DNA of 64,000 nucleotides from Liolophura sinensis (taxonomy: Eukaryota > Mollusca > Polyplacophora > Chitonida > Chitonidae): assembly GCF_032854445.1 (NCBI RefSeq), contig NC_088297.1, positions 3,099,991-3,163,990 of the forward strand, in the 5' to 3' direction. Below are positions 1 through 64,000 of this stretch, one piece after another. Below the pieces are notes generated by a model. The model worked only from the letters and a program-made list of their open reading frames with translations. It made no database searches and was not told the origin of the DNA. Each line of letters opens with the position of its first letter. Within the stretch, counting starts at the first letter, position 1. The translations under genes were made by a program, and so were the position numbers.

Positions 1-430
1 TATACATGCGACTGTCGCTCATCAACGGTACTTGTCCAGGTTACATGACCAAAAGACTTTTGTTCAATACCTATCATAACTACAAACCCATACCACTGTA
101 TTACATCACATGGACCGGCAAATACAATACGAATACAAACTGTTATTCTTACAACTTCCCCGCCAAAACAAGCTCCACTAAACTTATCGTGACAAACATC
201 TTACGAAGTGTAAGCAAAATCGAGCCATGGACACCAGGAACACGTCATAAACTTTGCACGGTTACAGTATTAACCCGTTAAGAGCCACTATAACTTAATC
301 TTTAGCTTATAATCCAGTTGTTATCGGTGCTATTGAATAGCCATACCCACCCTCCAACCCAAATCAGCCCCGCAAGAAGAATAAGCTTATTATCACCTTA
401 GTAGCCCAGTGTTTGGATCACGTCAAAGCC
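1..430. other. Upstream flank of the secreted-protein gene, no gene seen
   Basis: No repeat, splice-linked exon or recognisable domain is visible here. An open frame of 91 codons begins near position 6 but has no similarity I recognise and no neighbouring splice signals. The right part is probably the proximal promoter of the gene that starts at 540. Confidence 0.4.
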
Positions 431-465
431 TTTGCCAAGTTCAGTCACGTCCGCTGTAACAGGCC

Positions 466-472
466 TATATAA
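466..472 (+). promoter_or_regulatory. TATA box of the secreted-protein gene
   Basis: The motif tatataa lies 68 bases before the ATG at 540. With the usual 25–30 base spacing, transcription would start near 497–503 and leave a leader of about 40 nt. A clear TATA box fits a tissue-restricted, strongly expressed secreted product. The start site is inferred, not seen. Confidence 0.5.
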
Positions 473-539
473 CCTCGACCGTGTCAACACCTCGATACAG
501 AACTTTCCGAGTTCCACCAGCACCACCACCGCCGCCATC

Positions 540-3500
540 ATGAGAGTCGCTCTAAACCTGCTTGTCTGCCTGGCCCTGCTGACCATTGGCCTCACAGAAG
601 GACATAAGGTAACATTCCAAGTTCATTCCGTTGAATTCTGCTTATTTCTGGACTATAACGTGCGGTGGAATATGAGTCAAACAGAGGACTGAATGAATCA
701 TTGTGGTATTATAGACAATATATTAGTCATGTCGTGGCGAAAGACGCAGAAATTTGAATGAATGATTATGGCAATGTTGGCAATATTTTAGCCCACATTG
801 TGGCGAAAAAAGTAGAAAAATGATTATTGCAATATTGACAAAATAAGTATCGTTTCTGATTTTTATTGTTTCGATCACAGTTTGAAAAATGACACAAATG
901 TAGTTATTTAATGTGGTAATAGGAAGTGTAGCATTAGGGCTTGTAGTAATGTGACTTATAGTAAAGGGAAGTGTGGTAATGGGAAGTGTAGCATTGGGGT
1001 GTGTAGTAATGTGACTTATAGTAAAGGAAAGTGTGGTAATGGGAAGTGTAGCATTGGGGTGTGTAGTAGTGTGACTTATAGTAAAGGGGAATGTGGTAAG
1101 GGGAAGTGTAGCATTGGGGCGTGTAGTAATGTGACTTATAGTAAAGGGGAATGTGGTAATGGGAAGTGTAGCATTGGGTCGTGTAGTAATGTGACTTATA
1201 GTAAAGGAAAGTGTGGTAATGGGAAGTGTAGCATTGGGTCGTGTAGCAATGTGACTTATAGTAAAGGAAAGTGTGGTAGTGGGAAGTGTAGCATTGGGTC
1301 GTGTAGCAATGTGACTTATAGTAAAGGGGAATGTGGTAATGGGAAGTGTAGCATTGGGTCGTGTAGTAATGTGACTTATAGTAAAGGGGAATGTTAGTAA
1401 AGACTCTAAATTTCCAATTTTCAGAAAAGTCACGGTAAACATGGGCCAGGTCATGCTCTAAAACAGGATTCCCAGCAAAATGGAGAAAACAATTCCCAGC
1501 AGCAAGAGTCAGGAAAACCCCAACAGCAAGAGTCAGGAAACCCCCAACAGCAAGGAACAGGGAATACCCAGCAGCAAGAGTCAGGAAAAACCCAACAGCA
1601 AGGAGCAGGTAATTCTGAACAACAGGGATCGCAAAATCCTCCTCAGGGGGGATCACAGAATCCCCAGAATGGTAGGGACGGAGCTATGACGATGGAGGAA
1701 AGAGCCCTCGATGACATGATAAACCAACTCAAGGAACGTTTGGAGCATCTGTCTGGAGCCGCTGGGGACAAGATCAGGGATGCCATGAAATCGTCCAGTG
1801 AAGCTAGTGGCAAATTGAGAGGCCGCATGGATTTGTTGATGAAGAAACTGCGAGATAGGAAGAAGGACAAAGCAGAGAAACAAGACGATAAAGACGATGA
1901 AGAAGAGGAGCTTGGCAGCGGAGATATAGATGACATGTTCAACGGACCAAGAAACAAGACAGGTAGCTTCATATTAATGTGAGGTATATAGTCATGTTAG
2001 ACATTCCTGCCTGCGTGGAGGTGGGGGGTGGGGGTGGGGGGGATACAAAAAGCCTTTTTTGTGAATTAACTCAAAATTCTTCGAAAGCTTACTTTTTGGT
2101 ATAGCGGAACATGAAAATTTTATATAACTGTCTTAATATCTTGGTTTAATTTTGAATTTCTTGAAATAGGATCTACAATTGTCCTTCAACTTGAACAATT
2201 CTCTGGGTATGAAATATTGTGTCAGAAAATGTATTATTTTTCTTACGAATTTCCTCGCGACATAATCATGATCTCTTTTATTCAACTGAAATATACGTGA
2301 AGAGTAAAAAAATCTCATTAAAACTAATAAATGCATAAATAAAAATGCGTTTTCAGACGGAAAATATGCATAAATATAAAGGTTATTACGAAATATAAAA
2401 TACGCTATAAAAATCAGAAAAAAATTCTCACTGTTGGAAAATCTCTGTTCATTTTTCTTAAAACCTTTCTCATCGTTTTATGGTACGTTTTCACAAAATC
2501 TTTGATCAACTTGTGCTCACGGCTACTACGGCTCTGCATAACTCTAAGCCGTTTTGCTCTTCTGCTTACAGCTGTGACAACGGACGAAGTGAAGATGCTT
2601 CTCGGAGATATCGCCGCTCTCGCCGAGAAAGTCGATGTGCCACTGGAAGCTATCAAGTCTGATCTAGTAGACAAAATGTCGCATATTAAGGATGGTAAGT
2701 TCATTCGTCTATTTAGTCATACAAAGAAAACGAGCGATTTGTGCATTACGAGCACCATTTTTCAACATTTTCAAACTTTTTTCAACCTCAAAATTATCCA
2801 CGGACCACGAGTTTGAAATTTGAAGTGGATGTTTATGCCTTGAATATTGTCTTCCATGCATCTTTGAAAACTGATGACTGCTTCTGCCTTACATCTTACC
2901 GGCTTCTGCCTTACATCTTACCACTTCTGCCTTACATCTTGCCAGCTTCTGGCTTACATCTTACCAGCTCCTGCCTTACATCTTACCACTTCTGCCTTAC
3001 ATCTTACCACTTCTGCCTTACATATTACCAGCTTCTCCCTTACATCTTACCACTTCTGCCTTACATCTTACCACTTCTGCCTTACATATTACCAGCTTCT
3101 CCCTTACATCTTACCACTTCTGGCTTACATCTTACCAGCATTCTGCCTTACATCTTGCCAGCTTCTCCCTTACATCTTACTAACTTTCCTTTACAGCTTA
3201 CCAGCTTCTCCCTTACATCTTACCAGCTTCTCCCTTACATCTTACTAACTTCTGCCTTACATTTTACCACTTCTGCCTTACATCTTACCACTTCTGCCTT
3301 ACATCTTACCAGCTTCTCCCTTACATCTTACTAACTTTCCTTTACATCTTGCCAGCTTCTCCCTTACATCTTTCTAACTTCTCCCTTACATCTTACCACT
3401 TCTGCCTTACATCTTACCACTTCTGCCTTACATATCATTGAGTCCTAAGATTACCATGGTCTCAGAATGGTACACTAACGTCGGACATGACGTTTAGATT

Positions 3501-6500
3501 TTAGATATTATTTGACTAATTATAAAATTATAAATGTTATTTTTCGCAACGCTACACTTAACAGTGTTTGCCATTTCTCAGGATGTCACATGACACTATG
3601 CCTTGTGACGCGACTGCGCATTTGATCGTTTCGTGATACATGAACATGGTTGATGACAATAATGCTCAAGCTGATGGAAACAAACAGAAGTATTTTGCTA
3701 TTTCGATATCACCTATACACCTTAAGACATAATTGCTTTATGTAAGTTTAAGTCCAGCTACTTCTTTATGTGTTATGTGGATGGCCATGGGTTTCCCCCG
3801 CGCTCCGTCTGTTTTCTGACTTACCACCGTCGTGTGGCGTAAAACATCAATCAAATAAATAAATAAGTAAATCATTGTTTTGTCTACAGCCCAAGACCTG
3901 GCTCTGTTCTTGCATAACGAAGCTAGCCAATTCCAATTACCTATCCAAGACTTCAGGAAGATGATCAAAAGCGCACAAAGAATGATGACCAGGTTGTTCC
4001 TAGGTAAGCCAAACAGACTTATATACCACAATCTCCCCGATGTTACTCCTCGTGGGCGGTTTGTGACAATAAGCTGTCGATATACGCATGCGCGTCGGAC
4101 CGTCTATGCCAGACTAACCTTCGCTGAAGACCACTTGTCTTCCACCAATATGGCGTGCATACCTGTACCTCACACGTGGGAAAGTTCGCCAGTAACTTGC
4201 CAACAGACGGTGGTTTACGCCAAGCACATCGGTTTTCTCCAAACATGGCATAAGTGAAAGTATGACCTATGGCTTTAAACAACAATCAAATAAATAAATG
4301 AATATACACCAATCGTATGCTAATTTCCCTGTATGCTAATAAAACTGTCTATTTCATCACGCCCTCCTTACTTTTAGGCTACGAAAAAGACCCAAGCTGT
4401 GATGATTTCCGTAAGGATCTGAGGAAAATGGTCCCCGAGTCTGGTAAGTGCATTCCAATTCTCATTATACAGCTGTTGCTGACCACGCCGCACTCAGATC
4501 TCCAGCTCTTCCCTTAATGATTCTGTTTGGACATCAGCGAGATTTTGAGTGTCAACGTTGGTGACATATTGTACAGGCACACGTCACAACATTTACGTAC
4601 GCTTAAAAAGACCTTGCGTAAGGGGGCGCCATTGTATCGGGATGTTGGCTTCACAGGAAGGAATTCTTTGTCATGGGTAGTTGTTTTTTATCCGTTTTAT
4701 GTTCAGATTCCTTGACACATTAACTTAGCTGGTAAACCGTTATAGAAGCAATATAAACAGGGCTATATTTGAACAAGGACATGCTTTAAAGACTACACCT
4801 CTGTAATTCGTCAAAATAATTTGCCTTAAAAATCGTTTTAAAAATGGATTTTAAAGCCCGTTGATGGTCAAAATATATTATATATCGCATTATCCCGGCA
4901 GGATATCATCCTTTTGTGCCTTCCAAAAAAAAACAAAACCTCAAAATATCTTTTAAAGATCAATGGAACTCTCAGAATCAGGCGAAATATGAAATGGACA
5001 AACTTTTTGGTCATATACGGTAATTTGAATTATACCCATGGCATGCAAACACCATACCACGTATATGCCAAAAAGTATTTAGACCCGACGTGGACAAGGT
5101 AGAAGAAATCCCAACCAGTAACATCGATCCTTTTTTGCTTTCAGGTGAACTTCCTGAAACATTCCACGCCGAATTCCTCCAGCAGTATCTCATGTCCGTA
5201 AGTTGCATGGCAACAGACAACGCTCTGTTCAAGACTGATCTGGCCATGCTTCAGGAACTTGATGGTGAGTTAAAGACACTGTTGCTGGCAAGAGGAACGC
5301 TCTTGCCACCTCTGTAGACAACCGGCCAGTGAAAGGGATAGAAAATGGTCTCTGATTTGCTGTTGTTATACATATAGGCAAGGTCAGGCTATGCCTAGTC
5401 TAAGCTGAATTTTAGGTATGGAAGATTTCCTCAGCGGTATGACAAGGCAATATGCTTTAACCTAGGAGTTCCTATTGCTAACCAATCAGCGTCGATTCTC
5501 TATCCCTGTAAGTTTTTGCTCTCTGTTTCTCTCTTCTGTTACGTCGCATTTTGTGAGTAACTGTGGTCCTTACACATGACGTAACAAACATACCCTGCCT
5601 CGTCAGAGCTTCCGGTGGCATGGCTGTGCTGATGAGGTGGACACCTTCAGTATCATCAAGTCTTTTCTGTTTTGTTCTTGTAAAACTTATCCTGTCCTCA
5701 GAAATGCTAATTCGACTGGTCCAATGTCAAGGATGCAGACTCCAGCTGTTGTGAGACCGTATATGAAATAGACGCCTGAAGATTTTACGTACGTTGTTTA
5801 TGTTCACTGCCTCATATGGACTCAGTCTATCCTTCATCAGCTTTAAAGAGTTGTTTAACTGTTGATGTGTTTTACTGTAACAGAAGGAAGCAGCCGGGAC
5901 GAGGTTCTGGCAGCCATCACAAAGGCGTTAGTCGGCTCAATTCGTCTCATGAACAAGATGGTCGAACAGTCTCGTGCACTCAGATTCGCCATGTATAAAC
6001 TCCCAGGTAAGAGTTATCACCCTTTGAACTTCTGCGGCGTCAAACGTGGCACAACGGTCGCCTTAATCTGCGTCTTTCATTAAAGAAGAAGCATGAACTT
6101 AAAAATTCAATCATATACATGCCCATGCTGGTTTGCGTATAGCTTGGTGATGGTGTTTAGTTCCAGCCTTAGTTGAAATAATGGAACGGCTAAATACATG
6201 TGGAATCTCTTATATTAAATGTGAATCTTATTTGATAACAACTGTCAGACATACAAACATGGCTGGAATAATAATAACATCTGTGCTTAACAGCCTTGCG
6301 AAGCTAAAACAGATTCTTGTGACTTCCGGTGTGAGTTGAGTCGACAACAATGATTAATCCAGAACAACACCGTACAAAAACCTTACAGTTGCTACATATG
6401 TAATCAAAATGAAAAGTACAGTGGTAAAATGAGTTTTAACAGTGTCAAAATTCTGTTTCTGTGTTTCAGAGCCCGGTGTTCCGGATGATGCTATGGTGTA

Positions 6501-6516
6501 CAAGCGATTGATCTAA
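540..6516 (+). CDS. Unrecognised secreted protein, 8 exons, 399 aa, complete
   Basis: Exons: 540–608, 1425–1962, 2572–2694, 3890–4003, 4378–4443, 5145–5264, 5884–6006, 6470–6516. Every junction has GT and AG, and all phases agree (phase 0 after exon 1, phase 1 after exons 2–7), giving 1200 nt with the stop. Residues 1–20 are a typical signal peptide (hydrophobic core LNLLVCLALLTIGL). Residues 24–110 are polar and low in complexity, with repeats of the type QQQESGKP. Residues 115–202 are helical and highly charged, ending in a Lys/Arg block followed by an Asp/Glu block. Residues 203–399 come from short exons of 22–41 codons that read as amphipathic helices. The mature chain has only two cysteines, near 289 and 324. 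I do not recognise the family. It could be an extracellular matrix, mucus or shell-associated protein, but nothing in the sequence proves that. AATAAA lies at 6802–6807. Confidence 0.85.
905..1396 (+). repeat. 60-bp minisatellite, about 8 copies, in intron 1 of the secreted-protein gene
   Basis: Units of exactly 60 bp containing gtgacttatagtaaagg and gggaagtgtagcattggg follow each other with few changes. The array ends about 30 bases before the acceptor of exon 2. Because 60 is a multiple of three, both strands stay open across it (148 codons on plus, over 200 on minus). Those frames are not linked to splice sites and I do not call them coding. Confidence 0.9.
2876..3436 (+). repeat. 21-bp minisatellite, about 26 copies, in intron 3 of the secreted-protein gene
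   Basis: The unit is close to ttctgccttacatcttacca with interspersed variants carrying cag instead of cac. It lies wholly between exons 3 and 4. Open frames of 124 and 197 codons across it follow from the 21-bp period. Confidence 0.9.
3781..3868 (+). mobile_element. SINE-A fragment ending just before the exon 4 acceptor
   Basis: Degenerate 3′ part of the tRNA-headed SINE that recurs through the window, ending in caatcaaataaataaata. Its A-rich tail stops about 20 bases before the AG at 3888–3889. Confidence 0.65.
4110..4300 (+). mobile_element. Diverged SINE (A′ subfamily) in intron 4 of the secreted-protein gene
   Basis: It contains ggtggtttacgccaagcac, a degraded core, and ends in caatcaaataaataaatg. 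Similar copies sit at 8911–9060, 43600–43800 and 55340–55465. Confidence 0.55.
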
Positions 6517-6801
6517 AACCGGAAAACAGATGGAACCCTGATTTAGAAACGTCGACCCCCGCGGAACTCCGGAAGCCACATACAGCCCATAAGATCATAA
6601 GCTGATAAATTATGTTGATAAAGATAGTCAATCAAGACCACAACCGAAACCCTGTATGTGAAACTTAAAACAGCATAAAATTAAAGGAAAAAAGTAGATG
6701 AGTCATGTGACTTTTCCCTGCACTACAGTGCGTGTATGCAACCGATGTTGCCAGAATGTTTATACCAATTTTGTACAAAAAAGAAATATTGTAATATTGT
6801 A

Positions 6802-6807
6802 AATAAA
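6802..6807 (+). terminator. Polyadenylation signal of the secreted-protein gene
   Basis: AATAAA lies 286 bases after the stop codon at 6514–6516, before the next repeat. It is the first canonical hexamer downstream of the stop that I see. Confidence 0.55.
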
Positions 6808-6835
6808 GTTTAGCAAATCATTTATTGTCGTTAAT

Positions 6836-7000
6836 GCTTATTATGTCTTTCATTTATTTAATTGATTGGTGTTTTACGCCGTATTCAAGAATATTTCACT
6901 TTGACGGCGGCGACCAGCGTCATGGTGAGAGGAAACCGGACAGAGTCCGGGGGAAACCCACGACCATCCGCAAATTGCTAAAAGACCTTCCCACATATAT
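6836..7000 (-). mobile_element. SINE-A, 3′ part
   Basis: It reads tttatttaattgattggtg, then the shared core and gggggaaacccacgaccatc, which is the reverse of the plus-strand copies. The tRNA-like head is missing. Confidence 0.75.
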
Positions 7001-7112
7001 TGTCTGGCGGAAAGCCCATTGTGAAATTTACCAGTTTTGTGACATTATTCTAAAAATATATTCTTAATGAATGGTCATATAAAGAAAGGAATTTCTCCAA
7101 AACGGGTGACAA

Positions 7113-7574
7113 TCTACACTCTAAGAATGGTTGGTTCTTCAAGGCACCCGACTAAGGTCTTTTGTATGCCACACAGGTGAAACCAAAGTTAGAACCGAAC
7201 AAAGAACCAAATGTATATCTTCTTTTCGCTGCACCGAGTTCTTCGACCTGCAACAATGTGCAAACACGGTCGACAGACCAATTAAGTGAATCGTCACTGG
7301 CCTGCACTGTACTTTCGGCACTGTTCTTCTCGACCCACACCCCCAGAGCGCCGTTAAGGTTGAACCAGAGCCTCGCAATGACCGCGAAAGTACCTATGGC
7401 CAACACTAACGGTTAGATTTCAAACCTTTTCCAGAGACGTTTATTGCTTACCCATGTAGTTGCAATCAAATATTTTGGATTATATTACACATCTGCCAAC
7501 AGGTTCCATGGAGAACCAATGAGAGCAAACAACCACTCGGTTCTCTGAAGAACCAAGATTTCTGAAGGTGTAGA
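7113..7574. mobile_element. Candidate MITE with about 30-bp terminal inverted repeats
   Basis: The left end tctacactctaagaatggtt and the reverse complement of the right end (gtctacaccttcagaaatct) begin alike, and both continue into ttggttcttca. The interior has no transposase. Short internal frames (about 80 codons) carry no domain I know. Confidence 0.5.
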
Positions 7575-8127
7575 CGGTGTTGGTCATGAACGGTCTATGA
7601 AACTAAATACTCTGCATAAGGCATAGAATATAGAAATGTCCCCTTTTTTCAAAACACGGTAGGGTAAAAATCGTTTGTAGCCAAACTGCTCTGATAATTT
7701 CTATACAAAATTATACATAATGAATGATTTACAGGTTGTTTAATGTATTCACTGTTCACTAACCTTCTGGCACCCTTGGGAACATGTACTTTGTTCACAG
7801 AACTCCATGCAGTTGGGCTGGAGGTGTATCAAGGGTTAATGTCCAAAATAAGAATGTGGTTTGACAATGATGGTTTGACCAAGATTATTTACTGTTAGCG
7901 AAAAGAAAATAATAGTAAAACAACGTTCGATCGGAATGGTGCTTCATTTGAAAACTACCCGACTCCATGTCTCCATTACATTTATTTATTTGATAAAGTT
8001 GAACCAGAACAAGAAAACCTGCAATAAACCACCGATCATTGGCAAGTTACTAAAAAGTTTAACCACTTTTGGCTTACAGATACTGGTGGTCTTCAGCTAC
8101 CACGGTTCCTGGTTCAAATATCTATGG

Positions 8128-8300
8128 CCCCCGTGACCGAGTGGTTAGCCTGCAGTCACAGGACAAGTGCCGCAGGAGCCTCTCACCAATGCAGTGTAAG
8201 TCCACCCCATGCTGGTTGTAACTCCGGTGGTACTTAGAAAGGTCTTTCAGCAGCCTGCGGATGGTCGTTGTTCGACCTTGCTCTGCTCATTTTTCAACGG
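8128..8300 (+). mobile_element. SINE-A with degraded head
   Basis: It starts with ggcccccgtgaccgagtggt, an A-box-like stretch, and continues through caggagcctctcaccaatgc to gcctgcggatggtcgttg. The 3′ core is missing. Confidence 0.7.
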
Positions 8301-8910
8301 ACGCAAAAACTTGCTTGTGCAAAACTATTACCCAAATGTGGTCGACCTATTATTGTCACCAAAGCGCAACTGAAAGTTCTTGAGAGCAGGAATCAATGAG
8401 GCAAGAACTGAACATTCACCTCGAGCGCCCTAGCTGAACCATTCGGCCACGTTGCCCTACATCAGAAGATGTATTTATGTACCTTAGTCTGAAACTGTAA
8501 AATGTCACACTATTACCAAGCGGACGAAGTACCAGACACAATTCGAAACGATCCACACAGTTAATAGTGGGTCTATTCAGCTTGGAATGGATAGATGGTC
8601 AAGAACAGTACATTTGAGATTAGAGATTACCGTTTAGGTCTTCGATAACTGAATTGGTAAATTCCGATACCTACGCATCCACGTGCGTGTACTGATGTAT
8701 GATGGGATGTTATCAGACAAGACTGAGACTGGGACCAAGACACCCACGCATGAACTGCAAACAGCATCGGCTAAAGTCAGCTGCATCAGTTCAAACGCAT
8801 TTACTGCACTGGCGGGCCAATGGTTTTCTTCTTCCACGATTATACGCCACACATACCTGCCCAGCGATGATTAAACAAACAGTAAAGCCACTTCTTGCTA
8901 TTTTGATCAA

Positions 8911-9060
8911 GTGGATGTATTTATTTCATTTCATTGTTCAATTAATGAATGGCTTTCGGTTTTATGGGTGGAAGAAAACACCGACCTTTGGCAGGCTACT
9001 AACGAACTATCCCACGTGTCAAGCAGAAATACATCCATGTACACCACACTGGCACAGAGG
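8911..9060 (-). mobile_element. Diverged SINE (A′ subfamily)
   Basis: It starts tatttatttcatttcattg and includes gggtggaagaaaacaccgac, matching in reverse the 4110–4300 element. Weakly conserved. Confidence 0.45.
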
Positions 9061-9426
9061 AAAATGGTCTTCAACGAACGTAAAACGTTGCACAAGCGTT
9101 CGATTATTTCGGTCACAATGTCTCTACGAACGATATGAACGTGTCCAGGATCACGAAGTTGTTTTAGGGTTAATTCTTACAGATTGTCTTCACTTCAAAA
9201 CAGTCTACTGTGCTAAAATTGTGTCTTACCGTCAGCAATTTTACTCTAATACACATGTATAGATGTTTTTGGCAAAATTGTAAATTATAGCTTAAGTTCA
9301 AGGATAAATACGCGAATAATACAACTTAAAATTACGTTTCGTTATCCTGGAGACCAGGAAATCAAAGCTTAATTGTTCAGAGACAGTTCAAGCATCGAAT
9401 CAATGGGCTGTGTCTTGTGTCTTGTG

Positions 9427-9680
9427 TTATGTATTTATTTCATTCAAGTTTTACGCCGTACACAAGCATACTTCACTTGTATGACGGCGGCGAGCATTGT
9501 GGTGGGAGGAAATGGCAGAGCCCGAGGAAAACCCACGACCATCCGCAGGTCGTTGGCAGATCTACCCCCATAAAGCCGGAGAGGAAGCCAGCATGAGCTG
9601 GACTTGCAACTCACAGCGACCGCACTGATGAGGGGCTTCTGGGTCATTGCGCCGTGCTGGTGTGCTAACCCCGTCGGTAC
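9427..9680 (-). mobile_element. SINE-A, nearly full length
   Basis: The core, gcccgaggaaaacccacgac, the B-box side (gaggaagccagcatgagctg) and part of the head are all present in reverse orientation. Confidence 0.8.
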
Positions 9681-10309
9681 ATGAACGCACGACAACCAAA
9701 CTTGATTTTATTCCGTCATTTATTAAGGAACAATTAGCACAACTGTACACATGTATACATGTCTGGCTTGTTAGGCATACAAAATAAGCATATCGTTACT
9801 TATGCCAATAATGGTTTTTTTATATATGGCACGATATCCCTTGCACCCGTAAAGCAACAAGGCCAACGTTTAACTGAATCAATAACCACACGCATTGGGA
9901 TACAAATCGCGCTTAAACGTTAGCATAACCGATATAAACGCATTGCTTACATGGCCGTAGCCAGCTTCCATACTCGAATAAAGTGATCAGATGCCAAAAC
10001 AAGTCAGTAACATACAAATCATGATAGCCAATGGTGCAGAATACGGGTTTAGAGTCAAACGGAAGTCATATTAAGTATGGATTACAGTATAAAGGTAGAT
10101 TTGTCCGGTAGCAAAATATAGTTCAAAAGCTGTGAGACATATAGTCTTGTCAACCTTGTAAATGTTACACTTATATATACATGTACGTATACGGTGTGCT
10201 CACTATAGGCTACTGTATGTATATACATTTATTTTGCATAATCCATCGCAACGATTTGGTTGAAACATAATCATTCATTCATTCTATGACCCATAGATCC
10301 ATGTTCCTT

Positions 10310-10512
10310 ACAGCCCATGCACTGCTCTCTGCGATCGCTTTACATCACTGCCACCACTAGCAGAATGTGTACAGATGAGTTCCTGCGATGACACAAGTGG
10401 TGAGGCTAAGCCTAAACATGTCTACGTGGGCTGAACTGGCTGCAAATGTCTAGACTGCATCGTGGTGGCAGTGACGTAAATCCAGCGTAGAGGGCGACGC
10501 ATGCGATGTAGA
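10310..10512. mobile_element. Hairpin element, candidate MITE
   Basis: The left arm tttacatcactgccaccac is matched by the reverse complement of the right arm (tttacgtcactgccaccac), and the similarity extends outward for about 45 bases with gaps. A related but unpaired stretch occurs near 35320–35420, which suggests a dispersed family. Confidence 0.45.
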
Positions 10513-10937
10513 AAGTGTGCCATGGATCTCCAAGGCCGTTTGACCATATGACCTTGAGGTCATCTTTATATGAACATAAATACACAACGTTATGAAAACT
10601 GTCAGTAGTGTTTCAACAACACACAACCACTGGCATACAACTTCCGACCACAGCTTCCATGACAAGCTGGAAGATAATTACATAAGAAAGAGCTGTCAAA
10701 GCCTTCGTTTAGGAGCACTAGTGAGAACTTACTTAGTGTTTACTTCTAAGCACATGGAGCTTGACGAAAATATACCAATAATACACGTCGCCTTGGTCCT
10801 TTTTGTAAGGTACCTTTGTCCATAACTCTGAATAAAGATATACACTGCAGGTCTGAAGTGTTACAACGCCTAAAATGAAAACGTTACGGTAACCAAAATA
10901 ACAGCAACAAAAAAAGAGAAAGAAACACAGCAGCAAT

Positions 10938-10962
10938 GTGAGTGAGTGAGTGAGTGAGTGAG
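10938..10962 (+). repeat. (GAGT)n microsatellite
   Basis: About six perfect gagt units are followed by an A run. Confidence 0.85.
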
Positions 10963-12807
10963 AAAAAAAAAACAAACACAATACCTGGTCACTGTTATTG
11001 CACGGAAGATCCCAGAAGCATCAGTCTAGACACACAATTTACCAAAATGGAACAATGTATGAAGTTCTCTTACGGAAATCAGAGTGAGGAGACGAAGAGA
11101 CAGATTGACATAAACTATTATTCCTATACCTTTGCGAGAAACGTGGGATAAAAAGAAAGATTAAACATAGATCAAAGCACGCAAAAACCCCACCCATATA
11201 ATGTGGAGTAAAAACACATACAGCAAGTGAGTTGCATACGAACACATAATCGTATAATGAGGAACACCCCACATGAGCAGGAGTGATGTATCTCAGAGAA
11301 ACCGTCAATATGTAGATTTGGACTGAAAAATAGAACAAGTATAGACCACTAATTAAACATGTTAAAAGGCAATTGATAAGATATAGAAACACAGATTTAA
11401 CGTAGCAACAGAGGAAATAAATGCTGATCTCAGCTCTCTTTTAAACTGGTTTCGATTCATGATTTAATAGTCACAACCAAACAACCAGTTAATATCCTGG
11501 TTAACAAGGCGTGCAATAAAGGGAAGCTGGGTGGGATTGACGGGGAAGGAGGGGTTGCAACGTACCCTAAATCATCAACAAATTCGACCAGTCAAGTGTA
11601 ACTCTAAATGCAAAATTTGGAAACATAATTGATAGGATTTCGAGGACTAAAATGTATTGTTCAGGTTGGGGAACGTTATCAGCTCAGAGAAATTATCAAA
11701 ATAACCTGTCCAGGTCAGACAACATTCTCCTCTTGTAAAATAAACCCCGTATTATGCCCGTGCACGAATTTGGTGGAGATATAGGGTACATGACAACCTA
11801 GTACTCCACAGAAACAAGCACTATCATTTTTTATCATGGCCACGTGGCGTGTGGTAATCTTACTCTGCTCCATGCTAATTTCTTGATCTTCTTCGATTAT
11901 ATCTTACATTTGACACATAATGTGCTAAAGAAAGTCCCCTTACAGGTACTCATTTTACATTTGTAATCACAACATACTCAAAGAGATCAACAAAAAAAAA
12001 GGCCGATCCACATGTAAGCGCTTTTAAAAAACTTCTATCGAAAAAATGCCAGAAAAGTACCATTCTTCAGTTTTGATTTCGCACGGAACATACGGGAGAC
12101 CTACTTGTTTTACTCAAAACAAAACAATACCAACACGATCTCTCACACTATACAAATCCAAATCAGTCAATGGCTATAGAAAGTGCTTTTTGCAGTCAGC
12201 CACCACGTCACGGGTTCTTTTGCTTTAGCAGGGTTCTGGTGCCAGGCACGACAAGTTTACTACTGCATAAAAGTGTGCTTGTGCACGTAAGTGCCATAAT
12301 CCCTCATCAAGTAACATTCAGCCTTAGGGTGAAGGAAAATGCTGTGTCATCAATATTACTGTATGTGGTTCAAAAAGCATACACGTGTCAATCTGAACGA
12401 AAGATGTATGTAAATAAGGTACCATTCCAGTCTATACACTGTTCGATCATTCGGACAAATGTTCTGCAGTCCATCGTTCCTTCATCATTGTAAGGCGAAT
12501 TTCTGGGCAAACTGATTAACCCGATACTCACATATTACTAGGGAACAAAGACCAATCCAACTTGGACCCGAGCCACTTATGCACAGGAAAAGGTATCTAA
12601 TGCAACCATAAGTCTGAACAAACTGTACACTTTTGTCCATACTGTGAAATGCCATTACAAAAATAAACATTTACTGCCAAAAAAAAATACCCGGTATATG
12701 TTTATGAAAACTGTTTAAAAAACAAAAGAAAGGACAATCACCCTCTGCAAAAGAAACCATTCTTTGGCAAAAACATGTTTTTCAATCTATGGGTTTAGTA
12801 TCACACC

Positions 12808-13002
12808 CGGGGGCCTTTATGGCCGGGGGAGGGGGGGGGGGGGGGCGGGCGCCATAAGAGGGAAGTTCTTCCACCAATCTGTGGATGGTCGTGGGTATCC
12901 CAGACTTTGCCCGGTTTCTTCCCACCATAATGCTGGCCGCCGTTGTGTAAGTGAAATATTCTTGAGTAGGGCGGAAAACACCAATCAAATAAATAAAATA
13001 GT
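12808..13002 (+). mobile_element. SINE-A with a G-run insertion
   Basis: It begins ggcctttatggccggggg and passes a run of G bases at about 12829–12844. It then continues with ggatggtcgtgggta, the core and caatcaaataaataaa. The G run has replaced part of the head. Confidence 0.75.
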
Positions 13003-13623
13003 ATCGCATGATCATATGCAAAAGGGAACATTCCTTTCTGATACAAAATTAGAATACAATACAAATACCAAATATATACAAGTAAAGCTTTAAGATACGC
13101 ACTATCAAAATTGATCATGGTTGTAAACCTTTGAGAGAGATTCCATTATTACATCTGTCTAGAAGAGCCCTCCGTCCGAAGTTTTGAAAATATTTTTAAA
13201 ACGATTTGGATAAAGTTTCGTGCAGAGGCTGACCTTGGACTTAAGAGCAATCCAGCACGTCTTGGTGATAATCCGAGTGGGTATACGGGTGCAATAATAT
13301 CTTGAAAGATTCTTTTTCTATGCTCAGTTACGTGTACAATAGAAATGCAGAGTATTGCCCTTTGGTCTGTAGTAGGGAAACTATGTGAATGTACTGTGGA
13401 TGAGGTCGCTCTCTGAGATTGCCCTCTGGTTATATGTAAATCCTCTCAGAACTGGCTCAGAAGCAAAGCAACCATTTACTGAGCGACTGGCACAACTATA
13501 GTGTGGCAACGCATCACTTTTGTATGTGTTACCATGAAAGTTACGCTGGCGAAGATTTGCGCATAGTTTGTCGAACGGGCCCCAGAATGACTAACTACCC
13601 TGCCACGTGTATTGTGGCCTCTC

Positions 13624-13846
13624 TCATATAGCCGCTGCCCCACACCCTGCCCGACCCACCAGCATACTGCTGATGTACGTCCACTTGTTTGTCTCTGGGT
13701 CGTACACCTCCACGCTGCGCAAGCGGTTAGAACCGTCAAAGCCGCCGATCACGTAGATCCGTCCCTCAAATTTGGCCACACCCGGCCAGGCGCGGGGTGT
13801 GTTCATAGAGGTGATGGTGGTCCACTGTTGAGACATGGTGTTGTAC
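13624..13846 (-). CDS. Kelch-like gene, last coding exon (fifth blade end and sixth blade, stop)
   Basis: The acceptor ccgtcag precedes G TAC AAC ACC. The exon encodes YNTMSQQW, then RIYVIGGFDGSNRLRSVEVY and ETNKW, a complete sixth Kelch blade, and ends at TGA (13626–13624) after GCGAAAI. It enters in phase 2 and completes the Arg codon of the preceding exon. Confidence 0.9.
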
Positions 13847-16800
13847 CTGACGGAAGAGAAAACACCAGGCTGTAAAAAATCAACAAGCATATTCACAGAA
13901 TGTACTTCTTTATTTATCTAACAAGTGTTTTACGTCGTATTCAAGAATACTTCAATCATACGACTGCGGGCAGCATTATGGTGATTGAAAACCGGGCACA
14001 GAATTTACATTAAATGTTCAATGTATTTATTTGATTGGTGTTTCACGCCCTACTCAAGAATATTTCACTTATACGACGGCGATTACTAAATGTTCAAGGA
14101 AAATGTTTTACCACACCTTTCCAGGGTTTAATGTTTTATGTTCTCTTACAACTGTGGGCCATTCACAGTTAATTACAAATCATGTGGCGATTTGCAGCCG
14201 TTGTGTAGGTGAAATATTCTATTCGTAAAACACCAATCAGATGAATAAATAAAATCATGTGGAAATTATTGGATATTATTACGGTATATTTTTTATGGTC
14301 CATTTTGAACATAACGCAATATAATATTTAGCATCAATGAATGAAGTTGGTCAGCGCGCTAGCGCAGCGAAATGACCCAGAAGCCTCTCCCAATGCGGTC
14401 GATGTAGGTTCAAGTCCAGCTCATGCTGGCTTCCTCTCCGGCCGTACGTGGGGCGGTCTGACAGCTACCTGCGGGTGGTCGGGGGTTTCCACCGGGCTCT
14501 GCCCGGCTTCCTCCTACCATAATACTGGTCGCCGTCGTATAAGTGAAATATTCTTGAGTACGGCGTAAAACACCAATCAAATAAACAAACCAATCAATAA
14601 ATCAAGTTCTGTCAAGGGTGTATGCCATTTCGTATAACAATATATAAACGTGAATAAGGAACATAACCTGCCGAAAGCAAGTCAGTCCAAGCGGTATACT
14701 ATTTTGTCCTTTCTGTATAAGTGTAAAGCACGTTGACTAAATTTTCCTTTCCGTATAGGTGTAACGCACGTTGACTAAATAACTCCAGGGCTTATGACTG
14801 GACTGATGTTCTTTATATACCCCTTGTCACCACAAACAGGTGCGTCTGAGAGAGATGTGGTAACATCTCAAATTCTCACCACTGTTAGTGACATAACCCG
14901 GCTGGGATGTCTCGGCAGGTGATGACAAATGGCTTAGCCTTGCCAATGATGGTTAATACCCCACCTTTGACCTTTGTATAAATGTTGACATGATAAGTAT
15001 TTTTCTGCGCAATCTCGCATCATCAAGTTGATGGAAAATTGCGGACACTGAACGAGGTGACCGTTGTATCATGTGTACAGCTCAACCAAAGTTATCTACC
15101 AAACCGTAGACCGCAAACAACGTTTGTTATAAAGTTCAACATCTTCCATTCCGTGTCATGAAAACAATATTTCCTTCAGGTTTATAACTCTATTTGTGCC
15201 ACGTATGTCAAAATTTTATTTAAAACAAAATGCCAAATTTCAAAAACCATGACCTAACTAAGGTCGGTATGGCGGGCGGCCGTCCTATAACTGAAAAATT
15301 TCTGAGCAGGTCGTAAAACTTTAATCAAATAAATAAATAAATAAATAAATACTTACCTTTCAACTAAGTCGAAATACTGCTCTGTGTGCCGAAACCTCCC
15401 CCCAAATGCGTAGAGATGCTGATCAACAGCGACAAGCGAGAGCCCGGAGCGTGCCTTCTCCATTTCTGCCACAAATGACCATTCCTGAACCTCGAGGTCG
15501 AAACACTCCACACTGGCCCGGTCAGTGTGCAGCGTCTTGTCATAGCCACCTGGCGGACACAAGTTGTTGGGAAAGTTAGATCTCCCAGCATATCTTACGC
15601 ATTTCAACACAAAAATCAAACCCGTACTTCTAATCTAACACACCAAAATTATTAACGCCATGTCACACGACAATTTTTACAGTGCCATCCTCCAGCTTCT
15701 AACCTTCTAACATTCTGTCTTAACTATAACCCTCGTGCGTATGTCTGCCAACAACTAACAAAATTATTAACGCCATGTCACACAACAATTTTTACAGTGC
15801 CATCCTCCAGCTTCTAACCTTCTAACTAACCTTCTGTCTTAACTATAACCGTCGTGCGTATGTCTGCCAACAACTAGCAAAATTCTTAACGCCATGTCAC
15901 ACAACAATTTTTACAGTGTCATCCTCCAGCTTCTAACTTTCTAACTAACCTTCTGTCTTAACTATAACGGTCGTGTGTATGTCTGCCAACAACTAGCAAA
16001 ATTCTTAACGCCATGTCACACAACAATTTTTACAGTGCCATCCTCCAGCTTCTAACCTTCTAACTAACCTTCTGTCTTAACTATAACGGTCGTGCGTATG
16101 TCTGTCAACAACTAGCAGATGGTCGTGGGTCAACACCCAAACCAACCCCTACCCCGCCACCCCTCCAAGGTCTGTGTGAATATATAAGTGAAATATTCTT
16201 GACTGTGGAGTAAAAAGACCAACCAAATAAGTAACTTTCTACACGTAAAGGCACGTACGACTGTTACTACCTGCCACGTAGATCTTGTTATCACAAAGCG
16301 CGACGCCAGCGCCTGATCTCCTGCGTCTCATGCTGGGTGCCACACTCCAGGTCTGGGTGCGAGGGTCGTATCTCTCCACAAGGTCAAAACTGCACGACCT
16401 GTCTTCTCCTCCTATCGGTAGAAACACCGCAACAGCGAGGGGCAAACAAACGCAGAAACCATAGCATAAAGAGAAATCTGTACAATACACTGTATTTCAG
16501 GTAAGTCTGAGCATTTTCAAGGCACCTATTTTGTTAGATTCTGATTCATGCCCCTTATATAGCCACTAAAGAGTTTTGATGAAGTTTAATTTCTTATCAG
16601 AAAAACATTAATGCTGCCATCAGAAGAGTTATTTTACGGCTTCTGAAAGCGCATCTTCAAATATCAAACATTAGGTGAAACACAGCCTATATATATATAC
16701 ATGGAAGAAAGAAACAATCACGAACAAACATTCGTGTAACTGAGATTTTTTTTTTCCCTTGAGTACATGTATGTCTATCGATATGCTTCACATCAGAATC

Positions 16801-19800
16801 ATCAACTATTTTAATATATGTATGTAACCTAAATTCTCAACAAATTCGGACAGAGAAACTGTGCCCGCCTTGGCAAATTGAAGAAATGTTCTATGACCTG
16901 GACAAATTCAAAAAAAATTTCTGCGAAGTTCCTCAGTGCCCTTACTGAAAAACCACATGTACACCTCAACCTCCAGAAAAACAATACTTAAAAAAACCCT
17001 TACTTCCAACTTACATGTACTATATACAGAAACCATTGTCTTACTTGTGGCATTCAGGAACCTTTGTCTTACAAGTGGCATATAGGAAACTGCATTTTAC
17101 TTTTGTCATACAGGAACATTTGTCTTACTTTTGGCATACAGGAACATTTGTCTTACTTTTGGCCTACAGAATCTTGTCTTACTTTTGGCATACAGGAACC
17201 TTTGTCTAAATCTTGGCCTACAGAATCTTGTCTTACTTTTGGTATGCGGGAACCTTTGTCATCGTTTTGGCATACAAGAACATTTGTCTTTATAATTTAA
17301 GGATACAGGTGCATTTGTCTTATCAGTGCCGTGCAGGAACCTCTATTTTACTTGTATAATACAAGAACCTTTGTTTCATGTTGACTTACAAGAACCTCTG
17401 CCTTACTTTTGGCATACAGGAATCTTTGTCTTACTTTTGTCAGGGTTTCCCTGTCTTACTTTTTAGCATACAGAGATCTCTGTCTTACCTATCGCATACA
17501 GTATTCTGCCTACCGCCACCACCGCAATGAACGACCTGGCAACCTTCATCTCCGCCATGGGGATCCAGTCCCTGAGGGTGGGGTCGTACACCTCCATAGA
17601 GCGCAGGTAGAGCGTGTGTTCCTGCATGTCCACTAAGGCGCATTCCCCTCCTACACAGTACAGCAAGCCGTCCAAGTTCGTCGTCCCTACGGCAGTACGA
17701 GCTATATTCATCAAGGCCTGTCACAAAAACAAAATACACGGTTTTATTTCATTGGTAAACATGGCCTCCGTGGCTGGCCTCCGTGGCTCAGTTGGTTAGC
17801 ACGCTAGCGCAGCGAAATGACCCAGGAGTCTCTCACCAATGTGGTCGCTGTGAGTTCAAGTCCAGCTCATGCTGGCTTCCTCTCCGGCCGTACGTGGTAA
17901 GGTCTGTCAGCAACCTGCGGATGGTCGTGGGTTTACCCCTCGCTCTGCCCGCTTTCCTCCCGCCATAATGCTGGCCGCCATCGTATATAGTGAAATATCC
18001 TTGAGTACGGCGTAAAACACCTATCAAATAAATAAATAAATTTTTTCAGTCGTACCAGTAGTAACTCCTGTCACTACACTGCTCTATTAGCAGCCCATGT
18101 TCATCAATATCTGCCCTTAGCCATAAATTTGACATTTTCTTCTTGGATGTACATGTACATACACATTTGTAAGTTTGCACACCCTGATCAAACTACATAA
18201 CTTATCAGGTTTTTTCTTTCACAGTAGACGTGGATGGAATTTAATATCTTGAGTGATTATAGAAAGAGATGTGATGTTCATGTATTCCAATCCATGTACA
18301 ACTGACGTAGATAAGAACTGACCTGAACTTAATAACCAACTCATTAGTAGTTACACTGTAAGTTCCACTGTAACAAGTTACAAAAACTGTAAACATATAT
18401 GATTCCTCCCAGAACTGTGTAACTACTAATATAGTTACAGACATACATGTACAACATAGAAGGTGAGACCAGAGCAGTGATGACATTGTGCTTGCCCGCA
18501 AATGGTCACATGTAACCGGTGAAATACGGCCTCTTGTCAGGTTACCTCAGTTAGGGTTTTATTGTAACTAAAATCTACTTACTGGTCTAAATAACCAATA
18601 CTACCAATGAGGTTAGCACTGTGTTTAATCACCGCTGTGACCAGATTCTTACACACTTATCACATTTTATCTTAATTAATAGATTTTAGAAGAAAAAACT
18701 ACCTGGGGCTGCCACCAAATGGTAAATTTCACAAGTGGTAGGTAAAATACGAAAAAAGGCCACAAAAGTTATCCCTGAAGTTATCTCCCTTTATCATATA
18801 TATATATATATATGCAGATGCTATTACAAATTAATACAAGTTTAACAAGTTACCAGTTAATGTTTAATGTTGTGTGACTACATGTACATTTACCACTGTT
18901 TAATGCTGTGCACCCACAATTTATTACCAGTTTACCAACTTCCCACAGTTATTCACATGTAACCACAATTCATCACCTGTTTACCAACTCACCATAAGTT
19001 ATTGTCATGTAACCACAATTCATCACCAGTTTACCAACTCACAATAAGTTATTGTCATGTAACCACAATTCATCACCTGTTTACAAACTCACCACAGGTT
19101 ATTCCCATGTAACCACAATTCATCACCAGTTTACCAACTCATCATAAGTTATTGTCATGTAACCACAATTCATCACCAGTTTACAAACTCACCACAGGTT
19201 ATTCGCATGTAACCACAATCCATCAACAGTTTACCAGCTCACCACTGGTTATTCCTATGTAACCACAATTCATCATCAGTTTACCAACTCACCACAGGTT
19301 ATTCCCATGTAACCACAATTCATCACCTGTGTACAAACTCACCACCGGCTATTCCCATGTAACCACAATTCATCACCTGTTTACAAACTCACCACAGGTT
19401 ATTCACATGTAACCACAATTCATCACCAGTTTACCAACTCACCACAGGTTATTCCTATGTAACCACAATTCATCATCAGTTTACCAACTCACCACCGGTT
19501 ATTCCCATGTAACCATAATTCATCACCAGTTTACCAACTCACCACAGGTTATTCCCATGTAACCACAATTCATCACCAGTTTCCCAACTCACCACCGGTT
19601 ATTCCCATGTAACCACAATTCATCACCTGTTTACAAACTCACCACCGGTTATTCCCATGTAACCACAATTCATCACCTGTTTACAAACTCACCACAGGTT
19701 ATTATTATGTAACCACAATTCATCACCAGTTTACCAACTCACCACAGGTTATTCCCATGTAACCACAATTCATCACCAGTTTACCAACTTACCACAGTTT

Positions 19801-22800
19801 CCCACTTGTCATGAAGAAAGTCGTACCTCTCCATTGTCTTTAGCTGGCAATGTGTGTCATTTCGACCCCCGACCACATAAATTGATGGGGGCTGTGGTCT
19901 AGGGGTCACTAAGGACAATGTCATATCGTCCTGTTTGGTCACTATGGCTTTACTGATCAGAAACTGACACTTTGGGCAGTTCCGCACAAATTCAGACTGC
20001 AGCACAACATCCTCTAGGTAAGAGTCCTCTAACAGCGCTAGTTTGATGTGTTCCAGAAGCTGACAGGCACTCTCAGTCCTGCTGAAGGGATCCCACTGTA
20101 TCCATGACAACGCCGCCTCCAAAACCTGGTGCTCACTCGTCACACGCAGTTTATCACTTTTTAACAAGGTAAACATTCTCTCCTCGGAGAGCTGTAAGAA
20201 TTCGTCCGTCCGTATCACATCACGGAAGTTCTGGTAAATGTAGTTCCTGGCCGCTCGCTCCAGCTCACCACACATGTACATGTCAGCAAAGTATTGGATA
20301 CCTGTCAAGTAATAAACAAGATGTACACACAATGTAGTTCCTGGCCGCTAGCTCCAGCTCACCACACATGTACATGTCAGCTAAGTATTGGATACCTGCC
20401 AAGTAATAAACAAGATGTACACGCAATGTAGTTCCTGAACGCTCCCTCCAGCTCACCACACATGTACATGTCAGCAAAGTATTGGATACCTGCCAAGTAA
20501 TAAACAAAGATGTACACACAATGTAGTTCCTGGCCGCTCGCTCCAGGTCACCACACATGTACATGTCAGCAAAGTATTGGATACCTGCCAAGTAATAAAC
20601 AAGATGTACACGCAATGTAGTTCCTGGCCGCTCGCTCCAGCTCACCACACATGTACATGTCAGCAAAGTATTGGATACCTGCCAAGTAATAAACAAGATG
20701 TACACGCAATGTAGTTCCTGGCCGCTAGCTCCAGCTCACCACACATGTACATGTCAGCAAAGTATTGGATATCTGCCAAGTAATAAACACGATGTATACA
20801 CAATGTAGTTCCTGGCCGCTAGCTCCAGCTCACCACACATGTACATGTCAGCAAAGTATTGGATACCTGCCAAGTAATAAACAAGATGTACACACAATGT
20901 AGTTCCTGGCCGCTAGCTCCAGCTCACCACACATGTACATGTCAGCAAAGTATTGGATACCTGCCAAGTAATAAACAAGATGTACACACAATGTAGTTCC
21001 TGGCCGCTAGCTCCAGCTCACCACACATGTACATGTCAGCAAAGTATTGGATACCTGCCAAGTAATAAACAAGATGTACACACAATGTAGTTCCTGGCCG
21101 CTAGCTCCAGCTCACCACACATGTACATGTCAGCAAGGTATTGGATACCTTCCAAGTAATAAACAAGGTGTATACGAAACCATGAACATGCTTAAAAGGA
21201 TACAGAATCGACACTGATTGGCTGACAGTGGAGAATGGCTTTCTTGGGTTACATCTTGACCAACGCTAAAATTCAGACTTGCACAATACAACAAAAGTGA
21301 AATTTGTAGACTGTCACTTGATTTAGTCGAAAAAATATCAGGCTGAATTACATTTTGCCCAAATTTTACTTGACAACTTGGGAAGACAAACTGCACTGAG
21401 TAACAGTAGTTTTAAACACTGAGAGTACAGTGTGTATTTCTCTTTGCAGAATAGACCGGCCCGGATAGCACAGTTGGTAGAGCGTCCACTTCGGGAGCGG
21501 TAGATCCAGGATCAATCCTTGATCGAGTCACACCTAAGACTTTAAAAGAGGAAGTTGTAACTTCCTCGCTTGGCGTTCAGCATGAAGGGGATAGTGCAAC
21601 GACTGGTTGACCCGTATCAGTATAATGGCTCGGGCGGGGCGGCTTGCTTGCCTTCGGTAAGTCGTCTCAGTGAGGCAGCACTAAATAAAAGAGCGGTGAA
21701 AATCCGTCCTGCAACAAGGAGGCACATTACACGTACATGCACCCTAATGATTCCTTCGTCGTCATATGACTGAAAAATTGTTGAGAACGACGTTAAACCC
21801 CAAGCACTCACTCACTCACTCTTTGCAGAATATGTCGTGGACATAAAGAGGAGACAACCAGCTTACACAAAGTTTTGATTGTATTACATTCTGAAAGTCC
21901 ATATCCTCATCCCTTTTTTCATCTCTGAAACTATTGTAATGCTATCATAGAATCCTATTTGGTACAGCCATATTATCTTTTGATTATTATTTTTTAAAGA
22001 ATTAAAATTTACAGGACTACTGTCAGAAGATAAAATATAAGCCTGCAAAGTGTAACATGACAGGGTGAGTGAATAAATATTTGGGGTTTAACGTTGTACT
22101 TAACAATTTTTCAGTTATATGACCTTGAGGTGTCATTAGGCACGTGTACATATACTGTGCCTTCTTGTGGCAGGGCGAGTGCATGCAACCAAAGTGCTGC
22201 CGCCACTGACGTATCAAGATATCATGCCGCAGACACCAGACATGACACCCTACCCAATCACATTACACTGACACTGTGCCAACAAGTCGTGTTTCCATGC
22301 TCTAACCTCTCAGTGATGAGCCCCAATCACAACAGCACCAAGTACCATTTTTAAAGCCTTTGGTATGACCAGACGTAACATGGCAGAAGTTTGCATGTCT
22401 ACAATAATACGTAGCTTATTCAAGCAAGTTACTGGAGAACCATTCCATGTGTGAGATACACACTTGAATTCCTTATAAGCCACATTCACAATTCAGGATG
22501 TACGCCACCACAGAGCAGCTGTGGTCGATTTAACATCCAGTCGAAGACAGGGGCCTTTAAAGTTTGAGCTTGCAGCTGCTTTTCGCGGCCAATACAACAG
22601 CAACATTTCAAAATAACACTTTCTACTTGGCATTTTCAATTTCTCCATTGTTTTTGCTATATGTTACTGCCAATGTGGACGCAATTTCCACTGTAGAATA
22701 TTTAATGTAGTAAGCATACTGCTGCTAGGTTAAAGCATAGACTGTTGATTGAAAATTAGCACCCAGTGTACCGCAAGACCTTGCAACACTCACAACGGCA

Positions 22801-24918
22801 GCTGTCTGAAACAGGAAACTGACTTAGTGGTGAAAGACTTCACAAATACATATATGCAAAAAGTTCCCAAAAGACTTGTCAGATGTATAATAGGACATAA
22901 TAGGACTATAAAATAGGGGTCAGGTGAGAAGAAAAAATACAAGATTACATGTACTAGAGGCTACAATAATAATGAGTACCAGCGTTGTTGTACATTTTAT
23001 AATCAGTTTATCACCTATACACTGTACGTCATCGAAGTTTTCACCACCTAATATGCCGTTTTCGAGTTGTGCGATTACGACAAAAGAATGACGTCCAGGT
23101 GCAAAAATAACATCGCCACTTCACGGCACAGTAAGGCTACTTGCCTATCTTTTAACATGGCAGTGATCGTGTTTAGATCAAAGCATCGACAGATCATCAT
23201 TTTTTGTGCAATATTGGGAACACAATTTCACCCCTGAACACAATTCAGAAGATCAGTGTAATCCTTTCAATTTGTTCTCTATATTCTATATACCACCCCA
23301 TGTTAAAATTACCACATTGGCCCTTTGATTTATTTATTAATTTATCTGATTGGTGTTTTATGCTGTACTCAAGAATATATCACTTATACGACGGCGACCA
23401 GCATTATGGTGGGTGGAAACCGAACATAGCTCGGGGGAAACCCACGACCATCCGCAGGTCTCTGGCAGACCTTCCCACATACGGCTGGAGAGGAAGCCAG
23501 CATGAGCTGGACTTGAACTCACACCAACCGCAGACAGAAAAATGAAGTCAAAAATCACTTTTGGTCAAAATAGGATAGGTCTACTTTATATACAAAAGTA
23601 GCAGGCTGCTGGTAACCACTTACTCACGAACCCCGTGTCATGGGTTAATCTAGTCTGATAGTTTGGCACCCCTTTGAATGATAATAAACGTCTCAATTTC
23701 ACATTTTTATCATCCAACCTTCTGACAACCAAGACCTTTAGTACTTCAGTGTTCAAAAATGCCCTAAGTCTGGCTCAGAATACACGTATGTGAGGTACAC
23801 CTGAGGAGGACAGTGAGGGAGGGGCAACATGTCAATTCCCTGTCCAGGGCTGACTGAAAGGCTAGATGTTACTAAAAGAGTGAGTTAGTGCTTAGGGTTT
23901 AACGTTGTACTCAACAATTTTTCAGTCATATGACGACAAAGGAATCCTTAGGGTGTATGTAGTGTGCCTCCTTGTTGTAGGACGGATTTCCACTGCTCTT
24001 TTATCTAATGCTGCATCACTGAGACGACTCACCGAAGGCAAGTAAGCTGCCTCGCCCGACCCATTATAGTGATACGGGTCAACCAGTCATTTCCCTATCC
24101 CCTTCATGCTTAACGCCAAGCAAGGAAGTTACAACTTCCTCTTTTAAAGTCTTAGGTGTGACTCGACCCAGAATTGATCCTGGATCTACCGCTCCCGAAG
24201 AAGACGATCTAACAACTGTGCTATCCGGGCCGGTCGTTACTAAAAGAACCCCAGTCCATATGTTCATGAAAACAGGCATCAGACATAAAAATGCAATACG
24301 AACTTCTGGAAAAAGAAGGTATGGCAACTAGCGTGATTTGTCATCATACATTCATGTGCTGGTCAAAATCATACGCAGTTAAAAATACGCACGATTTACA
24401 GTATACGATTCACATAAAATTTCACGATGATTTGTCATCATAATAAAACTTTCACAAGACAATAAGATAATAGATGATTCACTGGATATACACGAGCATA
24501 TGTGAAGTAGTACCCACCCAGGCAGTTCGAGGGCTCAAGCTGAGATTGGAGAAACTGCGCAGCCAGGTTCCGAAGGCTGAGAAGCCCCAGTAAACTGGCC
24601 CCCTGTAAAATGTTCTGTACATTCTCCACTGTCAACTCGATGGCTCCAGTGTACATGAACTCGAGCAGCAGCTCCATCGTCCCGTTCTCAATGCCGTGAA
24701 TTTCTATCAAGTTTTTCTCAGTTTCCAACATGCCATTGGTGAACATGGCTCTCAGGGTAGGGGCTGCAGCCTGCCAACACAATCTTGTGGGCTTTGAACT
24801 TGGCGCCATTGATGCACAGTACCACATCGCACAGTTCTTCGCGGACTCGCAGCTCTTGCATAACCTGGAAAGCATAACGGGAATGGAGCTCCACATTAAC
24901 AAAGCGAGATTCCTTCAT
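13624..24918 (-). CDS. Kelch-like protein (BTB–BACK–Kelch), 6 coding exons, 564 aa, one apparent 1-base insertion
   Basis: Exons in transcript order: 24918–24518, 20301–19793, 17717–17489, 16411–16271, 15549–15357, 13846–13624. Junction phases (1, 0, 1, 1, 2) agree throughout and every intron is GT–AG. Family members are substrate adaptors of CUL3 ubiquitin ligases: BTB binds CUL3 and dimerises, BACK supports it, and the Kelch propeller binds the substrate. Residues 1–133 are BTB, 134 to about 250 BACK (opening with the usual CLGI-type junction), and about 268–564 six Kelch blades (VVGG, CVGG, AIGG, VAGG, AFGG, VIGG). The length is typical for the family. I cannot assign a particular KLHL orthologue. 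The BTB exon needs one base removed within 24755–24763 to stay in frame; everything else is intact, so this is either a sequence error in a C run or a very recent lesion. Introns carry many tandem arrays, three made of copies of this gene's own splice junctions. Confidence 0.9.
13908..14090 (-). mobile_element. Two SINE-A 3′ fragments in tandem
   Basis: Two core segments (about 13908–14003 and 14025–14090) lie head to tail, each starting with a tttattta-type tail. They lie in the intron before the last exon of the Kelch-like gene. Confidence 0.65.
14185..14255 (+). mobile_element. SINE-A 3′ fragment
   Basis: It reads gcagccgttgtgtaggtgaa and ends with aaaacaccaatcagatgaat. Confidence 0.6.
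14345..14600 (+). mobile_element. SINE-A, nearly full length
   Basis: The head starts at gcgcgctagcgcagcgaaat, the B box gttcaagtccagc is intact, and the core and caatcaaataaacaaac tail follow. It lies in an intron of the Kelch-like gene. Confidence 0.85.
15262..15350 (+). mobile_element. SINE-A 3′ fragment abutting a Kelch exon donor
   Basis: Degenerate core with a long (aaat)n tail. The tail stops a few bases from the minus-strand donor at 15356–15355. Confidence 0.6.
15357..15549 (-). CDS. Kelch-like gene, fifth coding exon (rest of fourth blade, start of fifth)
   Basis: The acceptor gtccgccag precedes GT GGC TAT GAC. It encodes GGYDKTLHTDRASVECFD, the EW ending of blade four, then HLYAFGGRFRHTEQYFDLVE. 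The donor is AG|GTAAGT and it leaves in phase 2. Confidence 0.9.
15652..16118. repeat. 119-bp tandem repeat, about 4 copies, in a Kelch-like intron
   Basis: Successive copies of ttaacgccatgtcacac start at 15652, 15767, 15886 and 16005. The unit ends in cttctgtcttaactataac and gtatgtctgccaacaac. I see no similarity to the flanking exon edges, unlike three other arrays in this gene. Confidence 0.9.
16117..16232 (+). mobile_element. SINE-A 3′ fragment
   Basis: It reads agatggtcgtgggtc, then a C/A-rich diverged part, then tataagtgaaatattcttga and a caaccaaataag tail. It is fused to the end of the 119-bp array. Confidence 0.55.
16271..16411 (-). CDS. Kelch-like gene, fourth coding exon (third blade, start of fourth)
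   Basis: The acceptor ctaccgatag precedes GA GGA GAA GAC. It encodes GGEDRSCSFDLVERYDP, TQTW, then SGAGVALCDNKIYVAG. The 141-nt exon is symmetric, phase 1 to phase 1. The donor is GCAG|GTAGTA. Confidence 0.88.
17030..17488 (-). repeat. 28-bp minisatellite derived from the donor junction of the third Kelch exon
   Basis: The plus-strand unit is tttgtcttacttttggcata plus caggaacc, about 16 variable copies. The edge of the exon reads tgtcttacctatcgcatacag on plus, so each unit aligns with the last exon bases plus the donor. On the minus strand many units present aaa|gtaagac, a good decoy 5′ splice site. The array directly touches the real donor at 17488. Confidence 0.8.
17489..17717 (-). CDS. 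Kelch-like gene, third coding exon (second blade, start of third)
   Basis: The acceptor ttttgtgacag precedes GCC TTG ATG AAT. It encodes ALMNIARTAVGT, LLYCVGGECALVDMQEHT, the LRSMEVYDP strand and GRILYAI. The second blade has a longer loop than usual between its GG pair and the EVYDP strand. The donor is ATAG|GTAAGA, phase 1. Confidence 0.9.
17774..18042 (+). mobile_element. SINE-A, full length
   Basis: This is the best copy in the window. The head tggctcagttggttagcac (A box), gagttcaagtccagc (B box), ggatggtcgtgggttta, the core and a caaataaataaataaa tail are all present. The first 13 bases of the head are duplicated just upstream (17761–17773). Confidence 0.9.
18930..19792 (-). repeat. 50-bp minisatellite derived from the donor junction of the BACK exon, about 17 copies
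   Basis: On the minus strand each unit reads ctgtggtgagttggtaaa, then ctggtgatgaattgtgg and ttacatgggaata. The real exon end is actgtg|gtaagttggtaaa, so every unit is a copy of the last exon bases, the donor and the first intron bases. Most copies present GTG|GTGAGT, a strong 5′ splice site. The array runs directly up to the real donor at 19792. Confidence 0.9.
19793..20301 (-). CDS. Kelch-like gene, second coding exon (BACK domain and first blade)
   Basis: The acceptor ttacttgacag precedes GT ATC CAA TAC. It encodes GIQYFADMYMCGELERAARN, the BACK helices (EEFLQL-like and SEHQVLEAALSWIQWD), then SIYVVGGRNDTHCQLKTMER and KWETV, the first Kelch blade. Phase 1 in, phase 0 out. The exon is flanked on both sides by arrays made of its own edges. 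Confidence 0.92.
20237..21177 (-). repeat. 94-bp tandem array copying the BACK exon acceptor and its first 65 coding bases
   Basis: Copies of aatgtagttcctggccgct start at 20237, 20331, 20425, 20520, 20614, 20708, 20802, 20896, 20990 and 21084. The copy nearest 20237 is the genuine exon edge. On the minus strand every copy has attacttggcag|GTATCC followed by codons for IQYFADMYMCGELELAAR and NYI. The upstream copies are not followed by the rest of the BACK exon. Confidence 0.92.
21455..21822 (+). mobile_element. SINE-B, full length
   Basis: It has a tRNA-like head (cggatagcacagttggtaga; B box region ggatcaatccttgatc), a long body, a core reading ttccttcgtcgtcatatgac and a tail of ccaagcactcactcactcac. 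It lies in the first coding intron of the Kelch-like gene. Confidence 0.85.
22062..22375 (-). mobile_element. SINE-C, 3′ and middle parts
   Basis: It shares ggggtttaacgttgtactta with SINE-B, but the body differs (gacaccagacatgacaccct). It matches the copy at 54540–54895. Confidence 0.65.
23326..23535 (-). mobile_element. SINE-A, 5′ truncated
   Basis: Starts with the tail tttatttattaatttatctg, then the core, gggggaaacccacgaccatc and gaggaagccagcatgagctg. Confidence 0.8.
23878..24236 (-). mobile_element. SINE-B, full length
   Basis: It runs from gagtgagttagtgcttaggg through gttacaacttcctctttt to gtgctatccgggccggtc, the reverse of the 21455 copy. Confidence 0.85.
24518..24918 (-). CDS. Kelch-like gene, first coding exon (BTB domain) with an apparent +1 frameshift
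   Basis: The ATG at 24918–24916 is the first after an in-frame TGA upstream. It encodes MKESRFVNVELHSRYAFQVM, then CDVVLCINGAKFKAHKIVLA and GCSP. At 24755–24763 (minus strand cccctaccc) the frame shifts; the next frame continues LRAMFTNGMLETEKN, IENGTMELLLEFMYTGAIEL and ends SNCLG at a GT donor. The exon is 401 nt; 400 nt would give the phase 1 that the BACK exon acceptor needs, which supports one surplus base. Both halves match BTB domains well. Confidence 0.88.
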
Positions 24919-25547
24919 GGTGTGAAGAGCTCCACAGGGGAGGTTACTCCAGCAGGAAGACAAGGATCAGAGCCTATTTACAGCTACATATACCAGTGCC
25001 ACTCCATGTAGGCCTCAACTGATATATAGTACGAAGTGTTCAGTTTCCTTATGGGTACTCCCATGTTAACAATAACTCCATCGTTGAACTTCACATTGTA
25101 CACACACTCATTTTCCACAAAACAGCAAGTCCCATCTTCAGAGCAGATTTGTTGTACTCTAACATGTAGGCCTATGTAGACACACTGGAAAAAAAAAATA
25201 AATAAACATCAAAAACTGACATAAAATAAGATTTGTGACAACTGAAATTATACTACAAAGAGCTCATCTGTACAAGGAATGACTTATTCTGTCAAATTTA
25301 AGAAACAGGTGTAGTTCAGGGTGTCCTAATGTCAGATATCAACAAATTTGCTTTCGACTATATCCTAGTTTATACTAAACATAGCACAACAATAAAAGAC
25401 TCACAATATTAATTATCAAACAGTGAATATGTATATACATGTAACATACACAAAACCACCGGCGATTAAGATAAATCTAATCATGTTCAAAGACAAGAAC
25501 ACAGATTAAAATGTGCATATCTGTATTTCTCATATACAGGTACATGA

Positions 25548-25993
25548 CTAAAAACAGCTCTCATGTAAAACAGCTCTCATGTAAAAACAGCTCTCATGTA
25601 AAAACAGCTCTCATGTAAAACAGCTCTCATGTTAAACAGCTCTCATGTAAAATAGCTCTCATGTAAAAACAGCTCTCATGTAAAACAGCTCTCATGTAAA
25701 AACAGCTCTCATGTAAAACAGCTCTCATGTAAAAACAGCTCTCATGTAAAAACAGCTCTCATGTAAAACAGCTCTCATGTAAAAACAGCTCTCATGTAAA
25801 AAGCTCTCATGTAAAACAGCTCTCATGTAAAAACAGCTCTCATGTAAAAACAGCTCTCATGTAAAAACAGCTCTCATGTAAAAACAGCTCTCATGTAAAA
25901 CAGCTCTCATGTAAAAACAGCTCTCATGTAAAAACAGCTCTCATGTAAAATAGCTCTCATGTTAAACAGCTCTCATGTAAAACAGCTCTCATG
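25548..25993. repeat. 17-bp minisatellite, about 26 copies
   Basis: The unit aacagctctcatgtaaa repeats with one-base length changes in its A run. It lies upstream of the BTB exon, probably in a 5′ intron. Confidence 0.9.
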
Positions 25994-26311
25994 TTTTAGC
26001 GTAGGCCACCCACCTGTGCATTTTGAAAATATCTTATTTTATATTATTAAACAGCTAAAGAAATGAAATCGTCATAATCCCAAAACTTTGTCTGAATAAT
26101 TTGACACAGTCGTCGGAAGTTTTCAAAACTGTGGGTAGGGTGCCCTAGAGGGATGTACCAGGCTTGTTTTGTGTCATGGTCTGTGACATTAAGTTTAAAA
26201 TTTGTGAAGGTTTGCATGTTGCTGCTGATGCCATTGTCTTATAAAATAATGCTTTATAGTTAGACAGGATTTAATTAATGTATTGTCTTGATATGATCAC
26301 GTCTTGATATG

Positions 26312-27176
26312 GTCACGTCGCGAAAGTTCTGGAAAATGTAGTTCCTGGCCGCTAGCTCCAGCTCACCACACATGTACATGTCAGCAAAGTATTGGATACC
26401 TGCCAAGTAATAAACAAGATGTATACGCAATGTAGTTCCTGGCCGCTCACTCCAGCTCACCACACATGTACACGTCAGCAAAGTATTGGATACCTGCCAA
26501 GTAATAAACAAGATGTACACGCAATGTAGTTCCTGGCCGCTAGCTCCAGCTCACCACACATGTACATGTCAGCAAAGTATTGGATACCTGCCAAGTAATA
26601 AACAAGATGTACACACAATGTAGTTCCTGGCCGCTAGCTCCAGCTCACCACACATGTACATGTCAGCAAAGTATTGGATACCTGCCAAGTAATAAACAAG
26701 ATGTACACGTAATGTAGTTCCTGGCCGCTAGCTCCAGCTCACCACACATGTACATGTCAGCATCAGTATTTGATACCTGCCAAGTAATAAACAAGATGTG
26801 TATGCAATGTACATGTAGTTCTTGGACGCTCGCTCCAGCTCACCACACATGTACATGTCAGCAAAATAATGGATACCTGTCAAGTAATAAACAAGATGTA
26901 CACGTAATGTAGTTCCTGGCCGCTCACTCCAGCTCACCACACATGTACATGTCAGCAAAGTATTGGATACCTGCCAAGTAATAAACAAGATGTACACGCA
27001 AAGTAGTTCCTGGCCGCTCACTCCAGCTCACCACACATGTACATGTCAGCAAGGTATTGGATACCTTCCAAGGAATAAACAAGGTGTATACGCAACCATG
27101 AAGCTGCTTAAAGGGATACAGAATCGACACTGATTGGCTGACAGTGGAGATAGGGTTTCCTGGGTTACATCTTGAA
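26312..27176 (-). repeat. Second copy of the 94-bp BACK-exon array, 6 kb upstream of the first
   Basis: Copies start at 26335, 26429, 26523, 26617, 26711, 26806, 26906 and 27000. At the left the first copy continues into FQNFRDV, i.e. further into the BACK exon, then similarity stops. At the right both arrays share about 90 more bases (gatacagaatcgacactgat, gattggctgacagtgga). This is therefore a duplicated segment carrying a truncated exon piece plus the array. It lies 5′ of the start codon and cannot be a normal part of the coding order. Confidence 0.9.
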
Positions 27177-28250
27177 GTACGTTTGAATAAATGTGTTCTG
27201 AGGACCACTTTGATGGGTTGGTTGTTGTGCTGTTTAAAACAGGGACAAAAATACAGTCAAACACAGATATGCAGATTTTCTGACAAATGCCACATCAGGA
27301 TACCCTTAAATTAGTCTCATGTCTCATGCTCAGTCAAGGTAAATTATTCATTTTTTCACAAGGTAACAAATGTGTAGCAAAAGCCTTCGCATACACCTTG
27401 ACAACATTACAGAAATGCTTAGTGATAAAGAAGGAAAAGTCTTCTATTGGTTAAAGTGTTTCAAAAATCATCAATCTGTCCTAGTCCCACTACGACACCC
27501 CAGCACTTGCCTCTTAAATCACCCGCACACACAACATCTCGCATATAGTTGACTTGGTAAGGACGCATGAGTCCCGAATTCACCTCACAGGCATCGCTAC
27601 AGGAGCAGCCATTTTGCGTTCACCAAAGTTATGGGTCTTGAAACAGTTATCGTTCGTAGATGGTATATGCGCGTTAAACCTGAAAAGACGACCCTAATGG
27701 CCGCCTTGTATAGAACTGGTTTGCCGTGTCGTGAATACTGGGCTGGCGTGCCATTACTGAATGGAATATACCTTGGATGTTGCGTGTTGACACCACTTTT
27801 GGACTGCAGCCATTGTTTGGTAAGGACTTGGCGTTAATCAGTGTAGGGTTTACCATTGGTTGCCCCTGTGGCTACGATACCCCGCCAGTAAAATATAAAG
27901 ACAGGAGTTGAAGTAGCCACCTAGGGCTAAATCCGTCCATGCATTCAAGTGTACTTGAACTAATTCACACGTACTTATTTCCTCATTTTCCCAACACGAA
28001 GGCTACCTTATAAAACGCAGCAAACCGCGCTATTTTTCTGTTTACTTCTAACCACAGTTTTAATGCTACTCAGTTCACCATCGCTGGTAACTGATAAATA
28101 TTCTCTAGTCGACTCATCAAACGTTTCAATATATCAAATGTCAGAAAGTTGACAGTACTACGTTGTTGTTGTTGCAGTGATATGTCAGTGACGTAAACTG
28201 ATGCGCTGTAGACAAAACCTTCGGACAAAGACAAGGCACGTCTATCTATC
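27177..28250. other. Probable 5′ intron of the Kelch-like gene, nothing recognised
   Basis: Mostly unique sequence with no repeat family and no coding exon I can support. Frames of 60–68 codons near 27.4–27.85 kb have no recognisable content. Confidence 0.35.
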
Positions 28251-28255
28251 CTTAC

Positions 28256-28370
28256 CTTCTGACAACTGCTCCAGTCTTCACGAACTTCTCTCTTAACTGT
28301 GTCTCTTGCAGCAATCGAACTTAAATGTTACTGAAAGTTCAAAACACTCGCCACGCTTTTTTTGTTGTGG
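28256..28370 (-). other. Candidate 5′ untranslated exon of the Kelch-like gene
   Basis: On the minus strand gttgtcagaag is followed by the strong donor gtaaggatag at 28255. Just upstream lies less AT-rich unique DNA with a cacgtga E-box near 28388. The right edge is a guess. An acceptor for it could be the pyrimidine-rich stretch shortly before the ATG at 24918. No coding sequence is present. Confidence 0.3.
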
Positions 28371-28699
28371 CACAAATGGCCCTCTGGTCACGTGACTCCT
28401 CAATCTCTCGGCCTTTTCCGCCAGTATTCGGTGTTCGATATTTCCGCATGCTGACCAAATCGAACAGCTGTGCGTGAGTCTGGTTTGGCTACGTTCGATG
28501 TAAAGTCAGTGAGCAGCTGATACAAAAAAATAACAATTATGAAATGATCACTGATGTACAGGACAATACGAGCAAGATTTTATTAAGATTGCTGAGCGAA
28601 TATTTATATTTAACTTCATGTAATGTTTGATTTGCTTATGGAAAGCTAAACATCATGCATGAAGCGCAGCTGTATTGGGTTTACACGTACAGCAACGAT

Positions 28700-28985
28700 T
28701 GTTTGATTTATTTGATTGGCGGTTTACGCCGTAATCAAGAATATTTCAGTTGTTAGGCCGTGGGCCGTAGGTAAAAAAACTGACCTAGAAATACAATTTG
28801 CTTCAGCGTACAAGGTGAAGGGGAGAACTCTATATGAAATTCTTCCTCGTTGTATACTTGCTTAAAATCAGCAAAGTTCTACCCAAAATGTTTGCTTGCT
28901 TTCGAGTATGATGAGGTTAAAGTACTAATGGTAGGCCTATTTTTCGTACGACGGCGACCAGAATTACGGTGGGAGGAAACCAGGC
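28700..28985 (-). mobile_element. SINE-A interrupted by about 190 bp
   Basis: The first half of the core (tttgattggcggtttacgcc to 28760) and the second half (cgtacgacggcgaccagaat from 28946) are separated by unrelated sequence. Confidence 0.55.
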
Positions 28986-29817
28986 AGAAAGTGTAATTAT
29001 TTCAACCTGGGTCGTGCAAGAAAGCAATACGTACAGAATAATTATTTAATAACAGCTTTGAACAGAAAATTGTAAATTTATGTGTTCAAGAAATTATTCC
29101 ATTCTGTCGTAGATATGCGATTTGAAAATCAGATTTGAATACGGTTTAACCATCAGTTACCATATACCTGCAAGGTTCGCTACAATCTGATTATGTTTAT
29201 TGATGAACGATAGCCTACAGTGTAGCATTTAGCGACATTTAGACTATAAAACTTCCAGTTACCATAACATTTTACCAAATTATCCAGGTCATTTCTGTTT
29301 TACTTCTTAGTGCGTCAGTTTTTAAAGAATATTAAAAGAGATAACACCGGAGACGATATACATTTACATGTAGATACATCATTTACATAAATGAAAGAAG
29401 ATGACGCCAAATAAGGGACCCTTCTGTGGCGCACGACAAGACTGCTCGTTTTCCAAGAAGAATGTGAATGTCTGTGTTATGTTTTCAAGGTATGATTTCA
29501 TCTATTAAAACAGATTTACTCTAAACCCATGTAATATTTATAATTTGTGAGTTAGTAAATTATGGGACACTGCGTCAAATCCTTTGCACAACTCCAGATA
29601 AATAGAACTCCACCTGGTCTTTGTTGGCGTTTGTGATAAAGTCAACATAACCAATTAGATTTGATAGTATATACATGTATGTCTTTCTGGGGTTTTTTTT
29701 GTTTGTTTGTTTTTTTTTTTCAACTCCGTATTCAGGCATATTGCTTACATGCCGATAGAAAGTTTCACATTTAGATTTTTGAAACAGTTTTCTAAATAAA
29801 CACAAATGATTTGTTAC

Positions 29818-29950
29818 ACAATTTATTTATTTGATTGGTGTTTTACGCCATACCCAAGAATATTTCACTTATACGACGGAGGCCAGCATTATGGTGGGAG
29901 GAAACCGGCCAGAGCCCGGGGGAAACCCACGACCATCTGCAGGTTGCTGA
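29818..29950 (-). mobile_element. SINE-A 3′ part
   Basis: Tail atttatttatttgattggtg, complete core and gggggaaacccacgaccatc. Similarity ends at caggttgctga. Confidence 0.8.
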
Positions 29951-30594
29951 AACAAATGAATTAAATCGGTCTGCAATTTAATACATTTTGCTTGTTGTCT
30001 GTGTTCCACGCTGGTAGTGCATGAAATGGCTTGTTTAAACTTCACAGGAAATTCACCTGATGATCAATGAAACATTAAATATCACTGTTAATGGAATTGT
30101 ACGACCATCGGCTCATCCAGTTCACCTAAAATGTTGTCAGATTCCCAGAAAATGGGGACATCTATACCTCTAAGAAATCTCGCGACAGCTAAAAAAAGTT
30201 TACATGAGTGATTAAGTTGTCTTGAATAGTTTCCAGGATACATGCAATTACAGGTGTTTGTCGGTGTTTGACGTAGTGTGAAAATCATCAGTGAACATCT
30301 TCGCCACTTGTTGGTAATTTTGGACTGCATGGCATTTCTCATACATCAATAAAAGTGGCACTAAGCCAGACTCTTCCACAAAACCCAAGGATTTGGATTT
30401 AATTAGGATTTAAACACAGTGAAGTGCGTTCCACATCCTCTATATATAACCCTTGCATATTTGTACAGCTTTGTCGGTTCCTTGAATCTCTTTCGGGTGG
30501 CGGGGAATCCGCATGTTAGGGTCAGCGGGTTGTTTTCTTCCACAATTTTTATTATGTGTATATGTTCTTTTCCTTGTATCATGCCATCATACAA

Positions 30595-30925
30595 CGTGCC
30601 GTCACTCCATGTCGTCGTGCAAGTGTAGTGCCGTCGCTTCGTGCCATCGTGCCGTAATACCTCGTGCCGTCGCTTCGTACTATTGTGCCGTCATACCACG
30701 TGCCGTCGTTTCATGCCATCGTGCCATAATACCGCATGCCGTCTCTTCATGCCATCATACCGTTGCACCATGTGCCGTCCCTACATGCCATCTTGCCATC
30801 ATACCACGGGCTGTCCCTTCGTGCCAACGTGCCACCATACCACGTGCCATCGCTTCATGCCATCATGCCATGGCGGTACATACACGTGCCGTCGCTTCGT
30901 ATGCCACCGCTTCGTGTCACCATCG
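30595..30925 (+). repeat. Degenerate repeat of cgtgccgtcgcttcgtgcca type
   Basis: Irregular repeats of about 20–46 bp mix cgtgccgtc, cttcgtgccatc and cataccacgtgcc. All three plus frames are open for 67–147 codons because of the composition. Confidence 0.7.
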
Positions 30926-32305
30926 CTTTGGAAACATGAAACAATGGTATACATAAGGTTACGGCCATAACCGGCTTCCATAATCGACTTTTCTGATCAA
31001 CTGAAGTCCTGGAATTTTATCATAAATGAACTGATGGCATAATACATTGTTACTGATACTATATATACCTATATATCGGCCTACTTCCAGTTCGGAAAGA
31101 TAAAATAACATTACAAACACATATAGAAAGTTGATTATACATTATCCGGAGTCTATAAATATACAAAAAAGAATACTGAGCTATTGGTTTCATATATTAT
31201 CCCCATCTACATGCTACATTGCACATTGCATGATTGGTTGTATTTATGCATGAGAGTCCCAGGGTACACCTGGAGATGAATATATGCAATAGGTTGCTTA
31301 TGCCTCCATGTAGAAGGGATGTTTTACAAAAATCACTAGAAGGTATATTTATTTCCTATTCACGTCTGCAATCTTTCCTCTACGAGATATTCATAACACT
31401 GTTGGACTAGTATTTTTATGCCAACTATATAAAGATTCTCCTAAACGCCCTTTCACTGTGAAGTTAATACATTTATCATGTTTAAAATGCACTTGTATGT
31501 ATAAACAATTTTTTTTATATAATTTATATATAATAAAAAAATCATATATTTGTCTACAATGCAGTGAAGTTAATATGCCAAAAAAAAATCCACCAAAATC
31601 GTGGATAATGTGAAGACAGAAAAGAGTAAGTCATTTAAACCACCTGAATCATTGGTCCTTTGTTCGAGGCCAATTTCCCGTTAAGTTAATTTAGGCATCG
31701 CTTAGACGTTTGAAGTTGCGACTGGGTAAAACATTAAACCGTAGACAGTTCGGAGATTTAATTAAACACCGTTAGATAGTGGATAACAGCCTTGAACAAC
31801 GGGAACAGGGTCGATTCGGAATGTTGTCATGGGGAAAAAATCCTCTTAAAATATAATTAAAGGTATTCTAATCATTGTGTTTTGTTTTTGTCAACAGCTA
31901 ACCTCCCAAACAGGAGACACATACCTTGACTGCAGGAGGTTCCAATATAAAACATGGTGGATAATTCGATTCAAAATTTTAACGGCTGGATTCTTATTAG
32001 AAATCAGTTTGTTAGAAGTCAGAGATTTACATCTTTAAAACCTTGATGACTTGGTGGTTCGGTGTTCACCAGTCATAAGTACAGGTTCGAGTGGCACAGG
32101 TAATTGAAATGTTCTTGCTGCATGAACGACACAGGAATTAAGGGGCACCGTGCTGTACGTAAAGTAGTCTTGGTTGATGGGCTTGGCACTGAGGTTTCGG
32201 CCACCCATAACCCAGGCAGTCTCCATTTTTATAAGTGAAAAATTGTATATATGCGGCGCTATAAACCCATTAAATAAATAGGTAAATAAATAAATCAATA
32301 AAATA

Positions 32306-32550
32306 AATATTTATTTATTTCATTGGTGTTACGCCGTACATAAGAATATTTCATATGACGGCGGCCAGCATTACGGTGGGAGAAAACCGGGCTGGAAACC
32401 CATGACAATCGGCAGGTTGCTGCCACACCTTCCCACGAGAGGAAGCCAGCATGAGCTGGACTTGAACTCACAGCGACCGCATTGGTGAGAGACTCCTGGG
32501 TCATTACACTGCGCTAACGCGCTAACCAACTGAGCCACGGAGGCCCCCAT
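32306..32550 (-). mobile_element. SINE-A, full length
   Basis: Tail, core, gaggaagccagcatgagctg and the complete head (gctaaccaactgagccacgg) are present. It is followed by an extended (aaat)n-type region to about 32690. Confidence 0.85.
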
Positions 32551-32745
32551 AAAATAAATAAATCAATAAATTAAATAAATATAAATAAATGAACATAAAT
32601 AAATAAAATCAACAAATAAAATAATTAAATATAAATAGATTAACATAAATAAATAAAATCAACAAATAAAATAAATAAATAACGCACGTGAATGAATAGA
32701 TTCATTTATTAATGCTTTATGGTGGGAGGAAAACCGGGTAGAACG

Positions 32746-33137
32746 AGTGAGCGCTTGAGTTTTAAGGTCGTACTCAACAAGTTTTCAGTCATATTATGAC
32801 AAAGTAGTCCTCAGAGTGCATGTGAAGTGCCTCCTTGTCGCTCTTCTATCTAGTGCTGCTTCACTGAGACGACTTAACGAATGCAAGTAAGTCGATTACA
32901 TTATACTGCTGCTACCCACTTCATGCTGAACTTCTTTCAGTGGCATTTAGGAATTGGGATGGTATAGATTGACAGAGGCATTACTTATGGATAACAATTC
33001 CTGGATTTATTCATGCTAAACGCCAAGCGTTACAACTTCCTCTTTTAAGGTCTTAGGTGTGGCCCGACCCAGAATTGACCCCTAGATCTAACGTCTCCCG
33101 AAGCGGACGCTCTACCAACTGTGCTATAGGGGCCGAT
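32746..33137 (-). mobile_element. SINE-B with an internal insertion of about 40 bp
   Basis: Starts gagtgagcgcttgagtttta and ends ctgtgctataggggccgatg. Unrelated sequence interrupts the body near 32930–33010. Confidence 0.7.
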
Positions 33138-33718
33138 GTAACAGGGTAGAACCCAGAATGAATATATGATAATGGTTAAGCCACTTTAGAAACTTTGCAA
33201 TAAAGTGGTTAATAATTATATCATATGGGGACAATAACCTGTGTTGTTAGCCCACAAGTTTATACTAATCTATATAATGAGCGATCTAAAATATACTGAT
33301 AAAGATATGAAGAACTGTATATGTAGGCTATAGCTATCCTTGTAGGTAATCTGTCAGACATGTGACTTAGATATCAGTCCCGTGTCTGCAAAGAATCGTA
33401 TGATGAATACTGGCTTCCCTGTACTCACGGGTTCTCCTCTGTTAGAGTCATCATTGTAAGTCTATGCCTGGAGAAAGCTATACTGAGGTTTGCATCAGTC
33501 TTGTATAAAGAATGAACCTTACCTTTTTTAAGGTAACGAACGACTCATTTTCGTCCTTGATACGTGCACTGAGAATATGACGCTCAAATGAAGAATTCAG
33601 ATGAAACATCGGCTTTTATAAGAAGAAAAAAAAAAAGAAGCCGGCCGGATTCGATCTCACACCACGCGGAGTGAAATATAATCAATCCTCCGTGAATTGT
33701 CTGTAGCATATGATAGCC

Positions 33719-36700
33719 ATGAAGACTGTTAATCCACCTCAATCCGCTGTGTCTAAAGATCTCGAAGAAGAAAAGTGCGAATGTGAGTTTTCTTTACTTA
33801 TATATACTTATTTACTTATCCTATATCTAAACTGAGTTCACAGATGGTTAAAGAAGTTCCGCTGTTATAACGGAGACGTTTGGAATAACAGTATACAGGC
33901 AACATGATAGACAGCGACTGGGGAAAACGAGATAAAAGAGGAGGGCGTTAGAGGTTATAGATCGTGTCATAACAAGTATCATTACTGTAGATTCGGTTTG
34001 TCTATACAGGCCATGGTTTAGACTATTATACTGCATATACATTCATATATGTGTACTCTCCACCCCCCACCCCCCCCCCACCCCCACCACCACCACCACA
34101 CTCCTTGCAGTCAAAACGAGAGCTATAAGAATGCTGCGTTACTATATACTCTCAAAAGAACAATCTGTTAATTTTAACAAAAAGTCCGCTGTGTAATGTA
34201 GAATGTATTCTGTTATTGTAGCAAATTATTCTGTTAAATATAACTCGCATATTCTGTTATTGTAGCAAATTATTCTGTTAAATATAACTCGCATATTCTG
34301 TTACACGTAATTCAGCAAAAAGATTCTATTAGGCTAACAAGATATTATGTTGAACATGACACAAGATTGTGCTATAATAACATAACACATTCTATTATCG
34401 CTCAGACAACAGACTTTCTGTTAAAATTAACAGGTTAATTTTTTGAGTGTTCCATGGGGGATAGTTTGCATCAACTGTTGTGACCCCTACATACCTGTGC
34501 CTGTATCTTGGTGTCAGGTCGTGGTATAGCTTTAAAAGTTTGTCATGTTCTCCTGGCCACTCATCTTGGTAAGATTTTTGCACCTTTTCTTTTCAAGCAC
34601 TTAATCCTGTAGACCTACGCGTGAATTTCTTAGAGCTACCAAATTCCGGAAAAAAAAAGCTTTGTTTAATAAACAACCACCGTTCCCCGGATTGGGGCTA
34701 ACGCCACAAATCATAGTGCTGGGCGCCGTCGAATAAGTGAAATGTCCTCGAGTACAGCTTAAAACGCCAATCATAAATAAAGGCCTGACAGTCGCAGTGA
34801 ACCAGAGGTTGAAGAGCCAATTCTTCTGAAGAGTACAATCGTGATTTCTACTGCGCATGTGTTAAGTTTGTTACTCATTTAAATCATGTTATGATACCAC
34901 ATATTATCACTTCCAATGAATTTCTTTTTTTGGTGATATGAAACAGCCAAATTTTAATATTGCTAGTTCATTTACCTTGTCATTCCTTTCTATCTTGGTT
35001 GGTTGGGTGGGTGGGGGGGGGGGGGGGGGGGGAAGGGGGGATTGTTTCCGTCGATTCCATTTAAACTTTTGCTTTATTCCCTGTTGTTTAGGTTGTACCT
35101 CACGCCACACATTCGCCCTGCTATGTTCTATTGGATTGGGCATCGCCTACTTCCTCCGGTTCAACCTCAGCGTAGCCATGGTTGCTATGGTAACCGGATC
35201 CTCGATTCCCGTCGGTTCAGCCAATATGAGTTCACACTCCAAAGAGTGCCCCCGACCTAACGTCTCCAGTGACAACACAACAATCCCAAACGTAATTATA
35301 TAGACTTGACTCATACTTCTTACAGCGCATACACTGCTCTGTACGTTCGCATTGCATCCCCGCCACCGCCATGCTTCTTACAGCGCATGAGCCTATCTCT
35401 ACGTTCACTTTACATCCCAGCCACAGGTAGCAATTAAATTTTGTTCAAAAACCTTGAACAACACCGAGGGTCGCCTTGGTCACGGTGATGAGGCAGGAAG
35501 TGATGTCAGAAATCACAACTCCGTGTTTCTTTATGACACTTTATATTCTCTTTTTCCGAAGTATGCAAAATATGATTGTAACCAAGAGCTGAAGCTATTT
35601 ATCGATGAATAATGGTTAAATAGTTCGGCGCGAGGACATCAGTGATGAGGCTACAACTAGACAAGGCTACCTGCGTCTCACAGACTCAAGCTTGTTTAGT
35701 GATGCCAGTGATGTATACTCAAAAAATTAATCTGTTAAAGAGTTCTACAGTGTATTATATTATTCTGTAAGGCGGGTCGGCAGTTGGAGGTCACGTGACC
35801 ACCCTTTCCTGTCTAAAACAAAGTGGCCGCTTAATGTTAAAGCACTGGAGAAAAATTCAAATTTTGCCACTTCGCAAGCGACCTGTAAGGCCTAGTTGTA
35901 CCAAACAACAAAGCTCTGCAGAAATACTCAAACTATCTGGAAAGCTGAAAATTATAAAAACCCAACTAATACAAGATTGCTCAGTGTCAGAATCAGGACA
36001 TTTTCTCACAAGATGGCGATCAGTTATATGGGTGGAGGAAAACGGAGCAACAGACAACCACCTGTATAATTAGCTTACTGACAAACTTTCCCACATGTGA
36101 TCTGCCATACAGATATGCACATCATATTGACGAAATACAAAAGCTTTTGACCAATTAATGATGTTGCGTGTTTGAACCTATGGTAAGGAGGTTTGCCAAG
36201 TACAATGGGAAGGCCGGTGGTCGTCTCCGGACACTTCGGTTTCCTCAACCCGTAAACCTGGCAGCCGTCATCTAGGTGAAAAAATAATCACTTAATATAA
36301 AAAAACCATGATCGACTAGTCATCACTCTATGAATCGGCGAAACGAACAATAAATAAATCAATTAATCAATCAGGTCTTTTATTTGTTTTTCTCGCCTCC
36401 TAGACAGGAGAGTTCGAGTGGAATCCGAAGACGCAGGGCCTGATCCTCAGCTCGTTTTTCTACGGCTATTGTGTCATGCAGATCCCCGGTGGTTGGGTGT
36501 CGACCCGATACGGCGCTAAGCTCATCGTCGGCTTGAGTATACTCATCCAGTCCCTGCTGGCTCTACTCACCCCCGTGGCGGCTAGGACCCACATCGGGCT
36601 GATGATAGCCGTCAGGGCTGTGGAAGGCTTAGCGGGGGTAGGTATAATGTGCACTTCCGTTAGAGTTTAATTTAAGATAATTTAAAGGGAAACACAACTA

Positions 36701-39700
36701 AACAATTTAGAGAAGGAGAATGTATTAGAAAATCTTCATATGTGCAATCTTCCTATCAATGCATGTGAAGTTGATGTGAACAGTTTGTCGTAAATTTTAT
36801 CTTCATACACGCATCTTTTCAGGAAAAAAAAGACATTTATTTATTCCATTCATTTGCATGTTAACTCCATACTCAAGAATTTTTCACTTATACAGTACTT
36901 TCGTTTTCTGTTTTACTGGGAATGAAACTAGGTTTAACCACCGACCTATAGCGAATCACTGACAAACACTATGATCATTAGATTCCCTTACAGGTTGAAT
37001 GTCAAAATGAATGAATGAATGAATGATTATGGCTTAACGCCACATCGGCAATATCTCAGCAATATAATATCAAAATGTGAACCTTCCAATGCCAGCAGTT
37101 GTTAAATTTCGGGGACACGGCACACTAAGCCACACGGACATGTATATATAGCTTGCACTCTCTCCACGAGAATTTCAAACGTTTTTCACATGAACAAGTC
37201 GGATCGAGGCTGTGGCATTACACAGCCTTCTCTGCTGTTACGTTGTATAGTGATTGTGAACTACAACTTGCGTTACAAGTAAGACTATTCAGAAAATGTG
37301 ACGTCATGTTTGGAAAGCAACAAAAGATTACACCGCTTGGACCTTATAGGCGGGTAATGTTACCCAATGTTTGCCTTGTCTATTAAGGAAATCGCGATAG
37401 TTTAGATTCATTGAAATAATGAGTACATTTACGGCTGCCAAAATTTTGTACCCAACCCAAAATGAAATCAATGAATTTGCCTAAAAATAAACGGTTAAAT
37501 TTCAAAAGTTGCATTTTTCCACATGTTTGATGTAATGCTATGGTATTAGTGGTGTTTAACACGGATATATGATGTGTACCTACACGATTATTCTTGATGA
37601 CTTAACTAGTCTGTAGTAATATCAATTTTCATTCTAGTATAGCTCGTGCGCTCATTACGTACTTGGAGACCGGCCCGGATAGCACAGTTGGTATAGAGCG
37701 TCCGCTTCGGTAGATCCAGGATCAATCCTTGATCGAGCCACACCTAAGACTTTAAAAGAAGAAGTTGTAACTTCCTCGCTTGGCATTGACCCGTATCAGT
37801 ATAATGGCTCTGGCGGGGCGGCACTAAATAAAAGAGCGGTGGAAATCCGTCCTACAACTAGGAGGCACATTACATGTACATACTCCCTAAGGATTCCTTC
37901 GTCGTCATATGACTGAAAAATTGTTGAGTGCGACGTTAAACCCCAAACACTCACTCACTCACGTACTTGGAGGGGGTACGAAGTGCGCTTGCTGATTGGC
38001 GTCTATGTGACACTCCCTAGGGCAGATTCCACAAAGCCATTTGTTACTTAAGTCAAAATTTTATACTTCTTCTCAGTGCTCAGTTTTTCCCACTTTATTG
38101 TGAAATTTATTAAGGCTCAACAGAATAAATTGAATTAAGGACACATGAAATGATTGGTTTGTATTTCTTAACATGCATGCATTTTAAGATGTGTCCTAAC
38201 ATATAAAAGTCAAAAAAGGCGTCCCACCTATCTTCATGGAGCGTAATAATAGCTTTAACACAATTTGTCCAAAGGCCAACACTGATAGCTGCCCAAAAAA
38301 CTCTTTGGAAAGAGTGTGAAGGGGCGGGTGCTAAGTTGGTCCCAGGTTCCCCGTAACTTCACCGATGACGCCATTTCTGAAAAGTTTCCAAAAAGACAAA
38401 AAATATGCATTAAATAGATAGGTTCATAAGAGATAATATGCCTATTTTTTACGTAATTTTCTTAATTTCCTTTAAGAATATATTCTTTGCTCTAGAGTTT
38501 CTTTTCATTTATACCTTTAAGCATTCAAGTTACGACGGTTTCGTAAGCAAATGGTTCTGTTTCCGCCTGTGTAGGGGGCGCTGTTTCCGTCCGTCCACAC
38601 GATGGTAGGCCGATGGGCGCCAGTCAACGAAAGGAGCAAGATCATCGCGTACATTGGCCTAGGTAAGAAAAGTTACCGATGAGATATACCAAGAATAACG
38701 CATAGCTAGACTCTGTTTGCATGTCTACAGCATGGGTTGAGCTTGAAAATTGCGGCACACGCACACACTGACACATATGCAAAAAAACGTGCAATTGACA
38801 AATTAAGTTTTTGGGGCTTAATTTCTAAATTTTGAAAATAAAACTCGATACCTACGTTAGACTAATGCTTCGCGAGTAGATCTTTTTCCTTCCTATTTCA
38901 CATTCACATTCACATTCAAATAGCCTAGATTAAATCTCCAAATACAGACTCAAAAATGTATTACGAGTGTGACCTAGATTTCCCAAGCTTGACGTCTTGC
39001 ATAGATAACGATGACGTCATTTCGACAATGACATTATTTCGTCAATGACGTCAGTGATGAAAATTCCATTAATACCGCAATCTTCACCTTAGAAGTCCTT
39101 TTCATGCACTAGTATCCTTTAAGTCTGGAACACTGCCGAAGAGGCGTCAGATCCACTTACATTGATATTTGCAGAATTGCTAAGACAAGCCTATTTTTAG
39201 GATTTTTTTAACAACGAGACATGGGGCTTCAATAACCCATCTCTTCATCTTTCCAGGGCCATACCTCGGGGTGGTGTCCGCATTTTTTGGTGCTGGCTGG
39301 TTGTGTGACCAACCTTTCTTAGGAGGCTGGCCATCTGCCTTTTACATTCCCGGTGAGTAGTGAAAATATAAACACTAAAAAGGTGTTTCTTTTTAGTACA
39401 TTTTTATTACAGTTTAGAAATGCGCCCTCATAACAAAAGAATGTTTAGTAAATGAAGAGATGTGTTTATTAAAGTAAACGTGAAATGTTTGCATAGTAAT
39501 GTATTGGGTATCTTCAGTAAAAGCAAATGGTCCAGTAAACGTGACTTTGTGTTTATATTCAGTGTAAAATGCCGTTTAAGGTATACACGTGTTTAGTACA
39601 GTAAACGTGTCACATTTACTGTTTAAACATGTGACATGTTTATTAAACTACATCTTTCACATGTTTATCACCTTTTTCACCCTAAAACACAACGTCATGT

Positions 39701-40857
39701 TTTCTAGACTATTTGTTTTTATTTTCAAATCCAGCACATTATCATGAACATATTTGATATGTTTACTCTAATGAACACACCTCCTTGGTTACTAAACAGA
39801 TTTTTGTATCAATTCTAAACTGTAACAGATATGTGTTTAAATACGAGAGTCTGATTATAATCAGCGGGCATATACAAGTGTTTTTTTTATTTATTTGACT
39901 GGTGTTTTACGCCATATTCAAGAATATTTCACATATACGACGGTGGACAGCATTATGGTGGGGGAACCCGGGCAGAACCCCGGGGAAAACTAAAACCCGG
40001 GGTCGCTAACGAGCAGAGAGGAAGCCAGCATGAGCTGGAATTGAACTCTTAGAGACAGCATTGATGAGAGGCTCCTGGGTCATTGCGCCGTGTTGGCATG
40101 CTAATTACCTCGGCCACCCCCCCCCCCCCCTCCCACCAACTCGATATAAGTACACCAGACAACGGAACATTTCATTTTACGAATGGAATGGATAAAACCC
40201 ACTTGCATCGGTACACTCAAAAAGTTATAGCGTAATACAATGTCATATTCAACATAATATCCCGTTAGTCTAATTCAATATTTTTGTTAAATTAATAGAA
40301 TGTGTGTCTTTCGTATTAACAGAATCATCTGCTGCAATAACTGAATACATTCTAGCATCGCTCAGATCACATGCTTTCTGCTAAAACTAACAGATTAATG
40401 TGTAGAGGGTACCGGATGCAGAAAGAGAAATAGAAAGGGAAGTCGTGAAATCTTTGAGGCTTGGTTCATTGTTTTATTGGAGATCTTTTTGCCGCATGAG
40501 TTTATCTTCAGGCTAAGCTCGATCCTAATCTACATATAACATATTGTCTAGCTAGATTTTGTAATTTGATACATTGAAGGGCTGGCTGGAAAAATGTACA
40601 AATTCTTTCACTTTGATTTACAAGACAATTAAGCGTTGTTTAAAACTCTGTTTGCTAACATATCCTAACTACGCAACCAAGAATGTATCTACGTGAAACA
40701 CGCTGTAAGCATTGTTAACGGATACCATAGTAGAGGAATATACTTATACGATATGTAAATAAAAAAAAAGTGCAGTCACTCATTATTGTATTTGAGAGAA
40801 GAGAAGATCGTATCGATCTGTACTTTAAGAGTTCATGCCAGTTCACTAAGTTAAAGG

Positions 40858-40914
<57 letters not shown>

Positions 40915-43900
40915 AACATGTGCCCGGGGTATTGAATGTAGACAATAAACCATGGATAGCTCTATATAATGGGACTGTTAGAAGGTGATTACGCTCCAAA
41001 AATGAGTAGAAAGTCTGTTGTCTGAGTGATGCTAGAATGTACTGTGTATTATGGTGTCATAGTCAACAGAACATCCTGAATGGTTATGATGAAGTAATAG
41101 AATATGTGTGTTATATTTAACAGAATAATCTGTTGCAATAACAGAATATGTTCTAGCATCACTCTGTATTAATTTTTTGAGCTTAGAGGTGTTTTGGAGG
41201 TCGTTCATTTCGCTGTTTATAGATGTGAAAGTACGTCCTTTACTTGCCAAACGTGGGTGGTTTATAACTTCGGGCGCTGCGGTTTCATCCATGTATGTAA
41301 TTGTTCGGCTTCGTGAAGTAGGACTATATTGTTTTGGAAGAGCTTTAATCGTGAAATCATCAATGGATTAAATTTGATTTCATCATGACGGGGCCTTCAT
41401 GGCCGAGGTGATTAGCACGCCAACGGGGCGCAATGACCCATGGGACTATCGATTTCCAATGCGATTGCCGTGAGTTCCAGCTCATGCTGGCTTCCTCTCC
41501 GGCCTTAGGTGGGAAGGTCTGGCAACAACCTGCGGATGGGCATGGGTTTCCACTGGTCTACGCCCGGTTTCCTCCCACCATAATGCTGGCCGCAGTCATA
41601 TAAGTGAAATATGTTTGAGTACGGTGTAAAACACCAATCAAAAAAGTAAATAAATTTCTTCTTGACGAACTCCACATTTGCAGGTTGTGTGGGGTGTGTT
41701 TGGTTCTTATTCTGGATGTTCATCGTGCACAGCTCACCATCCAAGCATCCGCGAATTTCCAAACGAGAGTTACACATGATAACATCTTCTATCGGCGAGA
41801 ATATCTACGAGGTAGGTATACGGGTAAAGACGAGTCGGCATTTCGGGAATCTCGCGAATTCACGCAGGTTAGGACGAGACAGGGCAGGCTCTCTGGCGTG
41901 ATTTTACGGCAGCTGCGCGACAGATCCGGCTATGCGAGATGTGTATTCATTTTAGCAAGTACCGTAAACTCTCGCCTTTTGGCTGCGTTATTTTGCGATT
42001 GTCCCCACCCAATCTTGTCTTTGAACTCGCGGGGCTCATGAAATGCTGACTCGGCTTGTTATACATTAACCTATATTCATGTTGGACGGCAGAGCTTAGC
42101 CCCCAGCAAACTCTCCGCAGTCCAAACTTCTATATCCAAGGGTGGGTCAGGCTGTGGGCAAAAACTCAAAAGCACCGAACGTGACATGAACGTTGAATTT
42201 TCAAAAAGCCTGTTACAGCCTGCGGTGGATTTTTGACTTGACCCAAAAGTTATTTTCTAACAAACACAAATTCAAAGCAGCTGCCATGGAGTCGTCAATG
42301 AGGTCGTGTGTTCGAATCCAGCTCTCGCTCTTTCCGTTGGTGCTTTGGAAAGGTTATCAGGTACGTGACGAACATGGGGTTTTCATCCCGCCGGATGTTA
42401 CTTCATATATTTCATTATTATCTTGAGAGTTTATGCTCTTGCATGCCACCTTTATTTACTGCATTTTTGGCTTTGTTCAAATAATCCAGTGAACATATTA
42501 AACCCAAACAAATCAAGATCGGTGGTTTACTTTGAGTACTCCGATTCCTTCCACCCATGTAGGCCAAAGATCTTCCTCGTGTCGTTTGAGACCGATCAGT
42601 TAATAAATCAAATCAATCTTTCAGAAAAAGCCGGTTCCGTGGGTAGCCATGTTGACGTGTGCGCCGTTCTGGGCGGTCTGTGTGGCATTCACGTGCAGCG
42701 CGTGGGGATCTTACACTTTGATGACGGAACTCCCCTCCTTCATGAAGGCGGTCATCGGAGTCAACGTATCTCAGGTACTCTCTTCTTTTGGAATTCTAAT
42801 TTCTTTATTTGGTTAAAAGTGCAGAAATTGTTTTAATGTACATATTAACCCTTTTATTAGTTTATAAATTAAATACTTTATCCGTTATAAATAAGTTAAT
42901 TTACTCGGCTATAAATTTATTAATTTCATCTACAGGACCCCACCCATACAGAGTTATTTATTAATTTGATTGGTGCTTTACACCGTACTCAAGAATATTT
43001 CATTTACACTACGGTAACCAGCATTATGGTGACAGGAAACGCCACATTAGTACAGATGTACTAATTACGGCAAATTACCTTTTTTTTCTTTTGTTTTATG
43101 TTTTTCTAAGAAATAGCAAAAGTCATTCCAAATCATTCTAAAAGTCCAGAGTCAGTTAATCAGGGTTAAGGGAATTTAGTACCCAGGCACACATAGGTAA
43201 ATGTATAACACATACTAAATGGGTGAGGGCCCTGTTTTCCTTCTCAGAGTGGCTTGCTGTCAGCCTTACCCTACGCTGTGTCCATCGTCTTCACACTCAT
43301 GTGGGCAAATTTAGCCGACTTCCTCAGGAAAAAAGAATACCTTAGCGTTACCAAAATCCGAAAACTCATGAATACGATAGGTGAGTAACACTACTCCGTG
43401 TGGAAGGAAAGGGGCGGGCCGCGGTCTAGTGGTGTAGAGGTGTATGCCACTCAATCTCTTAGACACACGAGGTGCAGGTTCGAACCTGGCCTTGGCCTGG
43501 GGATCCATACATGTAAATTCACCGGTAATAACCCGCTCTCTCTGTTCGCAGTTCCTTGCTAAAACTAACTGGATGAAGACACTGGTCTGTTTTCGCAGTT
43601 TGATGCTCGTTGAACATCACCTATTTGCCACTAATATGGCGTGCTTATCTGTAGGCCCCTATACCACATGCGATCGTCAGTGTCTTGCTGAAGGTCGCTG
43701 ATTTACGCCAGAAACTTCGGTTGCCTCCGTCCAAGAAACTGACCGCCATCGTATAAGTGAAATATTGTTGAGAGTGGCGTTTACTTAACAATAAGAATAA
43801 ATAAATAAATAAATAATAAATAAAGGATAAAATAAATATGTGGAAGAGTTGTGAATGTGACTGTACATCTCCCCTCTCAAAGATCCCTAATGCTATCCTA

Positions 43901-46092
43901 TGAACACTTATCATATTTGAAACGTTTCTTTCCGTTTTGTTTCTTATTTTCAAGTTTTGTTTTGAGCTGTCTTTTATAAAGAAAACTGTTTGCGCCTCGC
44001 ATAATTTTCATTTACAGGAGTCGTTCAAACGGAGACATTGTAGAATACATTTAATCTGATTATTGCAGGAAATTATTCCATCTGTCGGTCAAAAAAAAGT
44101 GGTAATCCAAGGGTCATTTTCAGAAAACTTCGTAACTGATATTTCTCGTAATATCGTCATAAACAGACTTGATTTACGAATAAAGACTGCGAAGAATTAA
44201 TTTTTGTTTCCAAAGTGTGAAATAAAAATGTAATAGTTTCCTCATATATATTTCAGCGGCGCTGTGTCCCGCCGCGTTTCTCGTACTGTCCAGTTTTGTG
44301 GGTTGTAACCAGTACGTGGTGGCTGGAATGATCACCGGGGCTACTTGCTTTCAGGTAGCCGATGCCGCGGGATCCAACGCAGTCATGATTGACATGGCGC
44401 CCCACTTGGCAGGTAACAGACACCGCTGTCTGCACCGTTCAGCGCAGAGATTCGTCATCTTAAACACCAATTTATATTAGTATAAGTTTAAACTTGGAAG
44501 TTTTGACTTGTTCAATTGGTGTTTTAATTCATGCCGCATCGGCGCTTAACATGTTATCACGAAGATTTCTCCAAGTTATGTTTCCGACATATATGTGACA
44601 CCCAACATGACACTCCACCCGACATGACGCCTCACCCGACACAACAACCCGCCCGATGCGATGCCCCACCCGACATGACACCCCACAAGACAAGAAATCA
44701 CGGCCCATCCTACATGAGGTCTTATCCCACATTAAGCCCATCCGACATGACGCCACATCAGACATGACGGCCCAACCGACATGACGACCCAACCGACGTG
44801 ACGTCCCGGCCCCACCCAACATGGCGCCCCACCCAACATGGCGTCCCACCTGACCTGACGCCCCACCCTACATGATGTCGTCCACCCGACATGACGCTCC
44901 ATCCTACATGAGGCCCCTCCCCCCTACATGCCCCCCCCCCCCCCGACACGGCGCCACACCCGACGTGACGTTCCACCAAACGTTATGCCCCACATGCCAT
45001 GACGCCGTATCATGTCGTGACGCCATACCCGTCGCTTGGCCTCACAGCCGACATGACGCCTCACAGCCGACATGACGCCTCACACCCGACATGACGCCTT
45101 ACACCCGACATGACGCCTCACACCCGACATGACGCCTCACACATGACATGACGCCTCACACCCGACATGACGCCTCACCCGACACGATGTCCCGCAAGAC
45201 ATTACACCCCTCCCGACATGACGCCTGACAGTTGTTATGACTAGAATCGGTCTGTTTTGAAGATTCGGCTACATTCCTACGCGAATTACTTCGGTGTCCT
45301 CCAAACTTAAATCTGGCCAGGGACAAATACATGCAAAGTCCTTGAAGACTATTCTACAACACCAAAGAATAAAAAAAATAGACTTGATCGGTTAGAATTA
45401 CTAGAGCAACAACGATATGAATTTGTTGATTTGTGATAACTAAATCTATTTTTGACTAGGTTGTGTGGGTTAGTTGGCCAATACGTATTTTATTTCACTC
45501 CACATCGCCATAACACTGTCGTATATGTTCCATTATTACACAGGATTAATCAAGTCCGTGTGCAACACGTTCGCCACGCTGACAGGAATTGTCTCCCCTT
45601 ACCTCGCCGGCGTGCTCGTCAACGATGGGGTAGGTAAGACCGCTTCCAGCTTGGGTGGAGTGGGTAGTGGGCGGGATAAAGATAAATAAACAGGACAACG
45701 ATAAATAATGTATCAATGGAACTACCGAGCGTGGTTGTGGGCCTACTGCTCACTCAGTTAGCAGGTGAAACAGCACCGATATTAAGATATTAACATATTG
45801 CACTGTGATATTAATTATTGGTTCTTTATATTACATTTTGACTTTCTGTTACGTTGGTTACGTTGGCTGCCTTTGTTTCCAATTGCAGGAGACTAAGGAG
45901 GAATGGTCTAAGGTGTTTTACATCGCCGCTGGCGTGCTTGTTTTTGACGCCGTTTTCTTCCTGATATTCGCCTCCGGAGACGTCCAACCATGGTCAGCGC
46001 CTGTCACAGAAATCGAAGTGACCACAGACGAGTACAGTGAGGCCAGCTCTCAGAAACAGCTCTGGTCCGGCAGTACTACTATACAGGGATAA
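33719..46092 (+). CDS. SLC17-family anion transporter, sialin-like, 11 coding exons, 512 aa, complete
   Basis: Exons: 33719–33782, 35092–35291, 36404–36637, 38575–38662, 39257–39352, 41684–41811, 42625–42774, 43248–43380, 44257–44412, 45544–45629, 45889–46092. All introns are GT–AG with matching phases; the total is 1539 nt. Family members are 12-helix major facilitator proteins that move organic anions or phosphate, in lysosomes, vesicles or plasma membrane. Visible family signatures: KCECCTSRHTFALL before helix 1, YFLRFNLSVAMVAMV, TQGLILSSFFYGY, MQIPGGWVSTRYGAK, AVEGLAG|GALFPSVHTM, RWAPVNERSK, FLGGWPS, KHPRISKRE, MTELPSFM, NTFATLTGIVSPYLAG and SGDVQPW. The loop after helix 1 has sequons NMS, NVS and NTT, as expected for a luminal glycosylated loop. 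The first exon (21 codons) was chosen because its donor phase makes the Cys-Cys pair seen in sialin. The exact substrate is not decidable. Confidence 0.92.
34065..34105. repeat. C-rich / (ACC)n low-complexity run
   Basis: Runs of C with interspersed A, then caccaccaccaccac, in the first SLC17 intron. Confidence 0.8.
34148..34450. mobile_element. MITE (family M1), full length with internal duplication
   Basis: The left end ctcaaaagaacaatctgtta and right end cagtt-like ttaacaggttaattttttga form terminal inverted repeats. It contains gaatgtattctgttattgta and a 45-bp direct duplication of tattctgttattgtagcaaa. No coding capacity. It lies in the first SLC17 intron. Confidence 0.75.
34685..34785 (+). 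mobile_element. SINE-A 3′ fragment
   Basis: Degenerate core ending in aaaacgccaatcataaataa. Confidence 0.55.
35012..35040. repeat. Poly-G run before the second SLC17 exon
   Basis: About 19 consecutive G followed by gaagggggg, some 50 bases before the acceptor at 35090–35091. Such runs are error-prone in sequencing and can form quadruplexes. Confidence 0.85.
35727..35771. mobile_element. MITE M1 terminal fragment
   Basis: It reads actcaaaaaattaatctgtt and then diverges near ctgtaaggcg. Confidence 0.5.
36833..36970 (-). mobile_element. Diverged SINE (A′ subfamily)
   Basis: It reads tttatttattccattcattt, then a core-like actcaagaatttttcactta and ggtttaaccaccgaccta. Confidence 0.5.
37670..37966 (+). 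mobile_element. SINE-B, shortened body
   Basis: Head ggcccggatagcacagttgg, body with internal losses near 37815, core and the tail ccaaacactcactcactcac. It lies in an SLC17 intron. Confidence 0.8.
39369..39842. mobile_element. Candidate MITE with imperfect inverted ends
   Basis: Left end aaacactaaaaaggtgttt, later attacagtttagaa. The reverse complement of the right end gives aaacacatatctgttacagt then ttagaa. The interior is rich in gtttagtaaa and tttaaac motifs in both directions. Evidence is moderate. Confidence 0.4.
39886..40120 (-). mobile_element. SINE-A, nearly full length
   Basis: Tail tttatttatttgactggtg, core, gaggaagccagcatgagctg, then the head degraded near a C run at 40118. Confidence 0.8.
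40212..40405. mobile_element. MITE M1 copy
   Basis: Starts tacactcaaaaagttatagc and ends ctgctaaaactaacagatta. Internal atattcaacataatatcc is shared with the 47347 copy. Confidence 0.7.
40859..40909. repeat. (TA)n microsatellite, about 25 units
   Basis: Perfect ta repeats in an SLC17 intron. Confidence 0.95.
40994..41184. mobile_element. MITE M1 copy
   Basis: It contains aaagtctgttgtctgagtga, taatagaatatgtgtgttat and ends tattaattttttgagctt. Confidence 0.7.
41390..41656 (+). mobile_element. SINE-A, full length
   Basis: Head ggccgaggtgattagcacg, B-box side gagttccagctcatgctggc, ctgcggatgggcatgggttt, core and tail. It ends about 25 bases before the acceptor at 41682–41683. Confidence 0.85.
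42950..43045 (-). mobile_element. SINE-A 3′ fragment
   Basis: It reads ttatttattaatttgattgg through gcattatggtgacaggaaac. Confidence 0.7.
43600..43800 (+). mobile_element. Diverged SINE (A′ subfamily)
   Basis: Shares ccactaatatggcgtgc and cgctgatttacgccagaaac with the 4110–4300 element and ends with a (aaat)n tail. Confidence 0.5.
44600..45230 (+). repeat. 17–18-bp degenerate minisatellite in an SLC17 intron
   Basis: Units of the form cccgacatgacgcctcaca repeat about 30 times, irregular on the left and more uniform at 45050–45180. A C run lies at about 44931–44943. Confidence 0.85.
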
Positions 46093-46095
46093 TCG

Positions 46096-46101
46096 AATAA
46101 A
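46096..46101 (+). terminator. Possible polyadenylation signal of the SLC17 gene
   Basis: AATAAA lies only 4 bases after the stop codon. If used, the 3′ untranslated region would be very short. No better hexamer is seen before the SINE at 46190. Confidence 0.35.
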
Positions 46102-46189
46102 ATTATTATAAAATGATGTGTTCAATATGCTAAACTTATTTTAAATGTTTTAAACCTCGTGGAGAAGACTATAATTAATTCACATGATT

Positions 46190-46435
46190 TAATTACTTGA
46201 TTGGAGTTTTACGCTGTACTCAAGAGTATTTCACTTATATGACGGTGGCCAGCATTATGGTGGGAGGAAATCGGGTAGAGCCCGGGGGAAATCCACGACT
46301 ATCCGCAGGTTGCTGTTTGACCTTCCCACGCACGACCGCAGAGGAAGCTAACATAAGCGACCGTATTGGTGGTAGGCTCCTGGGTCACTGCGCCGTGCTG
46401 GCATGCTAACCTCTCGGAAAACGGAGGTCACCGAC
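46190..46435 (-). mobile_element. SINE-A, nearly full length
   Basis: Core, gcccgggggaaatccacgac, head remnants ggtaggctcctgggtcactg and ctaacctctcgg. Confidence 0.8.
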
Positions 46436-46724
46436 CATAATTAAATCAGTCATTACTACCATCAGTCATCATTACAAGCATAACCCTCATACTTACACCA
46501 TCAGTCTCCACACGCCCGTGCATCATCATCGGTCGGTAATATCCTCATATGGTCATCATTACCATTATCAGAGAAATCCACGTCTTCAATTTACTGTCGA
46601 AATTCTAGTTCTGGTTTTCTAAGCCATATCTGCTAACAAAACACAGCCTTGGAAGTCTTCTTCTGAGATATTTCATCGATTAACCGCGCTTACCCCATTC
46701 TCGGGCTGCTAAAACAGCCTCTCT

Positions 46725-46905
46725 GGTTTTACTCATACTGGCTTCCTCTCTGCCTCCGTACGTGGGAAAGTCAGCCATCAACCTGCCGAGAGTCGTGGGT
46801 TTCTCCCGGGCCATGCAAGGTCTCCTCCCACCATAATGCTGGCCGCCGTCATATACGTGAAATATTCTTGAGTACAGCGTACACCAATCAAATAAATAAA
46901 TCTCC
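46725..46905 (+). mobile_element. SINE-A, head-truncated
   Basis: It starts near tactcatactggcttcctc and continues with cagcgtacaccaatcaaata as tail. Confidence 0.75.
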
Positions 46906-47346
46906 GGTTTTACAAGTGATCTTCAATAAACATTAGACTGTGCAAACGACCACACAACGTTGTGAATCGCTAATCGTAACGAATGCCTTACGCGCTGAGA
47001 GCAAGCGGAATACACAAAACCGCTGCCTAAGGTCAGGTTTGAACCCCCACCTCGTCTGTCCTCCTGACTGAAAGGCAAGCAACCTCCAATCACTCTACCC
47101 GAGCACGCTCTTTAACACTGGTAATGTTTGCGTGGAAGTTTCTTAACAACCAAAACAAAGTAACAACATAAGGGACAAGAACACACCATAATAGTAACAT
47201 GGTCACTGGATTTTTTTTTTTTATTTATTGAACGTTGTAGCATGGATAAGCACTGAATCAAATCTAAAATGTGACCTTCCGATCGTCCACAACTGAGAGA
47301 TCTCTTTGCCACGTAAAGCATCAAACACTTAAATACTTGTTCAAGT

Positions 47347-47600
47347 ACACTCAAAACAATAATCTGATAATTCTAACAGAATACCTGTTGTCTGAGTGAT
47401 GATAGAATGTATTCTGTTATTATAACAATATTCTCTCATATTCAACACAATATCCTGTTAGTCTAATAGAATCTTCATGTTGAATTAGTAGAATATGTGT
47501 GTTATATTTAACAGAACAATCTGCTGTAACAACAAAATACATTCTAGTGTCACTCAGACAGCAGACTTTCTGTTAAAATTAACAGATTAATTTTTAGTGT
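47347..47600. mobile_element. MITE M1, best full-length copy
   Basis: Left end acactcaaaacaataatctg and right end gttaaaattaacagattaat with tttttagtgt are inverted repeats of about 35 bases. The subterminal pair ctgttgtctgagtgatgata and tgtcactcagacagcagact extends the hairpin. No open frame. Confidence 0.8.
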
Positions 47601-48861
47601 GCAACAAGACTGGAAAATAACATGGCATACATTTTAAAAACGGAAAATCAACATCTGGTTCCTAAATTCTTTCATAAAAAACGCAAAATTATCAACACCA
47701 AAAATTATATATGGCAAAAGCAGCAATCTCAGGAGCTGACCAAACATGGTTGAGCCAACATGGGTTGTCCTGACCCACACATGTACATGTATATGACTCA
47801 CTGGTATAAGCCAGGTGAGAACCTCAGACGAGATTGGAGGCTGAAGGTCCTGAGAAGCGATCTTAGATTTAAGTCAAAATTTCAATCATTAAATTTTATA
47901 TGTCCCTTTCCGTTATTTTACCAGAAATTTGTTTTACAATAACTAACCCAGGATTTATTTTGCCAAGCAAAATTCTGACCTTGTAACATAAGAAACAAGA
48001 ACTTTAATGTGATTTGAAATTTTGACTTAATTAGATCGCTTCGTGATCCCGGGGCCAGGCAATACACTCCTTCGTACACCAGAGTCCATTAACAAAATAG
48101 AGGAGAATTACAGGAAGGAAATCTGTGAAGAAATCTGTGAATAAAAACAAGAAGTTTTTGACATGTCTTCAGTTTTTTTCAGCAAGATCTGTAGAATGCA
48201 CGTTCCCCACGGCAATACATACTTCAAAATCACATTTTTTTCGTCCGATATCCTTTCGAGAGAGCAAATTTAGGAACACTGGCTCACGCTAAATTACCCC
48301 GAGTAAGCATTTTTGCAAATTTTGCAGAGGGAGGGAAACGAAACTGCTGGCACTATGTCCTTCATGCAGGAGGCTGAGATACTCAACTGGCTTATAGTCA
48401 TATACATATAAGTAATCTATCATGAATCTGACCAATTAGTATACACATAAACGGAAGATAAAAAAAAATATACAAGGTTACAGGTTAAAATCAAAAATAT
48501 GTATTCATCAACAAAGTGTCATATTCACAGTCTAAAATGTAAAACCTACGATATGTGAGCAGGGTATATCAAAATAGAGAGCATGGCAAAAAGTGCAATC
48601 CCCACAGTTAAATTGCAAACCACGAATGGAAGACAACACACCTGATTTCTTGTTTCCCGTCCGAATATTTTAAAAACGTGGTGCACGTGGCGGAAACGTT
48701 TCATTTTTGATCATCATTATTTTACGATAATACCACAGCTATGTGCTTAAACGCCGCGAGGTTGGTTGGATGTCGTTATAAGACGACGATAAGCAGGGGT
48801 GATTCCTAATCAGTGGTGTAACACTGTTCAGGAATATGACTAGTTGTGGTCTCAATACATT

Positions 48862-49105
48862 AAGTCATTTGATTACGCCAAACTCAAAGAATACTTCACT
48901 TATGGTGGGAGGAAGCCGGGTAGAGCCAGGGGGAAACTCACTACCATCTGCAGGTTGCACACGATGTAGGCAGACATTCCCACATACGACCGGAGAGGCA
49001 GCCAGCATGAGCTGGACTTGAACTCGCAGCGACCTCATTGGTAAGAGGCTCTTGGGTCTTTGCGCCGTGCTGGCGAGCTAACCCCCTTGGCCATGGAAGC
49101 CCTCG
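48862..49105 (-). mobile_element. SINE-A, nearly full length
   Basis: It carries gattacgccaaactcaaaga, gtagagccagggggaaactc, gccagcatgagctggacttg and head remnants up to ccttggccatggaagcc. Confidence 0.75.
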
Positions 49106-50939
49106 CCTACTGAAGAAGATCATTGTATATCACAGTTATATACTAGCAACAACCCATGCAGCATTAAAAGAAACCGGCAAACATCGTGGAATGTGACTGC
49201 CATGTGATTTTAAAGAAAGTATGTCTACCATGTGGAAAGGTAAAACAAAACAAAACAATTGAACAATGAGAGAAAAAAATAAGACACCATCATACATACT
49301 CGGCACATTTTACATAATGTACATGACCATAAAAATCGAAGTTTCGCCGCGGACTGGCAATTCAGCGGTTGGGGATTGGTTTAGGTTCTCATTTTGAAAG
49401 CCATAAGGTAAAATGTACATATAAGAATAGACTGCAATTACCTCTAACAACTAGCTTACATGATCACCATTCCCTTACTAAAGCTACATATACGAGCACT
49501 GAGCGATATAGGTTTTTCCTGAGGTCGCTAACATCAATGTCCATTTACAACAGTTGGGAAATATTATAGCTCTTGCATCCAACTCATTTGCTCACAAGTG
49601 ACGTCATGATTTCCTTCTGAACTACCCTTATTACAAAATTCCCCTTAGCACATTGTACACCGAACAAGTATTATCCTTAAAATACAGATGCCTCCAACCA
49701 ACCAGACGACATATAGCAAAAATAGAAACATTTTATACCTTCAGAGACAGAAGAGTTACACGGAGCACGCGTACACTATTTTCAACCCGTATTCATAGTT
49801 TTTAACACCCGGGTTCCTGGCAAGAACCAGGGGGTGATAAATAGCGTGGAGCTAAATGGGCGAAACGCTTATTTTTGAAGATTCCTAAAATTTAAAGTAC
49901 CACAGAACAAAGACTCCATCGTATTCTTATTACTTTTCCAGAAAAAAACTCTCCTAAAAGCCATATTTTTTTCATATTTTATGCAGAAAGCATCTTCAAT
50001 GCCTATATCATCTTGATTAAATTCGTTTTGTTTTCACCTCCAATCATTTAGTGACGTGACCAAAGATCGTTTTCATGATTGACTCAGATCAGCTATGACA
50101 TCGCTGCAAAACTATGCATTGTTTGCACATCTTGACACAATGATACCAAAAGAGTTTGAAATCAATACACAAGCCTTGGGGGGGGGGGGGGGGGGCAGTA
50201 GACTTCAACAATGTTAACTCAGATCATTAGTAATAAATGGAAGATATACAAAACATCAAAACTGCTGTTCAGAGGATTGAATGGAAACTTAAAATCTTCA
50301 ATCTTATTGTTTTGTTTTTTGTTTTTTTTTTTTTAAATATTATACAAACAAAAACTAAAACCTGCTTTAGAAAATAAAATCTTGCAATTTAATATGAAAA
50401 AAACAGTCCCAAACTAGAGTGCAATCATTTTCGATCAGTGGTGAATAACAACAGTAACTGGGTAAAAAGGGAAAAATATTGAAATTTTTTAGCAAGAATG
50501 AGACCTGTATATATGTACACATACTAAATGATAAAATAACAGTTAAATGAACTGTTACTTTACAAAAAGCGCATATCTGAAGGCCTGAATGTTGACATCT
50601 CTACAAGCCTTTGCTCACGTAAGAATTGTTCCAAGGCACACGGCTTCCATAATCCACCAGTGTTCCATAATAGGGTTATTCATGAAGGTATTTCTGAGCT
50701 TGAAAACTTTTGCTTTGTTTTGTCTTTTTTTTGTTGCCTGATTGTACAACATGAATTTCCTTACCTGCAGCTGAAAACTGCTTTTTTTTTGCCTCAATTA
50801 AAAGAGAATTTCCAAGGTTTGACCCTATAAGAGCTTAACCAAGACGCCAGTTTCTCTGGGGTGAATCCAAAGCAAAAACAGTTACAAAGTAGGTATAATA
50901 TGTCAGGATGTATAGGAGCATGATTTTCCATGTACTTGC

Positions 50940-51340
50940 ATCGCACACTTCTTGCCTGTATATTGTACACTTCTTTGCCTGTATATTGTACACTTCTTGC
51001 CTGTATATTGTACACTTCTCTGCCTGTATATTGTACACTTCTCTGCCTGTACACTTCCATACTTCCATACCTGCCTGTACACTTCTTTGCCTGTATACTG
51101 TACACTTCTTTGCCTGTATACTGTACACTTCTTTGCCTGTATACTTCCATGCCAGTACACTGTACACTTCTCTGCCTGTATGCTTCCATGCCTGTACATT
51201 GTACACTTCTTGCCTGTATATTGTACACTTCTTTGCCTGTATATTGTACACTTCTTTGCCTGTATACTTCCATGCCTGTACATTGTACACTTCCATGCCT
51301 GTACATTGTACACTTCCATGCCTGTACATTGTACACTTCT
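50940..51340. repeat. 21–23-bp minisatellite with GTACA motifs, about 18 copies
   Basis: Unit cttctttgcctgtatattgt plus aca. Length variants of 21–23 bp keep all six frames open in places (up to 214 codons), which explains the overlapping frames. No splice or domain evidence for coding. Confidence 0.9.
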
Positions 51341-51724
51341 ATAATATACTGCACCAATCCCAATCTTGTATCACAGTCATTCGTCCAAGCTGTAAAAGAA
51401 ACACAATAATTAATATTTTGCCAGATAGGAGTGTTCAACTGATATATTCATAGTTATTTCATTATTGAATTAATACATCATTTACAGTAGATACCTCTCC
51501 TGATGGCAGGGAAATTAACACAATAAATGTATTCACACGGGGGCCAGGTGAAGCCTAGAAATTCATAGTTTCTTAGTTCTCCCTATTCTGTTCATAGACA
51601 CCTGAGAATCATAGGTAAAATATACAATAAACTGCAGGTACCTTCAGATTTGTAAATGAAAATATGATTTACTGGTGTTTATGAATATCACACCCAAGCG
51701 TCAGCATCGTCAGCTATACCAGGG

Positions 51725-51943
51725 TAGGGACTCCATGGCCTAGTGGTTAATGTGCTGAGGCAGCACAACAACCCAAGAGTTTATCACCAATGTGATTGGT
51801 ATCAGTTCAAGTCCGGTCGTACATGGGTAGGTTCGCGAGCAGCCTACGCATGGTCATGGGTTCCCCTGGGCTTGGCCCAATTTCTTCCCAAAAGACAAAC
51901 ATGCTTGAGTACGGAGTAAAACACCAATCAAATAAATAAACTA
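51725..51943 (+). mobile_element. SINE-A, full length but diverged
   Basis: Head ctccatggcctagtggttaa, B-box side cagttcaagtccggtcgtac, tail aacaccaatcaaataaataa. Confidence 0.75.
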
Positions 51944-52124
51944 TGGTAATAAGAGTTGAAGAGTAGAAGATACCACAGTGCCTGCAGTATCCCACTTTCT
52001 TTGGCAAGCATCTGATAAAAATCTTGATCGATAATCGAGAAAGAGCTGGATTTTAATGAATCATAATGGCCCAACGCCACTTCTGTCATACTGCAGCTCT
52101 CTTGCAGTGACGGCTGGATTTGGT

Positions 52125-52375
52125 TTATCTGTATGATTGATGTTTTACGCCGTACTCAAGAACATTTTAGTTATACCACGGACGCTAGCATTACGGTGGT
52201 AGGAAACCTGGATGCAAAAACCATGACAATCCACACAGGTTGTTGACAAATCTTCCCGCATACAGCTGGAGAGGAAGCTAGCATGAGCTGGACTTGAATT
52301 CACGGTTACCCCATTGGTGAGAGGATCTTGGGTCAATGTGTCGTGCTGGCATGTTAACTACCGAAGGCCCCTAGC
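52125..52375 (-). mobile_element. SINE-A, nearly full length
   Basis: It includes gatgttttacgccgtactca, gaggaagctagcatgagctg and the head side gagaggatcttgggtcaatg. Confidence 0.75.
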
Positions 52376-52496
52376 CGGATTTGAACCTGCAGCCGTACTG
52401 GTCATGGTGTAATCTCCTGCGACAAGATAATGGCCAAACATTGTATGAGAAATTTCAGAAAAAAATAAAAATTTCATACATTATTAGTTACCAGCC

Positions 52497-52625
52497 AGCA
52501 CACTAAAGGCCTATTTCCACAGCACACTAAAGGCCTATTTCCACAGCACACTAAAGGCCTATTTCCACAGCACACTAAAGGCCAATTTCCACAGCACACT
52601 AAAGGCCAATTTCCACAGCACACGG
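52497..52625 (+). repeat. 24–25-bp tandem repeat, about 5 copies
   Basis: The unit reads cacactaaaggcctatttcc plus acag. Confidence 0.9.
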
Positions 52626-52915
52626 TGCTGCACCCTGCACGTCACGTGCCACAATGTCATAGAGTCAAACACCACTGGTTATGAATAACCATTCCCACTG
52701 TGCTCGGCGCGGGTCGGGTGTAGCGCAGTCATTTTGTTTCTTTTTCCAAGCTCTGTGGCATCATTTTAAGCCAATAATTTGCCAGTACAATCAATTGTCT
52801 GTTTCCAAGAAGGTTTCTCCATCTTGGACCGAACCCGTTCTTTCTCAGAAAAACTTAATCCTTGTTTCTGAACGTACAGTTTTATTTAACAAAGCCACTG
52901 ACAATTACAATGATG

Positions 52916-53270
52916 TAAGTGAGTGAGTGCTTGGGGTTTAATGTCATACTTAACAATTTTTCAGTCATATGATGACGAAGGAATCCTTATGGTGTATATA
53001 ATCTGCCTCCTTGTCGCAGAACGGATTTCCGCTGCTCTTTTATCTAGTACTGCTTCACTGAGACAACTTACCAAAGGCATGTAAGCCGCCCTGCCCGAGC
53101 CATTATACTGATACAGGTCAACCAGTCATTGCACTATCCCCTTCATACTGAACGCCAAGCGTTGAAGTTACAAATTCCTCTTTTAAAGTCTTAGGTGTGA
53201 CTCGACCCAGGACTGATCCTGGATCTACTGCTCCCAAAGCGGACGCTCTACAAACTGTGCTAACCTGTAG
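52916..53270 (-). mobile_element. SINE-B, full length
   Basis: It reads agtgagtgagtgcttggggt, then gttgaagttacaaattcctc and head cggacgctctacaaactgtg. Confidence 0.85.
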
Positions 53271-53473
53271 GTTTGTCACTGAGCACGTTCAACAAACATC
53301 AGACGTGCAGCGTGGCCGGCAGTGTAAATAGCCAATGCAGCATGACATTGCAGTGTGCTGCAAGGATAATGCGGCGTGGCAAATATTGGAAATTGGGCTT
53401 AAACATCCGATTAATCCAAATGTACGCTGTACAGAGCATGATTTAACATTTCTTACATTTCCCCCCAACAAAC

Positions 53474-53530
53474 TTACTTGAGAACCTCCAAGGCTTTCTC
53501 AATTTCTTCTCTCCTGGATGTTTTCTCAAT
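53474..53530 (-). CDS. Gene 4, last coding exon
   Basis: The acceptor ttctgtttcag precedes ATT GAG AAA ACA. It encodes IEKTSRREEIEKALEVLK and TAA. Phase 0. It completes the acidic half of the C-terminal helix pair. Confidence 0.75.
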   Translation of the reverse strand: MEKTSRREEIEKALEVLK

Positions 53531-56500
53531 CTGAAACAGAAAGAAGATTTTAGGGCATTTATAAAACCATTTGACAGTTTCTCACCAATCCTAACTGTTG
53601 TTGTTGTTGTTGCAGAATAAATCTTTTTTTTTCAATGTCAAAAGAGGGTATGACAGTAAAAAGGTTTTTACTGTTCATGTATAATATGTTTACATAATTG
53701 AAAAGTCTAGAAAAACAGGAAAATCATAAAAACATGGGAGGATCAGACAAAATAAAAACGCAAATTCTTAGTTTTATTTTCATTCCAATTTTGGATATTT
53801 TAAGAGTCAGCTCATCCATAAAACACAAAATACAAGTAAAATTGGTTCTGCTCACTTACAAATTGAGTCCTAAGCAGGTGAGTGAGAATGCGCAGTGAAG
53901 AAAAACTGATGTACTATATTACAATTACATTACATCAGTCATATCAGTACGCTTAAAAAATGCTTGGAAACTTAAAATGTATTACCTGCACAAAGATGAC
54001 AGAGAGTGAGTGAGTGAGTGAGTGCTTGGGGTTTAACGTCATACTTAACAATTTTTCAGTCATATGACGACGAAGGAATCCTTAGAGTGCATGTAATGTG
54101 CCTCCTTGTTTCCAAGCTCTTTTATCTAGTGCTGCTTCACTATGACGACTTACCAAAGGCAAGTAAGCCGCCCCGCCCGAGCCATTATCATAATACGGGT
54201 CAACCAGTTGTTGCACTATCCCCAAAATGCTGAAGTTACAACTTCCTCTTTTAAGGTCTTAGGTATGACCTGACCCAGGATTGACCCTGGATCTACCACC
54301 TTTTGAAGCGGACGTTTTACCAACTATGCTATTGGGGCCGGTAACATAACAAAGAAGGCACATTTTTAAATCATACTTTTACGAGGATTCATTTGCTATG
54401 TCTCTCTGTGTGTCTTTCAGCATTTTATCAGTAAAAGTTATACACAGACTCGGATCAAAATTTGTGCACAGCATGGCCTGGGGATTAGAACAAATCCATT
54501 AAAAATCTGTATCCAGAAATTTTTAAATGATTTGATAACGAGTAAATGCCTGGGGTTTCACGTCAAACTTAATACCAATTTTTCAGTCCGGTGACAATGA
54601 AGAATCATTAGGTGTGTGTACAGTAAGCATGTTTTCTTGTGGCAGGAAAAGTCCATGCCGCCAAAGTGCAGTCCCACTGAAGCATCATGCCGGAGACTCC
54701 AGACATGACACCCCATCCAGTCACATTATACTAACACCGCGCCAACCAGTCCTGTTTTCGTGCTCTAACCTCTCAGCACGCAACAAGTACTATTTTTAAA
54801 GTCTTTGGTATGACCTGACCTGGGTTTGATCCCGGGTGTCCCGACTACGAGGCAAACACTTTAACCACTAGGCCACCGAAGCAGTCCAAATGAGTTTATA
54901 GGACAGTATTTTCCCTTTGATTATACTGATGGAATTTATGCATTTGGCTCTGGTGGAGTTTTACACTCTAGAAGTTCCTTTCTAGTTTATACACTTCACT
55001 GTTCAATGCCACACTCATTCTCATGAATTCTTCACTTATACGCTAGTGGCCAGTGTTATGGGTGGAGGAAACAAGAGCACCTGTGTACCGGGGCCCTGCC
55101 TTACCTCTGCAGCGGTGAGCTCCTCTCCTCTATCTTGCTTGTCCTCCAAGGCCTGGATTTGACGTAGTTTTTTCTGTAACTTCTTCTGTTGCTTCTTCGT
55201 ATCAGCTACAGAGTGCTGTTGAAATGAACACAAGTTCACATTAGTTGACACGTGCATGATAACTACAGAAAATTATACACAAGTTTTAGAAAACTTTTGT
55301 GCGACACCTCGCAATTACAGGAGATGTTTAGGATCAGTTCACAGGTAAAATACATGTCATGCATTCTCAAAAACTTTTCCCACATGATGATGACGGCAGT
55401 CAGGTTTGTAGGTGGTAGAAAACCACCGACCTTTGTCACATACCTGACAAGCCTTCTGACTTAATACCACAGCCTAGTATCCAGAATATCCCTACAATTA
55501 TCTCTCACCCTTCGCCTACTTTTTCAAAGTCGTTAGGCTCTGGTGTGCGATAAACACTGTCTCCTTGTAAACATTATCTCCTTGTAAGCACAATCCCCTT
55601 GTAATCACTATCCCCTTGTAAACACCATCTCCTCATAAACACTATCTCCTTGTAAGCACTATCTCCTTGTAAACACTATCTCCTTGTAAACACTATCTCC
55701 TTGTAAGCACTATCTCCATGTAAACACCATCTCCTCATAAACACTATCTCCTTGTAAGCACTATTTCCTTGTAAACACTATCTCCTTGTAAGCACAATCC
55801 CCTTGTAATCACTATCCCCTTGTAAACACCATCTCCTCATAAACACTATCTCCTTGTAAGCACTATTTCCTTGTAAACACTATCTCCTTGTAAACACTAT
55901 CTCCTTGTAAGCACTATCTCCTTGTAAACACCATCTCCTCATAAACACTATCTCCTTGTAAGCACTATTTCCTTGTAAGCACAATCCCCTTGTAATCACT
56001 ATCCCCTTGTAAACACCATCTCCTCATAAACACTATCTCCTTGTAAGCACTATTTCCTTGTAAGCACTATCTCCTTGTAAACACCATCTCCTCATAAACA
56101 CTATCTCCTTGTAAACACTATCTCCTTGTAAACACTATCTCCTTGTAAGCACTATTTCCTTGTAAACACTATCCCCTTGTAAGCACTACCTCCTTGTAAG
56201 CACTACTTCCTTGTAAACATTATCTCCTTGTAAGCACTATCTCCTTGTAAACACTATCTCCTTGTAAGCACTATTTTCTTGTAAACACTATCCCCTTGTA
56301 AGCACTACCTCCTTGTAAGCACTATTTCCTTGTAAGCACTATCTCCTTGTAAACACCATCTCCTCATAAACACTATTTCCTTGTAAGCACTATCCCCTTG
56401 TAAGCACTACCTCCTTGTAAGCACTACTTCCTTGTAAACATTATCTCCTTGTAAGCACTATCTCCTTGTAAACACTATCTCCTTGTAAGCACTATTTCCT

Positions 56501-59500
56501 TGTAAACACTATCCCCTTGTAAGCACTACCTCCTTGTAAGCACTATTTCCTTGTAAACACTATCTCCTTGTAAGCACTATCTCCTTGTAAACACCATCTC
56601 CTCATAAACACTATCTCCTTGTAAGCACTATCTCCTTGTAAACACTATCTCCTTGTAAGCACTACCTCCTTGTAAGCACTATTTCCTTGTAAACACTATC
56701 CCCTTATAAGCACTACCTCCTTGTAAGCACTATTTCCTTGAAAACACTATCCCCTTGTAAGCACTACCTCCTTGTAAGCACTACTTCCTTGTAAACACTA
56801 TCTCTTATAGCCAGATTTAGCAAATACGACTTGTACATGAGAAATCCGAAGGTAATATCATGTCAGCACTGAAATACACGGACCTCCAAGACCTCTACAC
56901 GCATTAAGATGACACGGACCTCCAAGACCTCTACAGGCATTAAGATGACACGGACCTCCAAGACCTCTACAGGCATTAAGATGACACGGACCTCCAAGAA
57001 CTCTACAGGCATTAAGATGACACGGACCTCCAAGACCTCTACAGGCATTAAGATGACACGGACCTCCAAGACCTCTACAGACATTAAGATGACACGGACC
57101 TCCAAGACCTCTACAGACGTTAAGATGACACGGACCTCCAAGACCTCTACAGGCGTTAAGATGACACGGACCTCCAAGACCTCTACAGGCGTTAAGATGA
57201 CACGGACCTCCAAGACCTCTACAGGCGTTAAGATGACACGGACCTCCAAGACCTCTACAGGCGTTAAGATGACACGGACCTCCAAGACCTCTACAGGCGT
57301 TAAGATGACACGGACCTCCAAGACCTCTACAGGCGTTAAGATGACACGGACCTCCAAGACCTCTACAGGCGTTAAGATGACACGGACCTCCAAGACCTCT
57401 ACAGACATTAAGATGACCGATTCTCCACGCCATTTCTAAAAAAATCTTTGCTGGGCATAAACCAACTCTTAAAGGAAAAACTATAGCATTGTTTTCTTAT
57501 TTTTATCCAGAAAGAAAAGGATTTTAGAAGAAATGAACGTACAAAAATTAACAGCAAAAAAGTCCATCAAAATCCTGATTAAAACTAAATTAAATTTAAA
57601 TTAAAACTCTACTTTGGAGGGTGAGTCTAATCACACCCAACGACCATACTTTTAACGACAGTTCTAAGTAACACAAACTACAAGACTTGCCCCATTCTCC
57701 GCTCCTGATGTTTCATCCTGGCTCTCTGTGGAAGACGATGCTGTACTGCTGCTCACCAAGTGCTGAGGCAGAGGAGCTGAAACAAAAGTTACCTCAAAAC
57801 CAAGTCTGGAAATAGGTGCATGCCATTCGCTTCCTAACACCCCTTTGGAGAAAAGTGGTGCGACCCTTACTGTGTAAGTTACATAATACTGGACCACTGT
57901 TACTTGGGTCAAGTGTAAAGTTCAGTCCATTATTATATGACATGCAGGTTGATGAATAAATAAATTTCCCCAAATTCTCAACAAACTCGATACATTTAAA
58001 ACATGTATCCAATATTGTATGAATTAGGTTGTCAAACCGCAGTGGTCAAATTTGTTGCGAATTTAAGGTATCTGGATAAAGCAACAGATGTGGGTACTGT
58101 ACCTGAGAGACCACCGCTTTGCTTCCCCCGGGCTAAGCCTATCAACAGGTCAGCCCCACTCGTACCTGAATATGTAACAAAGCATGACAGCAACCAGTTT
58201 ATTTACTTATCTGATTCGAGCTTACAGCCTGTAGTACATACTAGTACCGTATACCTTAAATAACCCAAAATTTCGGCAACAAAAGTGCATTTTTAGAGAC
58301 AAATAAATGTCACAAAACACTAGTATCACTTTTGGAGCTGAAACTTAATAATAAATTTTTCAGCAGAATATCATCCCAGGTTCCAAGAAAACCTCAAAAC
58401 ATCTTTCTAAAACTCTAAAGAATTCTCGAAACCAGGAAAAATGGGCGGGTTGGTCATGTATAAATTGTATGGTCAGTTAGGGTACACCACTAAGACAAAC
58501 CTGAAAACAAAGAGCAAGGCAAGGACAATGTCCTGCATCAAACAGTATTTGTCAAAAGCCAACTGTTTGGTACAGGACAAAAAAAAATGTAAATAATTTT
58601 AATTTCTGCAGATACTGATGTCATTTTTCTCAATGACATCACACATACCATACTATCTGGCATGATATTCCTTAGCTCAGCCTACAAATACATGAGAATG
58701 GCTGTGTACATGTATTTTATGCTTGTGCTGAGAAGGGCACATGGGGATCTGATGCTTGTGCTGAGAAGGGCATATGTGGATTTGATGCTTGTGCTGAGAA
58801 GGGCATATGGGGATTTGATGCTTGTGCTGAGAAGGGCATTTGGGGATTTGATGCTTGTGCTGAGAAGGGCATTTGGGGATTTGGTGCTTGTGCTGAGAAT
58901 GGGACATGGGGATTTGATGCTTGTGTTGAGAAGGGCACATGGGAATTTGATGCTTATGCTGAGAAGGGCATTTGGGGATTTGATGCTTGTGCTGAGAGTG
59001 GCATTTGGGGGTTTGATGCTTGTGCTGAGAATGGGACATGGGGATTTGATGCTTGTGTTGAGAAGGGCACATGGGGGTTTGATGCTTGTGCTGAGAAGGG
59101 CATATGGGGGTTTGATGCTTGTGCTGAAAAGGGCATTTGGGGGTTTGACGCTTATGCTGAGAAGGGCACATGGGGATTTGATGCTTGTGCTGAGAAGGGC
59201 ATTTGGGAGTTTGATGCTTGTGCTGAGAAGGGCACATGGGGATTTGATGCTTGTGCTGAGAGTGGCATTTGGGAGTTTGATGCTTGTGCTGAGAAGGGCA
59301 CATGGGGATTTGATGCTTGTGCTGAGAGTGGCATTTGGGGGTTTGATGCTTGTGCTGAGAATGGGACATGGGGATTTGATGCTTGTGTTGAGAAGGGCAC
59401 ATGGGGGTTTGATGCTTGTGCTGAGAAGGGCATATGGGGGTTTGATGCTTGTGCTGAAAAGGGCATTTGGGGGTTTGACGCTTATGCTGAGAAGGGCACA

Positions 59501-62500
59501 TGGGGATTTGATGCTTGTGCTGAGAAGGGCATTTGGGGATTTGATGCTTGTGCTGAGAGTGGCATTTGGGGGTTTGATGCTTATGCTAAGAACAACATTT
59601 GGAGGTTTAATGCTTGTGCTGAAAAGGGCATTTGGGGATTTGATGCTTGTGCTGAGAAGGGCATTTGGGAGTTTGATGCTTGTGCTGAGAAGGGCACATG
59701 GGGATTTGATGCTTGTGCTGAGAGTGGCATTTGGGGGTTTGATGCTTATGCTAAGAAGAACATTTGGAGGTTTAATGCTTGTGCTGAAAAGGGCATTTGG
59801 GGATTTGATGCTTGTGCTGAGCAGGGCACATGGGGTTTTGATGCTTGTGCTGAGAGTGGCATTTGGGGGTTTGATGCTTGTGCTGAGAAGGGCACATGGG
59901 GATTTGAACTCTAGGTGTAAAATTTTATTTTAAAAAAATACTTATACATGTAGCATGTCCCAAAAGGCATGTATTTCAAATACTAAACTGCAACTGGTCG
60001 TCAGGGGATAGTCATGTGATGTGTGAAAGGGGAGGTAACCCTACCAGGTCTGACTTGTTTACGGAGAGCATCCAGCCCCCCTCCAGGTATACCGATCCCT
60101 CTGCCCACTCCAGCCCTGGCCAGGCCCTGCCGGAGGGCGGGAGGTCTGCTCGGCGGGGCACAGAGTCGCTCAGCAACCACTACCTCAGGCTTAGGGGGCT
60201 CCTCCTCTAACGGCATCTCTCCCCTGGAAAAAATACATCGAATATAAAAATAATTATTTTTAATTTAATTAATTATTAAACGTAGCCACCTTTATCAGTC
60301 AGCTGCTAATTTGAATTGGTTTTGATTTAATGGATTCCAAACCACAGACAATTTAATTCACTATAAGATAATGAGCATTGATGGGGTTAGTCATTAAGGC
60401 TGTGTATTCCTCTGTACATTCATTTAATGCCAGGCCTGCATGCCAGGTGACACGAAATCGCTTACATCACATGCCTGGGTCACGTCTAGAAAAACATTAA
60501 AGGTTCTGATCCCAAATTTTAATTTATTTATTTTTATTTTGATTGGTGTTTTACGCCGTACTCAAGAATATTTCACTTATATGACTTCTAACCCGGGGGA
60601 AACCCACGACCATCCGCAGGTTGCTGATAGCCTAATTTCGATGGTGACATTTTAAATAATTCAACTCACAATGATGCTTTATAAGAGTTTTTAAGTCTGT
60701 GAATGAAAGAAATTGACCCTCATTTTTCAACCTTTTTCATCCCCCTCTACCACCAATATTTTGAAATATTCTAAGAGAACTATGCAAGAATTAAGAAATA
60801 ATTTGCAGTTTTATGAAGTTTGTATCTTTAACGACACGGACACCCCGCCTTAAGCATCATGTTAAAAATAACTGTACCCACAAATTCCACTGAGTAAAGA
60901 ACTTTAGTAGCTTTTTAATAATAGTTTGTCTAATTTACTTGTTAGTTTTAATACAGTTTATTTAGTTTGGGAACAGTTTAGGAACCCCAATGTTTTCCAG
61001 AACCAAAGCGACTTTAAGCATGACCCTGCACACAGGTTTGAATTTTCACTTATAGGACGGTGGTTTGGTTTATGGATAGAAGAAACTGTAGAGCCCAAAG
61101 TAAACCATAGACCTTCACCAAGTATATGACAAACCCTTTGACATAAAGCCACGGGTGAGGCAATGATAGCTGGATGCAAGAGTTTGATTGATCAAGGGCC
61201 TGACAGTCAGACTGAGCCAGCGTTTTCGACATCACAGGAAGTAAAGTCCCAAAATACAAAACAGAAAATGTGCATGCTCCAAATAAGTCTTGACTGATAA
61301 AATTATAATTTTTGTAAAGCCATGAAACTGGCCAATCCAACCATTGTCTCCAAAATCAAATTAAAAATGTGCATAAATTACACTTAAAGTTACTCTTGCA
61401 TTTGCAAAAAGATTGAGAAAGTAGAGTACTTGTAGTCTTCACAGAACAGTGATTTGCACAGGTGTTTCTTCAAAAAGCACAGTTGTTTGCACACTCCACA
61501 AAAAAATTTGAATTCTTTAAAAAGCACTGTCACTTGCACCCTCTACATAAAAAATGCATTCTTTAAATAGCAGTGTTTATTTGCACTGTCATACAAAACA
61601 TATACATGTATTTCTAAACAGCAGTAATTTGCACACTTCACACAAAAACATGTATTCTCTGAACACTTGTCCTTTGCACACTCAACATGACATACATTTG
61701 TGAACACCACTGTGGCAGTCTTTTGCACACTCCTCATGACATGCACTTGTGAACACCACTGCGGCAGTCTTTTGCACACTCCTCATGACATGCACTTGTG
61801 AACACCACTGTGGCAGTCTTTTGCACACTCCTCATGACATGCACTTGTGAACACCACTGTGGCAGTCTTTTGCACACTCAACATGACATACATTTGGGAA
61901 GATCACTGAGACAGTCTTTTGCACACTCAACATAACATACATTTGGGAACACCAATGTGACAGTCTTTTGCACACTCAACATGACATACACTTGTGAACA
62001 CCACTGTGACAGTCTTTTGCACACTCAACATGACATACACTTGTGAACACCACTGTGGCAATCTTTTGCACACTCAACATGACATATATGTATATGTGAA
62101 CACCACTGTGACAGTCTTTTGCACACTCAACATGACATATACATGTGTCAACGCCACTGTGACAGTCTTTGGCACACTCAACATGATATATATATGTGTC
62201 AACGCCACTGTGACAGTCTTTTGCACACTCCGTTAATGCTAACTTGCCCGTTTTTGCTTGCTTGAAACAGGAATTTATGAAATTCTTTTTTCTCTGATTT
62301 TGTCAGTCTGAAATGAAAAGGAAAGAAATTTACATTTCCCGTCAAAACAAAATCAGGTTTAAATGAACTATGAGAACAGTATACACAGCATACAGGGAAT
62401 TTGCTAAAACAGCTAACCCATTACATAAACATTTATCTTACACTGTAGCTTGTTGAAAATGGAGGACGCATCCTGAAGCTTCAAGATGATATGTAACTTG

Positions 62501-63025
62501 CCATGGTTAAGCCATTTATCAAGTTTCACTTCACCACAACCGTGCTAGCCTAGCATAATGACCCAGGAGCCTCTCTTGAGAGCAGTCGTTCTGAGTTCAA
62601 GTCCAGCTCATGCTGGCTTCCTCTCCGGCCATATGTGGTAAGGTCTGCCAGCAACCAGCGGACTGTCGTGGGTTTTCCCCGGGCTTTGCCCAGTTTCCTT
62701 CCACAATAATGCTGGCCGCTGTTGTATAAGTGAAATATTCTTGAGTATGGCGTAAAACACCAACCAAATATATATACACTTCATTACAATGAACTGCTTT
62801 GAAAACCGTCTGGAGGACAGGTTTATGAGGGACTGACAGACGTTACGAGGTGTAACTCTATGATCTCGCTTGGTACGGCTAAGGGACTGTAACTACATAA
62901 GTGAGATCCTTCAGATACTACTTAGTGTGTGTTTCTATCCCAGTCTTACCCAACTGTATTCCTAATGATGTTAGGATTCTTCCATACAGACGGATGTACA
63001 CCAACCCGAGGATATTCCAGAGTCT
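53474..63025 (-). CDS. 3′ part of an unrecognised gene (gene 4), last 5 coding exons, 169 residues seen
   Basis: Exons in transcript order: 63025–62950, 60223–60045, 57776–57691, 55215–55105, 53530–53474. Phases agree (1 in; 2, 1, 0, 0 between). The visible part starts TLEYPRVGVHPSVWKNPN, then EEEPPKPEVVVAERLCAPP, a Gly/Arg stretch GVGRGIGIPGGGLDALRKQV, a Ser/Thr-rich linker, and ends with DTKKQQKKLQKKLRQIQALE, GEELTAAE and EKTSRREEIEKALEVLK. The last 55 residues resemble the helical C-terminus of PYM and eIF2A (basic KKLRQI, a G-E-x-L turn, acidic helix), a segment tied to ribosome binding in PYM. The rest does not look like either protein, so I assign no function. The exons upstream of 63025, where a catalytic or RNA-binding domain could lie, are outside the window. 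Confidence 0.75.
54006..54345 (-). mobile_element. SINE-B, full length, in the last intron of gene 4
   Basis: It starts agtgagtgagtgagtgcttg and ends in ccaactatgctattggggcc. Confidence 0.85.
54540..54895 (-). mobile_element. SINE-C, full length
   Basis: On the minus strand the head reads ggtggcctagtggttaaag with B box gggatcaaacccaggtc. The body has gacatgacaccccatccagt, and the 3′ end reads tggggtttcacgtcaaactt on plus. Confidence 0.75.
55000..55072 (-). mobile_element. SINE-A core fragment next to a gene 4 donor
   Basis: Degenerate core (cacttatacgctagtggcca) about 30 bases from the donor at 55104–55103. Confidence 0.5.
55105..55215 (-). CDS. Gene 4, exon with the PYM/eIF2A-like basic helix
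   Basis: The acceptor catttcaacag precedes CAC TCT GTA. It encodes HSVADTKKQQKKLQKKLRQI, QALEDKQDRGEELTAAE. Donor GAG|GTAAGG. Phase 0 at both ends, 37 codons. Confidence 0.8.
55340..55465 (-). mobile_element. Diverged SINE (A′ subfamily)
   Basis: It contains gacggcagtcaggtttgtag and aaaaccaccgacctttgtca, as at 8911–9060. Confidence 0.45.
55545..56805. repeat. 17-bp minisatellite, about 70 copies
   Basis: The unit cactatctccttgtaaa has alternating gtaaa/gtaag variants and occasional accatctcctcataaa units. The order of variants repeats in larger blocks. It lies in the gene 4 intron between 57691 and 55215. Confidence 0.92.
56872..57412. repeat. 36-bp minisatellite, 15 copies
   Basis: The unit cggacctccaagacctctac plus aggcattaagatgaca repeats with few changes (cattaag on the left, cgttaag in the middle). 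The period is a multiple of three and leaves three frames open for 176–191 codons; none is joined to gene 4 exons. Confidence 0.92.
57691..57776 (-). CDS. Gene 4, Ser/Thr-rich linker exon with a GC donor
   Basis: The acceptor ttttgtttcag precedes CT CCT CTG. It encodes APLPQHLVSSSTASSSTESQ and DETSGAENG. The only junction that gives the needed phase 0 is GGG|GCAAGT, a GC–AG intron. Confidence 0.65.
57913..58700. other. Gene 4 intron, nothing recognised
   Basis: Unique AT-rich sequence between two arrays. A plus-strand frame of 86 codons at 58003–58263 has no recognisable content. Confidence 0.35.
58717..59910. repeat. 33-bp minisatellite with higher-order structure, about 36 copies
   Basis: The unit is gggatttgatgcttgtgctg plus agaagggcacatt with variants. 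Blocks of several units recur: about 59008–59200 is nearly repeated at 59338–59530. A 423-codon plus frame and a 274-codon minus frame are open only because 33 is a multiple of three. It lies in an intron of gene 4. Confidence 0.92.
60045..60223 (-). CDS. Gene 4, exon with Pro/Glu-rich and Gly/Arg-rich segments
   Basis: The acceptor tattttttccag precedes G GGA GAG ATG. It encodes GEMPLEEEPPKPEVVVAERL, CAPPSRPPALRQGLARAG and VGRGIGIPGGGLDALRKQVR. Donor CCTG|GTAGGG. Phase 2 in, phase 1 out. The GC content is clearly higher than the surrounding intron. Confidence 0.78.
60520..60635 (-). mobile_element. SINE-A 3′ part
   Basis: It reads tttatttttattttgattgg, a core shortened by about 35 bases and cccgggggaaacccacgacc. 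Confidence 0.75.
60636..61640. other. Gene 4 intron, mostly unrecognised
   Basis: AT-rich DNA with one weak A′-type SINE relic near 61035–61160 (ttataggacggtggtttggt). From 61440 onward degenerate forms of the next array appear. Confidence 0.35.
61650..62235. repeat. 49-bp minisatellite, about 12 copies
   Basis: The unit is acaccactgtgacagtcttt plus tgcacactcaacatgacata and cacttgtga. It becomes degenerate to the left (to about 61440). Confidence 0.9.
62540..62778 (+). mobile_element. SINE-A, nearly full length
   Basis: Head from gtgctagcctagcataatga, B box gagttcaagtccagc, core, tail caaccaaatatatatac. Confidence 0.85.
62950..63025 (-). CDS. Gene 4, first exon inside the window
   Basis: The acceptor gttgtttttgcag precedes AG ACT CTG GAA TAT. 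It encodes TLEYPRVGVHPSVWKNPNII and RNTV. Donor TTGG|GTAAGA. Phase 1 in, phase 2 out. Its acceptor and first 8 bases are repeated in the 65-bp array upstream. Confidence 0.7.
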
Positions 63026-63665
63026 CTGCAAAAACAACCGCAAACTTTATAGTCAATGAGATCTATCACCTGAGGCTGAAGACAGAGTCTCTGCAAAAAC
63101 AACCACAAACTTTATAGTCAACGAGATCTATCACCTGAGGCTGAAGACAGAGTCTCTGCAAAAACAACCACAAACTTTATAGTCAACGAGGTCTATCACC
63201 TGAGGCTGAAGACAGAGTCTCTGCAAAAACAACCACAAACTTTATAGTCAATGAGATCTATCACCTGAGGCTGAAGACAGAGTCTCTGCAAAAACAACCA
63301 CAAACTTTATAGTCAACGAGATCTATCACCTGAGGCTGAAGACAGAGTCTCTGCAAAAACAACCACAAACTTTATAGTCAATGAGATCTATCACCTGAGT
63401 CTGAAGACAGAGTCTCTGCAAAAACAACCACAAACTTTATAGTCAACGAGATCTATCACCTGAGGCTGAAGACAGAGTCTCTGCAAAAACAACCACAAAC
63501 TTTATAGTCAACGAGATCTATCACCTGAGGCTGAAGACAGTCTCTGCAAAAACAACCACAAACTTTATAGTCAATGAGATCTATCACCTGAGGCTGAAGA
63601 CAGAGTCTCTGCTAAAACAACCACAAACTTTATAGTCAATGAGATCTATCACCTGAGGCTGAAGA
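63020..63665 (-). repeat. 65-bp tandem array copying the acceptor of the gene 4 exon, about 10 copies
   Basis: Copies start near 63020, 63085, 63150, 63215, 63280, 63345, 63410, 63475 and onward. On the minus strand each carries gttgtttttgcag, then 21 bases beginning AGACTCTG and ending CAG, then gtgatagatctcattgacta. Each unit thus looks like a 21-nt micro-exon between AG and GT. Confidence 0.9.
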
Positions 63666-63751
63666 GGTGATATTTTTATACCATAACAGATTAATTTTAT
63701 ATTCCTACTGTACATGTGACCATCATCCTTTAAAATCATCATAGTACATGT

Positions 63752-63918
63752 ATTTTGTTATTTATCTGATTGGTGTTTTAGGCCGTACTCAAGAATACTT
63801 CACTTGTATGACGGCGGCCAGGATTATGGTGGGAGGAAACCGAACAGAGCCCAGGGGAAACCCACAACCATCCACAGTAAAACGCCAATAAAATAAACAA
63901 ATAAATAAATAAATCATT
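63752..63918 (-). mobile_element. SINE-A 3′ part with a rearranged end
   Basis: Tail, core and caggggaaacccacaaccat are present. The element then jumps to gtaaaacgccaataaaataa, a second 3′ end in the opposite orientation. Confidence 0.7.
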
Positions 63919-64000
63919 CATTAGACATAATTCCTCTGCCTTTTCACACATGAAAGAGCAACTTTCAGGTTGACCTATGCACCCTTTAAATTTGATTTTG

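Follow-up and report, generated by a model that had tools for sequence, protein, structure and literature searches.

The tandem arrays that border exons in this stretch of the Liolophura sinensis genome are very probably minisatellites of the mirage type, arising by tolerated tandem duplication with breakpoints that ignore exon edges, the copy attached to the exon presumably being the one that is spliced. Eight hemocyanin-domain matches lying within 11.5 kb of this genome are in keeping with a mollusc. The stretch analyzed, referred to here as the window, is 64,000 nucleotides long, and its features are listed in Table 1. Four of its arrays, with units of 94, 50, 28 and 65 bp, adjoin exons that all lie on the minus strand. 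In each of the four the junction contained in the array unit was the same as the edge of the adjoining exon, and this match is beyond doubt. Two acceptors (94- and 65-bp arrays) and two donors (50- and 28-bp arrays) were involved. The 94-bp unit consists of about 29 nt of intronic sequence, the acceptor and 65 nt from the start of the BACK exon, and the exon sequence within the TRF limits amounted to 65 bp for the 94-bp array, 5 bp for the 50-bp array, 13 bp for the 28-bp array and 8 bp for the 65-bp array. The 28-bp array was quite degenerate. This anatomy, with the touched edge in every array and each type of junction twice, had been described in an earlier note made from the letters of the window, and it held throughout. 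The assignment to two genes in the same note held for the three arrays placed by Pfam in one gene of the KLHL type (BTB-BACK-Kelch) and in part for the fourth, which touches an exon of a second gene (gene B) recognized by splice logic only.

Table 1. Arrays, exons and splice junctions in window coordinates; a slash marks the splice junction.
Feature	Position	Strand	Content and basis
28-bp array	17024..17501	-	TRF, two overlapping 28-bp rows, 69-70% matches; carries donor of first Kelch exon (K1); junction motif of unit ..CTGTATGC..A.AG/GTAAGAC
Kelch exon K1	17489..17717	-	Pfam Kelch_1 when joined with following exons; donor duplicated
K1 donor	17489	-	TGCGATAG/GTAAGACA; sequence and edge extraction
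50-bp array, 17.7 copies	18914..19797	-	TRF and sequence; unit holds BACK-exon donor
BACK exon	19793..20301	-	BACK PF07707 E=4.9e-29, Kelch_1 E=1.6e-07; acceptor and donor both duplicated
BACK-exon donor	19793	-	AAACTGTG/GTAAGTTG; sequence and edge extraction
BACK-exon acceptor	20301	-	..TTACTTGACAG/GTATCC; sequence and edge extraction
94-bp array, 9.9 copies	20237..21172	-	TRF and sequence; unit holds BACK-exon acceptor
BTB exon, 5' neighbor of BACK exon	24518..24960	-	BTB PF00651 E=4.7e-13 on second half; 5' limit uncertain
Second 94-bp array, 8 copies	26335..27095	-	Upstream of BTB exon; same splice acceptor and exon piece
MFS transporter gene	34900..46092	+	Pfam MFS_1; at least 7 visible exons
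Gene-B exon, 75 nt	62951..63025	-	ETLEYPRVGVHPSVWKNPNIIRNTV; between AG and GT; splice signals and reading frame only
Gene-B acceptor	63025	-	TTTTTGCAG/AGACTCTG; sequence and edge extraction
65-bp array, 10 copies	63018..63665	-	TRF and sequence; unit holds gene-B acceptor GTTTTTGCAG/AGACTCTG

The later exons of the KLHL-type gene, when joined, contained five Kelch_1 stretches in Pfam. Reading through the BTB exon takes two frames, with what looks like a shift of one base about halfway along it; this may reflect either a broken gene or an error of the assembly. The two 94-bp arrays were 93-94% identical to each other in several registers, and their flanks matched at 91% over 80 bp on the intron side and at 85% over only 20 bp on the exon side. 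Judged by sequence, the second array is a copy of the first including its intron flank, so that the window holds five such arrays that do not count as five independent ones. The units at the intron-distal ends of the two arrays were narrowly each other's best match (0.94, with runners-up at 0.93 and 0.91, one unit of the first array not being properly cut); the comparison suggests, without proof, that the 94-bp array predates its copying.

The gene-B case was the weakest of the four because its exon had no Pfam, NCBIfam or convincing PDB match, and the gene-B query against the genome returned its own locus and two insignificant matches. Arrays with a period of at least 10 and at least 2.5 copies (TRF) covered 17.7% of the window. 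The edges of the window's genes were listed by hand, several of them unverified, and 4 of these 29 lay in arrays; given that coverage the number is unsurprising. None of the 13 hand-listed edges of the MFS gene, which we take to be SLC17-like, lay inside an array. A 58-bp repeat (35312-35424) and an array at 44599-45222 are near exons with no exon edge in the repeat by eye, and no exon edge was seen within the unit of a 119-bp array at 15644-16117. Other repeats in the window were open to translation. A 60-bp array at 910-1394 (94% matches) had a plus-strand open frame of 161 aa with cysteine-containing 20-residue repeats and is possibly coding, and a 33-bp array at 58714-59907 (36 copies) was open for more than 400 codons in two plus frames and one minus frame. 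A dispersed repeat, which we guess to be SINE-like, was found in several open frames (17833-18045, 12782-13048, 62550-62780 and others), with translations ..IYLIGVLRRTQEYFTY.. or alike.

Recurrence of duplicated edges was assessed in a genome sample drawn from 312 Pfam exon hits of the myosin, kinesin, TCP1 and ABC-membrane families. The sample comprised 177 of these hits in 140 stretches (L001-L140) that included flanks of about 600 bp, chosen as hits without inner stops and taken roughly in listed order, hence non-random, with BACK hits left out. Splice scores were used to place the edges; of the 354 possible, 47 were dropped for weak scores, leaving 307 (160 acceptors and 147 donors). TRF detected 71 distinct arrays in the sample at the thresholds used for the window. 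When the 177 exons were inspected by eye, 13 exon edges lay within an array or duplication, one of these being probable. The acceptor cases were L025, L042, L044 and L045, with L042 only probable because a second acceptor is possible inside the Pfam hit, and the donor cases were L009, L013, L036 (a single extra copy), L078, L105, L111, L129, L131 and L132. All four of these unrelated families were represented (myosin 4, kinesin 4, TCP1 2 and ABC 3), and by these 13 edges the phenomenon recurs genome-wide. L131 falls outside the 307-edge set, though it is a case by eye, because its donor score failed; L078 and L044 are cases by eye but are not among the 10 edges of the 307 that were positive in the edge-centered test described below. 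L124 was rejected as a case, as it duplicates pieces of exon interior and intron and not the edge itself.

Decoy splice sites in the window were counted by alignment, giving 9, 17, 9 and 9 decoys for the 94-, 50-, 28- and 65-bp arrays, or 44 in total, in line with the clusters of about 10-17 decoys beside one real site that had been proposed beforehand. AG or GT was kept in 41 of the 44, with AG in 9/9 decoys of the 94-bp array and 9/9 of the 65-bp array and GT in 15/17 of the 50-bp array and 8/9 of the 28-bp array. Site strength was scored with a splice matrix that is a generic animal consensus, not trained on this species. With this matrix the decoys of the 50-bp array had a median score of 9.2 compared to 9.7 for the real site, and 8 decoys of the 65-bp array scored at or above the real site. 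Across 17 cases (4 from the window and 13 from the sample) GT/AG was kept in 176 of 188 decoys, and the score of 84 of the 188 equaled or exceeded that of the real site. In 7 of the 17 cases the real site outscored the median decoy, in 7 the two were equal and in 3 the real site scored lower (Wilcoxon p=0.11); weakening of the decoys by selection was considered and showed no clear sign in this comparison. Use of the acceptor decoys of the 94-bp array would add a premature stop codon in 8/8 tested (9 exist), and donor extensions in the 50-bp array would add one in 5/5 tested, three codons beyond the exon end. Read-through into the 28-bp array would meet a stop eight codons beyond the exon end, and for the 4 decoys tested in the 65-bp array a stop would follow in each of the two open frames.

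The decoy banks could be functional, either competing for splicing factors or yielding unproductive transcripts at a low rate that tune expression. The retention of GT/AG and the scores of the decoys fit such a role, as do the human IFI6 minisatellite that supplies splice donors (Turri 1995) and the human tandem repeats at exon-intron boundaries reported to alter splicing (PMC2812944). However, homogenization between copies also predicts GT/AG retention, the arrays seem neutrally placed and the genes affected are scattered and unrelated; we regard a function of this kind as unlikely.

The position of repeats relative to exon edges was measured independently of TRF by scoring whether the 30 bp centered at a given distance from the edge recurred within 250 bp at 24 or more of 30 positions. 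Positions 60 bp inside the exon were repeated in 3/300 and the edges themselves in 10/307, followed by 19/305, 26/305, 33/299 and 41/293 at 50, 100, 200 and 300 bp into the intron. Repeat coverage therefore climbs smoothly from the edge into the intron and is near-absent deeper in exons; within the flanks, the exon edge was the point of least array coverage. Extrapolation of the linear trend from 50-350 bp predicted an edge rate of 0.050 [0.020-0.083], compared to an observed rate of 0.033 [0.016-0.051]. Edges are struck about as often as predicted from intron arrays with free breakpoints.

These measurements bear on the idea that duplication starts preferentially at exon-intron edges, for example at breaks linked to transcription or splicing. 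Four cases in one window (three of them in a single gene), 13 further exon edges in the sample and a density of array ends just inside exons that was nominally 1.4 times that in introns all speak for it. The interval of that ratio is 0.5-3.3, which leaves exons indistinguishable from introns in this respect but would permit a threefold edge excess. The 307 edges showed no peak, and the observed edge rate did not exceed the extrapolated intron trend. Within the power of the sample, preferential initiation at edges is contradicted and very unlikely. The earlier note had favored this explanation, with slippage or repair starting at edges, or else a purging of arrays elsewhere, and had named a lack of exon-edge excess as the outcome that would count against it. 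In the 307 edges arrays were no more frequent than in introns, coverage at the edge being below that in the intron. Purging fails for introns as arrays are commoner there than at edges, though a weaker form survives, arrays being commoner near the sampled exons than in random DNA.

Arrays were more frequent around the sampled exons than in random DNA, for which eight 10-kb stretches (L141-L148) were placed using the digits of constants. Array coverage at 150-600 bp from the sampled exons was 15.9% [12.0-20.1%] compared to 5.2% [1.5-10.2%] in the random stretches, an approximately threefold difference indicating that arrays are not uniform over the genome; in the TRF-free test 68/1498 random points (4.5%) were repeated. 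Some gene-linked bias may therefore exist, though not at the edge itself, and with flanks of 600 bp its source may be a property of introns, gene-rich DNA or nearness to exons. The window, with 4/29 edges in arrays compared to 3-4% in the sample and three of the four in one gene, showed mild clustering, a comparison biased by the window having been chosen for its arrays. It is possible, if on balance rather doubtful, that the birth of minisatellites is tied to gene bodies and that a few percent of splice sites are thereby multiplied into banks of similarly strong decoys. If true, the spliceosome must ignore these decoys or use them in a regulated way, and the species is a natural genome-wide experiment setting the real splice site against near-identical copies.

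The arrays could also be intermediates of intron gain, in which segments with splice signals are duplicated in tandem (the Rogers model and the mirage model of Ebner), as proposed for amphioxus globins (Ebner 2010) and as the ready-made splice sites in the units would allow. The sampled arrays extend into apparently existing introns beside exons of old domain families and no sign of a new intron position was seen in the sampled cases, which makes this highly improbable. Assemblies classically go wrong at arrays. An artifact in which short segments were falsely copied, to which the possible one-base error in the BTB exon might point, is nevertheless barely credible here as the HiFi reads (mean 8,347 bp, 14X; PMC11068029) are longer than the arrays (at most about 0.94 kb among the five discussed) and the copies bear private substitutions.

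For the origin of the arrays we return to tolerated duplication without regard to exon edges. In this chiton genome, which is rich in arrays, tandem duplications would arise with breakpoints placed freely with respect to exon edges; those tolerated would run from a breakpoint in the intron to a second one slightly inside the exon. Such a duplication would be tolerated because the copy attached to the exon leaves that exon intact, all further copies being intronic. From this seed, ordinary minisatellite turnover would build between a few and about 20 copies, each with a splice site of near-normal strength. Splicing would pick the sole copy still joined to the whole exon, consistent with exon definition; we infer both this fidelity and the duplication mechanism, the exon-attached copy presumably being chosen because only that copy carries the whole exon. 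The anatomy of the arrays, their recurrence, the missing peak at edges, the decoy scores on the generic matrix and the stop codons are direct results.

Although the earlier note knew of no named class for such arrays, the class has a name, "mirages", given in amphioxus. Mirages were described there in Adh3 and in the globins BflGb6 and BflGb9 (PMC3087553, which cites earlier Adh3 cases, Canestro 2002); a TnC mirage is mentioned and PGBD5 repeats are likened to mirages in PMC3902484, and mirages have been proposed as possibly general in cephalochordates. The Adh3 units measure 10-72 bp and those of the globins about 150-160 bp (PMC3087553, PMC3902484). In both animals the unit spans the boundary of the adjacent exon, as in 4/4 arrays of the chiton window, where the gene-B exon is a predicted one. 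Duplication in amphioxus can affect the 5' as well as the 3' boundary, with unstable copy number (PMC3087553), and both were hit in the chiton, with two junctions of each type in the window and 9 donors and 4 acceptors (one probable) in the sample. The extra copies in the chiton lie on the intron side with the real copy still joined to the exon, as in amphioxus, in keeping with the 3/300 repeated at 60 bp inside exons. AG/GT is kept by many, not all, copies in amphioxus (PMC3087553) and likewise in the chiton (41/44 in the window and 176/188 over the 17 cases). The accounts in PMC3087553 and PMC3902484 describe no apparent interference of mirages with regular splicing. The chiton arrays are known from the sequence of one haplotype, whereas the amphioxus work included RT-PCR and allele lengths.

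Repeats at or near splice sites have been reported in other animals. The human IFI6 (6-16) minisatellite gives multiple splice donors (Turri, Cuin, Porter 1995); its repeat units are said to serve as donors, whereas the chiton decoys are sites predicted from sequence. In human segmental-duplication genes internal tandem repeats at exon-intron boundaries can yield new splicing patterns (PMC2812944), a study in which recent human paralogs were compared with RNA support and novel introns, in contrast to the apparently silent decoys of the chiton. In C. elegans CeRep25B and other intronic minisatellites occur near alternative exons, with an effect on splicing suggested (PMC4039745); like the chiton arrays these are intronic minisatellites beside exons, but their units are apparently not described there as copies of the neighboring exon edge. 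A report of mirages in a mollusc was not found in the literature searched (open-licence papers), and a paper on Conus introns refers to microsatellites. The apparently novel elements are the occurrence of mirages in a mollusc, at about 3-4% of the exon edges sampled, and a positional control by which their frequency is roughly that expected from free duplication where introns are rich in arrays. This suggests that mirages are to be expected wherever introns are rich in minisatellites, without a special edge mechanism. The real site, accompanied by as many as about 20 copies of similar predicted strength, is a natural test of what fixes splice choice other than the splice-site sequence, an old question that existing RNA-seq can address. 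Unlike the single genes described in amphioxus, a cephalochordate, the chiton cases come from a mollusc and from four unrelated gene families, with their position relative to exon edges controlled.
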